A stretch of 64,000 bases of DNA from Teichococcus aestuarii (GTDB taxonomy: Bacteria; Pseudomonadota; Alphaproteobacteria; Acetobacterales; Acetobacteraceae), in the NCBI RefSeq assembly GCF_003116135.1, contig NZ_PDOA01000002.1, positions 248,001 through 312,000 on the forward strand, written 5' to 3'. The translations under genes were made by a program, and so were the position numbers. A model generated the notes under the pieces. The model saw only the letters and a list, made by a program, of their open reading frames with translations. It was not told the origin of the DNA and made no database searches. Of this stretch, positions 1 through 64,000 are shown piece after piece. How positions within the stretch are numbered: position 1 is the stretch's first letter; each line of letters begins with the position of its first letter.

Positions 1-396
1 GTCGAGGTTCAGCACGCGGTGGCCGAGCGCCGCGGCGCGCTCCTCCACCCGCCGCACCAGCAGCCGCGCCAAGCCGTGGCCGCGCGCATAGGGCGCGATG
101 TAGGCGTGGGTGAGCTGGGCGCCGAAGGCCTGCGCCTCGTTGTTGCGCGGCGGGCGGATGAGCTGGGCCGAGCCCACCGGCACGCCGTCCAGCCGGGCGA
201 TGAACAGCTCGCAGCCCGGCACCAGCAGCACGCCGCGGAAATGCCGCGCCAGCGCCTCGCGCCCTTGCGGCTCCACCCAGCCGAAGCCGCCGCCCTCGAT
301 GATGGCGGCGTCGGTGGCCTCGCACAGGTCGGCCAGGTCCATGTCGTCGAGCGACTCGGCGCGCTCGACCAGAAGCTCATGCTGAGAGGCGGACAT
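1..396 (-). CDS. GNAT family N-acetyltransferase, 3' end cut by window edge
   Basis: The 132 visible codons start at the ATG ending at 396, directly after the hisH stop, and stay open to the window edge. The protein starts MSASQHELLVERAESLDD. The stretch THAYIAPYARGHGLARLLVRRVEERA near residues 100-125 is the GNAT acetyl-CoA binding motif A (the Arg-Gly-x-Gly type loop appears as RGHGLA). The substrate cannot be told. The head-to-tail junction with hisH suggests co-transcription with the histidine genes, although GNAT enzymes are not part of that pathway. The C-terminus is missing only because the window ends. Family call firm, function unknown. Confidence 0.8.
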   Translation of the reverse strand, partial: MSASQHELLVERAESLDDMDLADLCEATDAAIIEGGGFGWVEPQGREALARHFRGVLLVPGCELFIARLDGVPVGSAQLIRPPRNNEAQAFGAQLTHAYIAPYARGHGLARLLVRRVEERAAALGHRVLNLD

Positions 397-1050
397 TCAC
401 GGGTGCCACGAGAGGAAGTTGGCCAGCATGCGAAGGCCGGTGAACTGGCTCTTCTCGACATGGAACTGGGTGCCGACGAGGTTGTCCCGCCCCACCACGG
501 CGGCGACGGGGCCGCCATACTCGGCGGTGGCCAGCAGCTGCTCCGGCCGGCCGCCGGAGAGGGCGTAGGAATGCACGAAATAGGCGTGGTCGCCGGGGGT
601 GAGGCCGGCCAGCACCGGGTGCGCGCCCGGGGTGAAGCGCAGCGCGTTCCAGCCCATCTGCGGCAGCGGCAGGGGCTCGCCGGCGGCGTCGCGCGGGTCC
701 ATCGGCGCGATCTCGCCCTCCAGCCAGCCCAGGCCCGGCGTCACGCCATGCTCCAGCCCGCGCTGCGCCATCAGCTGCATGCCGACGCAGATGCCGAGGA
801 AGGGCACGGCGCGGCGCGTCACCGCCTCGTCCACCGCCTCGATGATGCCGGGCATCGCCTCCAGCCCGCGCCGGCAGGCGGCGAAGGCGCCCTGGCCCGG
901 CATGACGATGCGGTCCGCCGCCGCCACCGCCTCGGCGGCGGTCTCGACGGTGATGGTGGCCTCCACGCCTGCATCCCGCGCCGCGCGGTGCAGCGCGCGC
1001 AGCACCGAGGCGAGGTTGCCCGAACCCGGATCGACGACCGCGACCTTCAT
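397..1050 (-). CDS. hisH: Imidazole glycerol phosphate synthase, glutaminase subunit HisH
   Basis: 217 aa. HisH releases ammonia from glutamine and channels it to HisF, which forms imidazole glycerol phosphate and AICAR in histidine synthesis; the complex is cytoplasmic. The class I amidotransferase triad is visible: nucleophile Cys88 in GICVGMQ, then His197 and Glu199 in QFHVEKS. The N-terminal VVDPGSGNL motif and normal length (about 200-215 aa) agree. Its ATG overlaps the stop of the DUF2628 gene by 4 bases, so translation is probably coupled. HisF, its obligate partner, is not in the window. Confidence 0.96.
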   Translation of the reverse strand: MKVAVVDPGSGNLASVLRALHRAARDAGVEATITVETAAEAVAAADRIVMPGQGAFAACRRGLEAMPGIIEAVDEAVTRRAVPFLGICVGMQLMAQRGLEHGVTPGLGWLEGEIAPMDPRDAAGEPLPLPQMGWNALRFTPGAHPVLAGLTPGDHAYFVHSYALSGGRPEQLLATAEYGGPVAAVVGRDNLVGTQFHVEKSQFTGLRMLANFLSWHP

Positions 1051-1526
1051 GCCGCCTTCCCTTCCATCATGGCCCCTGCCTCGGCCCTCGCCAGGGCCGG
1101 CCGCGCGGCGAGCGCGCGCAGCAGGGCCGATTCCTCATCCGCGCCCAGCACCACGGCGGCGGCCGGCAGGCCGCGCCGCGCCAGCGTCCAGCGCCGCAGG
1201 TCCTGCGCGTGCAGCCCCGCCAGCCAGTGGGCGCCCAGCCAGGCATAGGGCCGCAGCGCCCCCGGCAGCAGCACCGCCGCCAGCACGGCCAGCGCCAGAT
1301 AGAGCACCAGCACCAGCCACATCCCGTGCCGCAGGAACCACAGCGGCGGCAGCAGCGCCGCCACCAGCGAGAATCCTTCCGGTACCAGAACCAGGCCGGG
1401 TGCGCGGTGGTTCCGCCGCGGCCGCGCCTGCGCCCCGCCGGTGGCGGGCACGGAGGCGGGCGCCGAGGGGGGCACAGAGGCGGCGGGGGGGGGAGGCGGG
1501 CTATGCACCGTCCAGGCGCGCATCAC
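1047..1526 (-). CDS. DUF2628-family small membrane protein between hisB and hisH
   Basis: 159 aa. The first 35 residues are a proline/alanine-rich tail. A hydrophobic block at about residues 45-95 holds two or three membrane helices ([20 protein letters not shown] and following), and after it comes [18 protein letters not shown]. The helix pattern and the [14 protein letters not shown] motif match DUF2628 proteins. The C-terminal 50 residues are soluble and helical. It overlaps hisB upstream and hisH downstream by 4 bases each, so it is a true member of this operon. No role in histidine synthesis is known; the function is unassigned. Confidence 0.8.
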
Positions 1527-2128
1527 CCCTCCAGCACGCCCTTGGTGGAGGGGATCACGCCGGCCGCGCGCGGGTCCGGCTCCACGGCGGCGCGCAGGGC
1601 GCGGGCCACGGCCTTGAACACGCCCTCGGCGATGTGGTGCGCGTTGGTGCCGGCGCGCTGCACGATGTGCAGGGTGATGCCGGCATTCATCGCGAAGGCG
1701 CGGAAGAACTCCTCGAACAGCTCGGTGTCCATCTCGCCGATCTTGTCGCGCGGGAAGGTCACGCTCCAGGCCAGGAAGGGGCGGCCGGAGATGTCGATGG
1801 CGGCCTCGGCCAGCGTCTCGTCCATCGGCACCACGGCGTGGCCGTAGCGGCGAATGCCGCGCTTGTCGCCCAGCGCGCGCTTCACCGCCTGGCCGAGCAC
1901 GATGCCCACATCCTCGGCGGTGTGGTGGAAGTCGATGTGCAGGTCGCCCTTCGCCTGCACGTCCATGTCCAGCAGGCTGTGCCGCGCCAGCGCTGTCAGC
2001 ATGTGGTCGAGGAAGCCGATGCCGGTGCCGATGCTGGACTGCCCCGTGCCGTCCAGGTCGAGCGAGACGCGGATCTCGGTCTCGCTGGTGCTGCGGGCGA
2101 TGTCGGCGGTGCGGGGCTTGGCGTCCAT
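1523..2128 (-). CDS. hisB: Imidazoleglycerol-phosphate dehydratase
   Basis: 201 aa, the monofunctional form typical of alphaproteobacteria (no HisB-N phosphatase domain). It dehydrates imidazole glycerol phosphate to imidazole acetol phosphate, using Mn2+ bound by histidine clusters. The metal motifs are visible: [12 protein letters not shown] (His42, His50) and [12 protein letters not shown] (His64, His68, His69). A second half repeats the fold around [11 protein letters not shown] and [10 protein letters not shown]. It is first in the minus-strand his cluster, and its stop overlaps the next start by 4 bases. The start ATG at 2128 is preceded by GGAAG. Confidence 0.97.
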
Positions 2129-2308
2129 GGGGGCTTCCTAGACCGCGCGAGGGGGGCTTGCCCAGGGGAGAGCGTGCGGAAGGCGGGGCTCGGCACCGGC
2201 CTTAACGCTCCGCCAAGCGGCCGCCGCCAGTCTGGCGCCGAAGCGGCCCGGCCGGGGCGGGCGCCGCAGGCCGGCAGCAGCAGGCAGAGAGCAGGAGGGG
2301 GCAGGGCC

Positions 2309-3520
2309 ATGGGCATGACGCGGCGCCGCATCATCAGCGCGGCGGGGTGGCTGCAAGCGGGCCTGCCGGCGGCGTGGTTCCGCGCGGCGGCGGCACAGCC
2401 CCTCGCCGCGCCGGCGGCAAAGCCCCTCGCCGCGCCGGCGACGCTCGCCCGGCTGGCCGAGGCGGAGGCCGCCCTGTTCCTGGAGCACGGCGCGACGCTC
2501 GGCGCGCTCAGCCTGACCGAGCCGCTGAGCGCCGAGAGCCGCGCCATGCTGCGCCAGCGGCGCAGGGAGGCGGATGTGGCGCTCGGCGCGCTGCTGGATG
2601 CCGTCCGCTCCGATCCGGGGCTGCCGGAGGGCCCGGCCCTCGCCGCGGCGCTGGCGGCGGTGGCGGATTCGCAGATGGTGATCGTGCTGCTGCGCGCCGG
2701 CATGGACCGGCCTGCACCGGACCGCCCTGCCCCCTCGGCCATCGCCTGGGCCGAGGCGCGGGCGCGGCAGGAGGCCGCCATGGCGGCGCTGCGCGGCCTG
2801 TTCTGGGCCCGCCTCAGCCTGCCCGCGCCGCCGGCCCTTCCGCCGCCGGGGCCGGAGGCGGCGCCGGCCGGGCCGCAGGCTGCCGCGCCGCCCGCGGCCC
2901 CGCGCACCGCCACCGCCGGCCCGGCCCCGGGCGGGCGGCAGCCGGGCTGGCCCTGGCTGGCCTGGCCCTGGCTGGCGCCGGCCGGCGGGCTGGCGCTGCT
3001 GCTGCTGCTGGCCCTGCGCGCCGCGGGGCGGGAGCGCACCGACCAGGGCCGCGCCGCGCGGCGCGTGGCGGTGGACTGGCCGGCCGAATTCGTGCCGGCG
3101 CCCGGCCTGCAGCCGGTGGCGGCGCGCATCGTCAGCCTGTCCCTGGGCGGGGCGGCGCTGCGGCCGGAGCGGGCCGGCTGGGGTGGCCGGCTGCGGCTGG
3201 CGCTGCTGCGGCTGCTGCGGCTGCTGCCGCCCGGGGCGGGGCGGGGCCGCATGCGCCTGCGCAACGCCCGGCTGGGCGAGATCGAGGTGCAGCTGGTGCA
3301 GCAGGAGGGCGGCCTGCTGCGGCTGCGCTTCCTGGCGCTGGACGCGGCGCAGGCGGCGATGATCGGCGGCCTCGTGGCTACGTCCGCCGCCCCCCCGGCC
3401 GATCCTGCGGCGGACGGCTCCGGCCGGCGGGAGGACAGCCCCGCCAGCGCCGCGCCCAGCGCTGCCACGGCCGCGCCGCAGCCACCCCCCGCCGAGTGGG
3501 AGACCTGGCGCGGCGGTTGA
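2309..3520 (+). CDS. Membrane-anchored protein with PilZ-like C-terminal domain
   Basis: 403 aa from the ATG at 2309; a second in-frame ATG at 2315 is equally possible and both follow a GGAGGGGG Shine-Dalgarno. The N-terminus (RRRIISAAGWLQAGLPAAWF) resembles a Tat-type or uncleaved signal. Residues about 45-170 form an Ala-rich helical region and 170-215 a Pro/Ala linker. One strong membrane helix follows (LAPAGGLALLLLLALRAAG). The cytoplasmic tail has RRVAVDWPAEF...ARIVSLSLGGAALR, which looks like the RxxxR and (D/N)xSxxG pattern of c-di-GMP binding PilZ domains, but the D/N is replaced by Ser. The tail end is low complexity. Divergent from hisB. The PilZ call is moderate and nucleotide binding doubtful. 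Confidence 0.6.
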   Translation: MGMTRRRIISAAGWLQAGLPAAWFRAAAAQPLAAPAAKPLAAPATLARLAEAEAALFLEHGATLGALSLTEPLSAESRAMLRQRRREADVALGALLDAVRSDPGLPEGPALAAALAAVADSQMVIVLLRAGMDRPAPDRPAPSAIAWAEARARQEAAMAALRGLFWARLSLPAPPALPPPGPEAAPAGPQAAAPPAAPRTATAGPAPGGRQPGWPWLAWPWLAPAGGLALLLLLALRAAGRERTDQGRAARRVAVDWPAEFVPAPGLQPVAARIVSLSLGGAALRPERAGWGGRLRLALLRLLRLLPPGAGRGRMRLRNARLGEIEVQLVQQEGGLLRLRFLALDAAQAAMIGGLVATSAAPPADPAADGSGRREDSPASAAPSAATAAPQPPPAEWETWRGG

Positions 3521-3532
3521 AGCACGCCCCCG

Positions 3533-3561
3533 CTTGTTGCGCCGCATCGGCGATGCCATCT
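3533..3561 (+). promoter_or_regulatory. Candidate RpoH (sigma-32 type) heat-shock promoter of hslVU
   Basis: CTTGTT (3533-3538), a 17-bp spacer and CCATCT (3556-3561) fit the alphaproteobacterial heat-shock pattern CTTG-N17-CYTATNT in the key positions. The implied transcription start lies at about the hslV ATG (3569), so the mRNA would be leaderless or nearly so. No Shine-Dalgarno sequence precedes that ATG. Inference from consensus only. Confidence 0.45.
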
Positions 3562-3568
3562 CGGCGGC

Positions 3569-4135
3569 ATGAACGCGACGTCTCACGATCCCCGCTACGA
3601 TCCCCTGGGCTGGCACGGAACCACCATCCTCTGCGTGCGCAAGGACGGAAAGGTGGCCATGGCGGGGGATGGCCAGGTCTCCATGGGTCAGACCGTGGTC
3701 AAGAACAACGCCCGCAAGGTCCGCCGCATCGCCGGCGGCAAGGTGCTGACCGGCTTCGCCGGCGCCACCGCGGACGCCTTCACCCTGCTGGAGCGGCTGG
3801 AGGCCAAGCTGGAGCGCTTCCCCGACCAGCTCGAGCGCGCCGCCGTGGAGCTGGCGAAGGACTGGCGCACCGACCGCTACCTGCGCCGCCTGGAAGCCCT
3901 GCTGGCGGTGGCCGACAAGGACCGCTCCCTGCTCATCACCGGCAATGGCGACGTGCTGGAGCCGGAGGATTCCATCATCGGCATCGGCTCGGGCGGCAAC
4001 TACGCCCTGGCCGCGGCCCGCGCGCTGATCGACGTGGACGGCATGAACGCCGAGGACATCGCCCGGAAGGCCATGGGCATCGCGGCCGAGATCTGCGTCT
4101 ACACCAATGGCCGCTACGTGCTGGAGACCCTCTGA
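3569..4135 (+). CDS. hslV: ATP-dependent protease peptidase subunit HslV
   Basis: 188 aa. HslV forms the proteolytic double hexamer of the HslUV (ClpYQ) heat-shock protease in the cytoplasm. It is an N-terminal nucleophile threonine protease: the mature enzyme should begin at Thr18 in [11 protein letters not shown] after removal of a 17-residue propeptide. [32 protein letters not shown] and [10 protein letters not shown] are hallmark stretches. Its stop is 3 bases before hslU. No clear ribosome binding site precedes the ATG. Confidence 0.97.
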
Positions 4136-4138
4136 CCC

Positions 4139-5467
<1,329 letters not shown>

Positions 5468-5522
5468 CCGCCCGCGGGAGTGGGGCCACCCCTCCCGCCC
5501 CCCCTCCGGAGCCCGCCGCCCC

Positions 5523-6320
5523 ATGAGCCAGACCCTTCCCGCCACCCTGCCCCTCCCTGCCGAGGCCGAGGCGGAACTGGCCGAGGCGCGGCGCGTGCTG
5601 GAGGAAACCTCGCTGGCCGCGCGCATGGCGCAGATGGCGGGCACCCCCATCGAGGCGCTGCGCCGCCGCCTGCCGGATTCGGCGCAGGGCCTGCTGGACC
5701 GGACGGTGCGCCAGGCCCTCTCCACCGCGCTGCGCGCCGCGATGCGCAGCCGGCCGGACCGCACCCCCACCGGGCTGCGGCAGGACTGGCTGCACCGTGG
5801 GCTGGCCGCCGCCTCGGGCGCGGCGGGTGGCGCCTTCGGCCTGCCGGGCACGCTGCTGGAGCTGCCCGTCTCCACCGCCGTGCTGCTGCGGCAGATCGGC
5901 GCCGAGGCCGCCGCCGCCGGCGAGGACCTGGACGACCCGATGACCGGCGCCGAGTGCCTGAAGGTGTTCGCCCTCGGCGGCCCCGGCCCGGCCGACGACG
6001 CCACCGAGACCGGCTACTTCGCCACCCGCCTGGCGCTGGCGCAGTTCCTGCCCAACATGAGCGCGGCGCTGCTGCCGGGCTTCGTCGGCGCCATCGCGGC
6101 GCGCTTCATCGGGCCGCTGAGCTTCAAGCTCTCGGCCCAGGCGGCGCCGGTGGTGGGCGCGGCGGCGGGGGCGGCGGTGAACCTCGCCTTCCTGGAGCAT
6201 TTCCGCACCCTGGCGCGGGCGCATTTCACCGTGCGCCGGCTGGAGCGCACCCACGGCGCCGGGGCGGTGCGGGCCGCCTACGAGGTGCTGGCGGCGCGGG
6301 CGCGCCACCAGGCCGCCTGA
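5523..6320 (+). CDS. EcsC family protein
   Basis: 265 aa. Residues 100-130 (HRGLAAASGAAGGAFGLPGTLLELPVSTAVLLRQIG) carry the Gly/Ala-rich amphipathic region and L(P)xS motif typical of the EcsC family. A second such segment follows at about 200-235 (AQAAPVVGAAAGAAVNLAFLEHF). EcsC was named from the Bacillus ecs locus; its biochemical role is unknown and it is probably membrane-associated. The gene starts 55 bases after hslU on the same strand and may be read from the same transcript. It converges with hrcA. Family assignment good, function unknown. Confidence 0.8.
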   Translation: MSQTLPATLPLPAEAEAELAEARRVLEETSLAARMAQMAGTPIEALRRRLPDSAQGLLDRTVRQALSTALRAAMRSRPDRTPTGLRQDWLHRGLAAASGAAGGAFGLPGTLLELPVSTAVLLRQIGAEAAAAGEDLDDPMTGAECLKVFALGGPGPADDATETGYFATRLALAQFLPNMSAALLPGFVGAIAARFIGPLSFKLSAQAAPVVGAAAGAAVNLAFLEHFRTLARAHFTVRRLERTHGAGAVRAAYEVLAARARHQAA

Positions 6321-6338
6321 GGCGGCGCGCGCTCCCTC

Positions 6339-7445
6339 TCAGCCCAGGAGCTGCCCGATCACCCGCGCCGTGTAGTCCACCACCGGGATGACGCGGCCAT
6401 AGTTGATGCGCGTCGGGCCGATGACGCCGATGGCGCCGACGATCTGCTCCTGCCCGTTGCGGAAGGGCGCCACCACCATCGAGAGGCCGGCGCTGTCGAA
6501 CAGGCCGGACTCGGCGCCGATGAAGATCTGCACGCCCTGGCCGCGCTGCGCCAGCTCCAGCAGGCGCAGCATGGTCTCCTGCGCCTCCAGCCGCTCGAAC
6601 AGCGCCTGGATCTCCTGCACGCGGGCGATCTGGTCGAGATTCTCCAGCAGCTTGGCCTGGCCGCGCAGGATCAGCGAGCCGCCGCCACCGCCGGCCCAGG
6701 TGGCCAGCCCCTGCTCGATCATCTGCTGCGTCAGCGTGTCCAGCGCGGTGCGGTTGGCCTGGATCTCCTCGGCCACCATGCCGCGCGTCTCCTCCAGCGT
6801 GCGGCCGGAGAGGCGGGCATTGATGAAGTTGCTGGCCTGGGTGAAGGCGCTGGGCGGCAGCCCGGCCGGCACCTCGATGACGCGGTTCTCCACCTGGCCA
6901 TGCGCGTTCACCAGCACCACCAGCGCCCGCCCGGGCGAGAGGGCGACGAACTCGATGTGCCGCACCGCCGCCTCGGTCTTCGGCGCCACCACCAGCCCGG
7001 CGGCGCCGGCGAGGCCGGAGAGCATCTGCCCCGCCTCGGACAGCGTCTCCTCCATGCTGCGGCCGGCGGCGGCGCAGCGTATGGCGATCGCCTCCCGGTC
7101 CTCGTCCGAGAGGTCGCCGAATTCCAGCAGCCCGTCCACGAACAGGCGCAGCCCCTGCTCGGTGGGCAGCCGCCCGGCCGAGGTGTGGGGGGCGTAGAGC
7201 AGCCCCGCCTCCTCCAGATCCGCCATGGCGTTGCGGATGGTGGCCGGCGAGAGCGCCAGCGGCAGGCGGCGGGAAAGGGTGCGGGAGCCGACCGGCTCCC
7301 CGGTTTCCATGTAGAGCTCCACCACCTGCCGCAGGATGGTGGCGCCGCGGTTGTCGAGCCCCGGCAGGAGGTGCAGCCCTCCCCGGTGGCCGGTGAACAG
7401 CGGCGATGGGCCCTTTCCTTTGGCCAAACTCTTCGATTCCTTCAT
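6339..7445 (-). CDS. hrcA: Heat-inducible transcription repressor HrcA
   Basis: 368 aa from the ATG at 7445 (MKESKSLAKGKG). HrcA represses groESL/dnaK-type genes by binding CIRCE and is stabilised by GroEL. The N-terminal winged helix is visible (NRGATILRQVVELYMETGEPVGSRTL, then SPATIRNAMADLEEAGLL), followed by the GAF-like middle domain and the C-terminal IGVIGPTRINYGRVIPVVDY motif. The reading frame stays open another 54 codons upstream but that part has no family character. No CIRCE element is seen in front of the gene; a heat-shock sigma promoter candidate is. Normal family length. Confidence 0.95.
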   Translation of the reverse strand: MKESKSLAKGKGPSPLFTGHRGGLHLLPGLDNRGATILRQVVELYMETGEPVGSRTLSRRLPLALSPATIRNAMADLEEAGLLYAPHTSAGRLPTEQGLRLFVDGLLEFGDLSDEDREAIAIRCAAAGRSMEETLSEAGQMLSGLAGAAGLVVAPKTEAAVRHIEFVALSPGRALVVLVNAHGQVENRVIEVPAGLPPSAFTQASNFINARLSGRTLEETRGMVAEEIQANRTALDTLTQQMIEQGLATWAGGGGGSLILRGQAKLLENLDQIARVQEIQALFERLEAQETMLRLLELAQRGQGVQIFIGAESGLFDSAGLSMVVAPFRNGQEQIVGAIGVIGPTRINYGRVIPVVDYTARVIGQLLG

Positions 7446-7493
7446 CACGTTGCGGCGCTCTGCCCCGGCCTCAAGCATCCGTGAAGCAATCGG

Positions 7494-7519
7494 GTGACAC
7501 TTCGCGCCAATCTTGTCAC
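7494..7519. promoter_or_regulatory. Inverted repeat GTGACA-N14-TGTCAC upstream of hrcA
   Basis: Two perfect 6-bp arms (7494-7499 and 7514-7519) flank 14 bases in the 160-bp region between hrcA and the divergent small gene at 7606. The size and spacing suit a dimeric repressor site, but it is not a CIRCE sequence and no regulator can be named. Confidence 0.25.
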
Positions 7520-7564
7520 GCGCGGACACATCCTGGCCATCAACGCGTTGCACTTCTTCTATCC

Positions 7565-7592
7565 TAATGGTGTGCCGCAGGGCGCGAACAAG
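7565..7592 (-). promoter_or_regulatory. Candidate RpoH-type promoter of hrcA
   Basis: On the minus strand CTTGTT (7592-7587), a 16-bp spacer and CCATTA (7570-7565) resemble the element in front of hslV. Transcription would begin near 7558, leaving a leader of about 110 bases before the hrcA ATG. It overlaps the upstream region of the divergent small gene at 7606. Consensus-based inference. Confidence 0.35.
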
Positions 7593-7605
7593 CGCGGAGG
7601 GCCTC

Positions 7606-7881
7606 ATGACGGATATGTCTGGACTTCGGCTCTGGCCGCTGGCGCTGATGGGGTGGCTCGCGGCCTATCCGCCCGCCACCAAGGATGCCGCCAACGAAAC
7701 CCCACCGGGGCTTGAGGAGGCGGAGGGAGAGCGTGCCCAGGCGGGCCAGCCCAAGCCGGGCACCCGCACGGCCTGGTTCGGCATGTCCCGCGCCCGCTAC
7801 GCCCAGCTGACCGACGAGGAGCGGGCCCGGCTGCGCGCCGAGCGCCGCGCGGCCCGGCAGGCCGGACAGCCGCTGGCCTGA
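7606..7881 (+). CDS. Small hypothetical protein with N-terminal hydrophobic segment
   Basis: 91 aa from the ATG at 7606, preceded by GCGGAGGG at good spacing. Residues 1-20 (MTDMSGLRLWPLALMGWLAA) could be a membrane anchor or signal. The rest is charged: FGMSRARYAQLTDEERARLRAERRAARQAG is a basic/acidic helix. The stop overlaps the next start by one base (TGATG), a sign of coupled translation with the membrane protein at 7881. No family recognised. The open frame extends upstream of 7606 but without a ribosome site. Confidence 0.5.
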   Translation: MTDMSGLRLWPLALMGWLAAYPPATKDAANETPPGLEEAEGERAQAGQPKPGTRTAWFGMSRARYAQLTDEERARLRAERRAARQAGQPLA

Positions 7882-8063
7882 TGGTGGCCAGCAACCCCGT
7901 CCTGCTCGGCTTCCTGCTGGTGCTGGGGCTGTTCGCGATGGGCGCCACCCTCGCCGGCCTGCTGCTGGAGCGCGCGGCGCGCCACCCCCGCGCCGCCGCC
8001 GGGGTGGTCGTGGCGGCGATGTTCGGCCTGTCCTGGGGCGGGATCCTGCTGCTGCGCGACTGA
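7881..8063 (+). CDS. Small two-helix membrane protein
   Basis: 60 aa. Two hydrophobic helices (about residues 7-28, LLGFLLVLGLFAMGATLAGLL, and 40-58, AGVVVAAMFGLSWGGILLL) are joined by a short basic loop ERAARHPRA. The ATG overlaps the stop of the 91-aa gene, so both are probably made together and may interact. It converges with trkH. No family recognised. The membrane hairpin pattern and translational coupling support a real gene. Confidence 0.5.
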   Translation: MVASNPVLLGFLLVLGLFAMGATLAGLLLERAARHPRAAAGVVVAAMFGLSWGGILLLRD

Positions 8064-8075
8064 GCCGGCCGCGCC

Positions 8076-9593
8076 TCAGCCACGCCAGAAGCGCGGCATG
8101 AACAGGATCAGCACGGTGAACAGCTCCAGCCGCCCCAGCAGCATGGCGAAGCAGAGCAGCCATTTCGCCGCCTCCGGCAGCCCGGCGAAATTGCCGGCCG
8201 GGCCGATCACCGGCCCGAGCCCCGGCCCGACATTGGAGAGCATGCTGACGGCGGCGCTGGCGCTGGTGAGGAAATCCAGCTCCATCGCCATCAGCGCGAT
8301 GGTGAGCGCGCCGTAGCAGAGGAAATACAGCGCGAAGAACACCACCACGGAGCCGATGACGTCGTCCGGCAGCGGCCGCCCGGCATAGACGCGCGGGAAC
8401 ACGCCGCGCGGGTAGAGCAGCCGCAGGAAATGCGCCCGCAGCATGATGGCCACCACCACGAAGCGGAAGATCTTCATGCCGCCGGCGGTGGAGCCGGTGC
8501 AGCCGCCGACGAACATCAGCGCGAAGAAGATGCCGGTGGCGGCACCCCCCCACTGCATGTAGTCGGCCGAGGCGAAGCCGGTGGTGGTGACCACCGAGAC
8601 GACGTTGAGCGCCGCGTGGCGCAGCGCCGCCTCCACCCCGTAGGTGCCGCGCAGCACCAGGATCGCCGCCACCAGCAGGATGGCGCCGAGCAGCAGGCCG
8701 AGCAGCGCGCGCACCTGCGGGTCGCGCAGGATCTCCCAGTCCCGCCGCAGGGCGCGCAGGTAGAGCACGAAGGGCAGCGCGCCGGCCAGCATCCCCGCCG
8801 TGGCGATCCAGTGGATGGCCGGGTTGTCCCAGTTGGCCAGCGAGGAATCGGAGGTGGAGAAGCCGGCGGTGGAGATGGTGCTGAGCGCGTGCACCACCGC
8901 GGCGAAGGGCGCCATGCCGGCGGCGAGATAGGCCAGGGCGCAGGCCACCGTCATGCCCAGATAGACGGCGCTGATGGCGGTGGCGATCTGCCGCGCGCGC
9001 GGCAGCACCTTCTCCGAGCGGTCGGAGCTTTCGGTGCGGAACAGCTGCATGCCGCCGACGCCGAGCGCCGGCAGGATGGCCAGCGCCGTGGCGATGATGC
9101 CGATGCCGCCCAGCCATTGCAGCAGCGAGCGCCAGAGCAGGATGCCCGGCGGCGCGTGGTCCAGCCCCGTGACCACGGTGGCGCCGGTGGTGGTGAGGCC
9201 GGAGACCGCCTCGAAATAGGCATTGGTCACGCTGCCGCCGAGGCCGGGATGCAGCGAGAGATAGAAGGGGATGGCGGCGCAGGCGGTGATGGCCGCCCAG
9301 CTCAGCGGCGTCAGCACGAAGGCCTGGCGCAGCGTCAGCCCGCCCTTCAGCGGGCAGCGCGTGGCGCGGAACAGCAGGCCGGCGCCGGCCAGCAGGCCGA
9401 GGCTGGCGGTGGCGAAGGGCTTCCAGTCCGGGTGGCCATGCGCCGCGTCCACCGCCGCCGGCAGCAGCATGAAGGCGGCCAGCGCCAGCAGCATGCCGCT
9501 GACGAGGTGCAGCACCGGCCGCAGCGGCGGCGGCGACCAGCCGCCCGCGGCCTGCCCGGAGGCGGCGGGGGAGCGGGGCGGCTCAGGCCGCAT
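8076..9593 (-). CDS. trkH: Trk/Ktr-type potassium uptake protein, transmembrane subunit TrkH
   Basis: 505 aa from the ATG at 9593, overlapping the trkA stop by 11 bases. An upstream in-frame ATG at 9644 would add 17 Pro-rich residues and overlap trkA by 62. TrkH is the K+-translocating subunit with four pseudo-repeats. The filter loops can be seen in order: SGLTTTGAT, STISTAGFS, VVTTTGFAS and SNVGPGLGPV. About ten membrane helices are evident. TrkA, encoded just upstream, gates it. Only the start is uncertain. Confidence 0.94.
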   Translation of the reverse strand: MRPEPPRSPAASGQAAGGWSPPPLRPVLHLVSGMLLALAAFMLLPAAVDAAHGHPDWKPFATASLGLLAGAGLLFRATRCPLKGGLTLRQAFVLTPLSWAAITACAAIPFYLSLHPGLGGSVTNAYFEAVSGLTTTGATVVTGLDHAPPGILLWRSLLQWLGGIGIIATALAILPALGVGGMQLFRTESSDRSEKVLPRARQIATAISAVYLGMTVACALAYLAAGMAPFAAVVHALSTISTAGFSTSDSSLANWDNPAIHWIATAGMLAGALPFVLYLRALRRDWEILRDPQVRALLGLLLGAILLVAAILVLRGTYGVEAALRHAALNVVSVVTTTGFASADYMQWGGAATGIFFALMFVGGCTGSTAGGMKIFRFVVVAIMLRAHFLRLLYPRGVFPRVYAGRPLPDDVIGSVVVFFALYFLCYGALTIALMAMELDFLTSASAAVSMLSNVGPGLGPVIGPAGNFAGLPEAAKWLLCFAMLLGRLELFTVLILFMPRFWRG

Positions 9594-11019
9594 CGGGGTC
9601 GGTGGCGTCGGGGTCGAGGGGCGGGCCGGGGGGCGGGCGGTCATCCTCCCGGCCGGGCACGGTGAGCACCGCCTCCGCCTGCTTCAGCGCCGCGTGGGAG
9701 ACCACGGCGATGACGTCGTCGCCGGGCTCGATGCGGGTGGTGGCATCGGGGATGATGGCCTCGCCACCGCGCAGCACGGCGCCCACCAGCATGCCCGGCG
9801 GCAGGCCGATCTCGCCCAGCGGGCCGCTGACGAGGCGGGAGCCGGCCAGCGCCTCGGCCTCCAGCACCTCGCCGAAATCGCCGCGCAGCTGGTAGACCTG
9901 GGCGATGGCGCCGCGCCGCACGTGGCGCAGGATGGAGGAGATGGTGATGCTGCTCGGGCTCACCACCGTGTCGATGCCGAGCGTGTCCATCATCGGCTCG
10001 TAGGAGGATTTGTTCACCAGGGTGATGGCGCGCTGGCAGCCCTCCCGCTTGGCCAGCACGGAGACGAAGATGTTGGTCTCGTCGTCGTTGGTGACGGCGA
10101 TGACGGTCTCGGCGGCGCCGATATTGGCCTCCTCCAGCAGCTCGCGGTCCAGCGCGTCGCCGCACAGCACCACCACGGAGGGGCCGAGCTCGCGCGCCAC
10201 CTGCTCGGCGCGCTCCGGGCTGTGCTCGATGATCTTGAGGGAGACCAGTGCCTCCCGCCCCAGCATCCGCGCCAGGTGCAGCCCGACATGGCCGCCGCCG
10301 ACGATGACCAGCCGCCGCGCCACCTGCTCCCGGTGGCCGAAGGCGGCCATCACCTGGTCCACCTGCGCCGGCTGGGCGATGACATAGACATCGTCGCCGC
10401 AGCGCACCTCGTCCTCCGGGCGGGGCACGAAGGCGCGCCCCTCCCGCACCAGGGCGACGACGACGAAGCCGTTCTCGGCGGCGCGCTGGCGCAGGTCGCT
10501 GAGCGGCGCGCCGGCGACGCGGCAGGCGGCATCCTCGCACTGGATGCCGAGCAGCTGCACCCGCCCATCGGCCAGCGGCACCATGTCGAAGGCGCCCGGG
10601 GTGCGCAGGCGGCGGGCGATGCCGCGCGCCACCTCCAGCTCCGGCGAGATGATGACGTCCACCGGCAGCTGGTCGCTGGCGTAGAGGCCGTTCCAGATCG
10701 GCTCCAGGTAACCATGGTGGCGCAGCCGGGCGATGCGGCGCTTCACGTGGAACAATGAGTAGGCCACCTGGCAGGCCACCATGTTCACCTCGTCCGAGCG
10801 GGTGACGGCGATCAGCAGGTCGGCGTTCTTGGCGCCCGCCTGGCGCAGCACCTCGGGGTGGGAGGCGTGGCCGGCCATGCCGCGCACGTCGTAGCTCTCA
10901 TCGGCGCGGCGGGCCTGCTCGACGGAGCTGTCGATGACGGTGACGTCGTTGCCCTCCCGCGCCAGGTGCCGCGCGATGGTGGTGCCGACCTGGCCCGCGC
11001 CGCAGACGATGATCCGCAT
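9583..11019 (-). CDS. trkA: Trk system potassium transporter regulatory subunit TrkA
   Basis: 478 aa. It is the cytoplasmic gating ring of the Trk K+ channel, with two NAD-binding RCK halves: IIVCGAGQVGTTIARHL near residue 2 and LVIVGGGHVGLHLARML near residue 235. Each is followed by a TrkA-C domain (for example VLRGGEAIIPDATTRIEPGDDVIAV near 420-445). The C-terminus is a Pro/Asp-rich tail. It is first in the trkA-trkH pair and its stop lies inside the start of trkH, so synthesis is coupled. Confidence 0.96.
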   Translation of the reverse strand: MRIIVCGAGQVGTTIARHLAREGNDVTVIDSSVEQARRADESYDVRGMAGHASHPEVLRQAGAKNADLLIAVTRSDEVNMVACQVAYSLFHVKRRIARLRHHGYLEPIWNGLYASDQLPVDVIISPELEVARGIARRLRTPGAFDMVPLADGRVQLLGIQCEDAACRVAGAPLSDLRQRAAENGFVVVALVREGRAFVPRPEDEVRCGDDVYVIAQPAQVDQVMAAFGHREQVARRLVIVGGGHVGLHLARMLGREALVSLKIIEHSPERAEQVARELGPSVVVLCGDALDRELLEEANIGAAETVIAVTNDDETNIFVSVLAKREGCQRAITLVNKSSYEPMMDTLGIDTVVSPSSITISSILRHVRRGAIAQVYQLRGDFGEVLEAEALAGSRLVSGPLGEIGLPPGMLVGAVLRGGEAIIPDATTRIEPGDDVIAVVSHAALKQAEAVLTVPGREDDRPPPGPPLDPDATDPDAA

Positions 11020-11031
11020 TCCGCTTTCCCT

Positions 11032-12153
11032 TCAGCCCCGTGGCGTGGCCGTGGCGGCGATGGCGCAGCTCAGATGATACAGGCTGCTGGCCGGCGCCGG
11101 CTCATGGCTGAGGCTGCCATCCGGCAGGCGGCGCTCATGCCACAGCCCGTCCTCGCGCAGATAGGCGCCCAGCACGCGGGCGGCGGCGGGCCGCTCGGCC
11201 GCGGTGGCGGCCTTCAGCCATTCCGTCTGCGGCCAGAGGCGGGCGCCCGGCTCCAGCACGGCGCCGGTGCTGTCCAGCACGTCGCGCAGCGCGCCCTCCG
11301 GGCGGCGGGCGGCGGGGCGGCCGAGGAAGCCGCGCAGCGCCGCCGCCGCCTCCGGCGCGGCATGGCCGCCGGCCAGCCGTGCGTGCCACTCCAGCAGCCA
11401 GAGCCATTCGCAATGGTGCCCCGGCTCCACCGGATGCGGCGCGGCGGGCGGCGCCAGCGCCTCGTCAAAAAACTCGGCCAGGGTGCCGCTGGCGGGCTGG
11501 AAGAAGCGCGCGCGGAACAGGCCGAGCAGCCGCGTCGCGCCCTCCAGGAAACGCGGCTCGCCGAAGGCCTCGGCGGCGGCGAGGCGGGCTTCCAGCAGGT
11601 GCATGTGCGGGTTCTGCCGGCGCGGCAGGGCGGGCGGCAGGCTCTCCACATAGCCGCCCGCCGGGTGGGCCATGTGGCGCTCGATGAAATCGTCCAGCGC
11701 CAGGGCCATGCCGCGCAGCGGCGCGGCGGGCAGCACGGCGGTGGCGGCGGAGAGCGCCAGCAGCACGAAGGCGTGGTCGTAGAGATCCCGCCGGCCGTCG
11801 GTCACGCGGCCATCGAGGCCGAAGCGCCAGGCGTAGCCGCCATCCGGCTGGCGGGCGCGGCGGCGGAGGAAGTCGAGCCCTAGCTCCACCGCCTCGGCGG
11901 CGCGCGGCAGCCCGTGCCGGTGTGCCAGGGAGAAGCTGTAGACCTGCCGCGCCACCACGCGCAGGCGGCGGAATTCCGCCGCGCAGGCATAACCATCGAG
12001 CGTCAGGCTTTCATGGAAGGCGCCCGCCTGCCAGTCGACGCCATGCGCCAGCCAGCAGGGCCAGGCCCGCCCTGTCAGCCAGGGCCAGAGATCGTCATGT
12101 TCCACGCCCGCCGCGTTACCGCGCCTGCGCGCCTGTCCGCAAGCGGCGCCCAA
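11032..12153 (-). CDS. AGE family epimerase/isomerase
   Basis: 373 aa as drawn; a GTG at 12105 that would start VEHDDLWPWL is a credible alternative because the first 16 residues look like spacer. The sequence shows the alpha/alpha barrel of the N-acylglucosamine 2-epimerase / mannose isomerase family: RRLRVVARQVYSFS, DGGYAWRF, LYDHAFVLLALS, NPHMHLLEA, and EPGHHCEWLWLLEWHARL with the catalytic histidines. Such enzymes interconvert free sugars such as mannose/fructose or GlcNAc/ManNAc. The substrate cannot be told. It follows the oxidoreductase at 12208 on the same strand but is separated by a terminator-like hairpin. Confidence 0.8.
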   Translation of the reverse strand: MGAACGQARRRGNAAGVEHDDLWPWLTGRAWPCWLAHGVDWQAGAFHESLTLDGYACAAEFRRLRVVARQVYSFSLAHRHGLPRAAEAVELGLDFLRRRARQPDGGYAWRFGLDGRVTDGRRDLYDHAFVLLALSAATAVLPAAPLRGMALALDDFIERHMAHPAGGYVESLPPALPRRQNPHMHLLEARLAAAEAFGEPRFLEGATRLLGLFRARFFQPASGTLAEFFDEALAPPAAPHPVEPGHHCEWLWLLEWHARLAGGHAAPEAAAALRGFLGRPAARRPEGALRDVLDSTGAVLEPGARLWPQTEWLKAATAAERPAAARVLGAYLREDGLWHERRLPDGSLSHEPAPASSLYHLSCAIAATATPRG

Positions 12154-12155
12154 CT

Positions 12156-12200
12156 TGCAGAAAAAAGAAGGGGGCGCGGGGGAATTCCTTCCCCCGCCCT
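12156..12200 (-). terminator. GAATTC-cored terminator element, copy A
   Basis: A 7-bp perfect stem GGGGGAA/TTCCCCC (12177-12183 with 12188-12194), extended by two further pairs, is followed on the minus strand by CTTCTTTTTTCTG. It sits just after the oxidoreductase stop (12208) and before the AGE epimerase. This is one of four related elements in the window. Confidence 0.7.
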
Positions 12201-12207
12201 TTTCCTG

Positions 12208-13536
12208 TCAGAGCGCCCCCGCCGGCGCCAGCGCCGTGCCGTCCACCAGCCGCGCGTAGCGATAGGGGTGGGCATCGACGATCGGCGCATCCCCCGCCAC
12301 GAGATCGGCCGCCAGCCGCCCCGCCGCCGGCCCGATGCCGAAGCCGTGCCCGCTGAAGCCGGTGGCGAGGTGGAAGCCCTTGAGCTTCTCCACCGCCGAG
12401 ATGACCGGCACCGCGTCCGGCGTCGAGTCGATGGAGCCGGCCCAGGCCTCGGCGCAGCCGATGCCGGCGAGCGAGGGGTAGGCGGCGCGCAGCATGGCCA
12501 GCGCCTCCTCCACCAGCGCCATGTCCGGCGCCGGGTCCAGCACGCGGGTGCGCTCGAAGGGCGATTCGCGGTCGAGGGACCAGGAGGCGCCGGCCATCAG
12601 CCCGTCGAGGAATGGCTTGCCGACGCGGATCTTCAGCTTGGCGGCGCGCTGGCGGAAGGTGGGCCAGAACTGGCGGGCATAGCGCAGCCCGTCCGGCGTC
12701 AGGTGCAGCGTGCCGCGGCCGCGCAGCGCCACGGTGAAGCCGCCATCCTCGCGCCGGCGGATGCAGTAGCCCGGCGTGCCCAGCGCACCCTCGGTCAGCG
12801 CCGGCGCGGCGGTGGTGCGGAAGGCGGTGCCCGTCACCATCGCCTGCGGCAGGTCGATGCCGTGGCGGCGGCAGAACAGGGTGGACCACGCGCCCCCCGC
12901 CAGCAGCACGGCGCTCGTGCGGATGCGGCCGCGCTCGGTCACCACCGCGTCGATGGCGCCGGCCTTCGTCTCCAGCCCGCGCGCGGCGCAGTTCTGGAAC
13001 AGCTTCACCCCCAGCCGGCGCGCGGCGGCGGCCAGCGCCGGCGCGGCCTTGGAGGGCTCGGCGCGGCCATCGCTCGGCGTCTCCATGCCGCCGATCCAGC
13101 CCTCGGTGCTGTCCGGCAGGCGCTCGGCCACCTCGGCGGCGCTCAGCATATGGCTGTGCACCTGCATCTGCCGCGCGTCGTTCGCCCAGCGCTCCCAGCC
13201 GGCCAGCTCCTTCGGGTCCTTCGTCACCCAGAGCACGCCCTTGCGGCGGAAGCCGAGATCGGCGCCGATCTCCTCGTGCAGCCCGCCCCACATCTCCAGG
13301 CTGGCGCGGGCGAGCGGGATCTCGTGCCGGTCCCGCCCCTGCTGGCGGCACCAGCCCCAGTTGCGGCTGGATTGCTCGGCGCCGACATGCCCCTTCTCGA
13401 TCAGCGCGACCGAATGGCCCTTCTTCGCCAAGTGGTAGGCGGCGGCGACGCCGATGATGCCGGCGCCGATGACGACGACATCGACCGCCTCCGGCAGCGT
13501 CTCGTCGCTGGCAATGCGGTCGACAGGTGGCGACAT
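12208..13536 (-). CDS. FAD-dependent oxidoreductase of the D-amino-acid oxidase (DAO) family
   Basis: 442 aa. The Rossmann FAD motif VVVIGAGIIGVAAAYHL lies near residues 19-36 with the following acidic residue in ALIEKG. The end of the fold reads GFHLATGFSGHGFGIGPAAGRLAADLV (about 385-415), the usual C-terminal FAD-binding part of DadA/GlyDH-like flavoenzymes. Such enzymes oxidise amino acids or secondary amines. RNWGWCRQQGRD near 60 is typical of the subgroup found with ABC transporters. It lies 86 bases after a peptide/opine-type binding protein, which suggests uptake plus oxidation of one substrate. The substrate itself is unknown. Confidence 0.85.
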   Translation of the reverse strand: MSPPVDRIASDETLPEAVDVVVIGAGIIGVAAAYHLAKKGHSVALIEKGHVGAEQSSRNWGWCRQQGRDRHEIPLARASLEMWGGLHEEIGADLGFRRKGVLWVTKDPKELAGWERWANDARQMQVHSHMLSAAEVAERLPDSTEGWIGGMETPSDGRAEPSKAAPALAAAARRLGVKLFQNCAARGLETKAGAIDAVVTERGRIRTSAVLLAGGAWSTLFCRRHGIDLPQAMVTGTAFRTTAAPALTEGALGTPGYCIRRREDGGFTVALRGRGTLHLTPDGLRYARQFWPTFRQRAAKLKIRVGKPFLDGLMAGASWSLDRESPFERTRVLDPAPDMALVEEALAMLRAAYPSLAGIGCAEAWAGSIDSTPDAVPVISAVEKLKGFHLATGFSGHGFGIGPAAGRLAADLVAGDAPIVDAHPYRYARLVDGTALAPAGAL

Positions 13537-13590
13537 GAGGCGTGTCCTTGCAGGCGGTCAGGAAGGCGGAAGGGGCTGCGGGCGGGACCT

Positions 13591-13635
13591 GGCCAGGCTC
13601 AGCTTGGTCAGGCCCAGACTGGTCAGGCCCAGTAC
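13591..13635. repeat. Three 15-bp tandem repeats across the binding-protein stop codon
   Basis: Units GGCCAGGCTCAGCTT, GGTCAGGCCCAGACT and GGTCAGGCCCAGTAC follow each other without gap. The stop codon and last codons of the ABC binding protein (end at 13623) lie in the third unit, so the array looks like repeated duplication of the gene's 3' end into the gap before the oxidoreductase. Confidence 0.7.
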
Positions 13636-15302
13636 CACTCGCGGATGTTCCAGCAGTTGGAGGAGGTGTTGATGTTGGCGCGGAAGCCGTGCAGCCCTTC
13701 CTTCACACCCTCCACCAGCACCTGCTGGAAGATCGGCAGGATCGTCAGCTCGTCGCGGATGATCTCCTGGATGCGGCCATAGGTGGCCTTGCGCGCCGCC
13801 TGGTCGAACTGGGTGGCGCCCTTCAGCAGCAGCGCGTCCACCTCGGCATTCTCGAACTGGAAGGTGTTCTGGCCGCGCCCGCCCTTGGCGGGGATGGCCT
13901 TGCTGCTGAAGCGCGGCGTCACGTCCGGGTCGCTGCCGAGCTGGTAGTTCACGCTGACCATGACGGAGTTGAACTTCGACATCTGCCAGAACTCGCCCCA
14001 GATGACGGCGGCGGGCATGTTCTGGATCTTCATGGCGGCGCCGATGCCCTGCCATTCCTGCATCAGGTATTGCTGCGCCTGCTCGCGCACCTGGTTGCCG
14101 GTGGTGGTGGAGTTGGTGAACTCCAGCCGCACCCCATCCTTCTCGCGGATGCCGCCCGCGCCGCGCTTCCAGCCGGCGGCGTCCAGCATCGCGTTGGCCT
14201 TGGCGGGGTTGTACTCGTGCTTCGGCAGGTCGGGGTTGATGGCCCAGGACTGCCGGGGGAGGAAGGATTCGGTCGGCGTCGGCAGGCCGTAGTAGATGGC
14301 GTCGATCAGCGCCTTCTTGTTCATGCTCATGTAGAGCGCCTGCCGCACCACCTTGTCGGCCAGGGCGGGGAAGCCGAGGTTGGGGGCGATGCTCTCCACC
14401 GAGGCGGTGGGGTTCACATGCACCTTGCGGCCGCGCAGCCCCTGCGCCTCACGCGCGAAGTTGGGGGTGATGCCGCCGATGCCGGTGTAGTCGATCTGGC
14501 CGGTGCGGAACTGGGTGTAGAGCACCGTCAGGTCCGGGATGTACTTGAACACCAGCCGTTCCACATACGGCCCCTTGCCGTGATAGGCGGGGTTGGCGTT
14601 CAGCAGGATGTGGTCGCCCGCCGCGCGGCTGCCCCAGCGGAAGGCGCCGGTGCCCACGGGCGCGGCCTGGAAGGGCGTGCTGTTCGGGTCCGCCGCGTCG
14701 GCCAGCTTGTGCTTCGGCACGATGAAGGTGAGCGAGAGGATGGAGAGGTAGGGCGCGTAGGCCGTCTCCATACGCCACTCGATCTGGTCCGGCGCCACCA
14801 CCCGGATGTCCTTGACCAGCGCGTGCCCGACCCGGTTGCGCACCCGGAAATTGGGATTGTTGATCAGGTCCAGGCTGAACTTCACGTCCTCGGCGGTGAA
14901 GGGCGTGCCGTCATGCCAGGTCACGCCGGACCGCAGCTTGATCTTCCAGGTCAGCCCGTCCTCGGAGATGCCGCCATTCTGCTGCGTCGGCATCTCGGCG
15001 GCGAGGTCGGGGACGAAGTTGCCGTCCGGGTCGATGTACCAGAGGGTGCTGAACAGGTTCCACCAGACGCCCTGGTCCACCTCGATGCCCGGCATCAGCG
15101 GGTGGAACACCGTCGGCTCCTGCGACAGGCCGACGATCACCTGCCCCTTCGGCTTCTCCGGCGGGCGGCCCTGGGGCTGGCCCTGGGCGCGGGCGGGGCC
15201 GGCGGCCAGCGCCGCCGCGGCGCCGCCGCCAATGGCGAACAGGCCGCGCCGCGTGGGCGAGAGGATGCGCTGCCAGCGCAGGGCGGACTCGTCATGCGTC
15301 AT
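13623..15302 (-). CDS. ABC transporter periplasmic substrate-binding protein, family 5 (peptide/opine type)
   Basis: 559 aa from the ATG at 15302, which has GGGAG about 10 bases upstream; a GTG 7 codons earlier is less likely. A Tat signal is visible (SPTRRGLFAIGGGAAAALAA, cleavage near PARAQ), so export is folded and periplasmic. The SBP_bac_5 signature appears as DLAAEMPTQ, LTWKIKLRSGVTWHDGTPFTAEDVKFSLD and the C-terminal GLHGFRANINTSSNCWNIREW. No permease or ATPase genes are adjacent. It is divergent from an XRE-cupin regulator that probably controls it and followed by an oxidoreductase. Ligand unknown. Confidence 0.9.
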   Translation of the reverse strand: MTHDESALRWQRILSPTRRGLFAIGGGAAAALAAGPARAQGQPQGRPPEKPKGQVIVGLSQEPTVFHPLMPGIEVDQGVWWNLFSTLWYIDPDGNFVPDLAAEMPTQQNGGISEDGLTWKIKLRSGVTWHDGTPFTAEDVKFSLDLINNPNFRVRNRVGHALVKDIRVVAPDQIEWRMETAYAPYLSILSLTFIVPKHKLADAADPNSTPFQAAPVGTGAFRWGSRAAGDHILLNANPAYHGKGPYVERLVFKYIPDLTVLYTQFRTGQIDYTGIGGITPNFAREAQGLRGRKVHVNPTASVESIAPNLGFPALADKVVRQALYMSMNKKALIDAIYYGLPTPTESFLPRQSWAINPDLPKHEYNPAKANAMLDAAGWKRGAGGIREKDGVRLEFTNSTTTGNQVREQAQQYLMQEWQGIGAAMKIQNMPAAVIWGEFWQMSKFNSVMVSVNYQLGSDPDVTPRFSSKAIPAKGGRGQNTFQFENAEVDALLLKGATQFDQAARKATYGRIQEIIRDELTILPIFQQVLVEGVKEGLHGFRANINTSSNCWNIREWYWA

Positions 15303-15416
15303 GCTTCTCGTCTCCCACTCCACCGGGCCGCCCCATCCTTCGGGATCAGCGCCGGATTGGCCGCACCAACTCTCCCGGGCCGGGTGTTTTCAGCCCGGTC
15401 AAAATTCTTGCGCTCA

Positions 15417-15445
15417 TGTTCACTCTCATGAAATTTGCTTGTCAA
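15417..15445 (-). promoter_or_regulatory. Candidate promoter of the ABC binding protein
   Basis: On the minus strand TTGACA (15445-15440), 17 bases and TGAACA (15422-15417). It lies in a markedly AT-richer stretch between the divergent regulator and binding protein, where TCATG is repeated at 12-base spacing (from 15414 and 15426). That makes a plausible operator for the cupin regulator. Inference. Confidence 0.4.
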
Positions 15446-15505
15446 TCGCCTTGCAACAATCCGGCATGGCCGGCATGGCAGCGGCACCCTGCGGGAGAGA
15501 TGCGC

Positions 15506-16168
15506 ATGAAGCCTCGGGCTGAGCTGGCCGCCACGACGGCACTGGAGCCCGCCAGCCTGGCGGAGCCCGGCGTGGATGCCAGCCTGGACGCCAGCATCGA
15601 CGACGATGCCAGCGACCGCCGCCTGGGGGAATGCGTGCGGATGCTGCGGCAGCGGCTGGGGCTGTCGATCCAGGAGCTGGGCCGGCGCACCGGGCTTTCC
15701 ATCGGCATGATCAGCCAGGTGGAGCGCGGGCTGGCCACCCCCTCCATCCGCACCCTGCGGCTGCTCGGGCTGGCACTCCAGGTGCCGATCTCGTTCTTCT
15801 TCGAGGAACGGCCCACCGGCCCGGCGCCGCGCTACATCGTGCGCCGCGCGCAGCGGCGGCTGCTGCGCCTCACCCGCTCGGGCGTGCTGAAGGAATCGCT
15901 GGCGCCGGACGCGCCGGGGCGGATGGAGATGTACGAGCTGACGCTGAGCCCGGGCGGCTCCTCGGGCGCGGATTTCGTCAAGCACCAGGGGGAGAAGGCG
16001 GGCTACGTGCTGGCCGGCACGCTGCGCCTCTGGCTGGACCATGAGGCACACCTGCTGGAGGCGGGCGACACCTTCCGCTTCCCCAGCACCGTGCCGCACA
16101 TGTTCGACAACCCGACCGAGGCGCCGACGCGCATCGTCTGGATCACGGTGCCCAGCACGGAGGCATAA
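15506..16168 (+). CDS. XRE-family transcriptional regulator with C-terminal cupin domain
   Basis: 220 aa from the ATG at 15506 (MKPRAELAATT), which has GGGAG at 8 bases; the frame is open from 15416 but that part covers the likely promoter. The helix-turn-helix lies at about residues 38-95 (LGECVRMLRQRLGLSIQELG, SIGMISQVERGLATPSIRTL). The cupin at about 140-215 reads SGADFVKHQGEKAGYVLAGTLRLWLD and FPSTVPHMFDNP. This architecture (PuuR-like) senses small amines, amino acids or their aldehydes. It diverges from the binding protein and oxidoreductase and is their likely regulator. Confidence 0.85.
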   Translation: MKPRAELAATTALEPASLAEPGVDASLDASIDDDASDRRLGECVRMLRQRLGLSIQELGRRTGLSIGMISQVERGLATPSIRTLRLLGLALQVPISFFFEERPTGPAPRYIVRRAQRRLLRLTRSGVLKESLAPDAPGRMEMYELTLSPGGSSGADFVKHQGEKAGYVLAGTLRLWLDHEAHLLEAGDTFRFPSTVPHMFDNPTEAPTRIVWITVPSTEA

Positions 16169-16216
16169 AAAAAGGCCAGGGGGAATGAATTCCCCTGGAC
16201 CCCTTCTTTTTTCTGG
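16166..16216. terminator. GAATTC-cored terminator element, copy B
   Basis: The hairpin at 16174-16199 (GGCCAGGGGGAAT, loop GA, ATTCCCCTGG; one bulged G) is flanked by seven A on the left and a T run with CTTCTTTTTTCTG on the right, so it can end transcription from either side. It overlaps the regulator's TAA stop. Confidence 0.75.
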
Positions 16217-16218
16217 CC

Positions 16219-16309
16219 GCTGCCGGTCATGGCCGGGACGGGGTCGCTGCACTCGAACGGGTCACCCCGGTTTAGCACAGCGGCCGACGTCTCACCCCTG
16301 ACCGGCAGC
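16219..16309. other. 91-nt nested inverted repeat, possible structured RNA
   Basis: Three co-linear stems nest: GCTGCCGGTCA with TGACCGGCAGC (16219-16229/16299-16309, 11 perfect pairs), GGCCG with CGGCC (16231-16235/16281-16285) and CGGGGT with ACCCCG (16239-16244/16264-16269). The element fills the gap between the regulator's terminator and the typA stop. It contains a TTCGA stretch on the minus strand but does not fold as a tRNA. Role unknown. Confidence 0.45.
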
Positions 16310-16317
16310 TTGCAGAA

Positions 16318-18147
16318 TTAAGCGGCCTCGCTGTCGGAGCGCTTGGCGTGCTTCTTGCGCTCATGCGGGTCGAGGTAGCGCTTGCGCAGGCGGACGGCGG
16401 TCGGCGTCACCTCCACCAGCTCGTCCTCCTCGATGTAGGCGATGGCCTGCTCCAGGCTCATGCGGCGCGGCGGCACCAGCAGCAGCGCCTCGTCCTTGCC
16501 GGCGGCGCGGACGTTGGTGAGCTTCTTCTCCTTGATCGGATTCACGTCGAGGTCGTTCTCGCGCGAATGCTCGCCCAGGATCAGGCCGGTATAGACCTTG
16601 GCGCCCGGATCGACGAACAGCGTGCCGCGCTCCTGCAGGGAGAACAGCGCGTACTGCACCGCCTCGCCATCGGAGTTGGAGATCAGGCTGCCCTTGATGC
16701 GGCCCTCGATCGGCCCGGCCCAGGGCTGATAGCCCAGGAACAGGCGGTTCATCATGCCGGTGCCGCGCGTGTCCGTCATGAACTCGCCGTGGTAGCCGAT
16801 CAGCCCGCGCGACGGGATGTGGAAGGTCAGGCGCACCTTGCCGCCACCCGAGGGGCGCATGTCCTGCATCATGCCCTTGCGGACGGACATCTTCTCGACG
16901 ACGACGCCCGAGTATTCCTCATCAACGTCGATGACGGCTTCCTCGAAGGGCTCTTCCTTCTCACCCGTCTCCGGGTTCACCTGCGTCAGCACGCGCGGGC
17001 GGCCGATGGTCAGCTCGAAGCCCTCGCGGCGCATCGTCTCGATCAGCACGCCGAGCTGCAGCTCGCCGCGGCCGGCCACCTCGAAGGCGTCCACTTCCTC
17101 GGACACCTTCACCTTGATGGCGACGTTGCCCTCGATCTCCTTGAACAGCCGGTCGCGGATCTGGCGCGACGTGACCTTCTTGCCCTCGCGGCCGCCGAGC
17201 GGGCCGTCATTGATGCGGAAGGTCATGGACAGCGTCGGCGGGTCGATCGGGATCGCGTGCAGCGGCTCCGTCACCTCGGGGGAGGCGATGGTGTCGGGGA
17301 TGGTGGCGTCCGACAGGCCGGCGATGGCGCAGATGTCGCCCGCCTGCACCTCGTCGACCGGCACGCGCTCCAGGCCGGAGAAGGTCATCAGCTTGGTCAG
17401 GCGGCCCGTCTCGACGACCGAGCCGTCCTGGCGCAGCACGCGCACCGGCATGTTGGTGCGCGCCACGCCCTGCTCGATGCGGCCCGTGAGGATGCGGCCC
17501 AGGAACGGGTCGGCCTCCAGGATCGAGGCGTTCATCGCGAAGGGCGCCGTGGCGTCGACCGTCGGCTGCGGCACATGGCTCAGGATCAGGTCGAACATCG
17601 GCGACAGGTCCTTGCGCGGACCGTCCATCGTCAGGTCGGCCCAGCCCTGGCGGCCGGAGGCGAACATGGTGTGGAAGTCGAGCTGCTCGTCGCTGGCGCC
17701 GAGCGCCGCGAACAGGTCGAACACCTCGTTCAGCACCTCGTCGGCGCGGGCGTCCTGGCGGTCGACCTTGTTGATGACGACGATCGGCTTCAGGCCGCGG
17801 GCCAGCGCCTTGGTCAGCACGAACTTGGTCTGCGGCAGCGGCCCCTCGGCGGCGTCGCACAGCACGATGGCGCCATCGACCATCGACAGGATGCGCTCCA
17901 CCTCGCCGCCGAAATCGGCGTGGCCGGGGGTGTCGACAATGTTGATCTTCACGCCCTTCCACTCGACGGCGGTGGACTTGGCGAGAATGGTGATGCCGCG
18001 CTCACGCTCCAGGTCGTTGCGGTCCATGGCGCGTTCGGCGACCTGCTGGTTGGCGCGGAAGGCACCAGCCTGCTTCAGCAGGTTGTCGACCAGCGTGGTC
18101 TTGCCATGGTCGACGTGGGCGATGATGGCGACGTTGCGCAGTTCCAT
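16318..18147 (-). CDS. typA: Ribosome-associated GTPase TypA/BipA
   Basis: 609 aa from the ATG at 18147 ([20 protein letters not shown]); the frame runs on upstream without family character. TypA is an EF-G-like GTPase that binds ribosomes under stress and helps 50S assembly. G motifs: AHVDHGKTT (P-loop), [15 protein letters not shown] (switch II) and NKVDRQDAR. The Bip-specific C-terminal domain is complete (GLIYGHE-like GLIYHGE region, [29 protein letters not shown]). Normal length. It is transcribed alone, with about 200 bases to the next gene upstream. Confidence 0.97.
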
Positions 18148-18343
18148 AAGGCGGGCAGTCCCGAGGCTGCGCCGCCTGCGCACGCGGCCCGATTCCCCTG
18201 ACCGCAGGGATGCGGCGGGGTCGGGCAGGGCGGGCCTGGCGGCTTGTTGCGGCGCACAGATAGGATGATCGGGCGCAAAAAGCGAGCCTTTCGCGCCCCG
18301 AACCCCGGCGCGGGCTGCAAGGCAGCCTCCCGCGGCCGGAAAC

Positions 18344-18730
18344 CTACAGCCGGTACAGCGCCTTGCTGGCGCCGCCGAAGGGGCGCCGGGGCTGGAATTT
18401 CTCCACCACGCAGAGATGCAGCGCCTGGTGCATGGCGGGCGGGATCTCCTCCGCCGCCTCGGGCACGGCCTCCTCGGCTTCCGCCGCGGCAGGCTGCCAG
18501 CGGACGAAGCGCGGCATGTTGGAGCGGAACAGGGGCGCTGATTCAGCGCATCCGGGGGCAGCGGCCAGACCTTGGCCGTGGCCACGCCCGGAGTCATGCT
18601 CCTGGACGACGAGGCCGAGCGCGACGCGCTGCAGGCCGGCGGCGGGAACAGGGTCGGTGGCCCGGGGGGCGGACATCGATGCTCCGAGGGCGACCGCTGC
18701 GATGAGGGGGAGGATCGTTGAGCGGCGCAT
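18344..18730 (-). CDS. Small secreted hypothetical protein
   Basis: 128 aa from the ATG at 18730 (MRRSTILPLIAAVALGASMS), giving a clean signal peptide with cleavage near Ala20; an ATG 9 codons upstream is possible. The mature part has PRFVRWQPAAAEAEEAVPEAAEEIPPAMHQALHLCVVEKFQPRRPFGGASKALYRL at its end, with an acidic Ala/Glu stretch and one cysteine. No family recognised. It stands alone between typA and the divergent DUF3775 gene. Signal peptide and reading-frame quality support it; function unknown. Confidence 0.5.
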   Translation of the reverse strand: MRRSTILPLIAAVALGASMSAPRATDPVPAAGLQRVALGLVVQEHDSGRGHGQGLAAAPGCAESAPLFRSNMPRFVRWQPAAAEAEEAVPEAAEEIPPAMHQALHLCVVEKFQPRRPFGGASKALYRL

Positions 18731-18868
18731 GCGATTCCAACGAGGCTGCCTCTGCATCGTTGCCGAGCCGGGTTAGCATTCCCCTAACACAAAAATTTTT
18801 TGGCAACCCCAGCCTGCCCCGCCGGCTTCGCGTTGCCATAGCCTGACCCAGGGAGAGGAGGCCGCCGC

Positions 18869-19279
18869 ATGAGTGACACGCCGCGAGACGACGAGAGCGA
18901 GGTCGATCTGGGCGTCAGTCTGGAAACCGTCGCGACCGTGGTCGACCACATCCGCGCCGTCCAGGGCGAGGACACCAACGAGCGCGACACCGAGTACGAG
19001 GACGAGGACAAGGTCAGCGACGAGGATTTCGACGAGGGGACCCTCGCCACCTTCATCGACGAGCTGAACGAGGACGAGCAGGCGGCGCTGGTGGCCCTGG
19101 CCTGGGTCGGCCGCGGCGACTACGAGCCGGAGGAATGGGAGGAGGCGCACCGCCTCGCCAAGGAACGCGGCGCCGGCACCGACACCGCCACCTATCTGCT
19201 CAGCATGGACATGGCGGGCGACCTGATCAGCGAGGGGCTGGCCGCCTTCGGCATCGCCATCGAGGAGGTCGAGCGCTGA
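18869..19279 (+). CDS. DUF3775 domain protein
   Basis: 136 aa, preceded by GGGAGAGGAGG. The first 60 residues are strongly acidic (DEDKVSDEDFDEG). The core NELDEDEQAALVALAWVGRGDY-like part reads LNEDEQAALVALAWVGRGDYEPEEWEEAHRLAKER (about 69-104), the defining motif of DUF3775, and is followed by a helical tail. Cytoplasmic, function unknown; the family is common in alphaproteobacteria. It converges with the DUF1194 gene. Confidence 0.85.
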   Translation: MSDTPRDDESEVDLGVSLETVATVVDHIRAVQGEDTNERDTEYEDEDKVSDEDFDEGTLATFIDELNEDEQAALVALAWVGRGDYEPEEWEEAHRLAKERGAGTDTATYLLSMDMAGDLISEGLAAFGIAIEEVER

Positions 19280-19358
19280 GGCAGACGCTCCGGGCGCCCC
19301 CGGGCGCCGGGGCACCCGCGCCGTCCGGTCCGGGTGGCGCGGAGTTCCGGCGCCGCCA

Positions 19359-20090
19359 TCAGGCGTAGTTCATGACCGGCCCGCCGGCGCCGGCGATCTC
19401 GCGGATCAGCTTGCGCCGCACGGCGACGCCGAAGCTCTCGAAGCTCTCCGCCGCGACCAGGAAGGCGCCGGCGCCGCCGATGACGGATTCGGCGTAGTAC
19501 CGGTCGAGCGGGATGCTGAGGCGCCGGCCGAAGGTCGGGTTGTCGTTCATGATCGGCAGGCCGTTGATGACGATGCCCTGCGCCAACGCCGCGTCCCGCG
19601 CCGCCTCCACCGGGCCGCCGGAATTGTTCACTCCGTCGCCCGAGATGTCGATGACGCGCCGCGTGCCCTCGAACGGGGCCTCGGCCAGCATCCGCACGCT
19701 GAAGTCGATGCCGGCGGAGATCGAGGTCCAGGAGAGCGAGGCGCGCGGCGCCTCGGCCAGCATGTCGGACCAGCGGTTGGCTTCGGCCTGGCTGCCGATG
19801 CGCTGCCAGGGCAGCACCTGCCGCTGGTACTCCGCCCCCGCCCATTCGACATAGGTGACGGCGATGGCGCCCAGAATGCCGCCCTGCAGCGCCTCGACCA
19901 CCTTCGGGTCGGACATCGCGGCGCGGTAGCCTTCCCGCTGGAGCCGCGCCTCATCCTCGTCGATCGACCGCGAGACATCGACCGCCAGGACGAGGAGGAC
20001 ATCGACCGCCTCCTCCGCCCTGGCCCGTCCGGGCAGGAGCGCGGCCGCCGCCGCCAGACCACCTGCCGCCAGCAAGGAACGTCGACGCAT
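19359..20090 (-). CDS. DUF1194 family secreted protein (von Willebrand A-like)
   Basis: 243 aa. A Tat-like or Sec signal (MRRRSLLAAGGLAAAAALLPGRARA) precedes a domain with VLAVDVSRSIDEDE, an intact MIDAS metal site DxSxS-like motif, and RRVIDISGDGVNNSGG, the second VWA-type motif. The fold is DUF1194, found in Rhodobacter/Roseomonas-type genomes; ligands and partners are unknown. Probably periplasmic. Full length for the family. Confidence 0.85.
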   Translation of the reverse strand: MRRRSLLAAGGLAAAAALLPGRARAEEAVDVLLVLAVDVSRSIDEDEARLQREGYRAAMSDPKVVEALQGGILGAIAVTYVEWAGAEYQRQVLPWQRIGSQAEANRWSDMLAEAPRASLSWTSISAGIDFSVRMLAEAPFEGTRRVIDISGDGVNNSGGPVEAARDAALAQGIVINGLPIMNDNPTFGRRLSIPLDRYYAESVIGGAGAFLVAAESFESFGVAVRRKLIREIAGAGGPVMNYA

Positions 20091-20246
20091 ACCGAGCCTC
20101 CTGCCTGTCCGATGACCAGCAAAGCCGATCCAGGGGGGGAAGCTGCAACCGTTACGAGTGCAAGTCTGCGTGCGGTTCCCGGCCAGCCTGGAAAGCCGCT
20201 CCAGAATGGCAGAGGAACATTCCGACTTCGTAAAATACAGGCCAGT

Positions 20247-21041
20247 TCAGGGCAATTCCTGCAGCCGCCGCTCCACCAGGGCGCGCCAGGGCGCGTCGGC
20301 CGGGGCCTGGGCGAGCAGGGCGCGCCAGGCGCTGCGGGCATTCTCGGTGCGGCCGGCGCGCGCCTCGGCCAGGCCGGTCAGGTAGCGCAGGCGGGGCTGC
20401 TCCGGGTCGGCGGAGAGGGCGCGGGTGAGCAGGGCGGCGGCCTCCTCCAGCGCGCCGCGCTCGATCAGCAGCTCGGCCAGCTCGGCGGCCAGCGGCCCCT
20501 CGAAGCGCGCGGCCAGCGCGCGGCGCCAGGCCTCGGCGGCGGCCTCCCAGCGGCCGCGGCCGCGCTCGGCATTGCCGAGCAGGATCCAGCCCTGGCGCGC
20601 CGCCTCGCTGTCGGCCGGCACCTGCTCCAGCCGGGCGCGCAGTTGCGCCATCAGCGCGTCGTCGCGCGCCGCCGCCTCGGCCCGCTCCACATAGGGCGCG
20701 GCCGGCACCTCCGGGTTGCCGCCCCGGAGGTAGATGGCGAAGCCCAGTGCCGGCACCAGGAACAGCAGCGCCGCCAGCGCCGCGGCGCCGCGCCCGGCAC
20801 GGCCCTGGCGCTCGGCGCCCTCGCTGGCCAGCAGGCGGCGCTGCACCTCGACCGTGGCGGCGCGGTGCGCGGCCTCGTCCAGCCGCCCGGCGGCGCGCTC
20901 GCGCTCCAGCTCGGCCAGCTGGGCGCGGTAGAGGGCGAGGTCGGCCTCGCGCCGGCCGGTGAGGCGGGCGGGGCGCAGCAGCGCGAGCCCGAGCGGCGCC
21001 AGGGCGAGCGCCGCCAGCCCCAGGAACAGCAGCCAGATCAT
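20247..21041 (-). CDS. ccmI: Cytochrome c biogenesis protein CcmI
   Basis: 264 aa. CcmI (CycH) is the membrane apocytochrome chaperone that hands c-type apoproteins to the CcmF/H heme ligation complex. The N-terminal pair of hydrophobic helices is present (1-22 and about 85-110), with YRAQLAELERERAAGRLDEAAH between them. The periplasmic TPR part reads GWILLGNAERGRGRWEAAAEAWRRAL and RYLTGLAEARAGRTENARSAWRALL. It is last in the ccmCDEFGHI run and overlaps ccmH by 4 bases. Slightly shorter than the usual 300-400 aa. Confidence 0.92.
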   Translation of the reverse strand: MIWLLFLGLAALALAPLGLALLRPARLTGRREADLALYRAQLAELERERAAGRLDEAAHRAATVEVQRRLLASEGAERQGRAGRGAAALAALLFLVPALGFAIYLRGGNPEVPAAPYVERAEAAARDDALMAQLRARLEQVPADSEAARQGWILLGNAERGRGRWEAAAEAWRRALAARFEGPLAAELAELLIERGALEEAAALLTRALSADPEQPRLRYLTGLAEARAGRTENARSAWRALLAQAPADAPWRALVERRLQELP

Positions 21042-21517
21042 CGCGCGGCGTCATCCTCCAGCGCCGCCAGCCGGGCGCGTTCCTCGGGCGTCAGCGGCGC
21101 CGGCTCGGGCCACGCGCCCTGCTCCGCCCGCTGGCGGCGGCGCAGCAGCAGCAGGGCCAGGCCGCCGCCGCCCAGCGCCAGCAGCGGCATGCCCCACAGC
21201 AGCGCCGTGGCCGCCGAGAAGGGCGGCCGCAGCAGCACGAAGTCGCCGTAGCGGTCGTGTACGTAGTCCACCACCGCGCGGTCGTCCTCGCCGGCGGCGA
21301 TGCGCTCGCGCACGATGCGGCGCAGGTCGCGCGCCAGCTCCGCCTCGCTGTCCTCGATCGACTGGTTCTGGCAGACGAGGCAGCGCAGCTCCCGCCCGAT
21401 GGCACGGGCGCGCTCCTCCTGCGCCGGGTCGCGCAGCATCTCGGACGGCAGGCCGACGCCGAGGGCAGGGGCGAGGGAGGCCCATCCCAGCAAGGCGAGG
21501 GTGGCGAGGCGGCGCAT
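21038..21517 (-). CDS. ccmH: Cytochrome c-type biogenesis protein CcmH
   Basis: 159 aa. It is a thioredoxin-like, membrane-anchored reductase of apocytochrome c cysteines with the redox pair in LRCLVCQNQSIEDSEAELARDLR (about 42-65). A cleavable signal is at the N-terminus (MRRLATLALLGWASLAPALG). YVHDRYGDFVLLRPPFS precedes the C-terminal membrane helix (LLWGMPLLALGGGGLALLLL). The ATG shares a base with the stop of the dsbE gene (TGATG). Typical of the short alphaproteobacterial CcmH (CcmL) form. Confidence 0.95.
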   Translation of the reverse strand: MRRLATLALLGWASLAPALGVGLPSEMLRDPAQEERARAIGRELRCLVCQNQSIEDSEAELARDLRRIVRERIAAGEDDRAVVDYVHDRYGDFVLLRPPFSAATALLWGMPLLALGGGGLALLLLRRRQRAEQGAWPEPAPLTPEERARLAALEDDAAR

Positions 21518-22080
21518 CAGGCGTGGCGCCGCAGCAGCGGGCGGATGTCCTGCTCCAGCACCTCGGGCGTCACGGGCCCCGGCCAGCGCCAGCGGACGAT
21601 GCCCTTGCGGTCCAGCAGGTAGGTCTCCGGCACGCCATAGACGCCCCAGTCGATGGCGACGCGCCCCGGCTGGTCGGCGCCGAGGCGCTGGAAGGGGTTG
21701 CCGTGGCGGGTGAGGAACTGCGCCGCGTCGGCCGGCTTGTCCTTGTAGTTGACGCCCCAGACGGCCACGCCCTCGCGCGCCAGCCGCATCAGCTGCGGGT
21801 GCTCGATGATGCAGGGCACGCACCAGCTGGCCCAGAAATTCACCAGTATCGGCGCCGGCAGGTCGCGCAGCTCGGCATCGGTGAAGCCGGGCAGGCCGGT
21901 GGCCTCCAGCGGCGGCAGGGCGAAGGGCGGGGCGGCGCGGCCCACCAGCACGGAGGGCACGCCGCGCGGGTCGTAGCTGCCCGTGCCCAGGCCGCGCAGC
22001 ATGGCGTAGAAGCCGGCGCCGCCGGCCACGGCGATGCCGAGCGGGGCCAGCATCAGCATGCGGCGGGAGGTCAGGGGCAT
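21517..22080 (-). CDS. ccmG: Thiol:disulfide interchange protein CcmG/DsbE
   Basis: 187 aa. It is a periplasmic, membrane-tethered thioredoxin that keeps the apocytochrome CXXCH cysteines or CcmH reduced. The active site is FWASWCVPCIIEHPQL, with the N-terminal helix LMLAPLGIAVAGGAGFYAML. GVNYKDKPADAAQFL and GVYGVPETYLLDRKG (cis-Pro loop) are CcmG-specific. It sits 31 bases after ccmF and overlaps ccmH by one base. Confidence 0.95.
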   Translation of the reverse strand: MPLTSRRMLMLAPLGIAVAGGAGFYAMLRGLGTGSYDPRGVPSVLVGRAAPPFALPPLEATGLPGFTDAELRDLPAPILVNFWASWCVPCIIEHPQLMRLAREGVAVWGVNYKDKPADAAQFLTRHGNPFQRLGADQPGRVAIDWGVYGVPETYLLDRKGIVRWRWPGPVTPEVLEQDIRPLLRRHA

Positions 22081-22111
22081 GGGCAGGCTCCGGTCATGGG
22101 GTGTCGGCGGG

Positions 22112-24073
22112 TCAGGCCCGCGCCGCCGCGCCGGCGCGGGGCGCCGGGGCCGCCACCCGGATGCGCCGGTCGCTGAGGGAGATGCCGCCGCCCAGCGCCA
22201 TGATCACGGCGCCCAGCCAGATCCAGGGCGCGAGCGGGTTGTGGTGGATGCGCAGCACGGCGGTGCCGCCCTCCTCCTCGCCCATCACCGCATAGAGGTC
22301 GGAGAGCCAGGTGGTGTGGATGGCGGCCTCGGTGGTGTTCATCCGGCCGACGGGGAAGAAGCGCCGCTCCGGCGTCAGCACCGTGACGGGGGCGCCGCCG
22401 CGCGTGACGGTGACGGTGGCGCGGCGGGCGGTCCAGTTGGGGCCGATCACGTCCTCCACCCGGTCCAGCCGCCACTCATAGCCGGCATGGGCGAGGCTGG
22501 CGCCGGGGCGCAGCGCGGCGAGGCGGTCGGTCGCCAGCCCCATGCCGGCCATGCCGAGGATGGAGATGCCGAGTCCGGCATGGGCGATGGCGGCGCCCCA
22601 GGCGGCGCGCGGCAGGCCACGCGCCCGGCTCCAGGCTGCGGCGGGGCGGCGGAACAGGGCGATGCGGTCGGAAATGTCGGCCAGGGCGCCGGCCACCAGC
22701 CAGGCGGCGGCGGCGAAGCCCAGCGCCGGGCCGATGCGCACGCCCGCATAGGCGAAGCACAGCGCCACGGCCAGCGCCGCCAGCAGCGCCGCCCACCACA
22801 GGCGTTGCAGCACCGGCCAGAGCTGCGCCCGCTTCCAGGGCATCAGCGGCCCGGCGGCCATGGCCAGCACCAGCGGCACGGCCAGCGGCAGGATGGCGGT
22901 GTTGAAGAAGGGCGGGCCCACCGAGATCTTCTGGCCCAGCAGCAGGTCGGCGAACATCGGCCAGAGGGTGCCGGTGAGCACCACGGCGGCCATGGAGCAG
23001 AGCAGCAGGTTGTTCAGCACCAGCCCGCCCTCGCGCGAGAGCGGCTGGAACAGCCCGGCCGGGGCCATGCTGGGCGCCCGCCAGGCGAACAGCGCGAAGC
23101 CCCCCGCCACGTAGAACACCAGCAGGCCGAGGATGAAGACGCCACGCTCCGGGTCGTTGGCGAAGGCGTGGACGGAGTTCAGCACGCCCGAGCGCACCAG
23201 GAAGGTGCCGAGCAGCGAGAAGCCGAAGGCCAGCAGCGCCAGCAGCACCGACCAGACCTTCAGCGCCTCCCGCTTCTCGACCACGATGGCGGAATGCAGC
23301 AGCGCCGTTCCCGCCAGCCAGGGCAGGAGGGAAGCGTTCTCCACCGGGTCCCAGAACCACCAGCCGCCCCAGCCCAGCTCGTAATAGGCCCACCAGGAGC
23401 CGAGCGCGATGCCAAGTGTCAGGAAGGACCAGGCCGCCAGCGCCCAGGGACGCACCCAGCGGCCCCAGGCGGCATCCACCCGCCCCTCCAGCAGGGCGGC
23501 GACGGCGAAGGCGAAGGTGACGGCGTAGCCGACATAGCCGAGGTAGAGCAGCGGCGGGTGGAAGGCGAGGCCGGGGTCCTGCAGCACCGGGTTCAGCCCC
23601 TGGCCGTCCGGCGGCGGCGGCCAGACACGGCCGAAGGGGTTGGAGGTGATCAGCACGAAGGCCAGGAAGCCCACCGCCACCAGCCCCAGCACGCCGAGCA
23701 CGCGGGCGCGCAGCGCCGAGGGCAGCTCCCGCCCGAAGCCGGCCACCGCGCCGCCGCACAGCGCCAGGATCAGCACCCAGAGCAGCATCGAGCCCTCGTG
23801 GTTCCCCCAGGCGCCGGAGAGCTTGTAGAGCATCGGCTTGGCCGAGTGGCTGTTCTGCACCACGTTGATGACGCTGGTGTCGTTCACCGCGAAGGCCCAG
23901 AGCAGCGCGCCGAAGGCGGCGGCGCAGGCCAGCAGGTGGCCGCCCGCCAGCGGCCCGGCGGCGGCCATCAGCCGGGCATCGCCACGGGCGGCGCCGAGCA
24001 GCGGCACGAAGCTCTGCGCCAGGGCGAGCGCCAGCGCCAGCGCCAGGGCGAAGTGCCCGAGTTCCGCGATCAT
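22112..24073 (-). CDS. ccmF: Heme lyase subunit CcmF
   Basis: 653 aa from the ATG at 24073 (MIAELGHFALALALALALA), overlapping ccmE by 4 bases. CcmF is the multi-helix membrane protein that attaches heme to apocytochrome c. The WWD heme-handling motif is WGGWWFWDPVENASLLPWL, preceded by the strongly conserved LSGAWGNHEGSMLLWVLIL. About 15 helices are evident, and the periplasmic C-terminal part carries NTTEAAIHTTWLSDLYAVMGE. Full length. Confidence 0.97.
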   Translation of the reverse strand: MIAELGHFALALALALALAQSFVPLLGAARGDARLMAAAGPLAGGHLLACAAAFGALLWAFAVNDTSVINVVQNSHSAKPMLYKLSGAWGNHEGSMLLWVLILALCGGAVAGFGRELPSALRARVLGVLGLVAVGFLAFVLITSNPFGRVWPPPPDGQGLNPVLQDPGLAFHPPLLYLGYVGYAVTFAFAVAALLEGRVDAAWGRWVRPWALAAWSFLTLGIALGSWWAYYELGWGGWWFWDPVENASLLPWLAGTALLHSAIVVEKREALKVWSVLLALLAFGFSLLGTFLVRSGVLNSVHAFANDPERGVFILGLLVFYVAGGFALFAWRAPSMAPAGLFQPLSREGGLVLNNLLLCSMAAVVLTGTLWPMFADLLLGQKISVGPPFFNTAILPLAVPLVLAMAAGPLMPWKRAQLWPVLQRLWWAALLAALAVALCFAYAGVRIGPALGFAAAAWLVAGALADISDRIALFRRPAAAWSRARGLPRAAWGAAIAHAGLGISILGMAGMGLATDRLAALRPGASLAHAGYEWRLDRVEDVIGPNWTARRATVTVTRGGAPVTVLTPERRFFPVGRMNTTEAAIHTTWLSDLYAVMGEEEGGTAVLRIHHNPLAPWIWLGAVIMALGGGISLSDRRIRVAAPAPRAGAAARA

Positions 24074-24594
24074 CCGCCGTTGCGCTCCTGCGCCGCAGCC
24101 GGCGAGAGGGTGTTCCAGGAGGCCGCCGGCGGCGCGGCGCCCTGGGCCGGGTCCCAGTGGCCGCTGCGCTTCAGCGCGTCGGCCACCTCGGGGGGCATGT
24201 AGGTCTCGTCGTGGCGGGCCAGCACCTCGCTGGCGCGGAACAGCCCGTCCGCCCCCAGCTTGCCGAGGGTGACGACGCCCTGCCCCTCGCGGAACAGATC
24301 CGGCAGCACGCCGACATAGGAGACGGGGATGGTCGCCGGCCCGTCGGTGACGCGGAAGCGCGCCTCGGTGCGGCCATCGGCGGCCTGGGCGCGCTGCAGG
24401 CTGCCGGCCTCGACCAGCCCGCCCAGGCGGAAGGCGCGCTCCGGCCCGGGGTTCTTGCTGGCGATGTCGCTCGGCGCCAGGAAGAAGACGAGGTTGTCCT
24501 GGAAGGCGGTGAGGGTGAGCGCCGTGGCCGAGCCGAGGCCGAGCCCCGCCAGCACCACGATCCACATCCGGCGCCGCTTGCGCGACGATTTCAT
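24070..24594 (-). CDS. ccmE: Cytochrome c maturation heme chaperone CcmE
   Basis: 174 aa from the ATG at 24594 (MKSSRKRRRMWIVVL); the upstream extension of the frame belongs to ccmD in another frame. CcmE holds heme covalently in the periplasm and passes it to CcmF. The heme-binding histidine is in VLARHDETYMPPEVADAL (family motif HDExYxPxE). One N-terminal membrane helix (VVLAGLGLGSATALTLTAF) and the OB-fold segment FRLGGLVEAGSL are visible. Confidence 0.95.
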   Translation of the reverse strand: MKSSRKRRRMWIVVLAGLGLGSATALTLTAFQDNLVFFLAPSDIASKNPGPERAFRLGGLVEAGSLQRAQAADGRTEARFRVTDGPATIPVSYVGVLPDLFREGQGVVTLGKLGADGLFRASEVLARHDETYMPPEVADALKRSGHWDPAQGAAPPAASWNTLSPAAAQERNGG

Positions 24595-24737
24595 GCCCGC
24601 CTCCTCTCGCGCGGATCCAGCCGGGCCAGATGCCGCTTCGCCGCCGCGTGCCGCCACGCGGCCAGGACCGCCATGCCCCCGAAGCCCAACGCCGCCAGCC
24701 CCCAGGAGATGGCCACATGCCACCAATGCTGCGTCAT
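24591..24737 (-). CDS. ccmD: Heme exporter protein CcmD
   Basis: 48 aa, starting MTQHWWHVAISWGLAALGFG at the ATG ending at 24737, and overlapping ccmE by ATGA. CcmD is a tiny one-helix protein that binds the CcmC-CcmE complex and helps release holo-CcmE. The pattern of a Trp/His N-terminus, one helix and a very basic tail (RHAAAKRHLARLDPRERRRA) is typical. Its place between ccmC and ccmE is decisive. It is shorter than 60 codons and easily overlooked. Confidence 0.88.
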   Translation of the reverse strand: MTQHWWHVAISWGLAALGFGGMAVLAAWRHAAAKRHLARLDPRERRRA

Positions 24738-24771
24738 GCCGCCCTTCTGTCAGGTTTTTCCATGACTTGCA

Positions 24772-25620
24772 TCAAGCCTGGAGGTCCGCCGCCGGGCCGG
24801 CCGCGGGCCGCTGCGTGTCATGTCGCCGTGCCTGGGCCAGTTGCAACTGCCGCACCCGCCGCTCCATCACCGCCGCCCGCGTGCGCGCCAGCACCAGCGC
24901 CGCGAAGGCCAGCCCGAACCCCGCCGCGCAGGTGAGCAGCGGGTAGAGGATATCGACATGCAGCCCCGGCGCCGCCGCCCGCGTGACGGAGGCCGACTGG
25001 TGCAGCGTGTTGAACCAGTCCACGCTCCACTTGATGACCGGCAGGTTCACCGCCCCCACCAGGGCGAGGATGGCGCCGGCCCGCGCGCCGCGCTCCTCCT
25101 CGTCGAAGGCGCGGACCAGGGCGGCGTGGCCCATCCAGAGGAAGAACAGCACCAGCACGGAGGTCATCCGCGCGTCCCAGGCCCACCAGGTGCCCCACAT
25201 CGGCCGGCCCCACAGGCTGCCGGTGGCGAGGCAGAGCGCCGTGACCATGGCCCCCACGGGCGAGAGCTCCCGCGCCGCGAGGTCGGCCAGCGGGTGGCGC
25301 CAGATCAGCGACATCAGCGAGGCGATGGCGAGGCCGAGATAGCCGCCCATCGCCAGCCAGGCCATCGGGACATGGACGTACATGATCCGCACCGTCTCGC
25401 CCTGCTGCCAGTCGGGCGGCGAGAAGAGCAGCGCCCAGGCGGCGCCGATCCCCAGCACCAGCACGGCGGCGCCCCACAGCCAGGGCAGCGCGCGGTCCGT
25501 CAGCCGCAGGAAGCGGCCGGGATTGGCGAAGCGGTGCAGCCCGCCGCCCGGCTGCGGGGTGCCGGGCTGGGGCGTGGCGGAGAGGGGCCGGGGGGCCGGA
25601 TGGGGCGCGGGGGTGCTCAC
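24772..25620 (-). CDS. ccmC: Heme exporter protein CcmC
   Basis: 282 aa from a GTG at 25620; there is no ATG before the core. CcmC loads heme onto CcmE at the outer face of the inner membrane. The WWD motif is GRPMWGTWWAWDARMTS, with six helices and conserved histidines in MYVHVPMAWLAMGGY and the SVDWFNTLHQSASVTR segment. LHRFANPGRFLRLTDRALPWL is where most CcmC proteins begin; here a Pro-rich 35-residue extension comes first, so the true start may be later at a non-standard codon. First of the ccm run. No ccmA or ccmB lies beside it. Confidence 0.93.
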   Translation of the reverse strand: MSTPAPHPAPRPLSATPQPGTPQPGGGLHRFANPGRFLRLTDRALPWLWGAAVLVLGIGAAWALLFSPPDWQQGETVRIMYVHVPMAWLAMGGYLGLAIASLMSLIWRHPLADLAARELSPVGAMVTALCLATGSLWGRPMWGTWWAWDARMTSVLVLFFLWMGHAALVRAFDEEERGARAGAILALVGAVNLPVIKWSVDWFNTLHQSASVTRAAAPGLHVDILYPLLTCAAGFGLAFAALVLARTRAAVMERRVRQLQLAQARRHDTQRPAAGPAADLQA

Positions 25621-25730
25621 GCGGCGCAAACTAGGCGCTGGCGGCGCCGGATTGAAGCCATCGCCGCACGCGGTTACGTCATGCAACAGCGGCGGCTGGC
25701 GCCGCGCCCCTTTCGAGAGGACGTTCCACC

Positions 25731-26024
25731 ATGCTGTTCGCCATCGTCGCCGAGGACAAGCCCGGCGCCCTGGAGCTGCGCCTGGCCACCCGCCCCACCC
25801 ACCTGGAGTACCTGGACAGCCAGGTGGAGAAGCTGGTGCAGGCCGGCCCGGTGCTGGACGCCGAGGGCAAGCCCTGCGGCAGCGTGCTGATCGTCGAGGC
25901 GGAGGACCAGGCGGCGGCCGAGGCCTTCGCGGCGGCCGACCCCTATGCCCAGGCCGGGCTGTTCGCCCGCACCACCATCCGCCCCTTCCGGCAGGTCTAT
26001 GCCGGCGGCCAGCGCCTTGGCTGA
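25731..26024 (+). CDS. YciI family protein
   Basis: 97 aa, full length for the family. The ferredoxin-like fold of YCII domains is recognised from MLFAIVAEDKPGALELRLATRPTHLEYL, with the His-Asp type pair (His25 and a downstream Asp), and from GSVLIVEAEDQAAAEAFAAADPYAQAGLF. Biochemical roles vary (dehydrochlorinase-like, muconolactone isomerase-like) and none can be given here. The stop lies 26 bases inside the following EVE gene. Divergent from ccmC. Confidence 0.88.
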   Translation: MLFAIVAEDKPGALELRLATRPTHLEYLDSQVEKLVQAGPVLDAEGKPCGSVLIVEAEDQAAAEAFAAADPYAQAGLFARTTIRPFRQVYAGGQRLG

Positions 26025-26454
26025 AAGGCGCTTCTGGCTGGTCAAGAGCGAGCCGGACGCCTTCTCCTGGCAGCAGCAGGTGGCGAACGGCACGGAACCC
26101 TGGACCGGCGTGCGCAACGCCCAGGCCGCCAGCTTCCTGCGCGCCATGCGCCGGGGCGACCGGGCCTTCTTCTACCACTCCAATGTGGGGAAGGAGATCG
26201 TCGGCGTGGTCGAGGTGGCGCGGGAAGCCTATCCCGACCCCACCGAGGCCGTGCCGGAGGGCCGTGCCCCGCGCTGGGTCTGCACCGACATGCGCGCGGT
26301 GGGGCCGATGCCCCGCCCCGTGCCGCTGTCGGCGATCAAGGCCGAGCCGGCGCTGGCCGAGATCGGGCTGATCCGCCAGTCCCGCCTCTCGGTGATGCCG
26401 ATCTCGCCGGAACACTGGGCGCTGCTGTGCCGCATGGGGGGCTGGGAGGGCTGA
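25999..26454 (+). CDS. EVE domain-containing protein
   Basis: 151 aa from the ATG at 25999, overlapping the YciI gene by 26 bases. The PUA-like EVE fold is shown by FWLVKSEPDAFSW, WTGVRNAQAASFLRAMRRGDRAFFYHSN, GVVEVAREAYPDPTE and RLSVMPISPEHWALLCRMGG. EVE proteins bind modified bases in DNA or RNA. This stand-alone YciI-EVE pair is a widespread housekeeping arrangement in alphaproteobacteria rather than a defence island. No nuclease is fused. Confidence 0.9.
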   Translation: MPAASALAERRFWLVKSEPDAFSWQQQVANGTEPWTGVRNAQAASFLRAMRRGDRAFFYHSNVGKEIVGVVEVAREAYPDPTEAVPEGRAPRWVCTDMRAVGPMPRPVPLSAIKAEPALAEIGLIRQSRLSVMPISPEHWALLCRMGGWEG

Positions 26455-26498
26455 GGCCCTCCCGGCTTTCTCTGGACTGCTTCCTCTGGGTTGTTCCC

Positions 26499-26993
26499 TC
26501 AGGGCCGCGCGCGCTGCGGGTCGTTGAACCAGGGTGTGCGGCCGCGCGGCGGCGGGGGTTGCGGGCGCTCCGGCTCGGCGGGCGTCCAGAGCGGCGGCGC
26601 CGGGTCGATATAGACATGCACATTGGGCTGGCCGTAGCCGTTGGATTGGCCGTAGCCACTCCCGTAGGGCGGCTGCGGCGGGTAGGGCTGCGGCAGGGGG
26701 CGGTAGACCGGCGGCGGCGCCGGCTGGCGGTTGCGGAAATCCCGCTCGATGTCGTCCCGCCCCAGGTAGCGGCCCTCGGCATCGTAGTGGCGCATCACGC
26801 CGCCGCCGGCGGAGCGTTCCGAGCGCCCCTCGTAGCGGCCCCAGGGATCGTAGTGGCGCAGCGTGCCGCCCTGCTGCTCCGTCCGGCCGTTGTAGCGGCC
26901 CCAGGGGTCCAGATCCGGCCGCGTCTGCGCCGCGGCGGTGCCGGCCAGCAGCAGCCAAACCCCGATCGCCATCCAGGCTCCGTGCTGTCGCAT
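26499..26993 (-). CDS. Secreted Tyr/Gly/Pro-rich repeat protein
   Basis: 164 aa. A Sec signal (WMAIGVWLLLAGTAAAQ) is cleaved near residue 23. The mature part has three imperfect repeats: DPWGRYNGRTEQQGGTLRHY, DPWGRYEGRSERSAGGGVMRHY and DAEGRYLGRDD, each about 20-22 residues with the core (W/E)GRYxGR. A Pro/Tyr-rich tail (PPPVYRPLPQPYPPQPPYGSGYG) follows. The repeat looks like a surface or cell-wall binding beta element, but no named family is certain. Divergent from the Rieske gene. Confidence 0.65.
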   Translation of the reverse strand: MRQHGAWMAIGVWLLLAGTAAAQTRPDLDPWGRYNGRTEQQGGTLRHYDPWGRYEGRSERSAGGGVMRHYDAEGRYLGRDDIERDFRNRQPAPPPVYRPLPQPYPPQPPYGSGYGQSNGYGQPNVHVYIDPAPPLWTPAEPERPQPPPPRGRTPWFNDPQRARP

Positions 26994-27146
26994 TGGCGGC
27001 CTTTCCTTTCCGTGGCGTTATCGTCGGGGCCAAAGATTACCAGACCATGAAGGGCAGGGGGCGCTTGCCTTGCCCGCCGCGCCGCGCGATCCCTGGCCCT
27101 GCCCCCACACCGTGCCGGAGACCTCACCCCCGATGACCGATGCCCC

Positions 27147-27497
27147 ATGACTGATGAACGCCGCCTCTGCCGCCTCGACGAGATCGCCGACGGGCAGGCG
27201 CGGGGCTTCCCCGGCCCGGAGGGCAGCTTCATCGGCCTGTTCGCCGTGCGGCGCGGCGGGGCGGTGCATGTCTATGTCAATTCCTGCCCGCATGTCGGGG
27301 TCGCCCTGGAGATGATGCCGGACCGCTTCCTGGACGGGGCGGGGGAGCATATCGTCTGCGCCGTGCATGGCGCGCGTTTCCAGGTGGAGGACGGCTTCTG
27401 CCTCTCCGGCCCCTGCGCCGGCGATTCGCTGGAGGCGGTGCCGGCGCGGATCGACGCCGCGGGCGTCGTCTGGGTGCCGGCCGATGCGGGGGCCTGA
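27147..27497 (+). CDS. Rieske [2Fe-2S] domain protein
   Basis: 116 aa, one complete Rieske domain without membrane anchor. Cluster ligands: Cys and His in NSCPHVG and in VCAVHGARF, then SGPC. The cytoplasmic ferredoxin-type form is usually an electron carrier or a fused-off oxygenase component. No oxygenase gene adjoins it. The gap between the two ligand pairs is a little longer than usual (an insertion LEMMPDRFLDGAGEHI). Confidence 0.85.
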   Translation: MTDERRLCRLDEIADGQARGFPGPEGSFIGLFAVRRGGAVHVYVNSCPHVGVALEMMPDRFLDGAGEHIVCAVHGARFQVEDGFCLSGPCAGDSLEAVPARIDAAGVVWVPADAGA

Positions 27498-27620
27498 AGG
27501 CCACCCGCCGCTTCCCTGCGTGGGCTTCACTTGACGCAGGTCATGGCCCCTTGGCCCAATGGGCGTTGAAACAGTGGACGAAGCCCCGCAGGAGGGGCGC
27601 ACCACAGCGGGAGGAACACG

Positions 27621-29555
<1,935 letters not shown>

Positions 29556-29562
29556 AGGCGCC

Positions 29563-29594
29563 GCCGGGCGGGGGAGAAGGCGCCCCCGCCCGGC
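29563..29594. terminator. Bidirectional hairpin between acs and the LOV kinase
   Basis: Perfect 12-bp stem GCCGGGCGGGGG (29563-29574) with CCCCCGCCCGGC (29583-29594) and an 8-base loop, placed between two convergent genes. There is no T tract, so it may act with Rho or as an mRNA 3'-end block. Confidence 0.6.
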
Positions 29595-29595
29595 A

Positions 29596-31218
29596 TCAGC
29601 CGATGCCGGTCGGCCCGTCCAGGATCAGGCGCACCTTGCGAGCCAGTTCCAGCCGGCCATAGGGCTTGCTGATCACGTCGAACTCCGAGCCGCCGGCATC
29701 GCTGCGCTCCAGCGAGGCCTCGGCATAGCCGGTGGTCAGCAGCACCTTCAGCTTCGGCTGGCGGCGGCGCGCCTCGCGGGCCAGCATCACGCCGTTCATG
29801 CCGCCGGGCATGATCAGGTCGGAGAACAGCAGGTCCACCCGCTCCGCCTGGTCGAGGATGTCCAGCGCCGCGCGGCCATTGGCGGCCACCAGCACCGTGT
29901 AGCCGAAATCCTCCAGGATGGCGCGTGCCAGCTCCGCCACCTCCTCGCGGTCGTCCACCACCAGCACATGCTCGGTGCCGGCGCGGTCCATCACGCGCAG
30001 GCTGCGCCGGGCCGCCGGCCGCTCCTCATCTCCCTGGTCGGGGAAGTAGAGATTGACCGTGGTGCCGGCGCCCATCTCCGATTCGATCTGCAGCGCGCCG
30101 CCCGACTGCTTGGCGAAGCCATAGACCATCGACAGGCCGAGCCCGGTCCCCTTGCCCTCCTCCTTGGTGGTGAAGAAGGGGTCCATCACCCGGGCCAGGA
30201 TGTCGGGCGGCATGCCGGTGCCGGTGTCGGCGATGGAGAGCTGCACGTAGCGCCCCGGCGCCAGATTGCCGATGGCGCCGGTCGCCTCCGCGTCGAGCGT
30301 GACGTTGCGGGTGCGGATGGTGAGCAGGCCCTGCGGCTGCTCGGCCATGGCGTCGCGCGCGTTGATCAGGATGTTGAGCAGCGCCACCTCCGCCTGGGTC
30401 GGGTCCAGCCGGCAATTGCCCAGCCCCTCCGCCAGGTCCAGCCGCAGCGCGATGGCGTCGCCCAGGGTGCGGCGGGCCATGTCGCGCATGCCCTCGACCA
30501 GCGTGTTGAGGTTCAGGGTGCGGCCGTCGAGCCGCTGCTTGCGGGCGAAGGCCAGCAATTGCTGCGTCAGGGTGGTGGCGCGGTTCACGGCGCCGCGCAC
30601 GTTCTGCAGCCCGCGCTGCATGCGGTTGCGGTCCAGCTCCGGGCGCCCCAGCGCGTGCTCGGTCAGCTCCAGATAGCCGACCATGACCTGCAGCAGGTTG
30701 TTGAAGTCGTGCGCGATGCCGCCGGTGAGCTGGCCCAGCGCCTCCATCTTCTGGCTCTGCCGCAGCGCGTCCTCGGCATCCCGCCGGCGGCTCACATCGA
30801 GCTGCGAGCCGAAGAAGTACATCAGCTCCCCCTGGGCGTTGTAGACGGGGGAGACGAACAGCGCGTTCCAGAAGGTGGAGCCGTTCTTGCGGTAGTTGAG
30901 GATCTCGGTGGCGATCTCGCGCCGCTCGCTGATAGCGGCGCGGACGCTGGCCACGGTCTCCCGGTCGGTGTCGGGCCCCTGCAGGAAGCGGCAATTGGTG
31001 CCGAGGATCTCGTCCAGGCTGTAGCCCGTCATCTTCAGGAAGGCGTTGTTGGCGAAGATGATCGGGTGGTCCTTGGCCCGCGCGTCGGTGACGATCATCG
31101 GCATGCGCGTGGTCTCGACGGCCGCGAAGAAGATGTCGCCATACTGCTTGCCGCCACTGTTGGAGACGGGCGGGCTGGAGGTTCGGGAGGCCGGATCAGG
31201 CTCCATGAGAAATTCCAT
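29596..31218 (-). CDS. LOV-domain blue-light sensor hybrid histidine kinase
   Basis: 540 aa from the ATG at 31218; in-frame ATGs at 31275 and 31206 are alternatives. Order: LOV-type PAS (about 25-145) with the full flavin-adduct motif GTNCRFLQG, Cys76; HisKA with phospho-acceptor His170 in [11 protein letters not shown]; HATPase ([33 protein letters not shown]); receiver with Asp467 in FSDLIMPGG and Lys518 in SKPYG. By family knowledge, light forms a Cys-FMN bond that alters kinase activity. There is no adjacent regulator gene or transmembrane segment, so it is cytosolic with its own receiver. Confidence 0.9.
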
Positions 31219-31508
31219 CGGGGCTGAGGGGCCGGACCGCGCCTGGCGTGGCCGTCCCTGGGCGGGCGGCATCATGAGCCCAGGATCGCTTTGAAAATGG
31301 CCCGGTCTCGGGGTTCCACAACCGGGCGCATCCCTGGCCACATGCCGCGCACGCCCTGCATGCCGGTCTGGCGCGGATAGTATGAAGAATGCGCCCCGCC
31401 GCAATCCGCGCCGAAGTCAACTTTCACCCAGCCGTCGCGCCGCCCGGATTGCCAGCGGGCGGGGAGTGTGGAACCCCTTTCGCGAGACAGGCCGGAGGAA
31501 TGTGGCGG

Positions 31509-32471
31509 ATGCGAATCCTGGTGCTCGGGGCCGGGGCCCTGGGCGGCTATTTCGGCGCCCGCCTGCTGGAGGCCGGCGCCGAGCTGGCCTTCCTGGTGCG
31601 CCCCAAGCGCCAGGCGCAGCTGCGGCGCGAAGGGCTCTCGGTCCGCTGCCCGGCGCTGGGCGCCTGGTGCCGCCCCGTCACGGCGCTGCTGGCCGGCGAG
31701 GTGCGGCCGGGCTGGGACGTGGTGCTGCTGAGCTGCAAGGCCTACGACCTGGAGGCGGCGATCGAATCCATCCGCCCGGTGGTGGGGCCGGAGACGGCGA
31801 TCCTGCCGGTGCTGAACGGGCTTTCGCACATCGACACGCTGCGCGAGGCCTTCGGCGAGGCGGCGGTGCTGGGCGGCCTCGCCAAGATCCGCGCCACCCT
31901 GGCGCCGAGCGGCGAGGTGCGGAACCTCTCCAACTGGCGCTACCTCACCTTCGGCGAGATGGACGGGCGGATGACGCCGCGCGTCGAGGCGCTGGCGGCG
32001 CTGGCCCGGCGCGGCGGCATCGAGGCCCAGGCGGTGCCCGACATCCGCGCCGCCATGTGGGCCAAGCTGGTGCATCTCGGCACGGTGGCGGCCGGCACCG
32101 TGCTGCTGCGCGGCTCCACCGGGCAGATCGCCCGCGCGCCGGGCGGGGTGGCCTTCATGCACCGGCTGCTGGAGCGCAACATCGCCATCGCCGCCGCGCA
32201 TGGCGTGGCCATGCCGCCCGGCTTCGAGGCGGAATACCGCGCCATGCTGGCCGACCCCGCCGGCAGCTACACCGCCAGCATGCTGCGCGACCTGGAGCAG
32301 GGCGGCCGCATCGAGGCCGACCACATCCTGGGCTACCTGCTGGCGGCGGCACGGCGCGCCGGCGTGGAGGAGGAGCTGCACGCCCTCACCTACCTCCACG
32401 CCAAAACCTATGAGGAACGGCGGGCCGAGGAGAAGGTCCAGAGGGACAAGGACCCGGGACGCGCCGCATGA
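31509..32471 (+). CDS. Ketopantoate reductase family protein (2-dehydropantoate 2-reductase-like)
   Basis: 320 aa from the ATG at 31509, 9 bases after GGAGGA; the ATG at 31500 sits too close to that site. The NADP motif is LVLGAGALGGYFGARL. SCKAYDLEAAI, LNGLSHIDTL and the C-terminal MWAKLVHLGTVAAGT (catalytic-type Lys) match ApbA/PanE. Many such paralogues act on other 2-keto acids, and the true PanE of the cell cannot be pinned here. It overlaps the aldose-epimerase gene by 4 bases, which hints at a sugar-acid rather than pantothenate role. Confidence 0.85.
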   Translation: MRILVLGAGALGGYFGARLLEAGAELAFLVRPKRQAQLRREGLSVRCPALGAWCRPVTALLAGEVRPGWDVVLLSCKAYDLEAAIESIRPVVGPETAILPVLNGLSHIDTLREAFGEAAVLGGLAKIRATLAPSGEVRNLSNWRYLTFGEMDGRMTPRVEALAALARRGGIEAQAVPDIRAAMWAKLVHLGTVAAGTVLLRGSTGQIARAPGGVAFMHRLLERNIAIAAAHGVAMPPGFEAEYRAMLADPAGSYTASMLRDLEQGGRIEADHILGYLLAAARRAGVEEELHALTYLHAKTYEERRAEEKVQRDKDPGRAA

Positions 32472-33331
32472 CCGACCGCCACCGCATCGAGGCCGATGGC
32501 CTCTCGGCCACCATCCAGGCGCGCGGCGCCGAGCTGGTGAGCCTGTGCGACGCCGCGGGCGGGGAATATCTCTGGCAGGCCGGGCCGGAATGGCGCCGCC
32601 ACGCGCCGGTGCTGTTCCCCATCGTCGGCAAGCTGGCCGGGGACACGCTGCGCCATGCCGGGGCGGAGCACCGCCTGACGCAGCACGGCTTCGCCCGCGA
32701 CCGCCGCTTCGAATGGGTGGAGCGGGAGCCCGCCTCCTGCCGCCTGCGCCTGACCGATGACGCGGAGAGCCGCGCGGCCTACCCCTTCGGCTTCGCGCTG
32801 GAGCTGGCCTATGCGCTGGCCGGCGGCACGCTGACGGTGACGGCCAGCATCGCCAACCCCGGCGAGGCGGTGCTGCCCTGCGCCATCGGCGCGCACCCCG
32901 CCTTCCGCTGGCCCCTGGTGCCGGGCGCGCCGAAGGAGGCGCACCGCCTGGTGTTCGAGCAGCCCGAGCACGGCCCCGCCCACCGGCTGGAAGGCGGCCT
33001 GCTGGGGCCGGAGGAGCCTTCCCCGGTGCGGGGCCGGGACTTGCCGCTCTCGCCCGCCCTCTTCGCGCGCGACGCGCTGATCCTGCCCGACGTGGCCAGC
33101 CGCGCCCTCCGCTACGAGGCGCCGGACGGCACGGCGCTGACCGTGCGGTGGGAGGGCTACCCGGACCTCGGCATCTGGTCGAAGCCCGAGGGGGCGGATT
33201 TCCTCTGCATCGAGCCCTGGCACGGCATGTCCAGCCCGGTGGGCTGGGATGGCGACTTCGCGGAAAAGCCGGGCCTGCTGCACATTCCGCCCGGCGGGAG
33301 CCGGGACTTCACCTGGAGCGTGACGCTGTAA
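32468..33331 (+). CDS. Aldose 1-epimerase family protein (galactose mutarotase-like)
   Basis: 287 aa. It shows the beta-sandwich of the mutarotase superfamily, YeaD/LacX type: YLWQAGPEWRRHAPVLFPIVGKL, HGFARDRRFEWVE (His of the active site), IGAHPAFRWPLVPG (second His) and CIEPWHGMSSP (Glu/His). It would interconvert alpha and beta anomers of an unknown aldose or hexose phosphate. Translation is coupled to the reductase before it (ATGA). It ends before a strong bidirectional terminator and converges with the polysaccharide locus. Confidence 0.85.
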   Translation: MTDRHRIEADGLSATIQARGAELVSLCDAAGGEYLWQAGPEWRRHAPVLFPIVGKLAGDTLRHAGAEHRLTQHGFARDRRFEWVEREPASCRLRLTDDAESRAAYPFGFALELAYALAGGTLTVTASIANPGEAVLPCAIGAHPAFRWPLVPGAPKEAHRLVFEQPEHGPAHRLEGGLLGPEEPSPVRGRDLPLSPALFARDALILPDVASRALRYEAPDGTALTVRWEGYPDLGIWSKPEGADFLCIEPWHGMSSPVGWDGDFAEKPGLLHIPPGGSRDFTWSVTL

Positions 33332-33384
33332 CCTGGCACCCCGCACGGGGCCGGCGGGGCGCCAGAACAGACAAAGTCTTTTTG

Positions 33385-33408
33385 CTTCTTTTTCTGAAGA
33401 AAAAGAAG
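33385..33408. terminator. Perfect 24-bp palindrome, bidirectional terminator
   Basis: CTTCTTTTTCT (33385-33395), loop GA, AGAAAAAGAAG (33398-33408). It lies between the convergent mutarotase and WbpE-like genes. AT-rich arms in a very GC-rich background give T tracts on both strands; T-rich sequence continues on each side. Confidence 0.75.
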
Positions 33409-33415
33409 GTTTCTT

Positions 33416-34579
33416 CTACTTCACTCCTTCGATCACCGCCGCCACCACACGCTCGAGCTGCCCCTCATCCAGATAGGGATGCATCGGCAGGGAGAGGATG
33501 CGCTGGCAGAGCGCCTCGCTCACCGGCAGGGGCGGCGCCTGGCGCAGCCCTTCGGCATGGGCGGCGGCATAGGCCGGCTGGCGGTGCAGCGGCTTCGGGT
33601 AGTAGATGGCGCTGGGCACGCCGCGCGCCTGCATCGCCGCCTGCACGCGCGCCCGCGCCTCGGCATCCGGCAGCAGGATGGAATAGAGGCCCCAGGCGCT
33701 CTCCGCCCCCGGCATCTCGCCCGGCACCACCACATGCCCGGCGAGGTGCTGGCTGTAATAGCGGGCGACACGGGCGCGGTCCTTCAGCTCCTGCTCCAGC
33801 AGCGGCAGCTTGCAGAGCAGGATGGCGGCCTGGATGGTGTCCAGCCGGCCGTTCATGCCGGTGCGCTCCACCTCGTAGCGGGTCTTGCCTTCGCCATGGG
33901 TGCGGAGCGAGCGGTAGAGCTCGGCGCGGCCGGAATCGTTGGTCAGGATGGCGCCGCCATCGCCGTAGCAGCCCAGCGTCTTGGTCGGGTAGAAGCTGAG
34001 CGCCGCCGCATCGGCCCACTGGCCCAGGCGCTTGCCGTGCAGCGCGGCGCCGAAGGCCTGCGCGGCGTCATCGAGCGCGAACATGCCCTCGGCGCGGCAG
34101 ATCTCCTGGATCGCCGGCCAGTCGGCGGGGCGGCCGAACAGGTCGACGCCCACCACGGCGCGCGGGCGCAGCTTCCCTTCCGCCTTCACCAGCGCGATGC
34201 GGTGCTTCAGGTCGGCGAGGTCGATGTTGAAGCCGTCCTCCGCCACATCGACGAAAACGGGCGTGGCGCCCAGCACCAGCGGCACCTCGGCGGTGGCGGT
34301 GTAGGTGAAGGCGGGCAGGAACACCGCGTCGCCACGGCCGATGCCCTCGGCCATCATGGCGATCTGCAGCGCATCCGTGCCGGAGGAGACGCCGACGGCA
34401 TGGGCGCAGCCGGCGAACTCGGCCAGCTTCGCCTCCAGCTCGCGCACGTCCGGGCCGTTGATGAAGGCGCCGCTGTCGAGGATGGCGGCCACGCGGCGGT
34501 CGATCTCGGCACGGATCAGCGATTGCTGCGCCTTCATGTCGAACAGCCCGATCGGGCGCGGGGAGGTGTCGGCGTTCAT
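33416..34579 (-). CDS. PLP-dependent aminotransferase, DegT/DnrJ family, WbpE-like
   Basis: 387 aa from the ATG at 34579. The PLP lysine is Lys200 in SFYPTKTLGCYGDGGAI, and the ring-stacking region is LDDAAQAFGAALHGKR (Asp170/171). NGRLDTIQAAILL and LSLPMHPYLD match WbpE closely. WbpE makes UDP-GlcNAc3NA by amination of UDP-3-keto-GlcNAcA. The WbpA-like dehydrogenase gene lies just upstream, which supports that pathway. The partner oxidase (WbpB) and acetyltransferase (WbpD) are absent from the window. Last gene of the minus-strand glycan run. Confidence 0.87.
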   Translation of the reverse strand: MNADTSPRPIGLFDMKAQQSLIRAEIDRRVAAILDSGAFINGPDVRELEAKLAEFAGCAHAVGVSSGTDALQIAMMAEGIGRGDAVFLPAFTYTATAEVPLVLGATPVFVDVAEDGFNIDLADLKHRIALVKAEGKLRPRAVVGVDLFGRPADWPAIQEICRAEGMFALDDAAQAFGAALHGKRLGQWADAAALSFYPTKTLGCYGDGGAILTNDSGRAELYRSLRTHGEGKTRYEVERTGMNGRLDTIQAAILLCKLPLLEQELKDRARVARYYSQHLAGHVVVPGEMPGAESAWGLYSILLPDAEARARVQAAMQARGVPSAIYYPKPLHRQPAYAAAHAEGLRQAPPLPVSEALCQRILSLPMHPYLDEGQLERVVAAVIEGVK

Positions 34580-34634
34580 CGGTGGGCGTGCTCCGTCATC
34601 CGCGGGCCATGGGCCACCCCCTGGCGGGGGCGCC

Positions 34635-36119
34635 TCAGGCCTGAATGACGCGGTGATAGGCCGGTTCCGCCTGCGGAGGGAAATCACCGCGCGTTTCAAA
34701 GGGCAACGTGCCGGGCGGCAGGGCGCCGTCCGGCTGCACGGCGGCGTCGCGGTAGACGCCGCGCGTGTCCACCACCAGCCGCGCCGCCGCGCGCAGCGCC
34801 GCGAAGTCGATGCCCGGCTGCGGCGTGACGATCAGCACCGCATCCTGCGCCGCGACGAAATCCGGCGCCAGCGCCTGGCTCTCCAGCCGCAGCGGCCCGC
34901 CGCGCGCGCCGCGCTCCAGCGTGAAGCGGGGCACCAGCGGGTCGTGATAGGCGAGGCTGGCGCCGCGCCCGTCCAGCAGCCGCAGGATCTCGGCCGCGGG
35001 GCTCTCCCGCGTGTCCGGCACGCCGGGCTTGTAGGCCAGCCCCACCAGCAGCAGCCGCGCGCCGCGCAGGGCGCGGCCGCGCGCGTCCAGCGCATCCCGC
35101 AGGCGGGAGACGACATAGCCCGGCATGGCGTCGTTCACCCGGCCGGCCAGCTCGACGAAATCGCTCGGCACGCCCAGCTCGCGCGCCTTCCAGGCCAGGT
35201 AGTAGGGATCGACCGGGATGCAGTGGCCGCCGAGGCCGGGGCCGGGGCGGAAGGGCATGAAGCCGAAGGGCTTGGTGGCCGCGGCGTCGATCACCTCGTG
35301 CACGTCGAGGCCGAGGGCGTGGCTGATCCGCTTCAGCTCGTTGACGAGGCCGATGTTCACGGCGCGGAAGACGTTCTCGTAGAGCTTGGCCAGCTCCGCC
35401 GCGCGCAGCGAGGAGAGCGGCACCAGCCGCCCCGCCGCCACCGGCCCGTAGAGCGCCCGCCCCACGGCGAGGCAGGCCGGGGTGGCGCCGGCCAGCAGCT
35501 TCGGCACCCGGCCCACCGTGCCCTCCGGGTTGCCAGGGTCCTCGCGCTCCGGGCTGTAGAGGGCGAAGGCGTCGATGCCCGGCGTCAGCCCGGCGGCGCG
35601 CAGCGCGGGCAGCACGTAATCCTCGGTGGTGCCGGGATAGGTGGTGCTCTCCAGCGCCAGCACCTGGCCGGGGCGCAGATGCGGCCGCAGCGCCGCCAGC
35701 GCCGCCGCCACCGGGCCGAGATCCGGCTCCTTGTGGCGGCCGATCGGCGTCGGCACGCACAGGATCAGGGCGTCGCACGCCCGCGCCCCCTCCAGGCCGG
35801 TGCTGGCGGCGATGCCCGCCGCCGCCACCCGCGCATCCTCGATGCCGTGCACCGGGCTGCGCCCGGCGGCGATGGCCGCCACCTTCCCCGCGTCGATGTC
35901 GAAGCCCGAGACGGGGAAGCCGCACTCGGCGAAGCGCAGCGCCAGCGGCAGGCCGGCATAGCCCAACCCCACCACCCCCACCCGCGCCGTGCGCGCGGCG
36001 ATCCGCGCCACCAGCGCCTCGGCGACGAGGCCGGATATTTCCCTCTCCCAGCCCGGAACGGAGCGTTCCGGCGAATCCACCAGCGCGGCAGCGGCGCCGA
36101 AAGGGGAGAGGGCCGTCAT
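34635..36119 (-). CDS. Nucleotide-sugar dehydrogenase, UDP-GlcNAc 6-dehydrogenase type (WbpA-like)
   Basis: 494 aa, somewhat long because of a 40-residue N-terminal extension. NAD motif VGVVGLGYAGLPLA (about 47-60); the thioester cysteine is Cys300 in GPGLGGHCIPVDPYYLAW; ESTTYPGTTED, SPEREDPGN and VGLAYKPGVPDTRESPA are as in WbpA/WbpO. It oxidises C6 of a UDP-HexNAc to the uronic acid in two NAD steps. It lies 55 bases upstream of the WbpE-like gene and 1 base after the dehydratase stop region. The UDP-GlcNAc specificity is inferred from context. Confidence 0.85.
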   Translation of the reverse strand: MTALSPFGAAAALVDSPERSVPGWEREISGLVAEALVARIAARTARVGVVGLGYAGLPLALRFAECGFPVSGFDIDAGKVAAIAAGRSPVHGIEDARVAAAGIAASTGLEGARACDALILCVPTPIGRHKEPDLGPVAAALAALRPHLRPGQVLALESTTYPGTTEDYVLPALRAAGLTPGIDAFALYSPEREDPGNPEGTVGRVPKLLAGATPACLAVGRALYGPVAAGRLVPLSSLRAAELAKLYENVFRAVNIGLVNELKRISHALGLDVHEVIDAAATKPFGFMPFRPGPGLGGHCIPVDPYYLAWKARELGVPSDFVELAGRVNDAMPGYVVSRLRDALDARGRALRGARLLLVGLAYKPGVPDTRESPAAEILRLLDGRGASLAYHDPLVPRFTLERGARGGPLRLESQALAPDFVAAQDAVLIVTPQPGIDFAALRAAARLVVDTRGVYRDAAVQPDGALPPGTLPFETRGDFPPQAEPAYHRVIQA

Positions 36120-36120
36120 G

Positions 36121-38160
36121 TCAGGTCCTGGTCACGGGGGGCGCCCCCGGGTTGTGGTCGAATTCGGGGACCATCTCGGCCAGCCGGGCGAGGGCGGGCT
36201 TGGCCGCCCCCTGGCGCGCGGCGGTGGCGATGGTGTCGATCGCCGCGCCCACGGCGCCGGCATCGGTGGTGCGGGGCGTGGCCACGAGCAGGCCGGCGAA
36301 CCGCGTCGGCCGCGGCGGCTCCTGGCCGTGGAACAGCTCCTCGTAGAGCTTCTCGCCCGGGCGCAGGCCGGTGAAGCGGATCTCGATGTCCTCGTCCGGC
36401 CGCAGCCCGGCGAGGCGGATCATGCGCCGCGCCATGTCGACGATCTTCACCGGCTTGCCCATGTCGAGCACGAAGATGCCGCCATCGGCCAGTTCGGGCG
36501 GCTGGTCCTGCCGCTCCCCGGCGCCGACGACGCTGGCCTGCAGCACCAGCCCCACCGCCTCGCGCACCGTCATGAAGTAGCGGCGCATGTCGGGGTGGGT
36601 GACGGTGAGCGGCCCGCCGCGCTCGAGCTGGCGGCGGAACAGCGGCACCACGCTGCCGGTGGAGCCCAGCACGTTGCCGAAGCGCACCGTGACGCAGCGC
36701 ATGGCCTGCCCCTGGCCGCCCGCGCCGCTCCGCGCCTGCTTGTCCAGCGCTTGGCAGTACATCTCGGCCAGGCGCTTGGAGGCGCCCATCACGCTGGTCG
36801 GGTTCACCGCCTTGTCGGTTGAGATGAACACCATGGCGCGGCAGCCCACGGCGCGCGCGGCATCGGCGATGATGCGGGTGCCGAGCGCGTTGGTGAGCAG
36901 CCCCTCCAGCGGGTCGTTCTCCACCATCGGCACGTGCTTCAGCGCGGCGGCGTGGAACACCAGCTCGGGCCGCACCTCGGCCATCAGCGCGGCGACGCGC
37001 GCGGCGTCCCGCACATCGGCCAGCATGGCGCGTCGCGGCACGCCGGGGTGGCTCTCGGCCAGCTCCAGGTCGATCGAGTAGAGGGCGAACTCGCCATGGT
37101 CGAGCAGGGTGAGCTGCGCCGGGCCCAGCGCCGCCACCTGCCGCGCCAGCTCGCCGCCGATGGTGCCGCCCGCGCCGGTGACGAGCACGCGCCGCCCCTG
37201 CACCAGCCGCGCCATGCCCTCGCGGTCCAGCGGCACCTGCGGGCGGTCCAGCAGCTCCTCGATCGCCACCGGGCGCAGGTCGAAGCGGCGGCTGGCGGCG
37301 GGGGCCTCGCGCCGCGCCGGGTCCAGCGCCGTCAGCCGCGGGGCGCGCTTGACCAGCACGCCATGGCGGTCCGCCACGTCCAGCAGGGACTCCAGCTCCG
37401 GGCCCTGCAGGTCGGGGTCGGCCAGCACCAGGGTGGCGGGGGGGCGGCCCTCGGCGCGCAGCCGGTCCAGCACCTCCGCCGCCTCCTCGAAGCCGCCGAG
37501 GATCGGGTAGCCATGGATGCGCCGCCCCGCCGCGCGCGGCCGCCGCGCCAGGATGCCGACAACGCGGTAGCCCGGGCTGCGCTGCTGCAGCAGGGCGCGG
37601 ATGAAGAGGTCGGCGGCATCGCCCGTGCCGACCAGCAGCACCGGCTGGGCGGGCTGCGCCGCCGCCAGCCCCAGCGAGCCGTTGGTGCGCCGCTCCTGCC
37701 GCAGCCGCCCCACCACGCGCGGCGCCAGCAGGGCAGCCGCCTGGGTGCCGGCATGGATCAGCGCGAAGGCCGCGTTGTCCGGCCGCCAGGCGCCGAGCAG
37801 GGCGAGGCCGAGGGTGAACAGCACCGCGCCGCCCACCCCGGCGCCGACCACGGCGACGAGATCCTTCAGCGCGGCGAAGCGCCAGTATTGCTGCGGCAGC
37901 CGCACCGGCAGGCCGGCCAGCAGCAGCGCCGCCACCGCGCCCGGAATGGCGCCCAGCCACCAGAGCGGCGGGGGCGGCCAGCCGCCGGGCGAGGCCATCC
38001 AGACGGCGAGCGGCAGGGCGAGGGCGGCGAGCAGCGCGTCCAGGCCAAGATTCAGCAGAATGCGGGTGAGGGCCATGAAGGCGGCGTATAGGCCCCGGCC
38101 AGGGGTGGGTGAAGCGCCGCCCTGCATGCGGGCGCGTGGCAGGGCCTGCGTGCCGGTCAC
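36121..38160 (-). CDS. Membrane-bound NDP-sugar 4,6-dehydratase, PglF/WbpM/CapD family
   Basis: 679 aa, start overlapping the GT4 stop by ATGA. Four N-terminal membrane helices lie within residues 28-150, then a CoA-binding-like Rossmann domain (VLLVGTGDAADLF, about 173-187), then the catalytic SDR: TGAGGTIG (328-335), NALGTR, and Met458-x3-Lys462 in SVMGASKRLAEM. That Met in place of the SDR tyrosine is the mark of WbpM/PglF enzymes making UDP-4-keto-6-deoxy-GlcNAc. This product is the substrate of the broken PglE-like aminotransferase upstream. Full length. Confidence 0.9.
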   Translation of the reverse strand: MTGTQALPRARMQGGASPTPGRGLYAAFMALTRILLNLGLDALLAALALPLAVWMASPGGWPPPPLWWLGAIPGAVAALLLAGLPVRLPQQYWRFAALKDLVAVVGAGVGGAVLFTLGLALLGAWRPDNAAFALIHAGTQAAALLAPRVVGRLRQERRTNGSLGLAAAQPAQPVLLVGTGDAADLFIRALLQQRSPGYRVVGILARRPRAAGRRIHGYPILGGFEEAAEVLDRLRAEGRPPATLVLADPDLQGPELESLLDVADRHGVLVKRAPRLTALDPARREAPAASRRFDLRPVAIEELLDRPQVPLDREGMARLVQGRRVLVTGAGGTIGGELARQVAALGPAQLTLLDHGEFALYSIDLELAESHPGVPRRAMLADVRDAARVAALMAEVRPELVFHAAALKHVPMVENDPLEGLLTNALGTRIIADAARAVGCRAMVFISTDKAVNPTSVMGASKRLAEMYCQALDKQARSGAGGQGQAMRCVTVRFGNVLGSTGSVVPLFRRQLERGGPLTVTHPDMRRYFMTVREAVGLVLQASVVGAGERQDQPPELADGGIFVLDMGKPVKIVDMARRMIRLAGLRPDEDIEIRFTGLRPGEKLYEELFHGQEPPRPTRFAGLLVATPRTTDAGAVGAAIDTIATAARQGAAKPALARLAEMVPEFDHNPGAPPVTRT

Positions 38161-39380
38161 GGCAGCGGCGCCAGCCGCCGGTAGAGCCCGACGAGCCGCT
38201 CCGCCTCGCCCGCCCAGCCATAGCGGCCGAGGGCGGCGGCGCGGCCCCGCCCGGCCATCCCGGCCCGGCGCGCCGGGCTCTCCAGCGCGGCCACGGCGGC
38301 GGCGATGTCTTCCGGGTCGGCGCTGTCCACCAGCACGCCGTTGCCGGCATCCTGGATGATGGCGGCCACCTCGGTGGCGAAGGCGGGGGCGATCACCGGC
38401 AGGCCGGCCAGCATGCAGTCGAACAGCTTGTGCGGCAGGGCCAGGCGGTGGTTCTCCACCCCCGGCTGGAACAGCACCAGCCCGATATCGGCGGTGGCGG
38501 CCTCGGCCAGGGCGGCATCATGCGGCATCCAGCCGCGCCATTCCAGCCGCTCCGTGAGCCCCAGCGCCGCGGCGCGGGCGCGGAAATCGGCCTCCGAGCC
38601 ATCGGTGAAGCGGCCGATCAGCCGCAGCCGCGTGCCGGCCGGGCAGAGCGCCAGCGCGTCCAGCATGGTCATCGCGCCGCGCGCCCGGCCCAGCGCGCCG
38701 AGATGCACCAGCGTCAGCGGCCCTTCCGCGTGCCGGCGCGGCGCGACCGGCGCGGCGGCGGCGTAGTTGCGCACGGCGATGGTCTCGGGCGCGGTGGCGA
38801 AATCGGCGTCCAGCCCGTCCTTGGCCACCACCACCCCATCGGCGCGGCGGGCCATGGCGCGGCAGGCCAGGCGCAGCGCCGCCCGGCCGAGCGGGCGCAG
38901 CGGCGCCGGCAGCCGCCCATCCAGCCGGGAGGGATAGTGCTCGTGCACGTCCAGCACCACGCGGGCGCCGCTCTTGCGCGCCGCCAGCAGCGCGGCCAGC
39001 CAGGCATCCGGCTCGCTGGCGTGCAGCACCGCGGCGCCGGTGGCGCGCGCCTGCCGCGCCAGGGCGGGGATGCCCAGCAGCCGGCCACGCCAGCCCGGCC
39101 CCCGCCGGTAGCGGCGGATCGCCACCCCCGCATGCCGCTCCGGCGCCGCCTGCGCCTCGGCGGCGGCCGCGCCGGAAGCCATGGGCGCCGCCGCGCCGGA
39201 AGCCATGGGCGCCGCCGCGCTGGAAGCCATGGGCGCCGCCGCGCCGGGGCAGAGATGCATCACGCGCCAGCCGGCCTCCGCCAGGGCGGCGCCCTCCTTG
39301 CCCACGACGCGCAGATCGGCCGGCGGATGGGCGGCGGAGAGCATGCACACCAAAGGGGCGGGCCGCCCGGCGGCCGGCAT
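38157..39380 (-). CDS. Glycosyltransferase family 4 with internal 8-residue repeats
   Basis: 407 aa. GT-B fold: N-terminal LVCMLSAAHPPADLRVVGKEGAALAEAGW; donor-binding half with RGAMTMLDALALCPAGTRLRLIGRFTDGS, EWRGWMPHDAALAEAATADIGLVLFQPG and the NHRLALPHKLFDCMLAGLPVIAPAFATE region (Glu/His of GT4). An insert near residues 47-72 is three copies of AAAPMASG-like octapeptides encoded by a 24-bp tandem repeat. It overlaps wecB by one base and the dehydratase by four. Acceptor and donor unknown. Confidence 0.88.
   Translation of the reverse strand: MPAAGRPAPLVCMLSAAHPPADLRVVGKEGAALAEAGWRVMHLCPGAAAPMASSAAAPMASGAAAPMASGAAAAEAQAAPERHAGVAIRRYRRGPGWRGRLLGIPALARQARATGAAVLHASEPDAWLAALLAARKSGARVVLDVHEHYPSRLDGRLPAPLRPLGRAALRLACRAMARRADGVVVAKDGLDADFATAPETIAVRNYAAAAPVAPRRHAEGPLTLVHLGALGRARGAMTMLDALALCPAGTRLRLIGRFTDGSEADFRARAAALGLTERLEWRGWMPHDAALAEAATADIGLVLFQPGVENHRLALPHKLFDCMLAGLPVIAPAFATEVAAIIQDAGNGVLVDSADPEDIAAAVAALESPARRAGMAGRGRAAALGRYGWAGEAERLVGLYRRLAPLP
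39166..39248. repeat. 24-bp in-frame tandem repeat, 3 copies plus a partial
   Basis: Units at 39166-39189, 39190-39213 and 39214-39237 are identical except one C-to-T in the third; a partial fourth follows to 39248. Each unit adds eight residues (Ala-Ala-Ala-Pro-Met-Ala-Ser-Gly) to the GT4 protein without changing frame, so copy number may vary between strains. Confidence 0.9.
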
Positions 39381-40492
39381 CAGGCCACCTCGCGCAGATG
39401 CGGCGCCAGCGTCTCGGCCAGGTGCGCCACCATGCGCGCCCCCGCCCGGCCATCCCAGAGCGGGATCGGCCGCGCCGCCGGCCAGTGCCCGGCGAGCACG
39501 GCGGCCACCGATTCGGCCAGCCGGTCAGGCGGCACCAGGCGGTTGGAGCCGGCCTCCAGCGTCACCGGCCGCTCGGTGGAGGGGCGCAGCGTCAGGCAGG
39601 GCAGGTCGAGGGCCGTGGCCTCCTCCTGCACGCCGCCGCTGTCGGTGGCGACCAGCCGCGCCCGCGCCAGCAGGCCGAGGAAGTCGAGATAGCCCAGCGG
39701 CGGCAGCACCCGCACGCCGCGCGGCAGGGCGAGCCCCGCCTCCTGCAGCCGCTTCGCCGTGCGCGGGTGCATCGGCCACACCAGGGGCAGCGCCGCGGCG
39801 GCCACGCCCAGCGCCGAGAGCAGCCGCGCCAGGACCGCCGGATGGTCGACATTGGCGGCGCGGTGCAGGGTGACGACGCCATACTCCTCCGGCACCAGCC
39901 CCTCCGGCAGCGGCCGCGCGCGGGCGGCGGGCAGGCGGGCCAGCAGCGTGTCGATCATGGCGTTGCCGACGGCGCGCACCGCGCCGGGGGCGTGGCCATC
40001 CGCCAGCAGCCGCGCGGCGGTCGCCTCGTCCGGCGCCCAGAGCAGGTCGCTGACGGCATCGATGGCGCGGCGGTTGATCTCCTCGGGCATGTCGCGGTCG
40101 CCGCAGCGCAGCCCGGCCTCCAGATGCGCCACCGGGATGCCGAGCTTGCGCGCCGCCAGCGCGGCGGCCAGCGAGCCGTCGACATCGCCGGCGACCACCA
40201 CCATCGCCGGGCGCCAGGCCGACCAGAAGCCGGCGCAGGCCATCATGGTGCGGCCGGTGACGGCGGCGTGCCCGCCACCGCCGGCGATGCCCAGCGCATG
40301 GTCGGGCTGCGGCAGGCCGAGATCGGCCAGGTGGGTGCCGAACATCGCCGGGTCGTGGTGCTGGCCGGTGTGCAGCAGCAGCGGCCGGCACAGGCCGGGG
40401 CGCGCCGCCAGGGCGTGCCACAGCGCCGCCAGCTTCGGCAGGTTGGGCCGCGCGGCGGCCACCAGATGCAGCTCGGGGAGGGAATTGCTCAT
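39380..40492 (-). CDS. wecB: UDP-N-acetylglucosamine 2-epimerase (non-hydrolysing), WecB family
   Basis: 370 aa from the ATG at 40492, overlapping the upstream GT4 by ATGA. Catalytic residues seen: Asp103 in VVVAGDVDGSLAAALAA, Glu125 in VAHLEAGLRCGD, the acidic pair in PEEINRRAID (137-138), and His in VVTLHRAANVDHP. TDSGGVQEEATALDLPCLTLR is the UDP-binding end. It makes UDP-ManNAc, or acts on UDP-GlcNAc3NAcA if the neighbours form a WbpI-type pathway. The motif VAGDVDG replaces the more common VHGDTTT, so specificity may differ. Confidence 0.85.
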   Translation of the reverse strand: MSNSLPELHLVAAARPNLPKLAALWHALAARPGLCRPLLLHTGQHHDPAMFGTHLADLGLPQPDHALGIAGGGGHAAVTGRTMMACAGFWSAWRPAMVVVAGDVDGSLAAALAARKLGIPVAHLEAGLRCGDRDMPEEINRRAIDAVSDLLWAPDEATAARLLADGHAPGAVRAVGNAMIDTLLARLPAARARPLPEGLVPEEYGVVTLHRAANVDHPAVLARLLSALGVAAAALPLVWPMHPRTAKRLQEAGLALPRGVRVLPPLGYLDFLGLLARARLVATDSGGVQEEATALDLPCLTLRPSTERPVTLEAGSNRLVPPDRLAESVAAVLAGHWPAARPIPLWDGRAGARMVAHLAETLAPHLREVA

Positions 40493-41736
40493 GCGGCGGC
40501 CAGCGCCTCCAGCGTGGCCGCCGGCGCCGCGGCCTCCTCGACGATGCCGGCGAACTGGCTGGCCAGCAGGCGGCGGTCCCAGCGGCGCACCGCCTGGTCC
40601 CGCGCGCTGCGGCCCATCACCTGGCGCAGGGCGGGGTTGTCCGCCATCCAGCGCAGCGCCTGGGCCATCGCTGCGGCATCGCCGGGGGGAGTGGCGATGC
40701 CGCAGGGGCCCTCGGCCAGCAGCCGGGCTGCGCGGCCGGAGAGATTGGCCACCACCGGCAGGCCGGCGGCCAGGTAGTCCATCAGCTTGTTGGGCGCCGT
40801 CCACTCGGCGAATTCCGGCACTGGCGCCAGGCACTGCACGCCGAGCTGCGCGCCGGCCAGCAGCGAGGCCAGCTTCCGCTTCGGCATGGCGGGCAGGAAG
40901 GTGACGTTGTGCAGCCCGCGCTCCGCCGCCTGCGCGCGCAGGCGCGGCTTCTCGCCGCCCTCGCCCACCAGCAGGATGCGGATGCGCCGCTCGCCCCCGG
41001 CGCGCAGCAGGGCGGCCGCCTCCAGCAGCGAATCCAGCCCGTTGGCGCGGCCATGCGCGCCGGCATAGACGGCCAGCACCTCCCACGGCGCCACCTCCGC
41101 CGGGCGCCAGGGGGCGACCTGCGGGCCGAACAGGTCGAGGTCGCAGCCATTCGGCACCACGTGCACGCGCTGGGCCGCGGCGCCGCGGCCCAGCGCCGTC
41201 TCGGCCATGCCCTCGCTCAGCGCCACCACGGCGGCGGCCTGGCGGCAGGCGGCGTCGGCCAGCCTCTCCATGCCGGAGAGCGCCCAGCCGGGCACGCCCC
41301 CCAGGGCGCGCGGCAGCTCCGGCCAGGGGTCGCGCATCTCGTAGAGGAAGGGGGTGCCGCGCAGCCGCCGCGCCAGCAGCGCCGGCAGCACCACGGTGAG
41401 CGGGGTGGAGCTGGCCACCACCAGGTCCCACCGGCCGCCAAGGGCAAGGTGCGCGGCGCGGGCGGCGTAGCGGCCGAAGGACAGGCCGCGCCCGCCGAGG
41501 CCCTGCGCGTTGCCGCAGCCGATGTCGAACTCGACGATGCGCAGGCCGCGCACCAGCCCTTCCCGCCGCCCGCCACGGAAGGCGCCGGCCAGGCCGGTCA
41601 CCGCCCCCTCGTAGCGGCCGCAGGCGAGGGTGACGTGGTGGCCGCGCGCCGCCAGGGCATGGGCCAGCGCGTGGCTGCGGGTGGCGGTGGCGCCGGCCGG
41701 GCCGGAATAATGCTGGTGCAGGTAGAGGATGCGCAT
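40489..41736 (-). CDS. Glycosyltransferase family 4 (WbuB-like)
   Basis: 415 aa from the ATG at 41736, two bases after the aminotransferase stop. MRILYLHQHYSGPAGATATRSHALAHALAARGH is the N-terminal GT4 half. The donor site is YAGAHGRANGLDSLLEAAALL, VGEGGEKPRLRAQA, then EFAEWTAPNKLMDYLAAGLPVVANLSG with the Glu of the EX7E type. The order of motifs resembles WbuB, a FucNAc/6-deoxy-HexNAc transferase, which would fit the 6-deoxy amino sugar pathway here. Specificity is inferred. Confidence 0.87.
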   Translation of the reverse strand: MRILYLHQHYSGPAGATATRSHALAHALAARGHHVTLACGRYEGAVTGLAGAFRGGRREGLVRGLRIVEFDIGCGNAQGLGGRGLSFGRYAARAAHLALGGRWDLVVASSTPLTVVLPALLARRLRGTPFLYEMRDPWPELPRALGGVPGWALSGMERLADAACRQAAAVVALSEGMAETALGRGAAAQRVHVVPNGCDLDLFGPQVAPWRPAEVAPWEVLAVYAGAHGRANGLDSLLEAAALLRAGGERRIRILLVGEGGEKPRLRAQAAERGLHNVTFLPAMPKRKLASLLAGAQLGVQCLAPVPEFAEWTAPNKLMDYLAAGLPVVANLSGRAARLLAEGPCGIATPPGDAAAMAQALRWMADNPALRQVMGRSARDQAVRRWDRRLLASQFAGIVEEAAAPAATLEALAAA

Positions 41737-41738
41737 GC

Positions 41739-42876
41739 TCAGCCCCGGCAGCAGGAGCGCAGCACGGCGATGACGCGGTCCTGCTCCTCGGCGCTCATCG
41801 CGCCGCTGGGCAGGCAGAGGCCGCGCTCGAAGAGCTGGTTGGACAGGCCGGCGCCATGGCAGCGTATGCCGCGGAAGGCGGGCTGCATGTGCAGCGGCTT
41901 CCACACCGGCCGGCTCTCGATGTTGGCGGAGTCGAGGGCGCGGCGGGCCATTTCCGGCGTGGCGCCGAAGCGGCGCGGGTCGAGCTGGACGACGCTCAGC
42001 CAGCGCGTGGCGTGGCCCCATTCCGGCTCCGGCATCAGGCTCAGCCCGGGCAGGCCGGAGAGGCCGGCGGCGTAGCGGGCGAAGACCTGCCGCCGCGCCG
42101 CCACGCGCGCCTGCAGCGCGGTGATCTGCGCCAGCCCCACCGCCGCCAGCACCGAGGAGAGGCCGTAGGAATAGCCGGTGGTCTCGTGCTGGTAGTGCGG
42201 CGCCACCTCCTTGGCCTGGTTGGCCAGGTGGCGGGCGCGCTCGATCAGCGCCGCGTCGTCCGACACCAGGGCGCCGCCGCCGCCGGCGGTGATGATCTTG
42301 TTGCCGTTGAAGGAGAAGGCGGCCAGCGCCGCGCCCTTGCCCACGGGGCGGCCGCGGTAGAGGGCGCCCAGCGCCTCGGCGCTGTCGCACAGCACGGGCA
42401 CGCCCCAGCGGCCGCACAGCGCCAGGATGGCGTCGAGGTCGCAGGACTGGCCGTAGAGATCGACCGGCACCACGGCGCGCGGCAGGCGCCCGCGCCGGGC
42501 GGCGGCGCGCAGCTGGCTCTCCAGCACGTCGGGGTCGAGCGTCCAGCTCTCGGCCGAGACGTCGAGGAAGCGGGGGCGGGCGCCCATCTGCACGGCGGGG
42601 GGCGATGGTGGCGACGAAGGTGAGGCTCTGCGTCCAGACCTCGTCGCCGCGCTCCACCCCGAGCACCCGGTAGGCCAGGTGCAGCGCCGCCGTGCCCGAG
42701 GCCACCGCCGCCGCATGCGCGAAGCCGGTGGTCTCGGCCACGGCGCGCTCGAAGGCGGCGGGCATCGGGCCGGCGGGGGCGAGCCAGCCGGAGGAGAGGG
42801 TCTGGCTGAGGGTGGCCAGCTCGCCTCCGGCCAGGCTGGGGGGCGAGAGATGCAGCCGCTGGCGTGGCGGCGGCAT
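41739..42876 (-). pseudogene. PglE-like DegT aminotransferase, interrupted by a +1 frameshift
   Basis: Read across the shift it would be about 379 aa. The N-terminal part from the ATG at 42876 (MPPPRQRLHLSPPSLAGGEL, ASGTAALHLAYRVLGVERGDEVW, SLTFVATI) runs to a run of six G at 42597-42602. Beyond that the good frame continues one base off (VQMGARPRFLDVSAESWTLD) to the stop at 41739. Five G would restore PAVQMGA. The PLP lysine is in AFSFNGNKIITAGGGGALVS, the UDP-4-amino-sugar transaminase signature of PglE. The rest of the gene is undamaged, so the lesion is recent, a sequencing error, or a slippage switch. Confidence 0.85.
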
Positions 42877-43043
42877 GTCCTGGCCCCGCCCGGAGAACAG
42901 CAGCACCCCCGCCCGACGGGCAGAGGCGTCGCCGATCGATCTGCTCTGGAATGCCACCATCGCTCCGATCACTTTTTTGTGAACATGAGCGTAGCCAATC
43001 AAACTCCGGCTGTGGCTTCAAGCCCTAAATTCAACCTCAGGTT
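42877..43043. other. AT-richer gap between PglC-like and PglE-like genes
   Basis: This 167-bp gap is clearly poorer in GC than its surroundings (for example CACTTTTTTGTGAACATGA near 42970-42990 and CTAAATTCAACC near 43026). An ATG at 42960 with GGAGCG before it could add 28 residues to the aminotransferase. No gene for a PglD acetyltransferase fits here. It could hold a promoter for the downstream glycan genes or be a deletion or transfer junction. Confidence 0.4.
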
Positions 43044-43664
43044 CTAAAATTCCGTGGATCTGCCAGCGGCCCTGTGGGTGGCCGGGCTGTCCAGCCGCGG
43101 CATGGTGGCGTGGCCGGGCGCGCTCACGCCGCGGCCGGAGAGCAGGATGCGCAGCGTGCCGAGGGCGGCGCGCAGGTCGGCCAGCGCCGTCACGCGCCCG
43201 GCGTAGCGGGCATCCAGCTCCAGCCGCTCGGGCCAGGGCAGGGCGTTGCGCCCGGCCGCCTGCGCCGCCCCCGCCAGCCCTGGGCGGACGCGCAGCCGCA
43301 GGCGCTGGCGCGGCGTGTAGCGGGGCAGGTAGGCCATGGGCAGCGGGCGCGGCCCCACCAGGCTCATCTCGCCGCGCAGCACGTTGACGAGCTGCGGCAG
43401 TTCGTCCAGCGCGCTGGCGCGCAGGCGGCGGCCGAAGGGGGTGAGGCGCTCCGCATCCTCGCCCGGGCCGTCGCGCATGCTGCGGAACTTCAGCAGGGTG
43501 AAGGGCCGGCCATCGCGCCCCGCCCGCTCCTGGCGGAACAGCACCGGGCGGCCGAGCGACAGCCGCACCGCCAGCGCCACCCCCAGCAGCAGCGGCGAGA
43601 GCAGCAGCAGCAGCGCCGCCGAGAGCAGCACATCCCCGAGTCGCTTGCCGAAACGTTCATACAC
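43044..43664 (-). CDS. Short sugar-1-phosphate transferase, PglC-like phosphoglycosyl transferase
   Basis: 206 aa from a GTG at 43664 that overlaps the ligase stop by 8 bases. This is the minimal monotopic PGT size, like PglC and without the extra helices of WcaJ. One N-terminal re-entrant helix (LLSAALLLLLSPLLLGVAL); RQERAGRDGRPFTLLKFRSM; catalytic Asp87-Glu88 in ALDELPQLVNVLRGEMSLVGPRPLP; C-terminal GVSAPGHATM, which parallels the PglC ending. It would place a sugar phosphate on undecaprenyl phosphate and start the glycan. The last dozen residues run into AT-richer DNA. Confidence 0.88.
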   Translation of the reverse strand: MYERFGKRLGDVLLSAALLLLLSPLLLGVALAVRLSLGRPVLFRQERAGRDGRPFTLLKFRSMRDGPGEDAERLTPFGRRLRASALDELPQLVNVLRGEMSLVGPRPLPMAYLPRYTPRQRLRLRVRPGLAGAAQAAGRNALPWPERLELDARYAGRVTALADLRAALGTLRILLSGRGVSAPGHATMPRLDSPATHRAAGRSTEF

Positions 43665-44883
43665 GGCGGGCTCCCACTCCGATCGAAAGCGCCAGACCCA
43701 GGGCGAACCAGACCATCCGGTTGCCGAGGTCGGTCGAGACCATCGCCGCCAGCGCCACCGGCAGCACCAGCGCGGCGATGCGCGCCACGCGCGCCGGCGC
43801 CACCTGGCGGCAGCGCAGCAGCAGCAGCAGACCGCCGCCGCCGAAGGCCAGCAGCCACAGCAGCAGGCCGGGCACGCCGCCCTCTGCCCAGGCTTCCAGC
43901 AGGTGGTTGTGCGGGTAGAGGCCGCGCCGCTCGCCATGCCCGGCGGCGGGGGTGAAGCCGCCCGTGCCCAGGCCCCAGGGCAGCGTCTCGGCCCCCCAGG
44001 CCAGCGCGGCGCGCCACAGGGCGGGGCGGGCGGAGCCTTCCAGGTCGCCCTGGGTCAGCCGCTCCAGCGTGCGCAGGCCGGAGGCGGCGTCCTCGTCCAG
44101 CAGCAGCGTGGCCAGGGCGGCGGCGGCGCCGAGGGCGGCCAGCGCCACCCAGCCCAGGGCGCGGCGCGGCGCCCCGGCCGACCAGCAGCGCAGCGCCGGG
44201 ACCAGCAGCACCGCCAGCACCAGCGCCGCCAGCGCCGTGCGCCCGCCCGGCAGCAGCGAGGCGGCCGCCAGCAGCGCCGTCAGCCCGCCCCAGAGCAGCC
44301 GCCCCGCCCAGCCGCGCGACTCGACCAGCCGCACGGCGGAAAGCCCGGCGGCGCAGGCGATGGCCAGCCCGGCGAGCTGGTACTGCACGCGCAGCATGTC
44401 CGGGCCGGCGGTGCCGGCCATGCCGCCCAGCACCACCTGCCCGGTGGCCAGCCCCACCGCCACCGACACCGCCACCAGCGGCCCGCTGGCCAGGGTGACG
44501 GCCACCGCCAGCCGCCGCGCCCCGGCATCAGCGCCCACCGCCAGCCCGGCCAGCAGCATCACCGGCGCCAGCAGCACCACCTCCGGCAGCTTGGCGGCCA
44601 GGATGGCGCGGCTGCCGCTCCAGCTTCCCGCCAGCACCAGCCACAGCCACAGCAGCGCCGCCCCCGCCAGCGGCGGCCCGAGCCCCGGATGCAGCCACCA
44701 GCGCCGCGTCAGCCCCAGCACCGCCAGCAGCGGCAGCAGCAGCGCGCCGGCCAGCAATGTCAGGTCCACCGGAAGGGCGGCGCCGAGCGGGGTGGATTTC
44801 AGCGCCCCCGCCAGATGCAGGATGGCGGCGGCGGCGCCCGCCAGGCTGCCCAGCGCCGCGCTGTCGATGCGCGGCGCGCTCAC
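43657..44883 (-). CDS. O-antigen ligase/Wzy-like membrane protein
   Basis: 408 aa, about 11 membrane helices. The conserved periplasmic loop ETLPWGLGTGGFTPAAGHGE followed by GLYPHNHLLEAWAEGGVPGLLLWLL (about 300-345) is the Wzy_C/WaaL/PglL signature with HNHLLE. Members ligate or polymerise undecaprenyl-linked glycans, and some transfer them to proteins. Which of these applies cannot be decided from sequence. It lies between Wzz-like and PglC-like genes with overlaps on both sides (4 and 8 bases). Confidence 0.82.
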   Translation of the reverse strand: MSAPRIDSAALGSLAGAAAAILHLAGALKSTPLGAALPVDLTLLAGALLLPLLAVLGLTRRWWLHPGLGPPLAGAALLWLWLVLAGSWSGSRAILAAKLPEVVLLAPVMLLAGLAVGADAGARRLAVAVTLASGPLVAVSVAVGLATGQVVLGGMAGTAGPDMLRVQYQLAGLAIACAAGLSAVRLVESRGWAGRLLWGGLTALLAAASLLPGGRTALAALVLAVLLVPALRCWSAGAPRRALGWVALAALGAAAALATLLLDEDAASGLRTLERLTQGDLEGSARPALWRAALAWGAETLPWGLGTGGFTPAAGHGERRGLYPHNHLLEAWAEGGVPGLLLWLLAFGGGGLLLLLRCRQVAPARVARIAALVLPVALAAMVSTDLGNRMVWFALGLALSIGVGARRV

Positions 44884-45731
44884 CGCCGCCGCCGCCCCTC
44901 CCGGGGCGGGCCGCGCAGCAGCACCAGGCAGGCGCCGAGGAAGGCGCAGGCGAGCGGCACCGCCACCGCCAGCATGGCCAGCAGCAGCGGCCGGTTGGGC
45001 AGCGAGGGCCGCAGCTCCACCGCCGGGCCGGAGACCAGACGCGCCGCCACCGCGCTGTCGGCGCCGATCACCAGCAGGGCACGCTGGTGCTGCGCCAGCA
45101 GCTCGAACAGGGGGGTGCGCAGGTAGATGTCGCGCTCCTGCGCCAGCCGGGCCTCCAGCGTGGCGACGCGGCGGCGCACCAGCGCCATCAGCTCCTCACG
45201 CACCCGCCGCTCGGCGAAGTCGTGCAGCCGCGCCAGCAGCTCCAGCGCCAGTTCGCGCCGCGCATGCGCCAGCTCCAGCGTCCAGGTGACGGAGGCGAGC
45301 GACTGGGTGACGGACAGGCTCCGTTCCAGCCAGCGCTGCGCGTCATCGGCGTCCGGCGGGCGGTCCAGCCCCAGCGCGGCGCGCAGCGGGGCGAGCGGGC
45401 CATCGGCGCGCGACTCGGCCAACGCCTCCGCCAGCGGCGTCTCGCGCAGCAGCATGGCGGTGGCCTCGGGGCTGCGCAGCGCCGCGAGGTAGATGGCGAA
45501 ATTGCCGCCCGGCCGCGTGTCCAGCAGGTTGCCCGGCGCTAGGCTGTTGGCCGAGATCAGGGTGGAGACGGCGATGCCGGAGGTCTCGGCCGGCGCCACC
45601 ACCGCCGCCGCCACATAGGCGCGCGGCCAGCCGAGGATCAGCGCGGCGCCCAGGCCCCAGCCCAGCAGCACCGCCAGCAGCAGCCAGCGCCAGAGGCGCC
45701 ATACCCCTCTCAGAAGCTGGTCGAGCGGCAT
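44880..45731 (-). CDS. Wzz-type chain-length determinant / polysaccharide co-polymerase
   Basis: 283 aa. Two flanking membrane helices (about 14-36, RWLLLAVLLGWGLGAALILGW, and 245-268, LLLAMLAVAVPLACAFLGAC) surround a periplasmic helical domain with ARRELALELLARLHDFAERRVREELMALVRRRVATLEARLAQERD, a coiled-coil segment. A Pro-rich stretch PSLPNRP precedes helix 2. There is no cytoplasmic kinase domain. It probably sets glycan length with the neighbouring ligase/polymerase. Confidence 0.82.
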   Translation of the reverse strand: MPLDQLLRGVWRLWRWLLLAVLLGWGLGAALILGWPRAYVAAAVVAPAETSGIAVSTLISANSLAPGNLLDTRPGGNFAIYLAALRSPEATAMLLRETPLAEALAESRADGPLAPLRAALGLDRPPDADDAQRWLERSLSVTQSLASVTWTLELAHARRELALELLARLHDFAERRVREELMALVRRRVATLEARLAQERDIYLRTPLFELLAQHQRALLVIGADSAVAARLVSGPAVELRPSLPNRPLLLAMLAVAVPLACAFLGACLVLLRGPPREGRRRR

Positions 45732-45758
45732 CGCGTCGGTGGCGGGCGGGCCACGGCC

Positions 45759-47513
45759 TCAGCCCAGCTCGATCTGCGTGGCCAGGCAGGTGATGGGCGC
45801 CAGGGCCCGCACGGCCAGCACCGGGCAGGGGCGCACCACGCCATAGGCGGGGCTCTCCCAGCCCTCTTCAAGGGTGATGTGCAGCGGCGCGTCGGCAGTC
45901 ACCCGCAGCCGGTCCGGGCCTTCCACCCCGCCGGGGCGGAGCCGCCATGCGCCGGGCCCCAGCCGCCAGCGCAGCGTCAGCGCATGGAAGGGTCCGCTCA
46001 CCGTGTCCAGCACCGTCCAGCTGCGCCCCTCGGCCCGGACCTGGCGGTGATGCCGGTTGCCCCGGCCGTCGCGCAGCGCCGCGCCGTCGGGCAGCGGGCG
46101 CAGGCGGGGCCAGCGGGCGAGCAGGAAGCGCGACAGGCGCGGCATCGGCTCCCGCCCGTCGAAGGTGATGGTGTTGTGCGCGGCGGCGGCGGGGAAGTAG
46201 TCCAGCCACCATTCCTGGCCGGCGGGGGGGTTGTAGGCGCCGGTGCCGGCATCGGTCAGCACCGGGCGGTCGCCGTCCCACAGCTCGAAATGCAGCATGT
46301 CGGCCTGGCCGGGGCGGAAGCGCAGCGGGCCGGTGCGCAGCAGGGCGCGCGCCCCCGCCACCGCCCAGCCGCGGCTGCCGGTGGCCACCCATTCGGCCGG
46401 GCGCAGCGCCGCCGGCAGCCCTTCCGGCAGGCCCAGCCAGCGGCAGCCCGGCTCCTCCGCGAAGCCGGCCGATTCGCCGGCGAACAGGCGCATCGCCCGC
46501 TCCACGCTGCCGCGCGCGTCGGCCACGCCGCCGGCCGAGAGATCGGCCAGGGCCGAGCCGTCCTGGTGGCCCAGCGCCGGCAGCGCGCCCTGGGCCGAGA
46601 CCAGCCGCGCCAGCCAGCGCGCCGCCGCCGCCGCGCGGGCGGTGAAGGGCTCGGGCAGCGGCGGCGCGCCCTGGTGGCGGCGCAGCGCCTCCACCACCGA
46701 GAGCACGTCGAGCAGCAGCCGGTGATAGCCGGTGGAGAGCTGGGCGAAGCCGCCATCCGGCGCCACCAGCCGCGCCAGGGCGGCGGCCAGCTCCTGGCCG
46801 GCGCGGCGGGCCATGGCCGCGTCCCCCAGCAGCCAGCCGCAGGCCAGCAGCCCGGCGGGCTCGCTGATGCTGTGGTTGTTGTCCTGCGCCCGGGCATAGG
46901 CGCGGGTGGCCAGGATGCGGCGGGCATGCAGCGCCAGCAGGTCGCGCGCCGCCGGGCCGGGGCGGCGCAGCCCGGCCAGCATCAGCGCCAGGGCCAGATG
47001 CAGCACGCGCAGCGCCGCCTCCTGCCCGCAGGCCCAGTTCGGCCCGCGGAAGGGCGGGTTGGCGTCGGTCCAGGCGGCAAGGCGCGCCTCCAGCCGGGCG
47101 CGGTGGCCTTCCTCCGGCCACAGCCGCGCCGCCTGCACCAGCAGCGGCAGGCAGGCCAGGCGGTTCGCCTCCCAGACCGGGCGCACATCGCCCGGGTTGA
47201 ACAGGTCCAGCGCCAGGGCCGGCATGTCGGCGGCGAAGGGGCCATGGCAGACGGCGCCGGGCAGCGACTCCAGCGCGGCCCGCAGCCTGGCCTGCGCCTC
47301 CGGCGCCAGCACGGGCGGCGGCGGCAGCGCGGCGAAGCCCAGCAGGCCCACCGGCGGCGGCGGCGCGTCGCGCAGCGCCTGCTGCGGCAGCCCGGCGGCC
47401 TGCCGCAGCCGGTGCAACCCATACTGCGCCAGGGCATGGGGCCCGAGGCGGCAGGCCACGTCCGCCAGCAGCCACATCCGCGACGGCTCAGGATTGCGCG
47501 CTTGGATCGCCAT
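45759..47513 (-). CDS. Heparinase II/III family protein
   Basis: 584 aa from the ATG at 47513; an ATG at 47477 is possible. The (alpha/alpha) toroid N-terminal half ends with ARAQDNNHSISEPAGLLACG, where NNH is the catalytic Asn-His, and FAQLSTGYHRLLLDVLS (Tyr). The beta-sandwich half has DMLHFELWDGDRPVLTDAGTGAYNPP and HNTITFDGREPMPRLSRFL, as in Hepar_II_III proteins. Such genes in polysaccharide clusters trim or modify uronic-acid-containing polymers. No signal peptide is obvious, which is unusual for a lyase acting outside. It heads the minus-strand run. Confidence 0.85.
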   Translation of the reverse strand: MAIQARNPEPSRMWLLADVACRLGPHALAQYGLHRLRQAAGLPQQALRDAPPPPVGLLGFAALPPPPVLAPEAQARLRAALESLPGAVCHGPFAADMPALALDLFNPGDVRPVWEANRLACLPLLVQAARLWPEEGHRARLEARLAAWTDANPPFRGPNWACGQEAALRVLHLALALMLAGLRRPGPAARDLLALHARRILATRAYARAQDNNHSISEPAGLLACGWLLGDAAMARRAGQELAAALARLVAPDGGFAQLSTGYHRLLLDVLSVVEALRRHQGAPPLPEPFTARAAAAARWLARLVSAQGALPALGHQDGSALADLSAGGVADARGSVERAMRLFAGESAGFAEEPGCRWLGLPEGLPAALRPAEWVATGSRGWAVAGARALLRTGPLRFRPGQADMLHFELWDGDRPVLTDAGTGAYNPPAGQEWWLDYFPAAAAHNTITFDGREPMPRLSRFLLARWPRLRPLPDGAALRDGRGNRHHRQVRAEGRSWTVLDTVSGPFHALTLRWRLGPGAWRLRPGGVEGPDRLRVTADAPLHITLEEGWESPAYGVVRPCPVLAVRALAPITCLATQIELG

Positions 47514-47593
47514 AAGGAAACTGATAATCCAGTCATCACTTTTTAGCGAGCATTTCGTGGCCCCGCCTGTTGCGGGAAAAAGGCCCCTTCCGC

Positions 47594-50311
47594 ATGCCGC
47601 CTTCCGGTGCGCCGTCTCGTCCTCTCCGCTGGCCGGCCCGCCTGACCCGCCTGACGCTGGCGGGCCTGCTGCTGCTGCCCTCCCCCGCCCCGGCCCAGCC
47701 CGGCCCGCCCGGCGGCCAGGTGCCGAGCCCGCTGCTCTCGCCCCCCGCGCTGCCCTCCACCCTGCCCGGCGGCATGCCGCTGCCCAGCCTGCCGCCCGCC
47801 TTGCAGCAGGACATCCTGCAACGCATCCTGGAGGCCTCGGGCGGGCGCGCCCCGGCGCCTCTCCCCGCCACGCCGCCACTGGCGTCCCCATCGGCCGCCC
47901 ACCCGCCGGCCGCCCCCCCGCCGCCCCCGGCGGCGTCCGCCGAGCCGCTCTCGAACGCCGAGGCCTTCTTCGCCGCGCGGCTCGAGCAGCCGCTGCGGCA
48001 GTTCGGCTACGACACCTTCCGCGAGCTGGCCTCGGTGCCGCCCGCACAGGCGGCGCTCGGCACCCTGCCGGATGACTACATCCTGGGGCGGGACGACGAG
48101 ATCCTCGTCTCCATCCGCGGCCGCACCCGGCAGAACCACGCGCTGCGCATCAGCCGCGACGGCACGCTGCTGCTGCCGGACCTGCCGCCCTTCACCGCCG
48201 CCGGCCTCAGCCTCGGCGCGCTGCGCGCCGAGATCGAGCAGCGGGTGGCGCGGGAGCTGGGCGGCTCGGAGGCCTTCGTCTCGGCCGGGCAGCTGCGGCA
48301 GATCGGCGTCTTCGTGGCGGGGGAGGTGGTGCGGCCGGGGCTCTACAGCCTGCCCGCCATGGCCTCGGCGCTGGAGGCGCTGGCCCTGGCCGGCGGCGTG
48401 AGGAAGACCGGCACGCTGCGCGCCATCCGCGCCGAGGGGCCGCGCGGCAGCCGCGTCATCGACCTCTACGCCGTGCTGGGCAGCGAGCCCGGCGCGCCCG
48501 ACCTGGCGCTGCGCGAGGGGGAGCGGCTGGTGGTGCCGCCGCTCGGCGCCGCCGTGGCCGTGGCCGGCGAGGTGACGCGGCCCGGCATCTACGAGCTGCC
48601 CGCCGGCGCCGCCGCCTTGCCGCTCGAATCGCTGCTGCGGCTGGCCGGGCAGGCGCTGCGCCCGGCCGGCAACCGCTTCCTCCTCCAGGGCACGGATGCG
48701 CAGGGCCGCCGCGTCTTCTCCGAGGTGGGCGCCAATGCCCGGCTGCGGCGCGGCGACGCGCTGCTGGTGCAGCCGGGCACCGATGTCGCGGCCGGGCAGG
48801 TGCGGCTCTCCGGCCATGTGGCCACGCCGCTGCTGCGCGCCGCCGGCAGCGGCGGGCTGCGCGGCCTGCTCTCGGACCCGCGGCTGGTGAAGCCCGACCC
48901 CTATGTGCGGATGGGCCTCGTCTGGCGGGTGGACCCGGCGACGCGGGTGCGCCGCTTCATTCCCTTCGACCTCGGCCGCGTGCTGCAGCGCCAGGCCGAC
49001 ATGCCGCTGCGCGAGGCGGACGAGGTGATCCTGCTCTCGCAGGCGGAGGTGCTGTGGCTGGCCAGCCCGCCGGTGCAGCGCGCCCTGCGCGGCGAGGCGG
49101 CCGCCACGGCGCCCGGCGCGCCGGACTGCCCCGCCCTGCTCGCCCTCGCCACCGCCGCCCGCGCCTCGCCCGCCCGCTTCGCCCATGCGCGGGGCGCGGG
49201 CTTCCCGGATTTCGGCGCGCCGCCCTGCCCGCAGGTGTTCCTCGACCACCCGGCGCTGCTGCCCTATCTGCTCGACCAGTCGGTGCTGATCGCCGGCGAG
49301 GCGCGGCTGCCCGGCCTCTACCCGGTCCTCGACGACACCGGGCTCGACCAGGTGCTGGGCGCCGCCGGCGGCGTGACGGACACGGTGGACCTCTCCGCCG
49401 TCGAGCTCTCGCGCGAGCCGCTGGAGCAGGCGGGCGCCATCCCGCTCAGCCGCGTGCTGCTCGACCTGCGCAGCGGCAACTTCACCGCCGTGCGGCTCTC
49501 GCCGCGCGACGCCATCCGCCTGCCGCGCGGCTTCGGCGACCGCGACAGCGGCCCCGTCACCCTGGCGGGCGAGTTCGTGCGGCCCGGCATCTACGACATC
49601 CGCCGCGGCGAGCGCCTCTCGGAGCTGATGACGCGGGCGGGCGGGCTCTCGCCGCAGGCCTACCCCTATGGCACCGTCTTCACGCGCGAGAGCGTGCGGC
49701 AGCGGCAGCAGGAGGGCTTCGCCCGCACCGCGCGCGAGCTGGAGCAGAGCCTGATCCAGGTGGCGGCGGGGCAGGCCATGGCCGGCAGCAAGGCCGGCGG
49801 CATGGATCTCGGCGGCGCCATCACGGCGGGGCGGGAGCTGGCCGGCGCGCTGCGCGAGGCGCGCGCCGCCGGGCGCATGGTGGTGGAGGCCAACCCCGTC
49901 ATCCTCGCCGCGCGGCCGGAGCTGGACGTGCTGCTGGAGCCGGGCGACCTGATCATGGTGCCCAAGCGCCCGAACGAGGTGACGGTGGTGGGCGCCGTGC
50001 TGAACCCCGGCAGCCTGCAATTCTCCACCGGCTGGAAGGCGGCGGAATATGTGCGCGCCTCGGGCGGCACGCAGCGCTTCGCCGATGGCGGGCGCGCCTT
50101 CGTGGTGCTGCCGAACGGGCAGAGCGTGCCGGCCGGCCTCGGCGCCTGGCAGGCGGGCGGGCCGCCCATCCCGCCCGGCAGCCTTGTCGTCGTGCCGCAG
50201 GACCCCAGCCCCTACGAGACCTGGGGCTTCGTGCGCGACCTGACGCAGACGCTGGGGCAGATCTCCATCAGCGCCGCCGCCCTGGCGGTGATCTCCCGGC
50301 AGACGCGCTGA
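47594..50311 (+). CDS. SLBB-domain outer-membrane polysaccharide export protein (Wza-like)
   Basis: 905 aa from the ATG at 47594; a TTG at 47570 is a weaker option. A signal peptide (LTRLTLAGLLLLPSPAPA) is followed by a long Pro/Ala-rich region to about 110. A poly-export domain starts at about 140 (LPDDYILGRDDEILVSIRGR), and then come at least four SLBB repeats (FVAGEVVRPGLYSLPAM, AVAGEVTRPGIYELPAG, IAGEARLPGLYPVL, LAGEFVRPGIYDIRRGERL, VGAVLNPGSLQFSTG). No lipobox Cys is seen. Much longer than Wza (about 380 aa). Divergent from the glycan genes and likely their exporter. Confidence 0.9.
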   Translation: MPPSGAPSRPLRWPARLTRLTLAGLLLLPSPAPAQPGPPGGQVPSPLLSPPALPSTLPGGMPLPSLPPALQQDILQRILEASGGRAPAPLPATPPLASPSAAHPPAAPPPPPAASAEPLSNAEAFFAARLEQPLRQFGYDTFRELASVPPAQAALGTLPDDYILGRDDEILVSIRGRTRQNHALRISRDGTLLLPDLPPFTAAGLSLGALRAEIEQRVARELGGSEAFVSAGQLRQIGVFVAGEVVRPGLYSLPAMASALEALALAGGVRKTGTLRAIRAEGPRGSRVIDLYAVLGSEPGAPDLALREGERLVVPPLGAAVAVAGEVTRPGIYELPAGAAALPLESLLRLAGQALRPAGNRFLLQGTDAQGRRVFSEVGANARLRRGDALLVQPGTDVAAGQVRLSGHVATPLLRAAGSGGLRGLLSDPRLVKPDPYVRMGLVWRVDPATRVRRFIPFDLGRVLQRQADMPLREADEVILLSQAEVLWLASPPVQRALRGEAAATAPGAPDCPALLALATAARASPARFAHARGAGFPDFGAPPCPQVFLDHPALLPYLLDQSVLIAGEARLPGLYPVLDDTGLDQVLGAAGGVTDTVDLSAVELSREPLEQAGAIPLSRVLLDLRSGNFTAVRLSPRDAIRLPRGFGDRDSGPVTLAGEFVRPGIYDIRRGERLSELMTRAGGLSPQAYPYGTVFTRESVRQRQQEGFARTARELEQSLIQVAAGQAMAGSKAGGMDLGGAITAGRELAGALREARAAGRMVVEANPVILAARPELDVLLEPGDLIMVPKRPNEVTVVGAVLNPGSLQFSTGWKAAEYVRASGGTQRFADGGRAFVVLPNGQSVPAGLGAWQAGGPPIPPGSLVVVPQDPSPYETWGFVRDLTQTLGQISISAAALAVISRQTR

Positions 50312-50325
50312 GGCGGCTCAGCCCC

Positions 50326-50381
50326 GGATGCTCAACCCGGGACGCTTAGCCCCGGACGCTCAACTCCGGACGCTCAGCCCC
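50326..50381. repeat. Four 14-bp tandem repeats after the SLBB gene
   Basis: GGATGCTCAACCCG, GGACGCTTAGCCCC, GGACGCTCAACTCC and GGACGCTCAGCCCC lie head to tail, preceded by an 11-base partial. The last unit overlaps the stop of the small gene at 50374. Every unit carries a stop triplet on the minus strand, in shifting frames. Confidence 0.85.
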
Positions 50382-50565
50382 GGCTCCCGCCGGTGCCGCC
50401 GGTGGAGCCGGCGCCGGCCGGGCCGCCCTGCAGGCCCGGCTCGCCGGGGCGGTGGGCGGGCTTCTGGTCGCGCGGGTCGGGCCGCGCGCCGGGGCGGCCG
50501 GGCGTGTGGTTGCCGGGCCGCTCATGGGCGGGCAGCCGCATCGGGTCGGGCTTCTCCTCGGGCAT
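50374..50565 (-). CDS. Small Pro/Gly-rich, probably disordered protein
   Basis: 63 aa starting MPEEKPDPMRLPAHERPGNH at the ATG ending at 50565. It is preceded on its strand by GGAGGAGGAG at about 8 bases, an excellent ribosome site and the main support for the gene. Charged, Pro/Gly-rich and without hydrophobic segments; the end reads GGPAGAGSTGGTGGSRG. No family recognised. Its 3' end lies in a 14-bp tandem array, so the C-terminus is likely to vary. Confidence 0.55.
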   Translation of the reverse strand: MPEEKPDPMRLPAHERPGNHTPGRPGARPDPRDQKPAHRPGEPGLQGGPAGAGSTGGTGGSRG

Positions 50566-50670
50566 GGCGGGGCTCCTCCTCCTGGGTTCCACCACAGCAA
50601 CGCCGGCGGGGCGGGAAGGGCTGCGCGCCCCCCTTCCCCGGGGCGCCGCTTCGGGGCATGGCTGGGCGCC

Positions 50671-51120
50671 ATGACCGAGACTCCCGACATCCTCCGCGCC
50701 GCCACGCCGGAGCAGCGCGACGCCTGCCTCGCCATCCGCGAGGCGGTGTTCGTGCAGGAACAGCAGGTCCCGCCCGAGATGGAGTGGGACGAGCACGACG
50801 CCACCGCCCTGCATTTCCTCGCCCTGCGGGAGGGCCGCCCGCTGGCCACGGCGCGGGTGGTGTTCAAGGAGGGCGGGCGCGTCGCCAAGATCGGCCGCGT
50901 GGCGGTGCGGGCCGAGGCGCGCGGCAGCGGCCTCGGCGCCGCGCTGATGCGGGCGGTGGAGGCCGACCCGGCGCTGCGCCGGGTGGAACGCTGCGTGCTG
51001 GAGGCGCAGCTCCACGCCATCCCCTTCTACGAGCGGCTCGGCTACGCCGCCTCGGGCGAGGTGTTCCTCGACGCCGGCATCCCGCACCGCTTCATGGCGA
51101 AGGCGATGCCGCCCCGCTGA
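50671..51120 (+). CDS. GNAT family N-acetyltransferase
   Basis: 149 aa from the ATG at 50671 (MTETPDILRAAT). Acetyl-CoA motif: KIGRVAVRAEARGSGLGAALMRAVE (RGSGLG), then LEAQLHAIPFYERLGYAASGEVFLDAGIPHRFM. The VFVQEQQVPPEMEWDEHDATALHFLA start matches the YjcF/ElaA-like branch. Substrate unknown. Stands alone and converges with the YdjM-type gene. Confidence 0.87.
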   Translation: MTETPDILRAATPEQRDACLAIREAVFVQEQQVPPEMEWDEHDATALHFLALREGRPLATARVVFKEGGRVAKIGRVAVRAEARGSGLGAALMRAVEADPALRRVERCVLEAQLHAIPFYERLGYAASGEVFLDAGIPHRFMAKAMPPR

Positions 51121-51138
51121 GGGCGGCCGACGGGCGCC

Positions 51139-52194
51139 TCAGGGCTGCTCCGCCTGCTCCCGCCCGGTGGTGATGCCCCGCCACAGCGCGGAGAAGGAGC
51201 GCGCATCGGCGGCGGGGCGGCGGGCGAAGATGCGCGCCTCGCCCGGCCGCCCGGCGGCATCCACCGGCACGCTGATGCCCCAGAAGCCGAGCAGGCTCTC
51301 GCCCCGCGCGCCGTAGCGCGTGTCGGCGCCCTCCACCACGGCGGCGCCTTCCGCATCGCGCACCCGCCAGGCGACATGCCCCATGGCGAACCACTCCAGC
51401 AGCCGCCCCTCCCGCGTGGCGGCCACCGCGTCGATGCGCGGGTCGCGCTGGCGCGGCACCTCGGTCCAGGCGATCGGGCGCGGCGCCAGCATGCTGTGGA
51501 AGCCGATGCGGATGCTCTCCGGCGTCTCCGCCACCACCCGGCGGTACCAGGGCTGGAACAGCAGCGGGTAGGCGGTGACATCGGTGGCGGCGATGCCCTG
51601 CGCCGCGAGCTGGGCGCGCGCCGCCTCGCGCGTGCGGGCATCGAGGCTCCAGGCGTGCAGCGTGTAGGCGGCGACGAAGAACAGCGCGAGGGCCGAGGCC
51701 ACCACGCCCCGCCCCGCCCGGCGCGACAGCCCCGCCACCAGCGCCGCCGCCAGCAGCGGCAGGCTGTAGACGGGGTCGATGATCGGCATGGCGTTGATGG
51801 CGAAGCGGTGGTCCGAGAAGGGCGCCAGCAGCTGCGTGCCATAGCTGGTGAACAGGTCGATCAGCGGGTGCGTCACCAGCACCAGCACGGAGAGCCAGAT
51901 CCAGGCGCGCAGCCGGTCCGGGTCGGGCGGGGCGGCGCCGCGCCGGCGCGCCTCCCATTTCGCCAGGCCGAGGCCGATCAGCGGCCCCACCACCGGCCCG
52001 AAGAAGATGGAATGCGTCAGCCCCCGGTGGTGGCGCCAGGTGGCGAAGCCGTCCGACACCCAGCCCACCACCACGTCGAGGTCGGGCACCGTGCCCAGGG
52101 CGGCGCCCGCCAGCACCACGCGCCGGCCCAGGCCGCGCCGGAATCCGGCCGCCGCCACCGCCGCGCCGAAGAGAGCCTGAGTCACGCTGTCCAT
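51139..52194 (-). CDS. Membrane-bound metal-dependent hydrolase, YdjM/DUF457 family
   Basis: 351 aa from the ATG at 52194 (MDSVTQALFGAAVAAAGFRR). Metal-type motifs: HRGLTHSIFFGPVVGP and VTHPLIDLFTSYGTQLLAPFSDHRFAI. PDLDVVVGWVSDGFATWRHH matches the LexA-regulated inner-membrane YdjM family. Four to five helices fill the first 190 residues; the rest (FQPWYRRVVAETPESIRIGFHS and on) is soluble. Catalytic activity is not proven for the family. Divergent from the aldolase gene. Confidence 0.85.
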   Translation of the reverse strand: MDSVTQALFGAAVAAAGFRRGLGRRVVLAGAALGTVPDLDVVVGWVSDGFATWRHHRGLTHSIFFGPVVGPLIGLGLAKWEARRRGAAPPDPDRLRAWIWLSVLVLVTHPLIDLFTSYGTQLLAPFSDHRFAINAMPIIDPVYSLPLLAAALVAGLSRRAGRGVVASALALFFVAAYTLHAWSLDARTREAARAQLAAQGIAATDVTAYPLLFQPWYRRVVAETPESIRIGFHSMLAPRPIAWTEVPRQRDPRIDAVAATREGRLLEWFAMGHVAWRVRDAEGAAVVEGADTRYGARGESLLGFWGISVPVDAAGRPGEARIFARRPAADARSFSALWRGITTGREQAEQP

Positions 52195-52271
52195 GCCGGT
52201 CCTGTCATTCCTGCCGCGATCACGCTGCCGAATGTGGTGCGCCAAAGCGCGCTGTGCAGTGCGGCGGTGCG

Positions 52272-52300
52272 TTGACGCCCCCTCGGCACAGGCATAGCGT
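52272..52300 (+). promoter_or_regulatory. Candidate sigma-70 promoter of the HpcH-type aldolase
   Basis: TTGACG (52272-52277), 17-bp spacer, TAGCGT (52295-52300), then TTTGGAGGAAACGG as ribosome site in front of the ATG at 52336. The -35 is good and the -10 weak. Confidence 0.4.
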
Positions 52301-52335
52301 TTCGTCTCCGGCGATTTGGAGGAAACGGAATTACA

Positions 52336-53094
52336 ATGCCGAACAAGGTCAAGGATGCCTGGGCGCAGGGCCGCGCCGTGGTCAATGGCTGGCTGGCCAT
52401 CCCGAATGGCTACAGCGCCGAGGTCATGGCGCAGGCCGGCTTCGACAGCCTGACCGTCGACATGCAGCACGGCGTGCAGGACTACCTCTCCGCCGTCAGC
52501 TGCTTCCAGGGCATGCAGCCGCACGGCGTGACGCCGATGGTGCGCGTGCCGTGGAACGAGCCGGGCATCATCGGCAAGGTGCTCGATGCCGGCGCCATGG
52601 GCGTCATCTGCCCGATGGTGAACACCGCCGAGCAGGCGCAGCAGCTCGTCTCCTCCTGCCGCTACCCGCCCGAGGGCACCCGCTCCTTCGGCCCGATCCG
52701 CGCCGGCATCTATGGCGAGGCCGGCAGCTACTTCGAGACCGCCAACCGCGACATCGCCGTCATCCCGATGATCGAGACCAAGCAGGCGCTCGACAACCTG
52801 GAGGCCATCCTCGACGTGCCGGGGATTGACGGCATCTATGTTGGCCCCTCCGACCTCGGCCTCTCGCTCGGCATGGCGCCGAAGCTGGACCGCGACGAGC
52901 CGGAGATCATGAAGATCTACGAGCGGCTGCTGAACGAGTGCGGCAAGCGCAACATCGCCGTCGGCCTGCACAACGCCACCGGCGCCTACGCCAAGAAGAT
53001 GATCGGCATGGGCTTCAAGCTCACCACCATCCTCAACGACAGCGGGCTGATGCTGCAGGGCGCCAAGACGCAGATCGCGGCGGCGCGCGGCTGA
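52336..53094 (+). CDS. HpcH/HpaI family aldolase (2-keto-3-deoxy acid type)
   Basis: 252 aa, typical class II pyruvate aldolase length. Catalytic and metal residues can be placed in LTVDMQHGVQDY (His), PMVRVPWNE (Arg), PMIETKQALDNLEAI (Glu metal ligand) and GIYVGPSDLGLSLG (Asp). Such enzymes split 2-keto-3-deoxy sugar acids or hydroxy-ketoacids into pyruvate plus an aldehyde. It converges with kdgD, pointing to sugar-acid breakdown, although the two need not share a pathway. Cytoplasmic. Confidence 0.88.
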   Translation: MPNKVKDAWAQGRAVVNGWLAIPNGYSAEVMAQAGFDSLTVDMQHGVQDYLSAVSCFQGMQPHGVTPMVRVPWNEPGIIGKVLDAGAMGVICPMVNTAEQAQQLVSSCRYPPEGTRSFGPIRAGIYGEAGSYFETANRDIAVIPMIETKQALDNLEAILDVPGIDGIYVGPSDLGLSLGMAPKLDRDEPEIMKIYERLLNECGKRNIAVGLHNATGAYAKKMIGMGFKLTTILNDSGLMLQGAKTQIAAARG

Positions 53095-53098
53095 ACGG

Positions 53099-53140
53099 GA
53101 AAGGCCGGGGGAAGGAATTCCCCCGGCCTCCCATCTTCTT
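53099..53140. terminator. GAATTC-cored terminator element, copy C
   Basis: Perfect 11-bp stem GGCCGGGGGAA (53103-53113) with TTCCCCCGGCC (53118-53128), loop GGAA, followed by a CATCTTCTTCCC tract. It separates two convergent genes and could end both. Confidence 0.75.
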
Positions 53141-53149
53141 CCCGCCGGT

Positions 53150-54085
53150 TCAGGCGGCGGCGGCGAGCGGCTTCGGCAGCTTCGCGATCAGCGCCTTCAG
53201 CATGTCCATCTCCGCCGCGTCCAGGTCGGTCAGCGGCGCGCGCACCGGGCCGGCCGGGCGGCCCACCGCGGCGCAGCCCGCCTTCACGATGGAGACCGCA
53301 TAGCCCTTCTTCCGGTTGCGGATGGCGATGTAGGGCAGCACGAAATCCCGCAGGCCCTGGTAGACCGTGGCCGCATCCTTCGCCCGCACCGCCTTGTAGA
53401 AGGCATTGGCGAAATCCGGCACGAAGTTGAAGATGGCCGAGGAATAGGTCGTCACGCCCATCTCCAGATAGGGCAGGGCGAAGGTCTCGGCGGTGGGCAG
53501 GCCGCCCACATAGGTCAGCCGGTCGCCCATTTTGGCGTAGATGCGCGTCATCAGCTCGATGTCGCCCACGCCGTCCTTGAAGCCGACGAGGTTGGGGCAG
53601 CGCTCGCAGAGCCGCGCCAGCGTGTCCTCGTTCAGGATGGCGTTGTCGCGGTTGTAGACGATGACGCCGAGCCGCGTGCTCTTGCACACCGCCTCGATAT
53701 GCCCGGCAAGGCCCGCCTGCTCCGAGTTCACCAGGTAGTTCGGCAGCAGCAGCAGCCCGTCGGCCCCCGCCGCCTCGGCCGATTGCGCCAGCTCCTTCGC
53801 GATCGGCGTCGCCATGCCGGCCGCCGCGATCACCGGCACCTTGCCGCCCACCTCCTCCACCGCGTCCTTCACCACCACGGCGATCTCGGCGGGGGAGAGG
53901 TTGAAGAACTCGCCCGTGCCGCCGGCGGCGAACAGCCCGGCGGGGCCGTGGCCCAGCATCCAGCCCACATGCTCGCGATAGGGCGCGGCGTCGTAGCTGA
54001 AATCCGCCTTGAAGTGGGTGACGGGGAAGGACAGCAGGCCGCTGCCGATCTGCTGCGCCATCTCGGCGGGGGTCATGCGGGCCAT
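53150..54085 (-). CDS. kdgD: 5-dehydro-4-deoxyglucarate dehydratase
   Basis: 311 aa, DapA superfamily TIM barrel. The Schiff-base Lys170 is in [11 protein letters not shown] and Tyr144 in [24 protein letters not shown] (pyruvyl site) and the strongly conserved [13 protein letters not shown] start and [15 protein letters not shown] identify the KdgD branch (EC 4.2.1.41). It decarboxylates and dehydrates 5-keto-4-deoxyglucarate to 2-ketoglutarate semialdehyde in D-glucarate/galactarate breakdown. The next enzyme (semialdehyde dehydrogenase) is not in the window. Confidence 0.93.
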
Positions 54086-54114
54086 GCGCGGCTCCTCCGG
54101 CTGTTTGTCAGGTC

Positions 54115-54142
54115 ATCATACGTCCTATGCCTGCCCGCGCAA
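54115..54142 (-). promoter_or_regulatory. Candidate sigma-70 promoter of kdgD
   Basis: On the minus strand TTGCGC (54142-54137), 16-bp spacer and a near-consensus TATGAT (54120-54115), 30 bases before the kdgD ATG. CATA-GGACG-TATG within the spacer/-10 is an inverted repeat that may be an operator. The GGAGGAG ribosome site follows. Confidence 0.5.
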
Positions 54143-54152
54143 CCATCCTTGT

Positions 54153-55064
54153 TCACCCCGGCCGGGGGAGGTCCCAGAGCCGGGCGGCGCCGAACACGCC
54201 GGAGGAATCGCCATGCCGCGCCGGCCGCAGCCGGCATTGCGCCACGTCGCCGAACACATGCGCCGCCATCAGCCGCGGCACCGTCTCGTAGAGGGTGGCG
54301 AGGTTGGAGAGGCCGCCGCCCAGCACCACCACATCGGGGTCGATCAGGTTGGTCACCGCCGCCAGGGCGCGGGCGAGGCGGCTGGCGTGCCGCTCCAGCG
54401 CGGCGCGCGCCGCCGCATCCCCGGCCGCAGCGGCGGCCTCGATGCCGCCGGCATCGCGCTGGCCCTCTCCCTTCCAGTCGACCGCCAGAGCGGGGCCGCA
54501 GAGCAGCGTCTCCAGGCAGCCGCGCTGGCCGCACCAGCAGGCGGGGCCGGGGTGCTCCCCGGGCGCCGCCCAGGGCAGGGGGGTATGGCCCCATTCGCCG
54601 GCCACCCGGTTCAGCCCCTCGATCAGCCGCCCCTCCACCACCAGCCCGCCGCCCACGCCGGTGCCCAGGATGACGGCGAACACCACCCCGAAGCCGGCGC
54701 CCGCGCCATCCGCCGCCTCGCTCAGCGCCAGGCAGTTGGCGTCGTTGGAGAGGCGCACCGGGCGGCCCAGCGCCGCCGCCAGGTCGCGGTCCAGCGGCCG
54801 GCCGTTCAGGCAGCGGGTGTTGGCGTTGCGCACCAGCCCGGTGGCCGGGCTGAGACTGCCGGGGATGCCGACACCGACGCTGGCGCCGCCCTCCTCGCCC
54901 AGCTCCGCCTCCGCCGCCGCCACCAGCCCGGCCAGCAGGCCGAGGATGCCGTCGTAATCCTGCGGCGTGGCGGCGCGTCGGCGCAGCCGCACCGCGCCCG
55001 CCGGGTCGAGCGCCACGATCTCTGTCTTGGTGCCGCCCAGGTCGATGCCGATACGGAATTTCAT
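54153..55064 (-). CDS. ROK family sugar kinase
   Basis: 303 aa from the ATG at 55064. Phosphate loop [13 protein letters not shown]; catalytic Asp in [15 protein letters not shown]; second ATP motif [19 protein letters not shown] zinc site [18 protein letters not shown] (three Cys plus an upstream His in [10 protein letters not shown]). This matches the fructokinase/N-acetylglucosamine kinase (NagK/Mak) branch. The exact sugar is uncertain. It diverges from hisA and precedes kdgD on the same strand. Confidence 0.88.
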
Positions 55065-55176
55065 CGCCGCAGGATGCAGCCCCGGCACGCCGCGGCCAAG
55101 AGGCGGCGGCGCTGCTGGACCACCCGGCCGGGCCGGGCTATCCCCGCCGCTCCGCCAGCAGCCTCCGGACCGCGCC

Positions 55177-55899
55177 ATGCCCTTCACGCTCTACCCCGCC
55201 ATCGACCTCAAGGCCGGCCAGGTGGTGCGCCTGAAGCGCGGCGACATGGCGCAGGCCACCATCTACGGCGACCCCGCCACCCAGGCCGCCGCCTTCGACA
55301 AGGCCGGCTTCGGCTGGCTGCACGTGGTGGACCTCGACGGCGCCTTCGCCGGCCGCCCGGCCAATGCCGCGGCGGTGGACGCCATCCTGGCCGCCACCAC
55401 CCGCCCCGTGCAGCTCGGCGGCGGCATCCGCGACATGGCGACGGTGGAGGCCTGGCTGAAGCGCGGCATCGCCCGGATCATCCTCGGCTCGGCGGCGGTG
55501 AAGGACCCGGATTTCGCCCGCGCCGCCTGCCGCGCCTTCCCCGGCCAGGTGGCCGTGGGCATCGACGCGAAGGACGGCATGGTGGCGACCGAGGGCTGGG
55601 CCGAGGTCAGCAGCGTCTCCGCCCTCGACCTCGCCCTGGCCTTCGAGGATGCCGGCGCCGCCGCCATCATCCACACCGACATCGAGCGGGACGGCATGCT
55701 GGGCGGCGTGAACGTGGAGGCCACGGCGGCGCTGGCGGCGCGGCTGTCCACGCCGGTCATCGCCTCGGGCGGCGTGGCGGGGGTGGAGGACATCCTGGCG
55801 CTGCGCGCCGCCGGCGGTGTGGCCGGCACCATCATCGGCCGCGCCCTCTACGATGGGCGGATCACGCCCGAGGCCGCCATCGCCGCCGCGCGGGGCTGA
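55177..55899 (+). CDS. hisA: ProFAR isomerase HisA
   Basis: 240 aa from the ATG at 55177 ([20 protein letters not shown]). The Amadori isomerase TIM barrel of histidine synthesis: catalytic Asp in AIDLKAG and the second Asp in [14 protein letters not shown]. The two phosphate-binding loops are QLGGGIRDM and [12 protein letters not shown]. It sits alone between a ROK kinase and DUF2254, far from hisB/hisH at the window start, and hisF does not follow. Confidence 0.96.
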
Positions 55900-55905
55900 G
55901 GCCGC

Positions 55906-57165
55906 TCAGCCCGGAAGGGGGGCGGGCACCGCCTCCGCCAGCCGGCGCAGCGTCTCCCGCTCCGCCGGGAGCAGGAGGGCCTTGTCGGCCCGCGCCAGGG
56001 CCTCCCGCGCGTGCCGGGCGGCCATGGGGGCGAGGCGCCCATGGCCGGCGCCGGCCAGCATGGCCAGGGTGCGCTGCAGCCGCATCCCCACCTCCAGCAC
56101 GCCCGCGCCGTCGCGCGCCAGCGGGCGGAAGAAATCGTCGAATATCTCCTCGGCCTGCAGGCCGGGCAGGTGCAGGTTGCGGTAGCGGCATTCCTCCGCG
56201 GGCGGGCGGTCCATCGCCACCGCCCATTCCGCCAGCAGCCGGCCGCCGGCATTGATGACGCTGATCGCCGTGCCGGGGTCGTTCACCGCCGGCGACAGGG
56301 CGCGCGAGCCGATCTCGGACAGCACGATCAGCCCGAAGCGCGGGTCCTGGTCGTAGGAGCGCTCCTCGGCCAGGGTGAAGGCGCCGCGCAGGCGCTCCGC
56401 CATCGCGTCGTCGAAGGGCCCGTCGAGCCACAGCAGCGGCCGGCCGGGATGCACATAGGCGCCGGGCCGCACCGCCACATGCGCCGCACCGCCCGCCTCC
56501 TCGGCCAGTTCGGAGAGCAGCCCGGTGTCGATGTACTGCACGTAGCCCCGCCCTTCCGGCTCCACGGCGCGGGCGGCGGGCGGCACCATGACCGGCGGCA
56601 GGCCGCCCAGATGCGGCAGGCGCGCCGCCTCGCGCAGCGCCTCGCGCGCCGCCGTCTCGATGCGGTGGGTGGTCTCCCCCACCCGGCCGAGGCGGGAGAG
56701 GTGCTCCATCCAGCGCACCAGCGTCACCACGATCCAGACGATCACCAGCACCGTCACGGCGAAGAGGATGACGCGCCCGCTCTCGCCATACAGCCCGGTG
56801 CTGAGCGCGACGATGCCCACCACCGCGTAGAGGAAGCTGCCGAGGAAGGTGGAGATGGCGTTCTGCGCCGTCCGGTCCTCGATCAGCAGGCGGGTGGCGC
56901 GCGGCGTGGCGTTGCTGGTGGCGGCCGAGAAGGCCGAGACCATGGTGGTGAGGGAGAAGGTCGTCACCGCCAGCATGCTGCTGGCCAGGATGCCGAGGAT
57001 GTTGTCCACCGCCTCGGCGCCGATGGTGGCGGTGATCTCGTAGGGGATGAAGGGCGCCGCCACGGCGGAGAACAGCGCCGTCACCACCGCCAGCAGGGCG
57101 AAGAAGGCGGCGCGGAACCAGAGCTTCCGTGTCAGCCTGCGCAGCAGCCAGCGCCAGCGGCTCAT
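55906..57165 (-). CDS. DUF2254 family membrane protein
   Basis: 419 aa from the ATG at 57165, with GGAGG 8 bases upstream. Four helices occupy the first 170 residues (FRAAFFALLAVVTALFSAVAAP; LASSMLAVTTFSLTTMVSAF; ISTFLGSFLYAVVGIVALS; VILFAVTVLVIVWIVVTLV). The soluble part contains the family core GRGYVQYIDTGLL, RPGAYVHPGRPLLWLDGP, EERSYDQDPRFGLIVLSEIGSRALSPAVNDPGTA. Function unknown; converges with hisA. Confidence 0.88.
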   Translation of the reverse strand: MSRWRWLLRRLTRKLWFRAAFFALLAVVTALFSAVAAPFIPYEITATIGAEAVDNILGILASSMLAVTTFSLTTMVSAFSAATSNATPRATRLLIEDRTAQNAISTFLGSFLYAVVGIVALSTGLYGESGRVILFAVTVLVIVWIVVTLVRWMEHLSRLGRVGETTHRIETAAREALREAARLPHLGGLPPVMVPPAARAVEPEGRGYVQYIDTGLLSELAEEAGGAAHVAVRPGAYVHPGRPLLWLDGPFDDAMAERLRGAFTLAEERSYDQDPRFGLIVLSEIGSRALSPAVNDPGTAISVINAGGRLLAEWAVAMDRPPAEECRYRNLHLPGLQAEEIFDDFFRPLARDGAGVLEVGMRLQRTLAMLAGAGHGRLAPMAARHAREALARADKALLLPAERETLRRLAEAVPAPLPG

Positions 57166-57253
57166 GCCCGTCCCTCCTGCCATGCTGCCGCCAGGAACCC
57201 GGCGGAAGCGGAGGAGTTGCGCCGGGCCGGCCTGGCCCGGCGCGCTCCCATCC

Positions 57254-58084
57254 TCAGGCCGGGACGCGGGCGCCGCGCACGGCTTCCGACAGCTCGCGCA
57301 CCTGGTCGAGCACCTTGCGCACCGTGTCGGGGCGGGCACGGCCCTTGTCGTCGAGCGACTTCGCCAGCGTGTCGATCAGCGCCGAGGCCACCACCGCGCC
57401 ATCGGCGATCTGCACCGCCTCCGCCGCCTGCTGCGGCGTGCGGACGCCGAAGCCGATGGCGATGGGCAGGTCGGTGTGCCGCCGCACGCGCGGGATGGCC
57501 TCCGCCAGCACGTCGCGCGAGGCGCTGCGCGTGCCGGTGATGCCGGCGATGGCGACGTAGTAGATGAAGCCGCTGGTGCCGGCGAGCACCTTGGGCAGCC
57601 GCGCATCGTCCGTGGTGGGGGCGATGAGGCGGATCAGGTCCAGCCCCTCGGTGGCGGCGTGCGGGGCCAGCGCGTCCGCCTCCTCGGGCGGCATGTCCAC
57701 CACGATCAGGCCATCGACGCCGGAGGCGCCGGCGTCGCGGCAGAAGCGCTCCTCCCCATAGGAGAGGATGGGGTTGAGGTAGCCCATCAGCACGATCGGC
57801 GTCTCGTCATCCTCGCGCCGGAAGTCCCGCACCATGGCGAGCGCGCCGGCCAGCGTGCCGCCGGCCTTCAGCGCCCGCTGGCCGGCCAGCTGCACGGTGG
57901 GGCCGTCGGCCATCGGGTCGGTGAAGGGGACGCCGAGCTCGATCAGGTCCGCCCCGGCGCCGGGCAGGCAGCGCAGCAGCGCCATGCTGGTGGCCGGGTC
58001 CGGGTCGTAGGCCTCGATGAAGGGCATCAGGGCGCCGCGCCCCTCCGCCTTGAGCTGCGCGAAGCGGGCGGCGATGCGGCTCAC
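57254..58084 (-). CDS. trpA: Tryptophan synthase alpha chain
   Basis: 276 aa. It cleaves indole-3-glycerol phosphate to indole, which tunnels to TrpB. Catalytic Glu in [20 protein letters not shown] and Asp in [17 protein letters not shown]; phosphate site in [12 protein letters not shown]. Its ATG overlaps the trpB stop by 4 bases. Standard length. Confidence 0.97.
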
Positions 58085-59298
58085 AGCGTCACTCCCATGT
58101 GCTTCGCCACGGTGAAGATATCCTTGTCGCCCCGGCCGGAGAGGTTGAGGACAATGATCTTATCCTTGTCCATCGTCGGCGCCAGCTTCATCACATGCGC
58201 CAGGCCATGGGCGGATTCGAGGGCGGGGATGATCCCCTCCAGCTTCGAGCAGAGCTGGAACGCCTCCAGCGCCTCGTCATCGGTGACGCTGACATAGGTG
58301 GCGCGGCCGATCTCGTGCAGCCAGGAATGCTCCGGCCCGATGCCGGGATAGTCCAGCCCCGCCGAGATCGAGTGCGCCTCGGTGATCTGGCCGTGATTGT
58401 CCTGCAGCAGGTAGGTCTTGTTGCCGTGCAGCACGCCCGGGCGCCCGCCGGCGATGGCCGCCGCGTGCTCGCCGCTCTCGAGGCCACGCCCCGCCGCCTC
58501 GACGCCGTAGATCGCCACGCCCTCATCGTCGAGGAAGGGGTGGAACAGCCCCATGGCGGAGGAGCCGCCGCCCACCGCGCAGACCAGCGCGTCCGGCAGC
58601 CGCCCTTCGGCGGCCAGGATCTGCTGGCGCGTCTCCTCGCCGATGACGCACTGGAAGTCCCGCACCATCTGCGGGAAGGGCGCGGGGCCGGCGACGGTGC
58701 CGATGCAGTAGTAGGTGTCCGCCACATTGGCCACCCAGTCCCGCAGCCCCTCGTTCATCGCGTCCTTCAGCGTGCCGGCGCCGGAGGTGACGGGCACCAC
58801 CTCGGCCCCCAGCAGCTTCATGCGGAACACGTTGGGCTGCTGCCGCTCCACGTCGGTCGCGCCCATGTAGACGACGCATTTCAGCCCGAACAGCGCGCAG
58901 GCCGTGGCGGTGGCCACGCCGTGCTGCCCGGCACCCGTCTCGGCGATGATGCGCGGCTTGCCCATCCGCTTGGCCAGCATGATCTGGCCCAGCACGGCGT
59001 TGATCTTGTGCGCGCCGGTGTGGTTCAGCTCCTCGCGCTTGAAGTACACCTTCGCGCCGCCAAGGTGCTCGGTCAGCCGCTCGCACAGCCAGAGCGGGCT
59101 GGGCCGGCCCACATAGTCCTTCAGCAAGCGACGCCACTCCGCCATGAAGGCCGGGTCGTTGCGGGCCTCGTTATAGGCCTGCTCGACCTCCTGGATGACG
59201 GGCATCAGCGTCTCGGCGACATAACGGCCGCCGAACTGACCGAAGCGACCGCGCCCATCCGGGCCCTGACGCAGAGAATTTGGCAGAGGCTTGTTCAC
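58081..59298 (-). CDS. trpB: Tryptophan synthase beta chain
   Basis: 405 aa, PLP enzyme joining indole and serine. PLP Lys98 in [27 protein letters not shown] and the phosphate loop [14 protein letters not shown] are intact; [13 protein letters not shown] is C-terminal. GGAGGG precedes the ATG. A terminator-like element lies between it and trpF, so trpBA probably has its own promoter in the 100-base gap, where an AT-rich TTTAAAACTATGAG stretch is seen. Confidence 0.97.
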
Positions 59299-59395
59299 TC
59301 ATCCCTCCAGGCCGCGCATCGTCACGCGTGCGCTGTCATATGGGGCCAGGGCGGACCGCGCCACCCTGGGGCCGGCTCATAGTTTTAAACGAAGC

Positions 59396-59447
59396 GACGG
59401 CCGGGGGAATGAATTCCCCCCGGGCCCCCTTCTTTTTTCTGGCCGTC
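59396..59447 (-). terminator. GAATTC-cored terminator element, copy D, between trpF and trpB
   Basis: The inner hairpin CCGGGGGAAT, loop GA, ATTCCCCC(C)GG is followed by a CTTCTTTTTTCT tract. An outer stem GACGGCC (59396-59402) with GGCCGTC (59441-59447) encloses it and uses the trpF stop region. It would reduce read-through from trpF into trpBA. Confidence 0.7.
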
Positions 59448-60108
59448 AGGCGCCGTGGGCGGCGGCGACGAAGGCCGAGACCAGCACCGGGTCCTTCACG
59501 CCGCGCATCCGCTCCACGCCGGAGGAGACATCCACCGCCGGCGCGCCGGTGGCGCGGATGGCGGCGGCCACGTTCACCGGCGTCAGCCCGCCGGCCAGCA
59601 TCCAGGGGCGCGGGATCTCCCGGCCGGCCAGCAGGGACCAGTCGAAGCTCACCGCGTTGCCGCCGGGCAGCTCGGCGCCGCGCGGCGGCTTGGCATCCAG
59701 CAGGAAGCGGTCCACCGCCGGCGCGTATTCGGCCAGCAGGGCGAGATCCTCCTCCCCGGCGATGCCGAGCGCCTTCATCACCGGCAGGCCGAAGCGCGCG
59801 CGGATGGCGGCGCAGCGCTCCGGGCTCTCCATGCCGTGCAGCTGCAGCAGGCCGAGCGGCGCCTCGGCCAGCACCGCCTCGATCAGCGCGTCCTCGGCAT
59901 CGACCAGCAGGCCGACATTCACCGGGCGTCGCCCGGTGCCGCCGCGCGCCGCCAGCGCCGCCGCCTGCTCCGGCGGGACGGCGCGCGGTGAGGGCGGGTA
60001 GAAGACGAAGCCCACCCACTCCGCCCCGGCATGGCAGGCGGCGTCATAGGCCGCGGCGTCGTTGATGCCGCAGATCTTCACCTGGGGGATGGGGAGCAGG
60101 GCCGGCAT
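59446..60108 (-). CDS. trpF: Phosphoribosylanthranilate isomerase
   Basis: 220 aa from the ATG at 60108, overlapping the pyrF stop by one base (TGATG). Catalytic Cys in PQVKICGINDAAAYD; acid/base Asp in FLLDAKPPRGAELPGG. WMLAGGLTPVNVAAAIRATGAPAVDVSSGVER is the phosphate-binding end. Standard length, TIM barrel, tryptophan synthesis step 3. Confidence 0.96.
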   Translation of the reverse strand: MPALLPIPQVKICGINDAAAYDAACHAGAEWVGFVFYPPSPRAVPPEQAAALAARGGTGRRPVNVGLLVDAEDALIEAVLAEAPLGLLQLHGMESPERCAAIRARFGLPVMKALGIAGEEDLALLAEYAPAVDRFLLDAKPPRGAELPGGNAVSFDWSLLAGREIPRPWMLAGGLTPVNVAAAIRATGAPAVDVSSGVERMRGVKDPVLVSAFVAAAHGA

Positions 60109-60827
60109 CAGCGTGGCAGGCTGGCCGCGATGGCGGCCGCCGCCGCGCCCGGATCCGGCGCACCGGTGATGGGCCGGCCGACCACCAGCCAGTCCGCCCC
60201 CAGCGCCGCTGTCTCCTCCGGCGTGGCGATGCGCGCCTGGTCGCCCCCCGCGCTGCCGGCCGGGCGGATGCCCGGCACCACCAGCAGCGGCGCGTCGCCG
60301 AAGGCATCGCGCAGGCGGCTCACCTCCTGCGGGCTGCACACCAGCCCGTCGGCGCCGGCCTCCAGCGCCAGGCGCGCCAGCCGCAGCACCTGCTGCGCCG
60401 GGCCGCCGGAGACGCCCGTCTCGGCCAGCGCCGCGGCGGTGAAGCTGGTCAGCACCGTGACGGCCAGGATGGCCGGGCGCGCCTCGCCCAGCGCATCCTC
60501 GGCGGCGCGGCGCGCGGCCTCGATCATCGCCGCCCCGCCGCCGCCATGCAGCGTCAGCATCGCCGGCGCCGCGGCGCGGTCGGCGCAGACGGAGCGCACG
60601 GCGCCGGCCACGGTGTTCGGGATGTCGTGGAACTTCAGGTCGAGGAAGACGGGCCGGTGCCGGGCGATGCGCCCCACCACCCCCGGCCCGGCGGCGCAGA
60701 ACAGCTCCAGCCCCACCTTCACCAGCCCGACATGCGGCGCCACCGCCTGGGCCCAGCCCTCGGCCCGCGCCGCGTCCGGCGTGTCCAGCGCGGCGATCAG
60801 GCCGGCCGCGTTCGGCTTCCGCAGCAT
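60108..60827 (-). CDS. pyrF: Orotidine 5'-phosphate decarboxylase
   Basis: 239 aa. Last step of UMP synthesis. The catalytic Lys/Asp tetrad is in [34 protein letters not shown] is the N-terminal Asp strand and [39 protein letters not shown] the phosphate end. It lies two bases after lapA and is fused by overlap to trpF. Confidence 0.96.
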
Positions 60828-60829
60828 CG

Positions 60830-61186
60830 TCAGCGGGCGGCCACGGCTGTCGAGGAGGCAGGCGCGGGCAGGGTGGCCTCGAGGCCGGGCACGGCGCCCT
60901 TGGCCTCCTGCTGGCCACGCAGCTCGGCCAGCTCGGCCTCCAGCAGCTGGGCGGCGCGCTGCATCCTGCGGGCGCGGCGGCGGTAGCGCAGCGCGCCGCC
61001 CCAGGCCACCAGCGCGCCGAGCAGGAAGAACAGCGCGGCGGCGCCCAGCATGGCGCCCGCCAGCGGCACCTCCCAGCGCAGGTCGAAGGGCCAGAGCTGC
61101 AGCGACACCGGGTCGGTGTTGGAGATGGTGAACAGGACCAGCAGCAGCAGCAGCAGCGCGGTCAGCAGGAAGCCGAGGATTTTCAT
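60830..61186 (-). CDS. lapA: LapA domain (DUF1049) membrane protein
   Basis: 118 aa. Two membrane helices ([18 protein letters not shown] and [23 protein letters not shown]) with [13 protein letters not shown] between and a coiled-coil-like basic tail [25 protein letters not shown]. That is the LapA/YciS arrangement; in enterobacteria LapA/LapB control LPS synthesis. LapB is not adjacent here. It overlaps ihfB by 4 bases. The symbol reflects domain similarity. Confidence 0.8.
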
Positions 61187-61512
61187 GAAGGGGTCACCGT
61201 ACCGCGGGGGCTGCGCTTCGGGGCCTGCAGGGGGCCGCCATTGACACGCTCCCGCAGCTCCTTGCCAGGCTTGAAATAGGGGACGGACTTGCCGGACACT
61301 TCAACCGCTTCCCCGGTGCGGGGGTTGCGGCCGGTGCGCGGGTCGCGCTGCTTGGCGGAGAAGGCGCCGAAGCCGCGCAGCTCGACGCGGTCGCCACGCG
61401 CCAGGGCGTTGGTGATCTCGTCGAAGATGGTGCCGACGATCAGCTCGACATCGGGCTGGCGCAGATGCGGGTTGGCCGCGGCCAATTGCGCGATCAGTTC
61501 GGATTTCGTCAT
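61183..61512 (-). CDS. ihfB: Integration host factor subunit beta
   Basis: 109 aa from the ATG at 61512 ([20 protein letters not shown]). This HU/IHF DNA-bending protein carries the beta-arm [20 protein letters not shown], with the intercalating Pro in GRNPRTG, and [15 protein letters not shown]. The C-terminal 15 residues extend beyond the usual end. The position sppA-ihfB-lapA-pyrF-trpF is the conserved alphaproteobacterial order. Confidence 0.96.
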
Positions 61513-61609
61513 GGCGCCCCTGTTTCCTGCCGCCGGGTTTCCTGCCGCCGGCCGCGGCCCCTGCCGGGCTGCGCGCCCGTTCCCCCGCCCCTGGCTGCGC
61601 CAGCGCCGG

Positions 61610-62536
61610 TCATCGCGGAAGCTGCCAAACGGCCCGGACGCCGTCAATCGCGCCCCATTCCGAGGCGATGCCCCGCACCAGCGCCCGCAGCGAGAAGCCG
61701 AGCGCCCGCTCGGCCGGGCCGCGCGGGTCGAGGTCGCGCACCGGCAGGCCGGCCGGCAGCTTCGCCTCGGCCTCCAGCCAGGCGCGCGCCTCGGGCTCGC
61801 CGCCGATGGAATCCACCAGCTTCAGCGCTAGCGCCTGCCGGCCGGTGTAGACGCGGCCATCGGCCAGGCGCGCCACCTCCTCCGCCGGCAGGGCGCGCCC
61901 CGCCGCCACCAGGGCCACGAACTGCGCGTGCATGTCCCGCAGCACCGCCTCCAGCGCGGCGCGGCCCTCGGGGCTGAGCGGGCGGAACGGGTTGGGCTCG
62001 CCCTTCAGCGGGCCGGAGGTGAGCATCTCGGCGCGGATGCCGAGGGTGCGCATCAGCTCGCCCACGTCGAAGGACTGCAGGATGACGCCGATCGAGCCGG
62101 TGAGGGTGGACTCGCGGGCGAAGACGCGCTGCGCCGGCATGGCGATCATGTAGCCGGCCGAGGCGGCGGTGCCGCGCATCACCGCCACCAGCGGCTTGCC
62201 GGAGTCGCGGAAGCGGAGCAGCGCGGCGTGCAGCCCCTCGCCCCCCGCCACCGTGCCGCCGGGGCTGTCGATCGACAGGATCATGCCGCGCACCGCCGGG
62301 TCCTTCGCCGCCCGGGCGATGGCCTCGGTCATCTTGCGGTCGTCGGTGATGGTGCCCTCGACCGAGAGGCGCAGCACATGGCCCCGCAGCCCGCCCACGC
62401 CGCCTTCCAGGCCGGGCGCGAAGGCGGCGAACAGCGCCGCCAGCACCGCCAGCACGGCGAGCACCCGCCACAGCGCCAGGCGGCGCTTCAGGCGGCGGCG
62501 GTCCACTAGCAGGTCGTGTTCGAGGGAGGCGCTCAT
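61610..62536 (-). CDS. sppA: Signal peptide peptidase SppA, S49 family
   Basis: 308 aa, short (one protease domain) form. One N-terminal membrane anchor ([17 protein letters not shown]). The catalytic Ser is in [15 protein letters not shown] and the general base Lys in [36 protein letters not shown] is the preceding glycine loop. It degrades leftover signal peptides in the inner membrane. Upstream rpsA, common in other alphaproteobacteria, is replaced here by a catalase. Confidence 0.93.
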
Positions 62537-62599
62537 GCTGCCGGCATCAATGCCGGGGCGCGGGGCGGCGGGTCAAGCATGGGAGCGACCGCCCGGGGC

Positions 62600-62626
62600 C
62601 GGGGCGGCGGATTTCCCGCCGCCCCG
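62600..62626 (-). terminator. GC hairpin downstream of the catalase gene
   Basis: An 11-bp perfect stem CGGGGCGGCGG/CCGCCGCCCCG around the loop ATTTC, 16 bases past the catalase stop. There is no T tract, so it may be a Rho-independent terminator of weak type or a 3'-end stabiliser. Confidence 0.5.
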
Positions 62627-62641
62627 CACCTCCGGCCGGCC

Positions 62642-64000
<1,359 letters not shown>

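Follow-up and report, generated by a model that had tools for sequence, protein, structure and literature searches.

A candidate exopolysaccharide locus with predicted N,N'-diacetylbacillosamine priming in a Roseomonas-group member of the Acetobacteraceae

Which glycan is built by a locus in which bacillosamine-type enzymes stand beside enzymes of uronic acid formation, and is that glycan secreted as a polymer or attached to protein? We analyzed such a locus at positions 33416-50311 of a 64,000-nucleotide stretch of DNA (the window) from an Acetobacteraceae (Roseomonas-group) genome. Our proposal, to which we assign a probability of roughly 60%, is that the genes produce and secrete an exopolysaccharide, polymerised by Wzy and probably containing uronic acid, with N,N'-diacetylbacillosamine (diNAcBac) as the first sugar of its repeat unit. 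The proposal is built on homology-based gene identities, co-occurrence and gene order, and from these we infer every reaction. Occurrence was counted across 150 genomes of the family, 32 with the phosphoglycosyl transferase (PGT) of the locus and 118 without it; gene order was read in stretches fetched from 31 relatives, and outgroup counts refer to 20 loci. The trait set is clade-restricted, so the co-occurrence counts represent non-independent events. A synteny search, suggested in a first-pass annotation of this DNA, recovered the same gene order in relatives, a recurrence beyond chance. The WbpA-, WbpE- and WecB-type enzymes, Wzz, Wzy/WaaL/PglL-like protein and divergent SLBB exporter named in that annotation correspond to a UDP-sugar dehydrogenase (TIGR03026, Cap5O), a DegT aminotransferase (4qgr, WbpE), a TIGR00236-type 2-epimerase, a Wzz-like protein with a weak match, a Wzy_C domain and a Poly_export/SLBB protein, respectively (Table 1). 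Its list lacked the Hepar_II_III_C protein and the two GT4 glycosyltransferases. An open reading frame at 36116-38350 was rejected as a gene, being an out-of-frame shadow, an Rfam scan gave 0 matches, and profile searches recognised no PglD-, WbpB-, WbpD- or Wzx-type protein among the genes of the locus.

Table 1. Predicted genes of the locus, with positions in the window.
Feature	Coordinates	Strand	Evidence
WbpE-like DegT aminotransferase	33416..34579	-	PDB 4qgr 342 bits, WbpE 279 bits
UDP-HexNAc 6-dehydrogenase (WecC/Cap5O/TviB-like), facultative	34635..36119	-	TIGR03026 360 bits
PglF-type UDP-GlcNAc 4,6-dehydratase	36121..38160	-	PF02719 3e-103
GT4b glycosyltransferase	38157..39380	-	Pfam; kept in relatives
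Non-hydrolysing UDP-HexNAc 2-epimerase (WecB/WbpI class), facultative	39380..40492	-	TIGR00236 240.8 bits, above cut-off
GT4a glycosyltransferase, conserved companion	40489..41736	-	Pfam glycosyltransferase domains
PglE-type DegT aminotransferase, frameshifted	41739..42876	-	Two halves, different frames
PglC-type monotopic phosphoglycosyl transferase (PGT), putative priming enzyme	43044..43664	-	PF02397 6e-50
Wzy_C protein, polymerase (favoured) or ligase	43657..44883	-	PF04932 2.7e-13
Wzz-like polysaccharide co-polymerase	44880..45731	-	PF02706 E 0.0011, below Pfam cut-off
Hepar_II_III_C protein, polysaccharide-lyase fold	45759..47513	-	PF07940 8e-22
SLBB/Poly_export polysaccharide exporter (OPX-like), 905 aa	47594..50311	+	Pfam PF10531 4e-31, PF02563 6e-9

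The PglF-type dehydratase carries the predicted Met458 and Lys462 within an SVMGASK motif and scores 251 bits against PDB WlaL, which we take to be PglF. It is the only strong PF02719 protein in the genome (348 bits, against 22-42 bits for seven others). For the PglE-type enzyme the first reading stands in that a DegT homologue is present; what it missed is a one-base frameshift at a C6 run near position 42597 in this assembly. The two halves abut in frame in all 30 relatives read, and the C-terminal half finds its best PDB match in 1o61/4ztc, presumably C. jejuni PglE; the sequenced strain is presumably still capable of the pathway despite the frameshift. The minimal PglC-type PGT was also correctly named, as it combines a PF02397 domain with an Asp-Glu dyad. 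Whether it falls instead in the WcaJ group was checked: the protein scores 152 bits against PglC (8e37) versus 106 bits against WbaP, the WcaJ and WbaP models match it below their cut-offs, and GRNAxxW and GVSxxGxAT stretches common to it and PglC are absent from the three other PGTs of the genome. By these comparisons the enzyme is predicted to belong to the PglC group and not to the WcaJ/WbaP group.

The sugars added after priming probably include an acid, which the first-pass annotation had taken to be a 3-amino uronic acid. The 2-epimerase scores 235 bits against PDB 8sxv, 206 against 4neq and 115 against 1f6d, and counterparts of the dehydrogenase (191 bits against PDB Cap5O) occur, at E<=1e-60, in 31 of the 150 genomes. 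All 19 genomes that carry the block epimerase also have a dehydrogenase, versus 1 of 7 that lack it, six genomes being counted in neither group; ten of these 19 dehydrogenases are only 42-54% identical and lie outside the block. The flanks of three paralogues of about 50% identity were fetched: L176 and L177 have no block gene nearby, and neither does the third, L178, which comes from G015. The co-variation of epimerase and dehydrogenase suggests ManNAcA, and these two enzymes probably supply it as one sugar of the glycan. An alternative, the strongest of those considered here and yet unlikely, is that the dehydrogenase, the WbpE-like aminotransferase and the WbpI-like epimerase together yield a ManNAc3NAcA-type sugar, for which genes elsewhere in the genome would supply WbpB and WbpD. 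It accords with WbpE being a close solved relative of the aminotransferase, with a UDP-GlcNAc3NAcA 2-epimerase being the best solved relative of the epimerase, and with the WbpE-like gene adjoining the dehydrogenase gene in all nine PGT genomes (window included) whose dehydrogenase is 71% or more identical; WbpB may also be among the nine GFO_IDH_MocA matches in the genome. However, the WbpE-like gene is present in 144 of the 150 genomes, among them 112 of the 118 that lack the PGT, where the inspected stretches mostly place it beside PglF with no such dehydrogenase. With WbpB and WbpD unrecognised in the locus as well, the 3-amino uronic acid is unsupported, and the simpler two-enzyme ManNAcA route would be enough.

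This distribution, and the fact that the gene immediately follows a PglF homologue in 27 of the 30 genomes inspected that lack the PGT, make the WbpE-like gene look like an ancestral neighbour. It is near family-wide and probably not part of this glycan; as a dedicated component it was rejected, given its presence throughout the family and its PglF neighbourhood in genomes without the locus. We also considered that it encodes the GnnB of GlcN3N lipid A, a reading with which its best solved relative, 4qgr (presumably from Brucella), would agree. A precedent within the family is Granulibacter bethesdensis, for which the available text of PMC8036547 gives GlcN3N in lipid A and proposed gnnA/gnnB genes. 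Against this reading, the conserved neighbour of the WbpE-like gene is PglF. More tentatively, a WecA-like transferase encoded divergently from PglF and the WbpE-like aminotransferase may form an undescribed unit, present nearly throughout the Acetobacteraceae, for the synthesis of a second lipid-linked amino sugar. In that case the one PglF of the Roseomonas group would be a branch point shared by this old glycan and an exopolysaccharide primed with diNAcBac that was added later.

A candidate for the acetylation step of the bacillosamine branch was found away from the locus. The genome encodes an unlinked PglD homologue that carries a PglD_N domain and scores above the TIGR03570 cut-off; its best solved relatives are a pilin glycosylation protein (4m98) and perosamine N-acetyltransferase. 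Such a gene, unlinked to the locus, occurs in 29 of the 32 PGT genomes versus 4 of the 118 others, and the PglE-type gene in 32 of 32 versus 1 of 118. The three PGT genomes in which no PglD-like gene was found are G120 and G050 (80-82% complete) and G097 (given as 100%). Among the 20 outgroup loci, two (L081 and L087) have PglF, PglE-type, PglD-like and PGT genes in a row, and three have all three partners within the stretch containing the PglD-like gene; L081 additionally has an epimerase, a heparinase-type protein and GT4a. Priming by a 4-amino-4,6-dideoxy sugar, as had been proposed at the outset, is thus supported at the level of sequence by a PGT nearer to PglC than to WbaP, by its co-occurrence with PglE-type and PglD-like genes, and by these outgroup rows. 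Alternatively, the 4-amino group of the priming sugar could stay free, as in the FucNAc4N type used by the WcfS-type PGT of Bacteroides fragilis, and this sugar could be paired with an acidic one in a zwitterionic polymer. WcfS is a small PGT with a UDP-FucNAc4N substrate in the accessible part of PMC12550135, a likeness by description, and none of the 72 locus or block stretches checked in Acetobacteraceae contained the PglD-like gene, which lies only elsewhere in those genomes. An unacetylated 4-amino sugar was dropped as first choice once the PglD-like gene was found; the co-occurrence of that gene with the PGT, its solved relatives and its linkage to PGT relatives in outgroup loci make a zwitterionic product decidedly unlikely.

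The fate of the glycan turns on the Wzy_C protein and its neighbours. At E<=0.001 the only PDB match of its model is WaaL (7tpg, E 4.5e-4), within a fold that does not separate polymerase (Wzy) from ligase (WaaL). The stretches fetched from relatives include the Wzz-like gene in 28 of 31 cases and the SLBB exporter gene in 24 of 31; next to Wzz, G141 and G072 showed neither a lyase gene nor an SLBB gene. A YjbH barrel gene is located elsewhere in the genome analyzed here, unlinked, and among the 31 relatives it appears in 16 of the fetched stretches and is the immediate neighbour of the SLBB gene in 15. The lyase-fold protein gave 0 matches in the PDB by sequence, and its structural model (pLDDT 89.6) has its best Foldseek matches in heparinase III, PL33 and PL17 lyases, with E values as low as 1.6e-17 and TM-scores of about 0.5-0.6; judging from the model, its substrate is probably a uronic-acid polymer, which it would cleave (or epimerise). 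The Wzz-like protein, the SLBB exporter and YjbH, together with the lyase fold, lead us to prefer secretion as a polysaccharide to attachment to protein. Since the ligase-like Wzy_C fold matches WaaL, and since proteins are known to carry diNAcBac glycans (PMC10653937, as excerpted), O-linked glycosylation by the Wzy_C protein as a PglL-type ligase is kept as a possibility, but a highly improbable one, as this single Wzy_C protein of the locus has a Wzz-like neighbour and only the general Wzy_C domain, with no PglL-specific Pfam match at E<=0.001, and the exporter, YjbH and lyase fold fit a polymer.

In the exopolysaccharide pathway that we propose, UDP-GlcNAc would be dehydrated by PglF and the product aminated by the PglE-type enzyme, and the unlinked PglD-like enzyme may acetylate the aminated sugar in trans. 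The PGT would transfer diNAcBac-1-phosphate to undecaprenyl phosphate, and GT4a – which has matches at E<=1e-40 in all but one of the 31 genomes searched – and GT4b would attach the following sugars, one probably ManNAcA. The repeat unit would be flipped by a presumed Wzx flippase and then polymerised by Wzy and Wzz; the polymer would be exported by the SLBB protein with the unlinked YjbH-type barrel and trimmed by the lyase-fold protein. The closest known system is the Bacillus subtilis Eps biofilm polysaccharide (EpsC/N/M, EpsL, EpsD), to which the locus here adds the epimerase, the dehydrogenase and the lyase-fold protein. There, according to the available part of PMC10653937, PglF/PglE/PglD-type enzymes make UDP-diNAcBac and EpsL, a small PglC-type PGT, primes the secreted polysaccharide with diNAcBac; the present locus differs in being Gram-negative, in its SLBB exporter and YjbH barrel, and in its unlinked PglD-like gene. 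The Campylobacter Pgl system (PglF/E/D/C) resembles it by sequence in the same kinds of sugar-nucleotide enzymes and PGT, whereas here a polymerase-like protein and an exporter stand in place of a recognised oligosaccharyltransferase. Initiation of Bacteroides fragilis PSA similarly pairs a small PGT with a 4-amino-4,6-dideoxy sugar nucleotide, but WcfS takes unacetylated FucNAc4N (both from the accessible sections of PMC12550135) and a PglD-like gene co-occurs here. With Wzx/Wzy systems that use an OPX protein and a beta-barrel (Myxococcus WzaX/S/B; GfcD/YjbH), as outlined in the part of PMC9603273 at hand, the locus shares an SLBB-type OPX and a YjbH-type barrel, whereas its Poly_export/SLBB protein, at 905 aa, has no Pfam-detected Wza_C or GfcC domain beside YjbH; a table in the same source lists YjbH near Class 1 and 2 OPX genes and none near Class 3.

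Our literature searches found no paper joining Acetobacteraceae, bacillosamine and polysaccharide, and none combining three of heparinase II, exopolysaccharide, wzz and bacillosamine. Among the matches listed for Roseomonas exopolysaccharide gene clusters none was by title on this locus, and Roseomonas was absent among those listed for exopolysaccharide, Wzy and glycosyltransferase; of the terms looked for, the available portion of PMC11340318 contains only aminotransferase, once. Most likely, the cluster joins a known kind of system, the diNAcBac-primed polymer, as in the B. subtilis biofilm. As the WbpE-like gene warns, genes at the margin of a glycan cluster may be part of an older adjoining pathway. 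If the proposal is true, a missing pathway enzyme such as PglD would be traceable through co-occurrence and not through linkage, and diNAcBac priming would reach, in recognisable form, an Actinomycetota metagenome-assembled genome. Priming of secreted polysaccharides with this sugar would then extend beyond Bacillus to a Gram-negative family.

The source genome (G000) is a draft of 5.2 Mb in 106 contigs, and the locus has a GC content of ~73-78%, from which shadow ORFs are numerous. At ~75% GC, long shadow ORFs may misdirect gene calling in the locus; one that is out-of-frame and without a Pfam match was rejected (Table). The minus-strand genes, in transcription order, encode a lyase-fold protein, Wzz-like and Wzy_C proteins, a PglC-type phosphoglycosyl transferase (PGT), a PglE-type DegT aminotransferase, GT4a, a 2-epimerase, GT4b, PglF, a dehydrogenase, and a WbpE-like DegT aminotransferase. 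Among the matches listed, the closest named organisms with the same priming enzyme are Roseomonas, Pseudoroseomonas, Falsiroseomonas, Neoroseomonas, Caldovatus, and other Acetobacteraceae.

Table. Coordinates of features in the window and in stretches fetched from other genomes (L); start codons in the locus are inferred.
Feature	Stretch	Position	Remark
Shadow ORF	window	36116-38350	rejected
PglE-type gene	window	41739-42876	frameshifted
SLBB exporter	window	47594-50311	divergent from minus-strand genes
PglF, PglE-type, PglD-like, PGT, epimerase, heparinase-type, GT4a genes	L081	6326-16962	one run
Transposase gene	L043	2541-3449	
Transposase gene	L046	14536-15168	
Transposase gene	L051	18165-18944	

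The first-pass annotation had proposed a PglC-type priming enzyme, and this is borne out: against PDB sequences the PGT scores 152 bits with PglC versus 106 with WbaP, and it has in common with PglC the stretches GRNAxxW and GVSxxGxAT, which differ in the genome's three other PGTs. The same comparison places WlaL, which we take to be PglF, on top for the PglF protein (251 bits; next protein 132), and for the C half of the PglE-type protein ranks 1o61/4ztc (166 bits) over a sugar aminotransferase (157) and a perosamine synthetase (138). The PglE-type gene carries a one-base frameshift, its two frames meeting at a C6 run near 42597. Its halves are contiguous in frame in 30/30 relatives whose fetched stretch has both, and the data are compatible with an assembly or sequencing error as well as with a real strain-specific loss.

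Across a family sample of 150 genomes, G000 included, 112 match the PGT at E<=0.001, 32 of them closely (at least 146 bits; next score 119), while 33 carry the PglE-type gene (at least 327 bits; next score 154), both cut-offs having been chosen after the score gaps were visible. The PglE-type gene accompanies the close PGT in all 32 genomes, and the sole genome with the former and without the latter (G075) is 77% complete. Neither the 51 core or block stretches nor the 21 named Acetobacteraceae loci contain a PglD-like gene. The one TIGR03570 (PglD-like) protein over the cut-off in the genome is unlinked, encoded on the window's contig ~60 kb from the locus region; it has a PglD_N domain, and its best solved relative is 4m98, a pilin glycosylation protein. 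At E<=1e-25 such a gene is present in 29/32 PGT genomes versus 4/118 others, and in those four the same contig encodes a DegT homologue with 35-39% identity to the PglE-type one. Fisher p values for co-occurrence of the PGT, PglE-type, and PglD-like genes are tiny, but overstate independence because the genomes are related.

Outside Acetobacteraceae, 20 of 33 loci with the same priming enzyme among the matches listed were tallied; they contain PglF (12), PglE-type (7), and PglD-like (9) genes, with all three in L081, L087, and L117. In L081 (an Actinomycetota MAG) and L087 (an Acidimicrobiia MAG) the three stand in a row with the PGT, and in L081 the row goes on with an epimerase, a heparinase-type protein, and GT4a. 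The gene after that run in L081 is a fusion of zinc alcohol dehydrogenase and GFO_IDH_MocA domains.

Membership of the WbpE-type enzyme in the glycan pathway, also proposed initially, is not supported. The WbpE-like DegT gene (E<=1e-70) occurs in 144/150 family genomes, some near 1.9 Mb, and in 112/118 genomes without the PGT. In 30 PGT-less genomes, hand-picked for sufficient flank (10 + 20; L130-L139 and L144-L163), its immediate upstream neighbor is a PglF homologue (37-69% identity) in 27, and a WecA-like gene falls within the stretch in 24. Nearly family-wide and adjoining PglF, the WbpE-like gene therefore looks like an ancestral neighbor of PglF, not a part peculiar to the glycan. A WecA-like gene divergent from PglF, together with the WbpE-like aminotransferase, forms a near family-wide Acetobacteraceae unit. 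The sugar block lies in the PGT stretch in 13/31 relatives and not in the other 18, among which G050 has its PglE-type gene on a contig other than the PGT's. IS4/5-type transposase genes (DUF4096) adjoin PglF, or separate it from the WbpE-like gene, in three relatives; such transposases are a possible cause of the split blocks.

The block epimerase is present in 19/32 PGT genomes and absent, with GT4a adjoining GT4b, in 7 (G124, G044, G141, G095, G072, G015, G106), the remaining 6 (G035, G120, G090, G097, G115, G050) being placed in neither class. The UDP-ManNAcA route needs such an epimerase together with a dehydrogenase, the established WecB/WecC chemistry. With at most 10 candidates scored per genome, the dehydrogenase (E<=1e-60) was found in 31/150 genomes (5 lacking the PGT), and in 19/19 epimerase-positive PGT genomes versus 1/7 epimerase-negative (G015). 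Nine of those 19 have it next to the WbpE-like gene, with an identity of at least 71%; the other 10 have a homologue of 42-54% identity located elsewhere, whose link to the glycan is therefore uncertain. The best solved relatives of the dehydrogenase are Cap5O, presumably a UDP-ManNAc enzyme, and a hypothetical UDP-ManNAcA dehydrogenase. Against the UDP-ManNAcA route, the epimerase is nearest, among solved relatives, to UDP-GlcNAc3NAcA 2-epimerases (235 bits, over 206 for 4neq and 115 for 1f6d), so the glycan may possibly contain the 3-amino uronic acid of the first-pass annotation. The genome has nine GFO_IDH_MocA matches, any of which may or may not be WbpB.

Characterized relatives of the heparinase-type (lyase-fold) protein act on uronic acids. 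Its model (pLDDT 89.6) matched heparinase III, PL33, PL17, and other polysaccharide lyases in Foldseek at TM-scores of ~0.5-0.6, as well as human dermatan sulfate epimerase, and from these lyase relatives we may fairly infer a uronic acid in the polymer. For the Wzy_C model WaaL was the sole match at E<=0.001, which leaves polymerase and ligase indistinguishable by fold. The exporter, of 905 aa, has only Poly_export and SLBB domains by Pfam, with no Wza_C or GfcC domain. YjbH (PF06082) is encoded elsewhere in the G000 genome and in the fetched stretch of 16/31 relatives, directly beside the SLBB gene in 15/31 (cluster c6; one member confirmed by Pfam). Relatives of the 905-aa SLBB protein adjoin YjbH, a pairing absent for Class 3 OPX genes from the table in PMC9603273.

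Fetched stretches of the 31 relatives contain the lyase (26), SLBB (24), Wzz (28), and Wzy (30) genes, some misses being contig ends; in G141 and G072, however, no lyase or SLBB gene turned up next to Wzz. No paper on the Acetobacteraceae locus was listed in the literature searched, which lay mostly outside subscription journals. The gene set reads as one whose product is a capsular or secreted polymer. In B. subtilis, N,N'-diacetylbacillosamine (diNAcBac), the primer proposed here, has been shown to start a secreted polysaccharide, that of the Eps system (PMC10653937), and we regard the locus as a further instance of a type of system already known.
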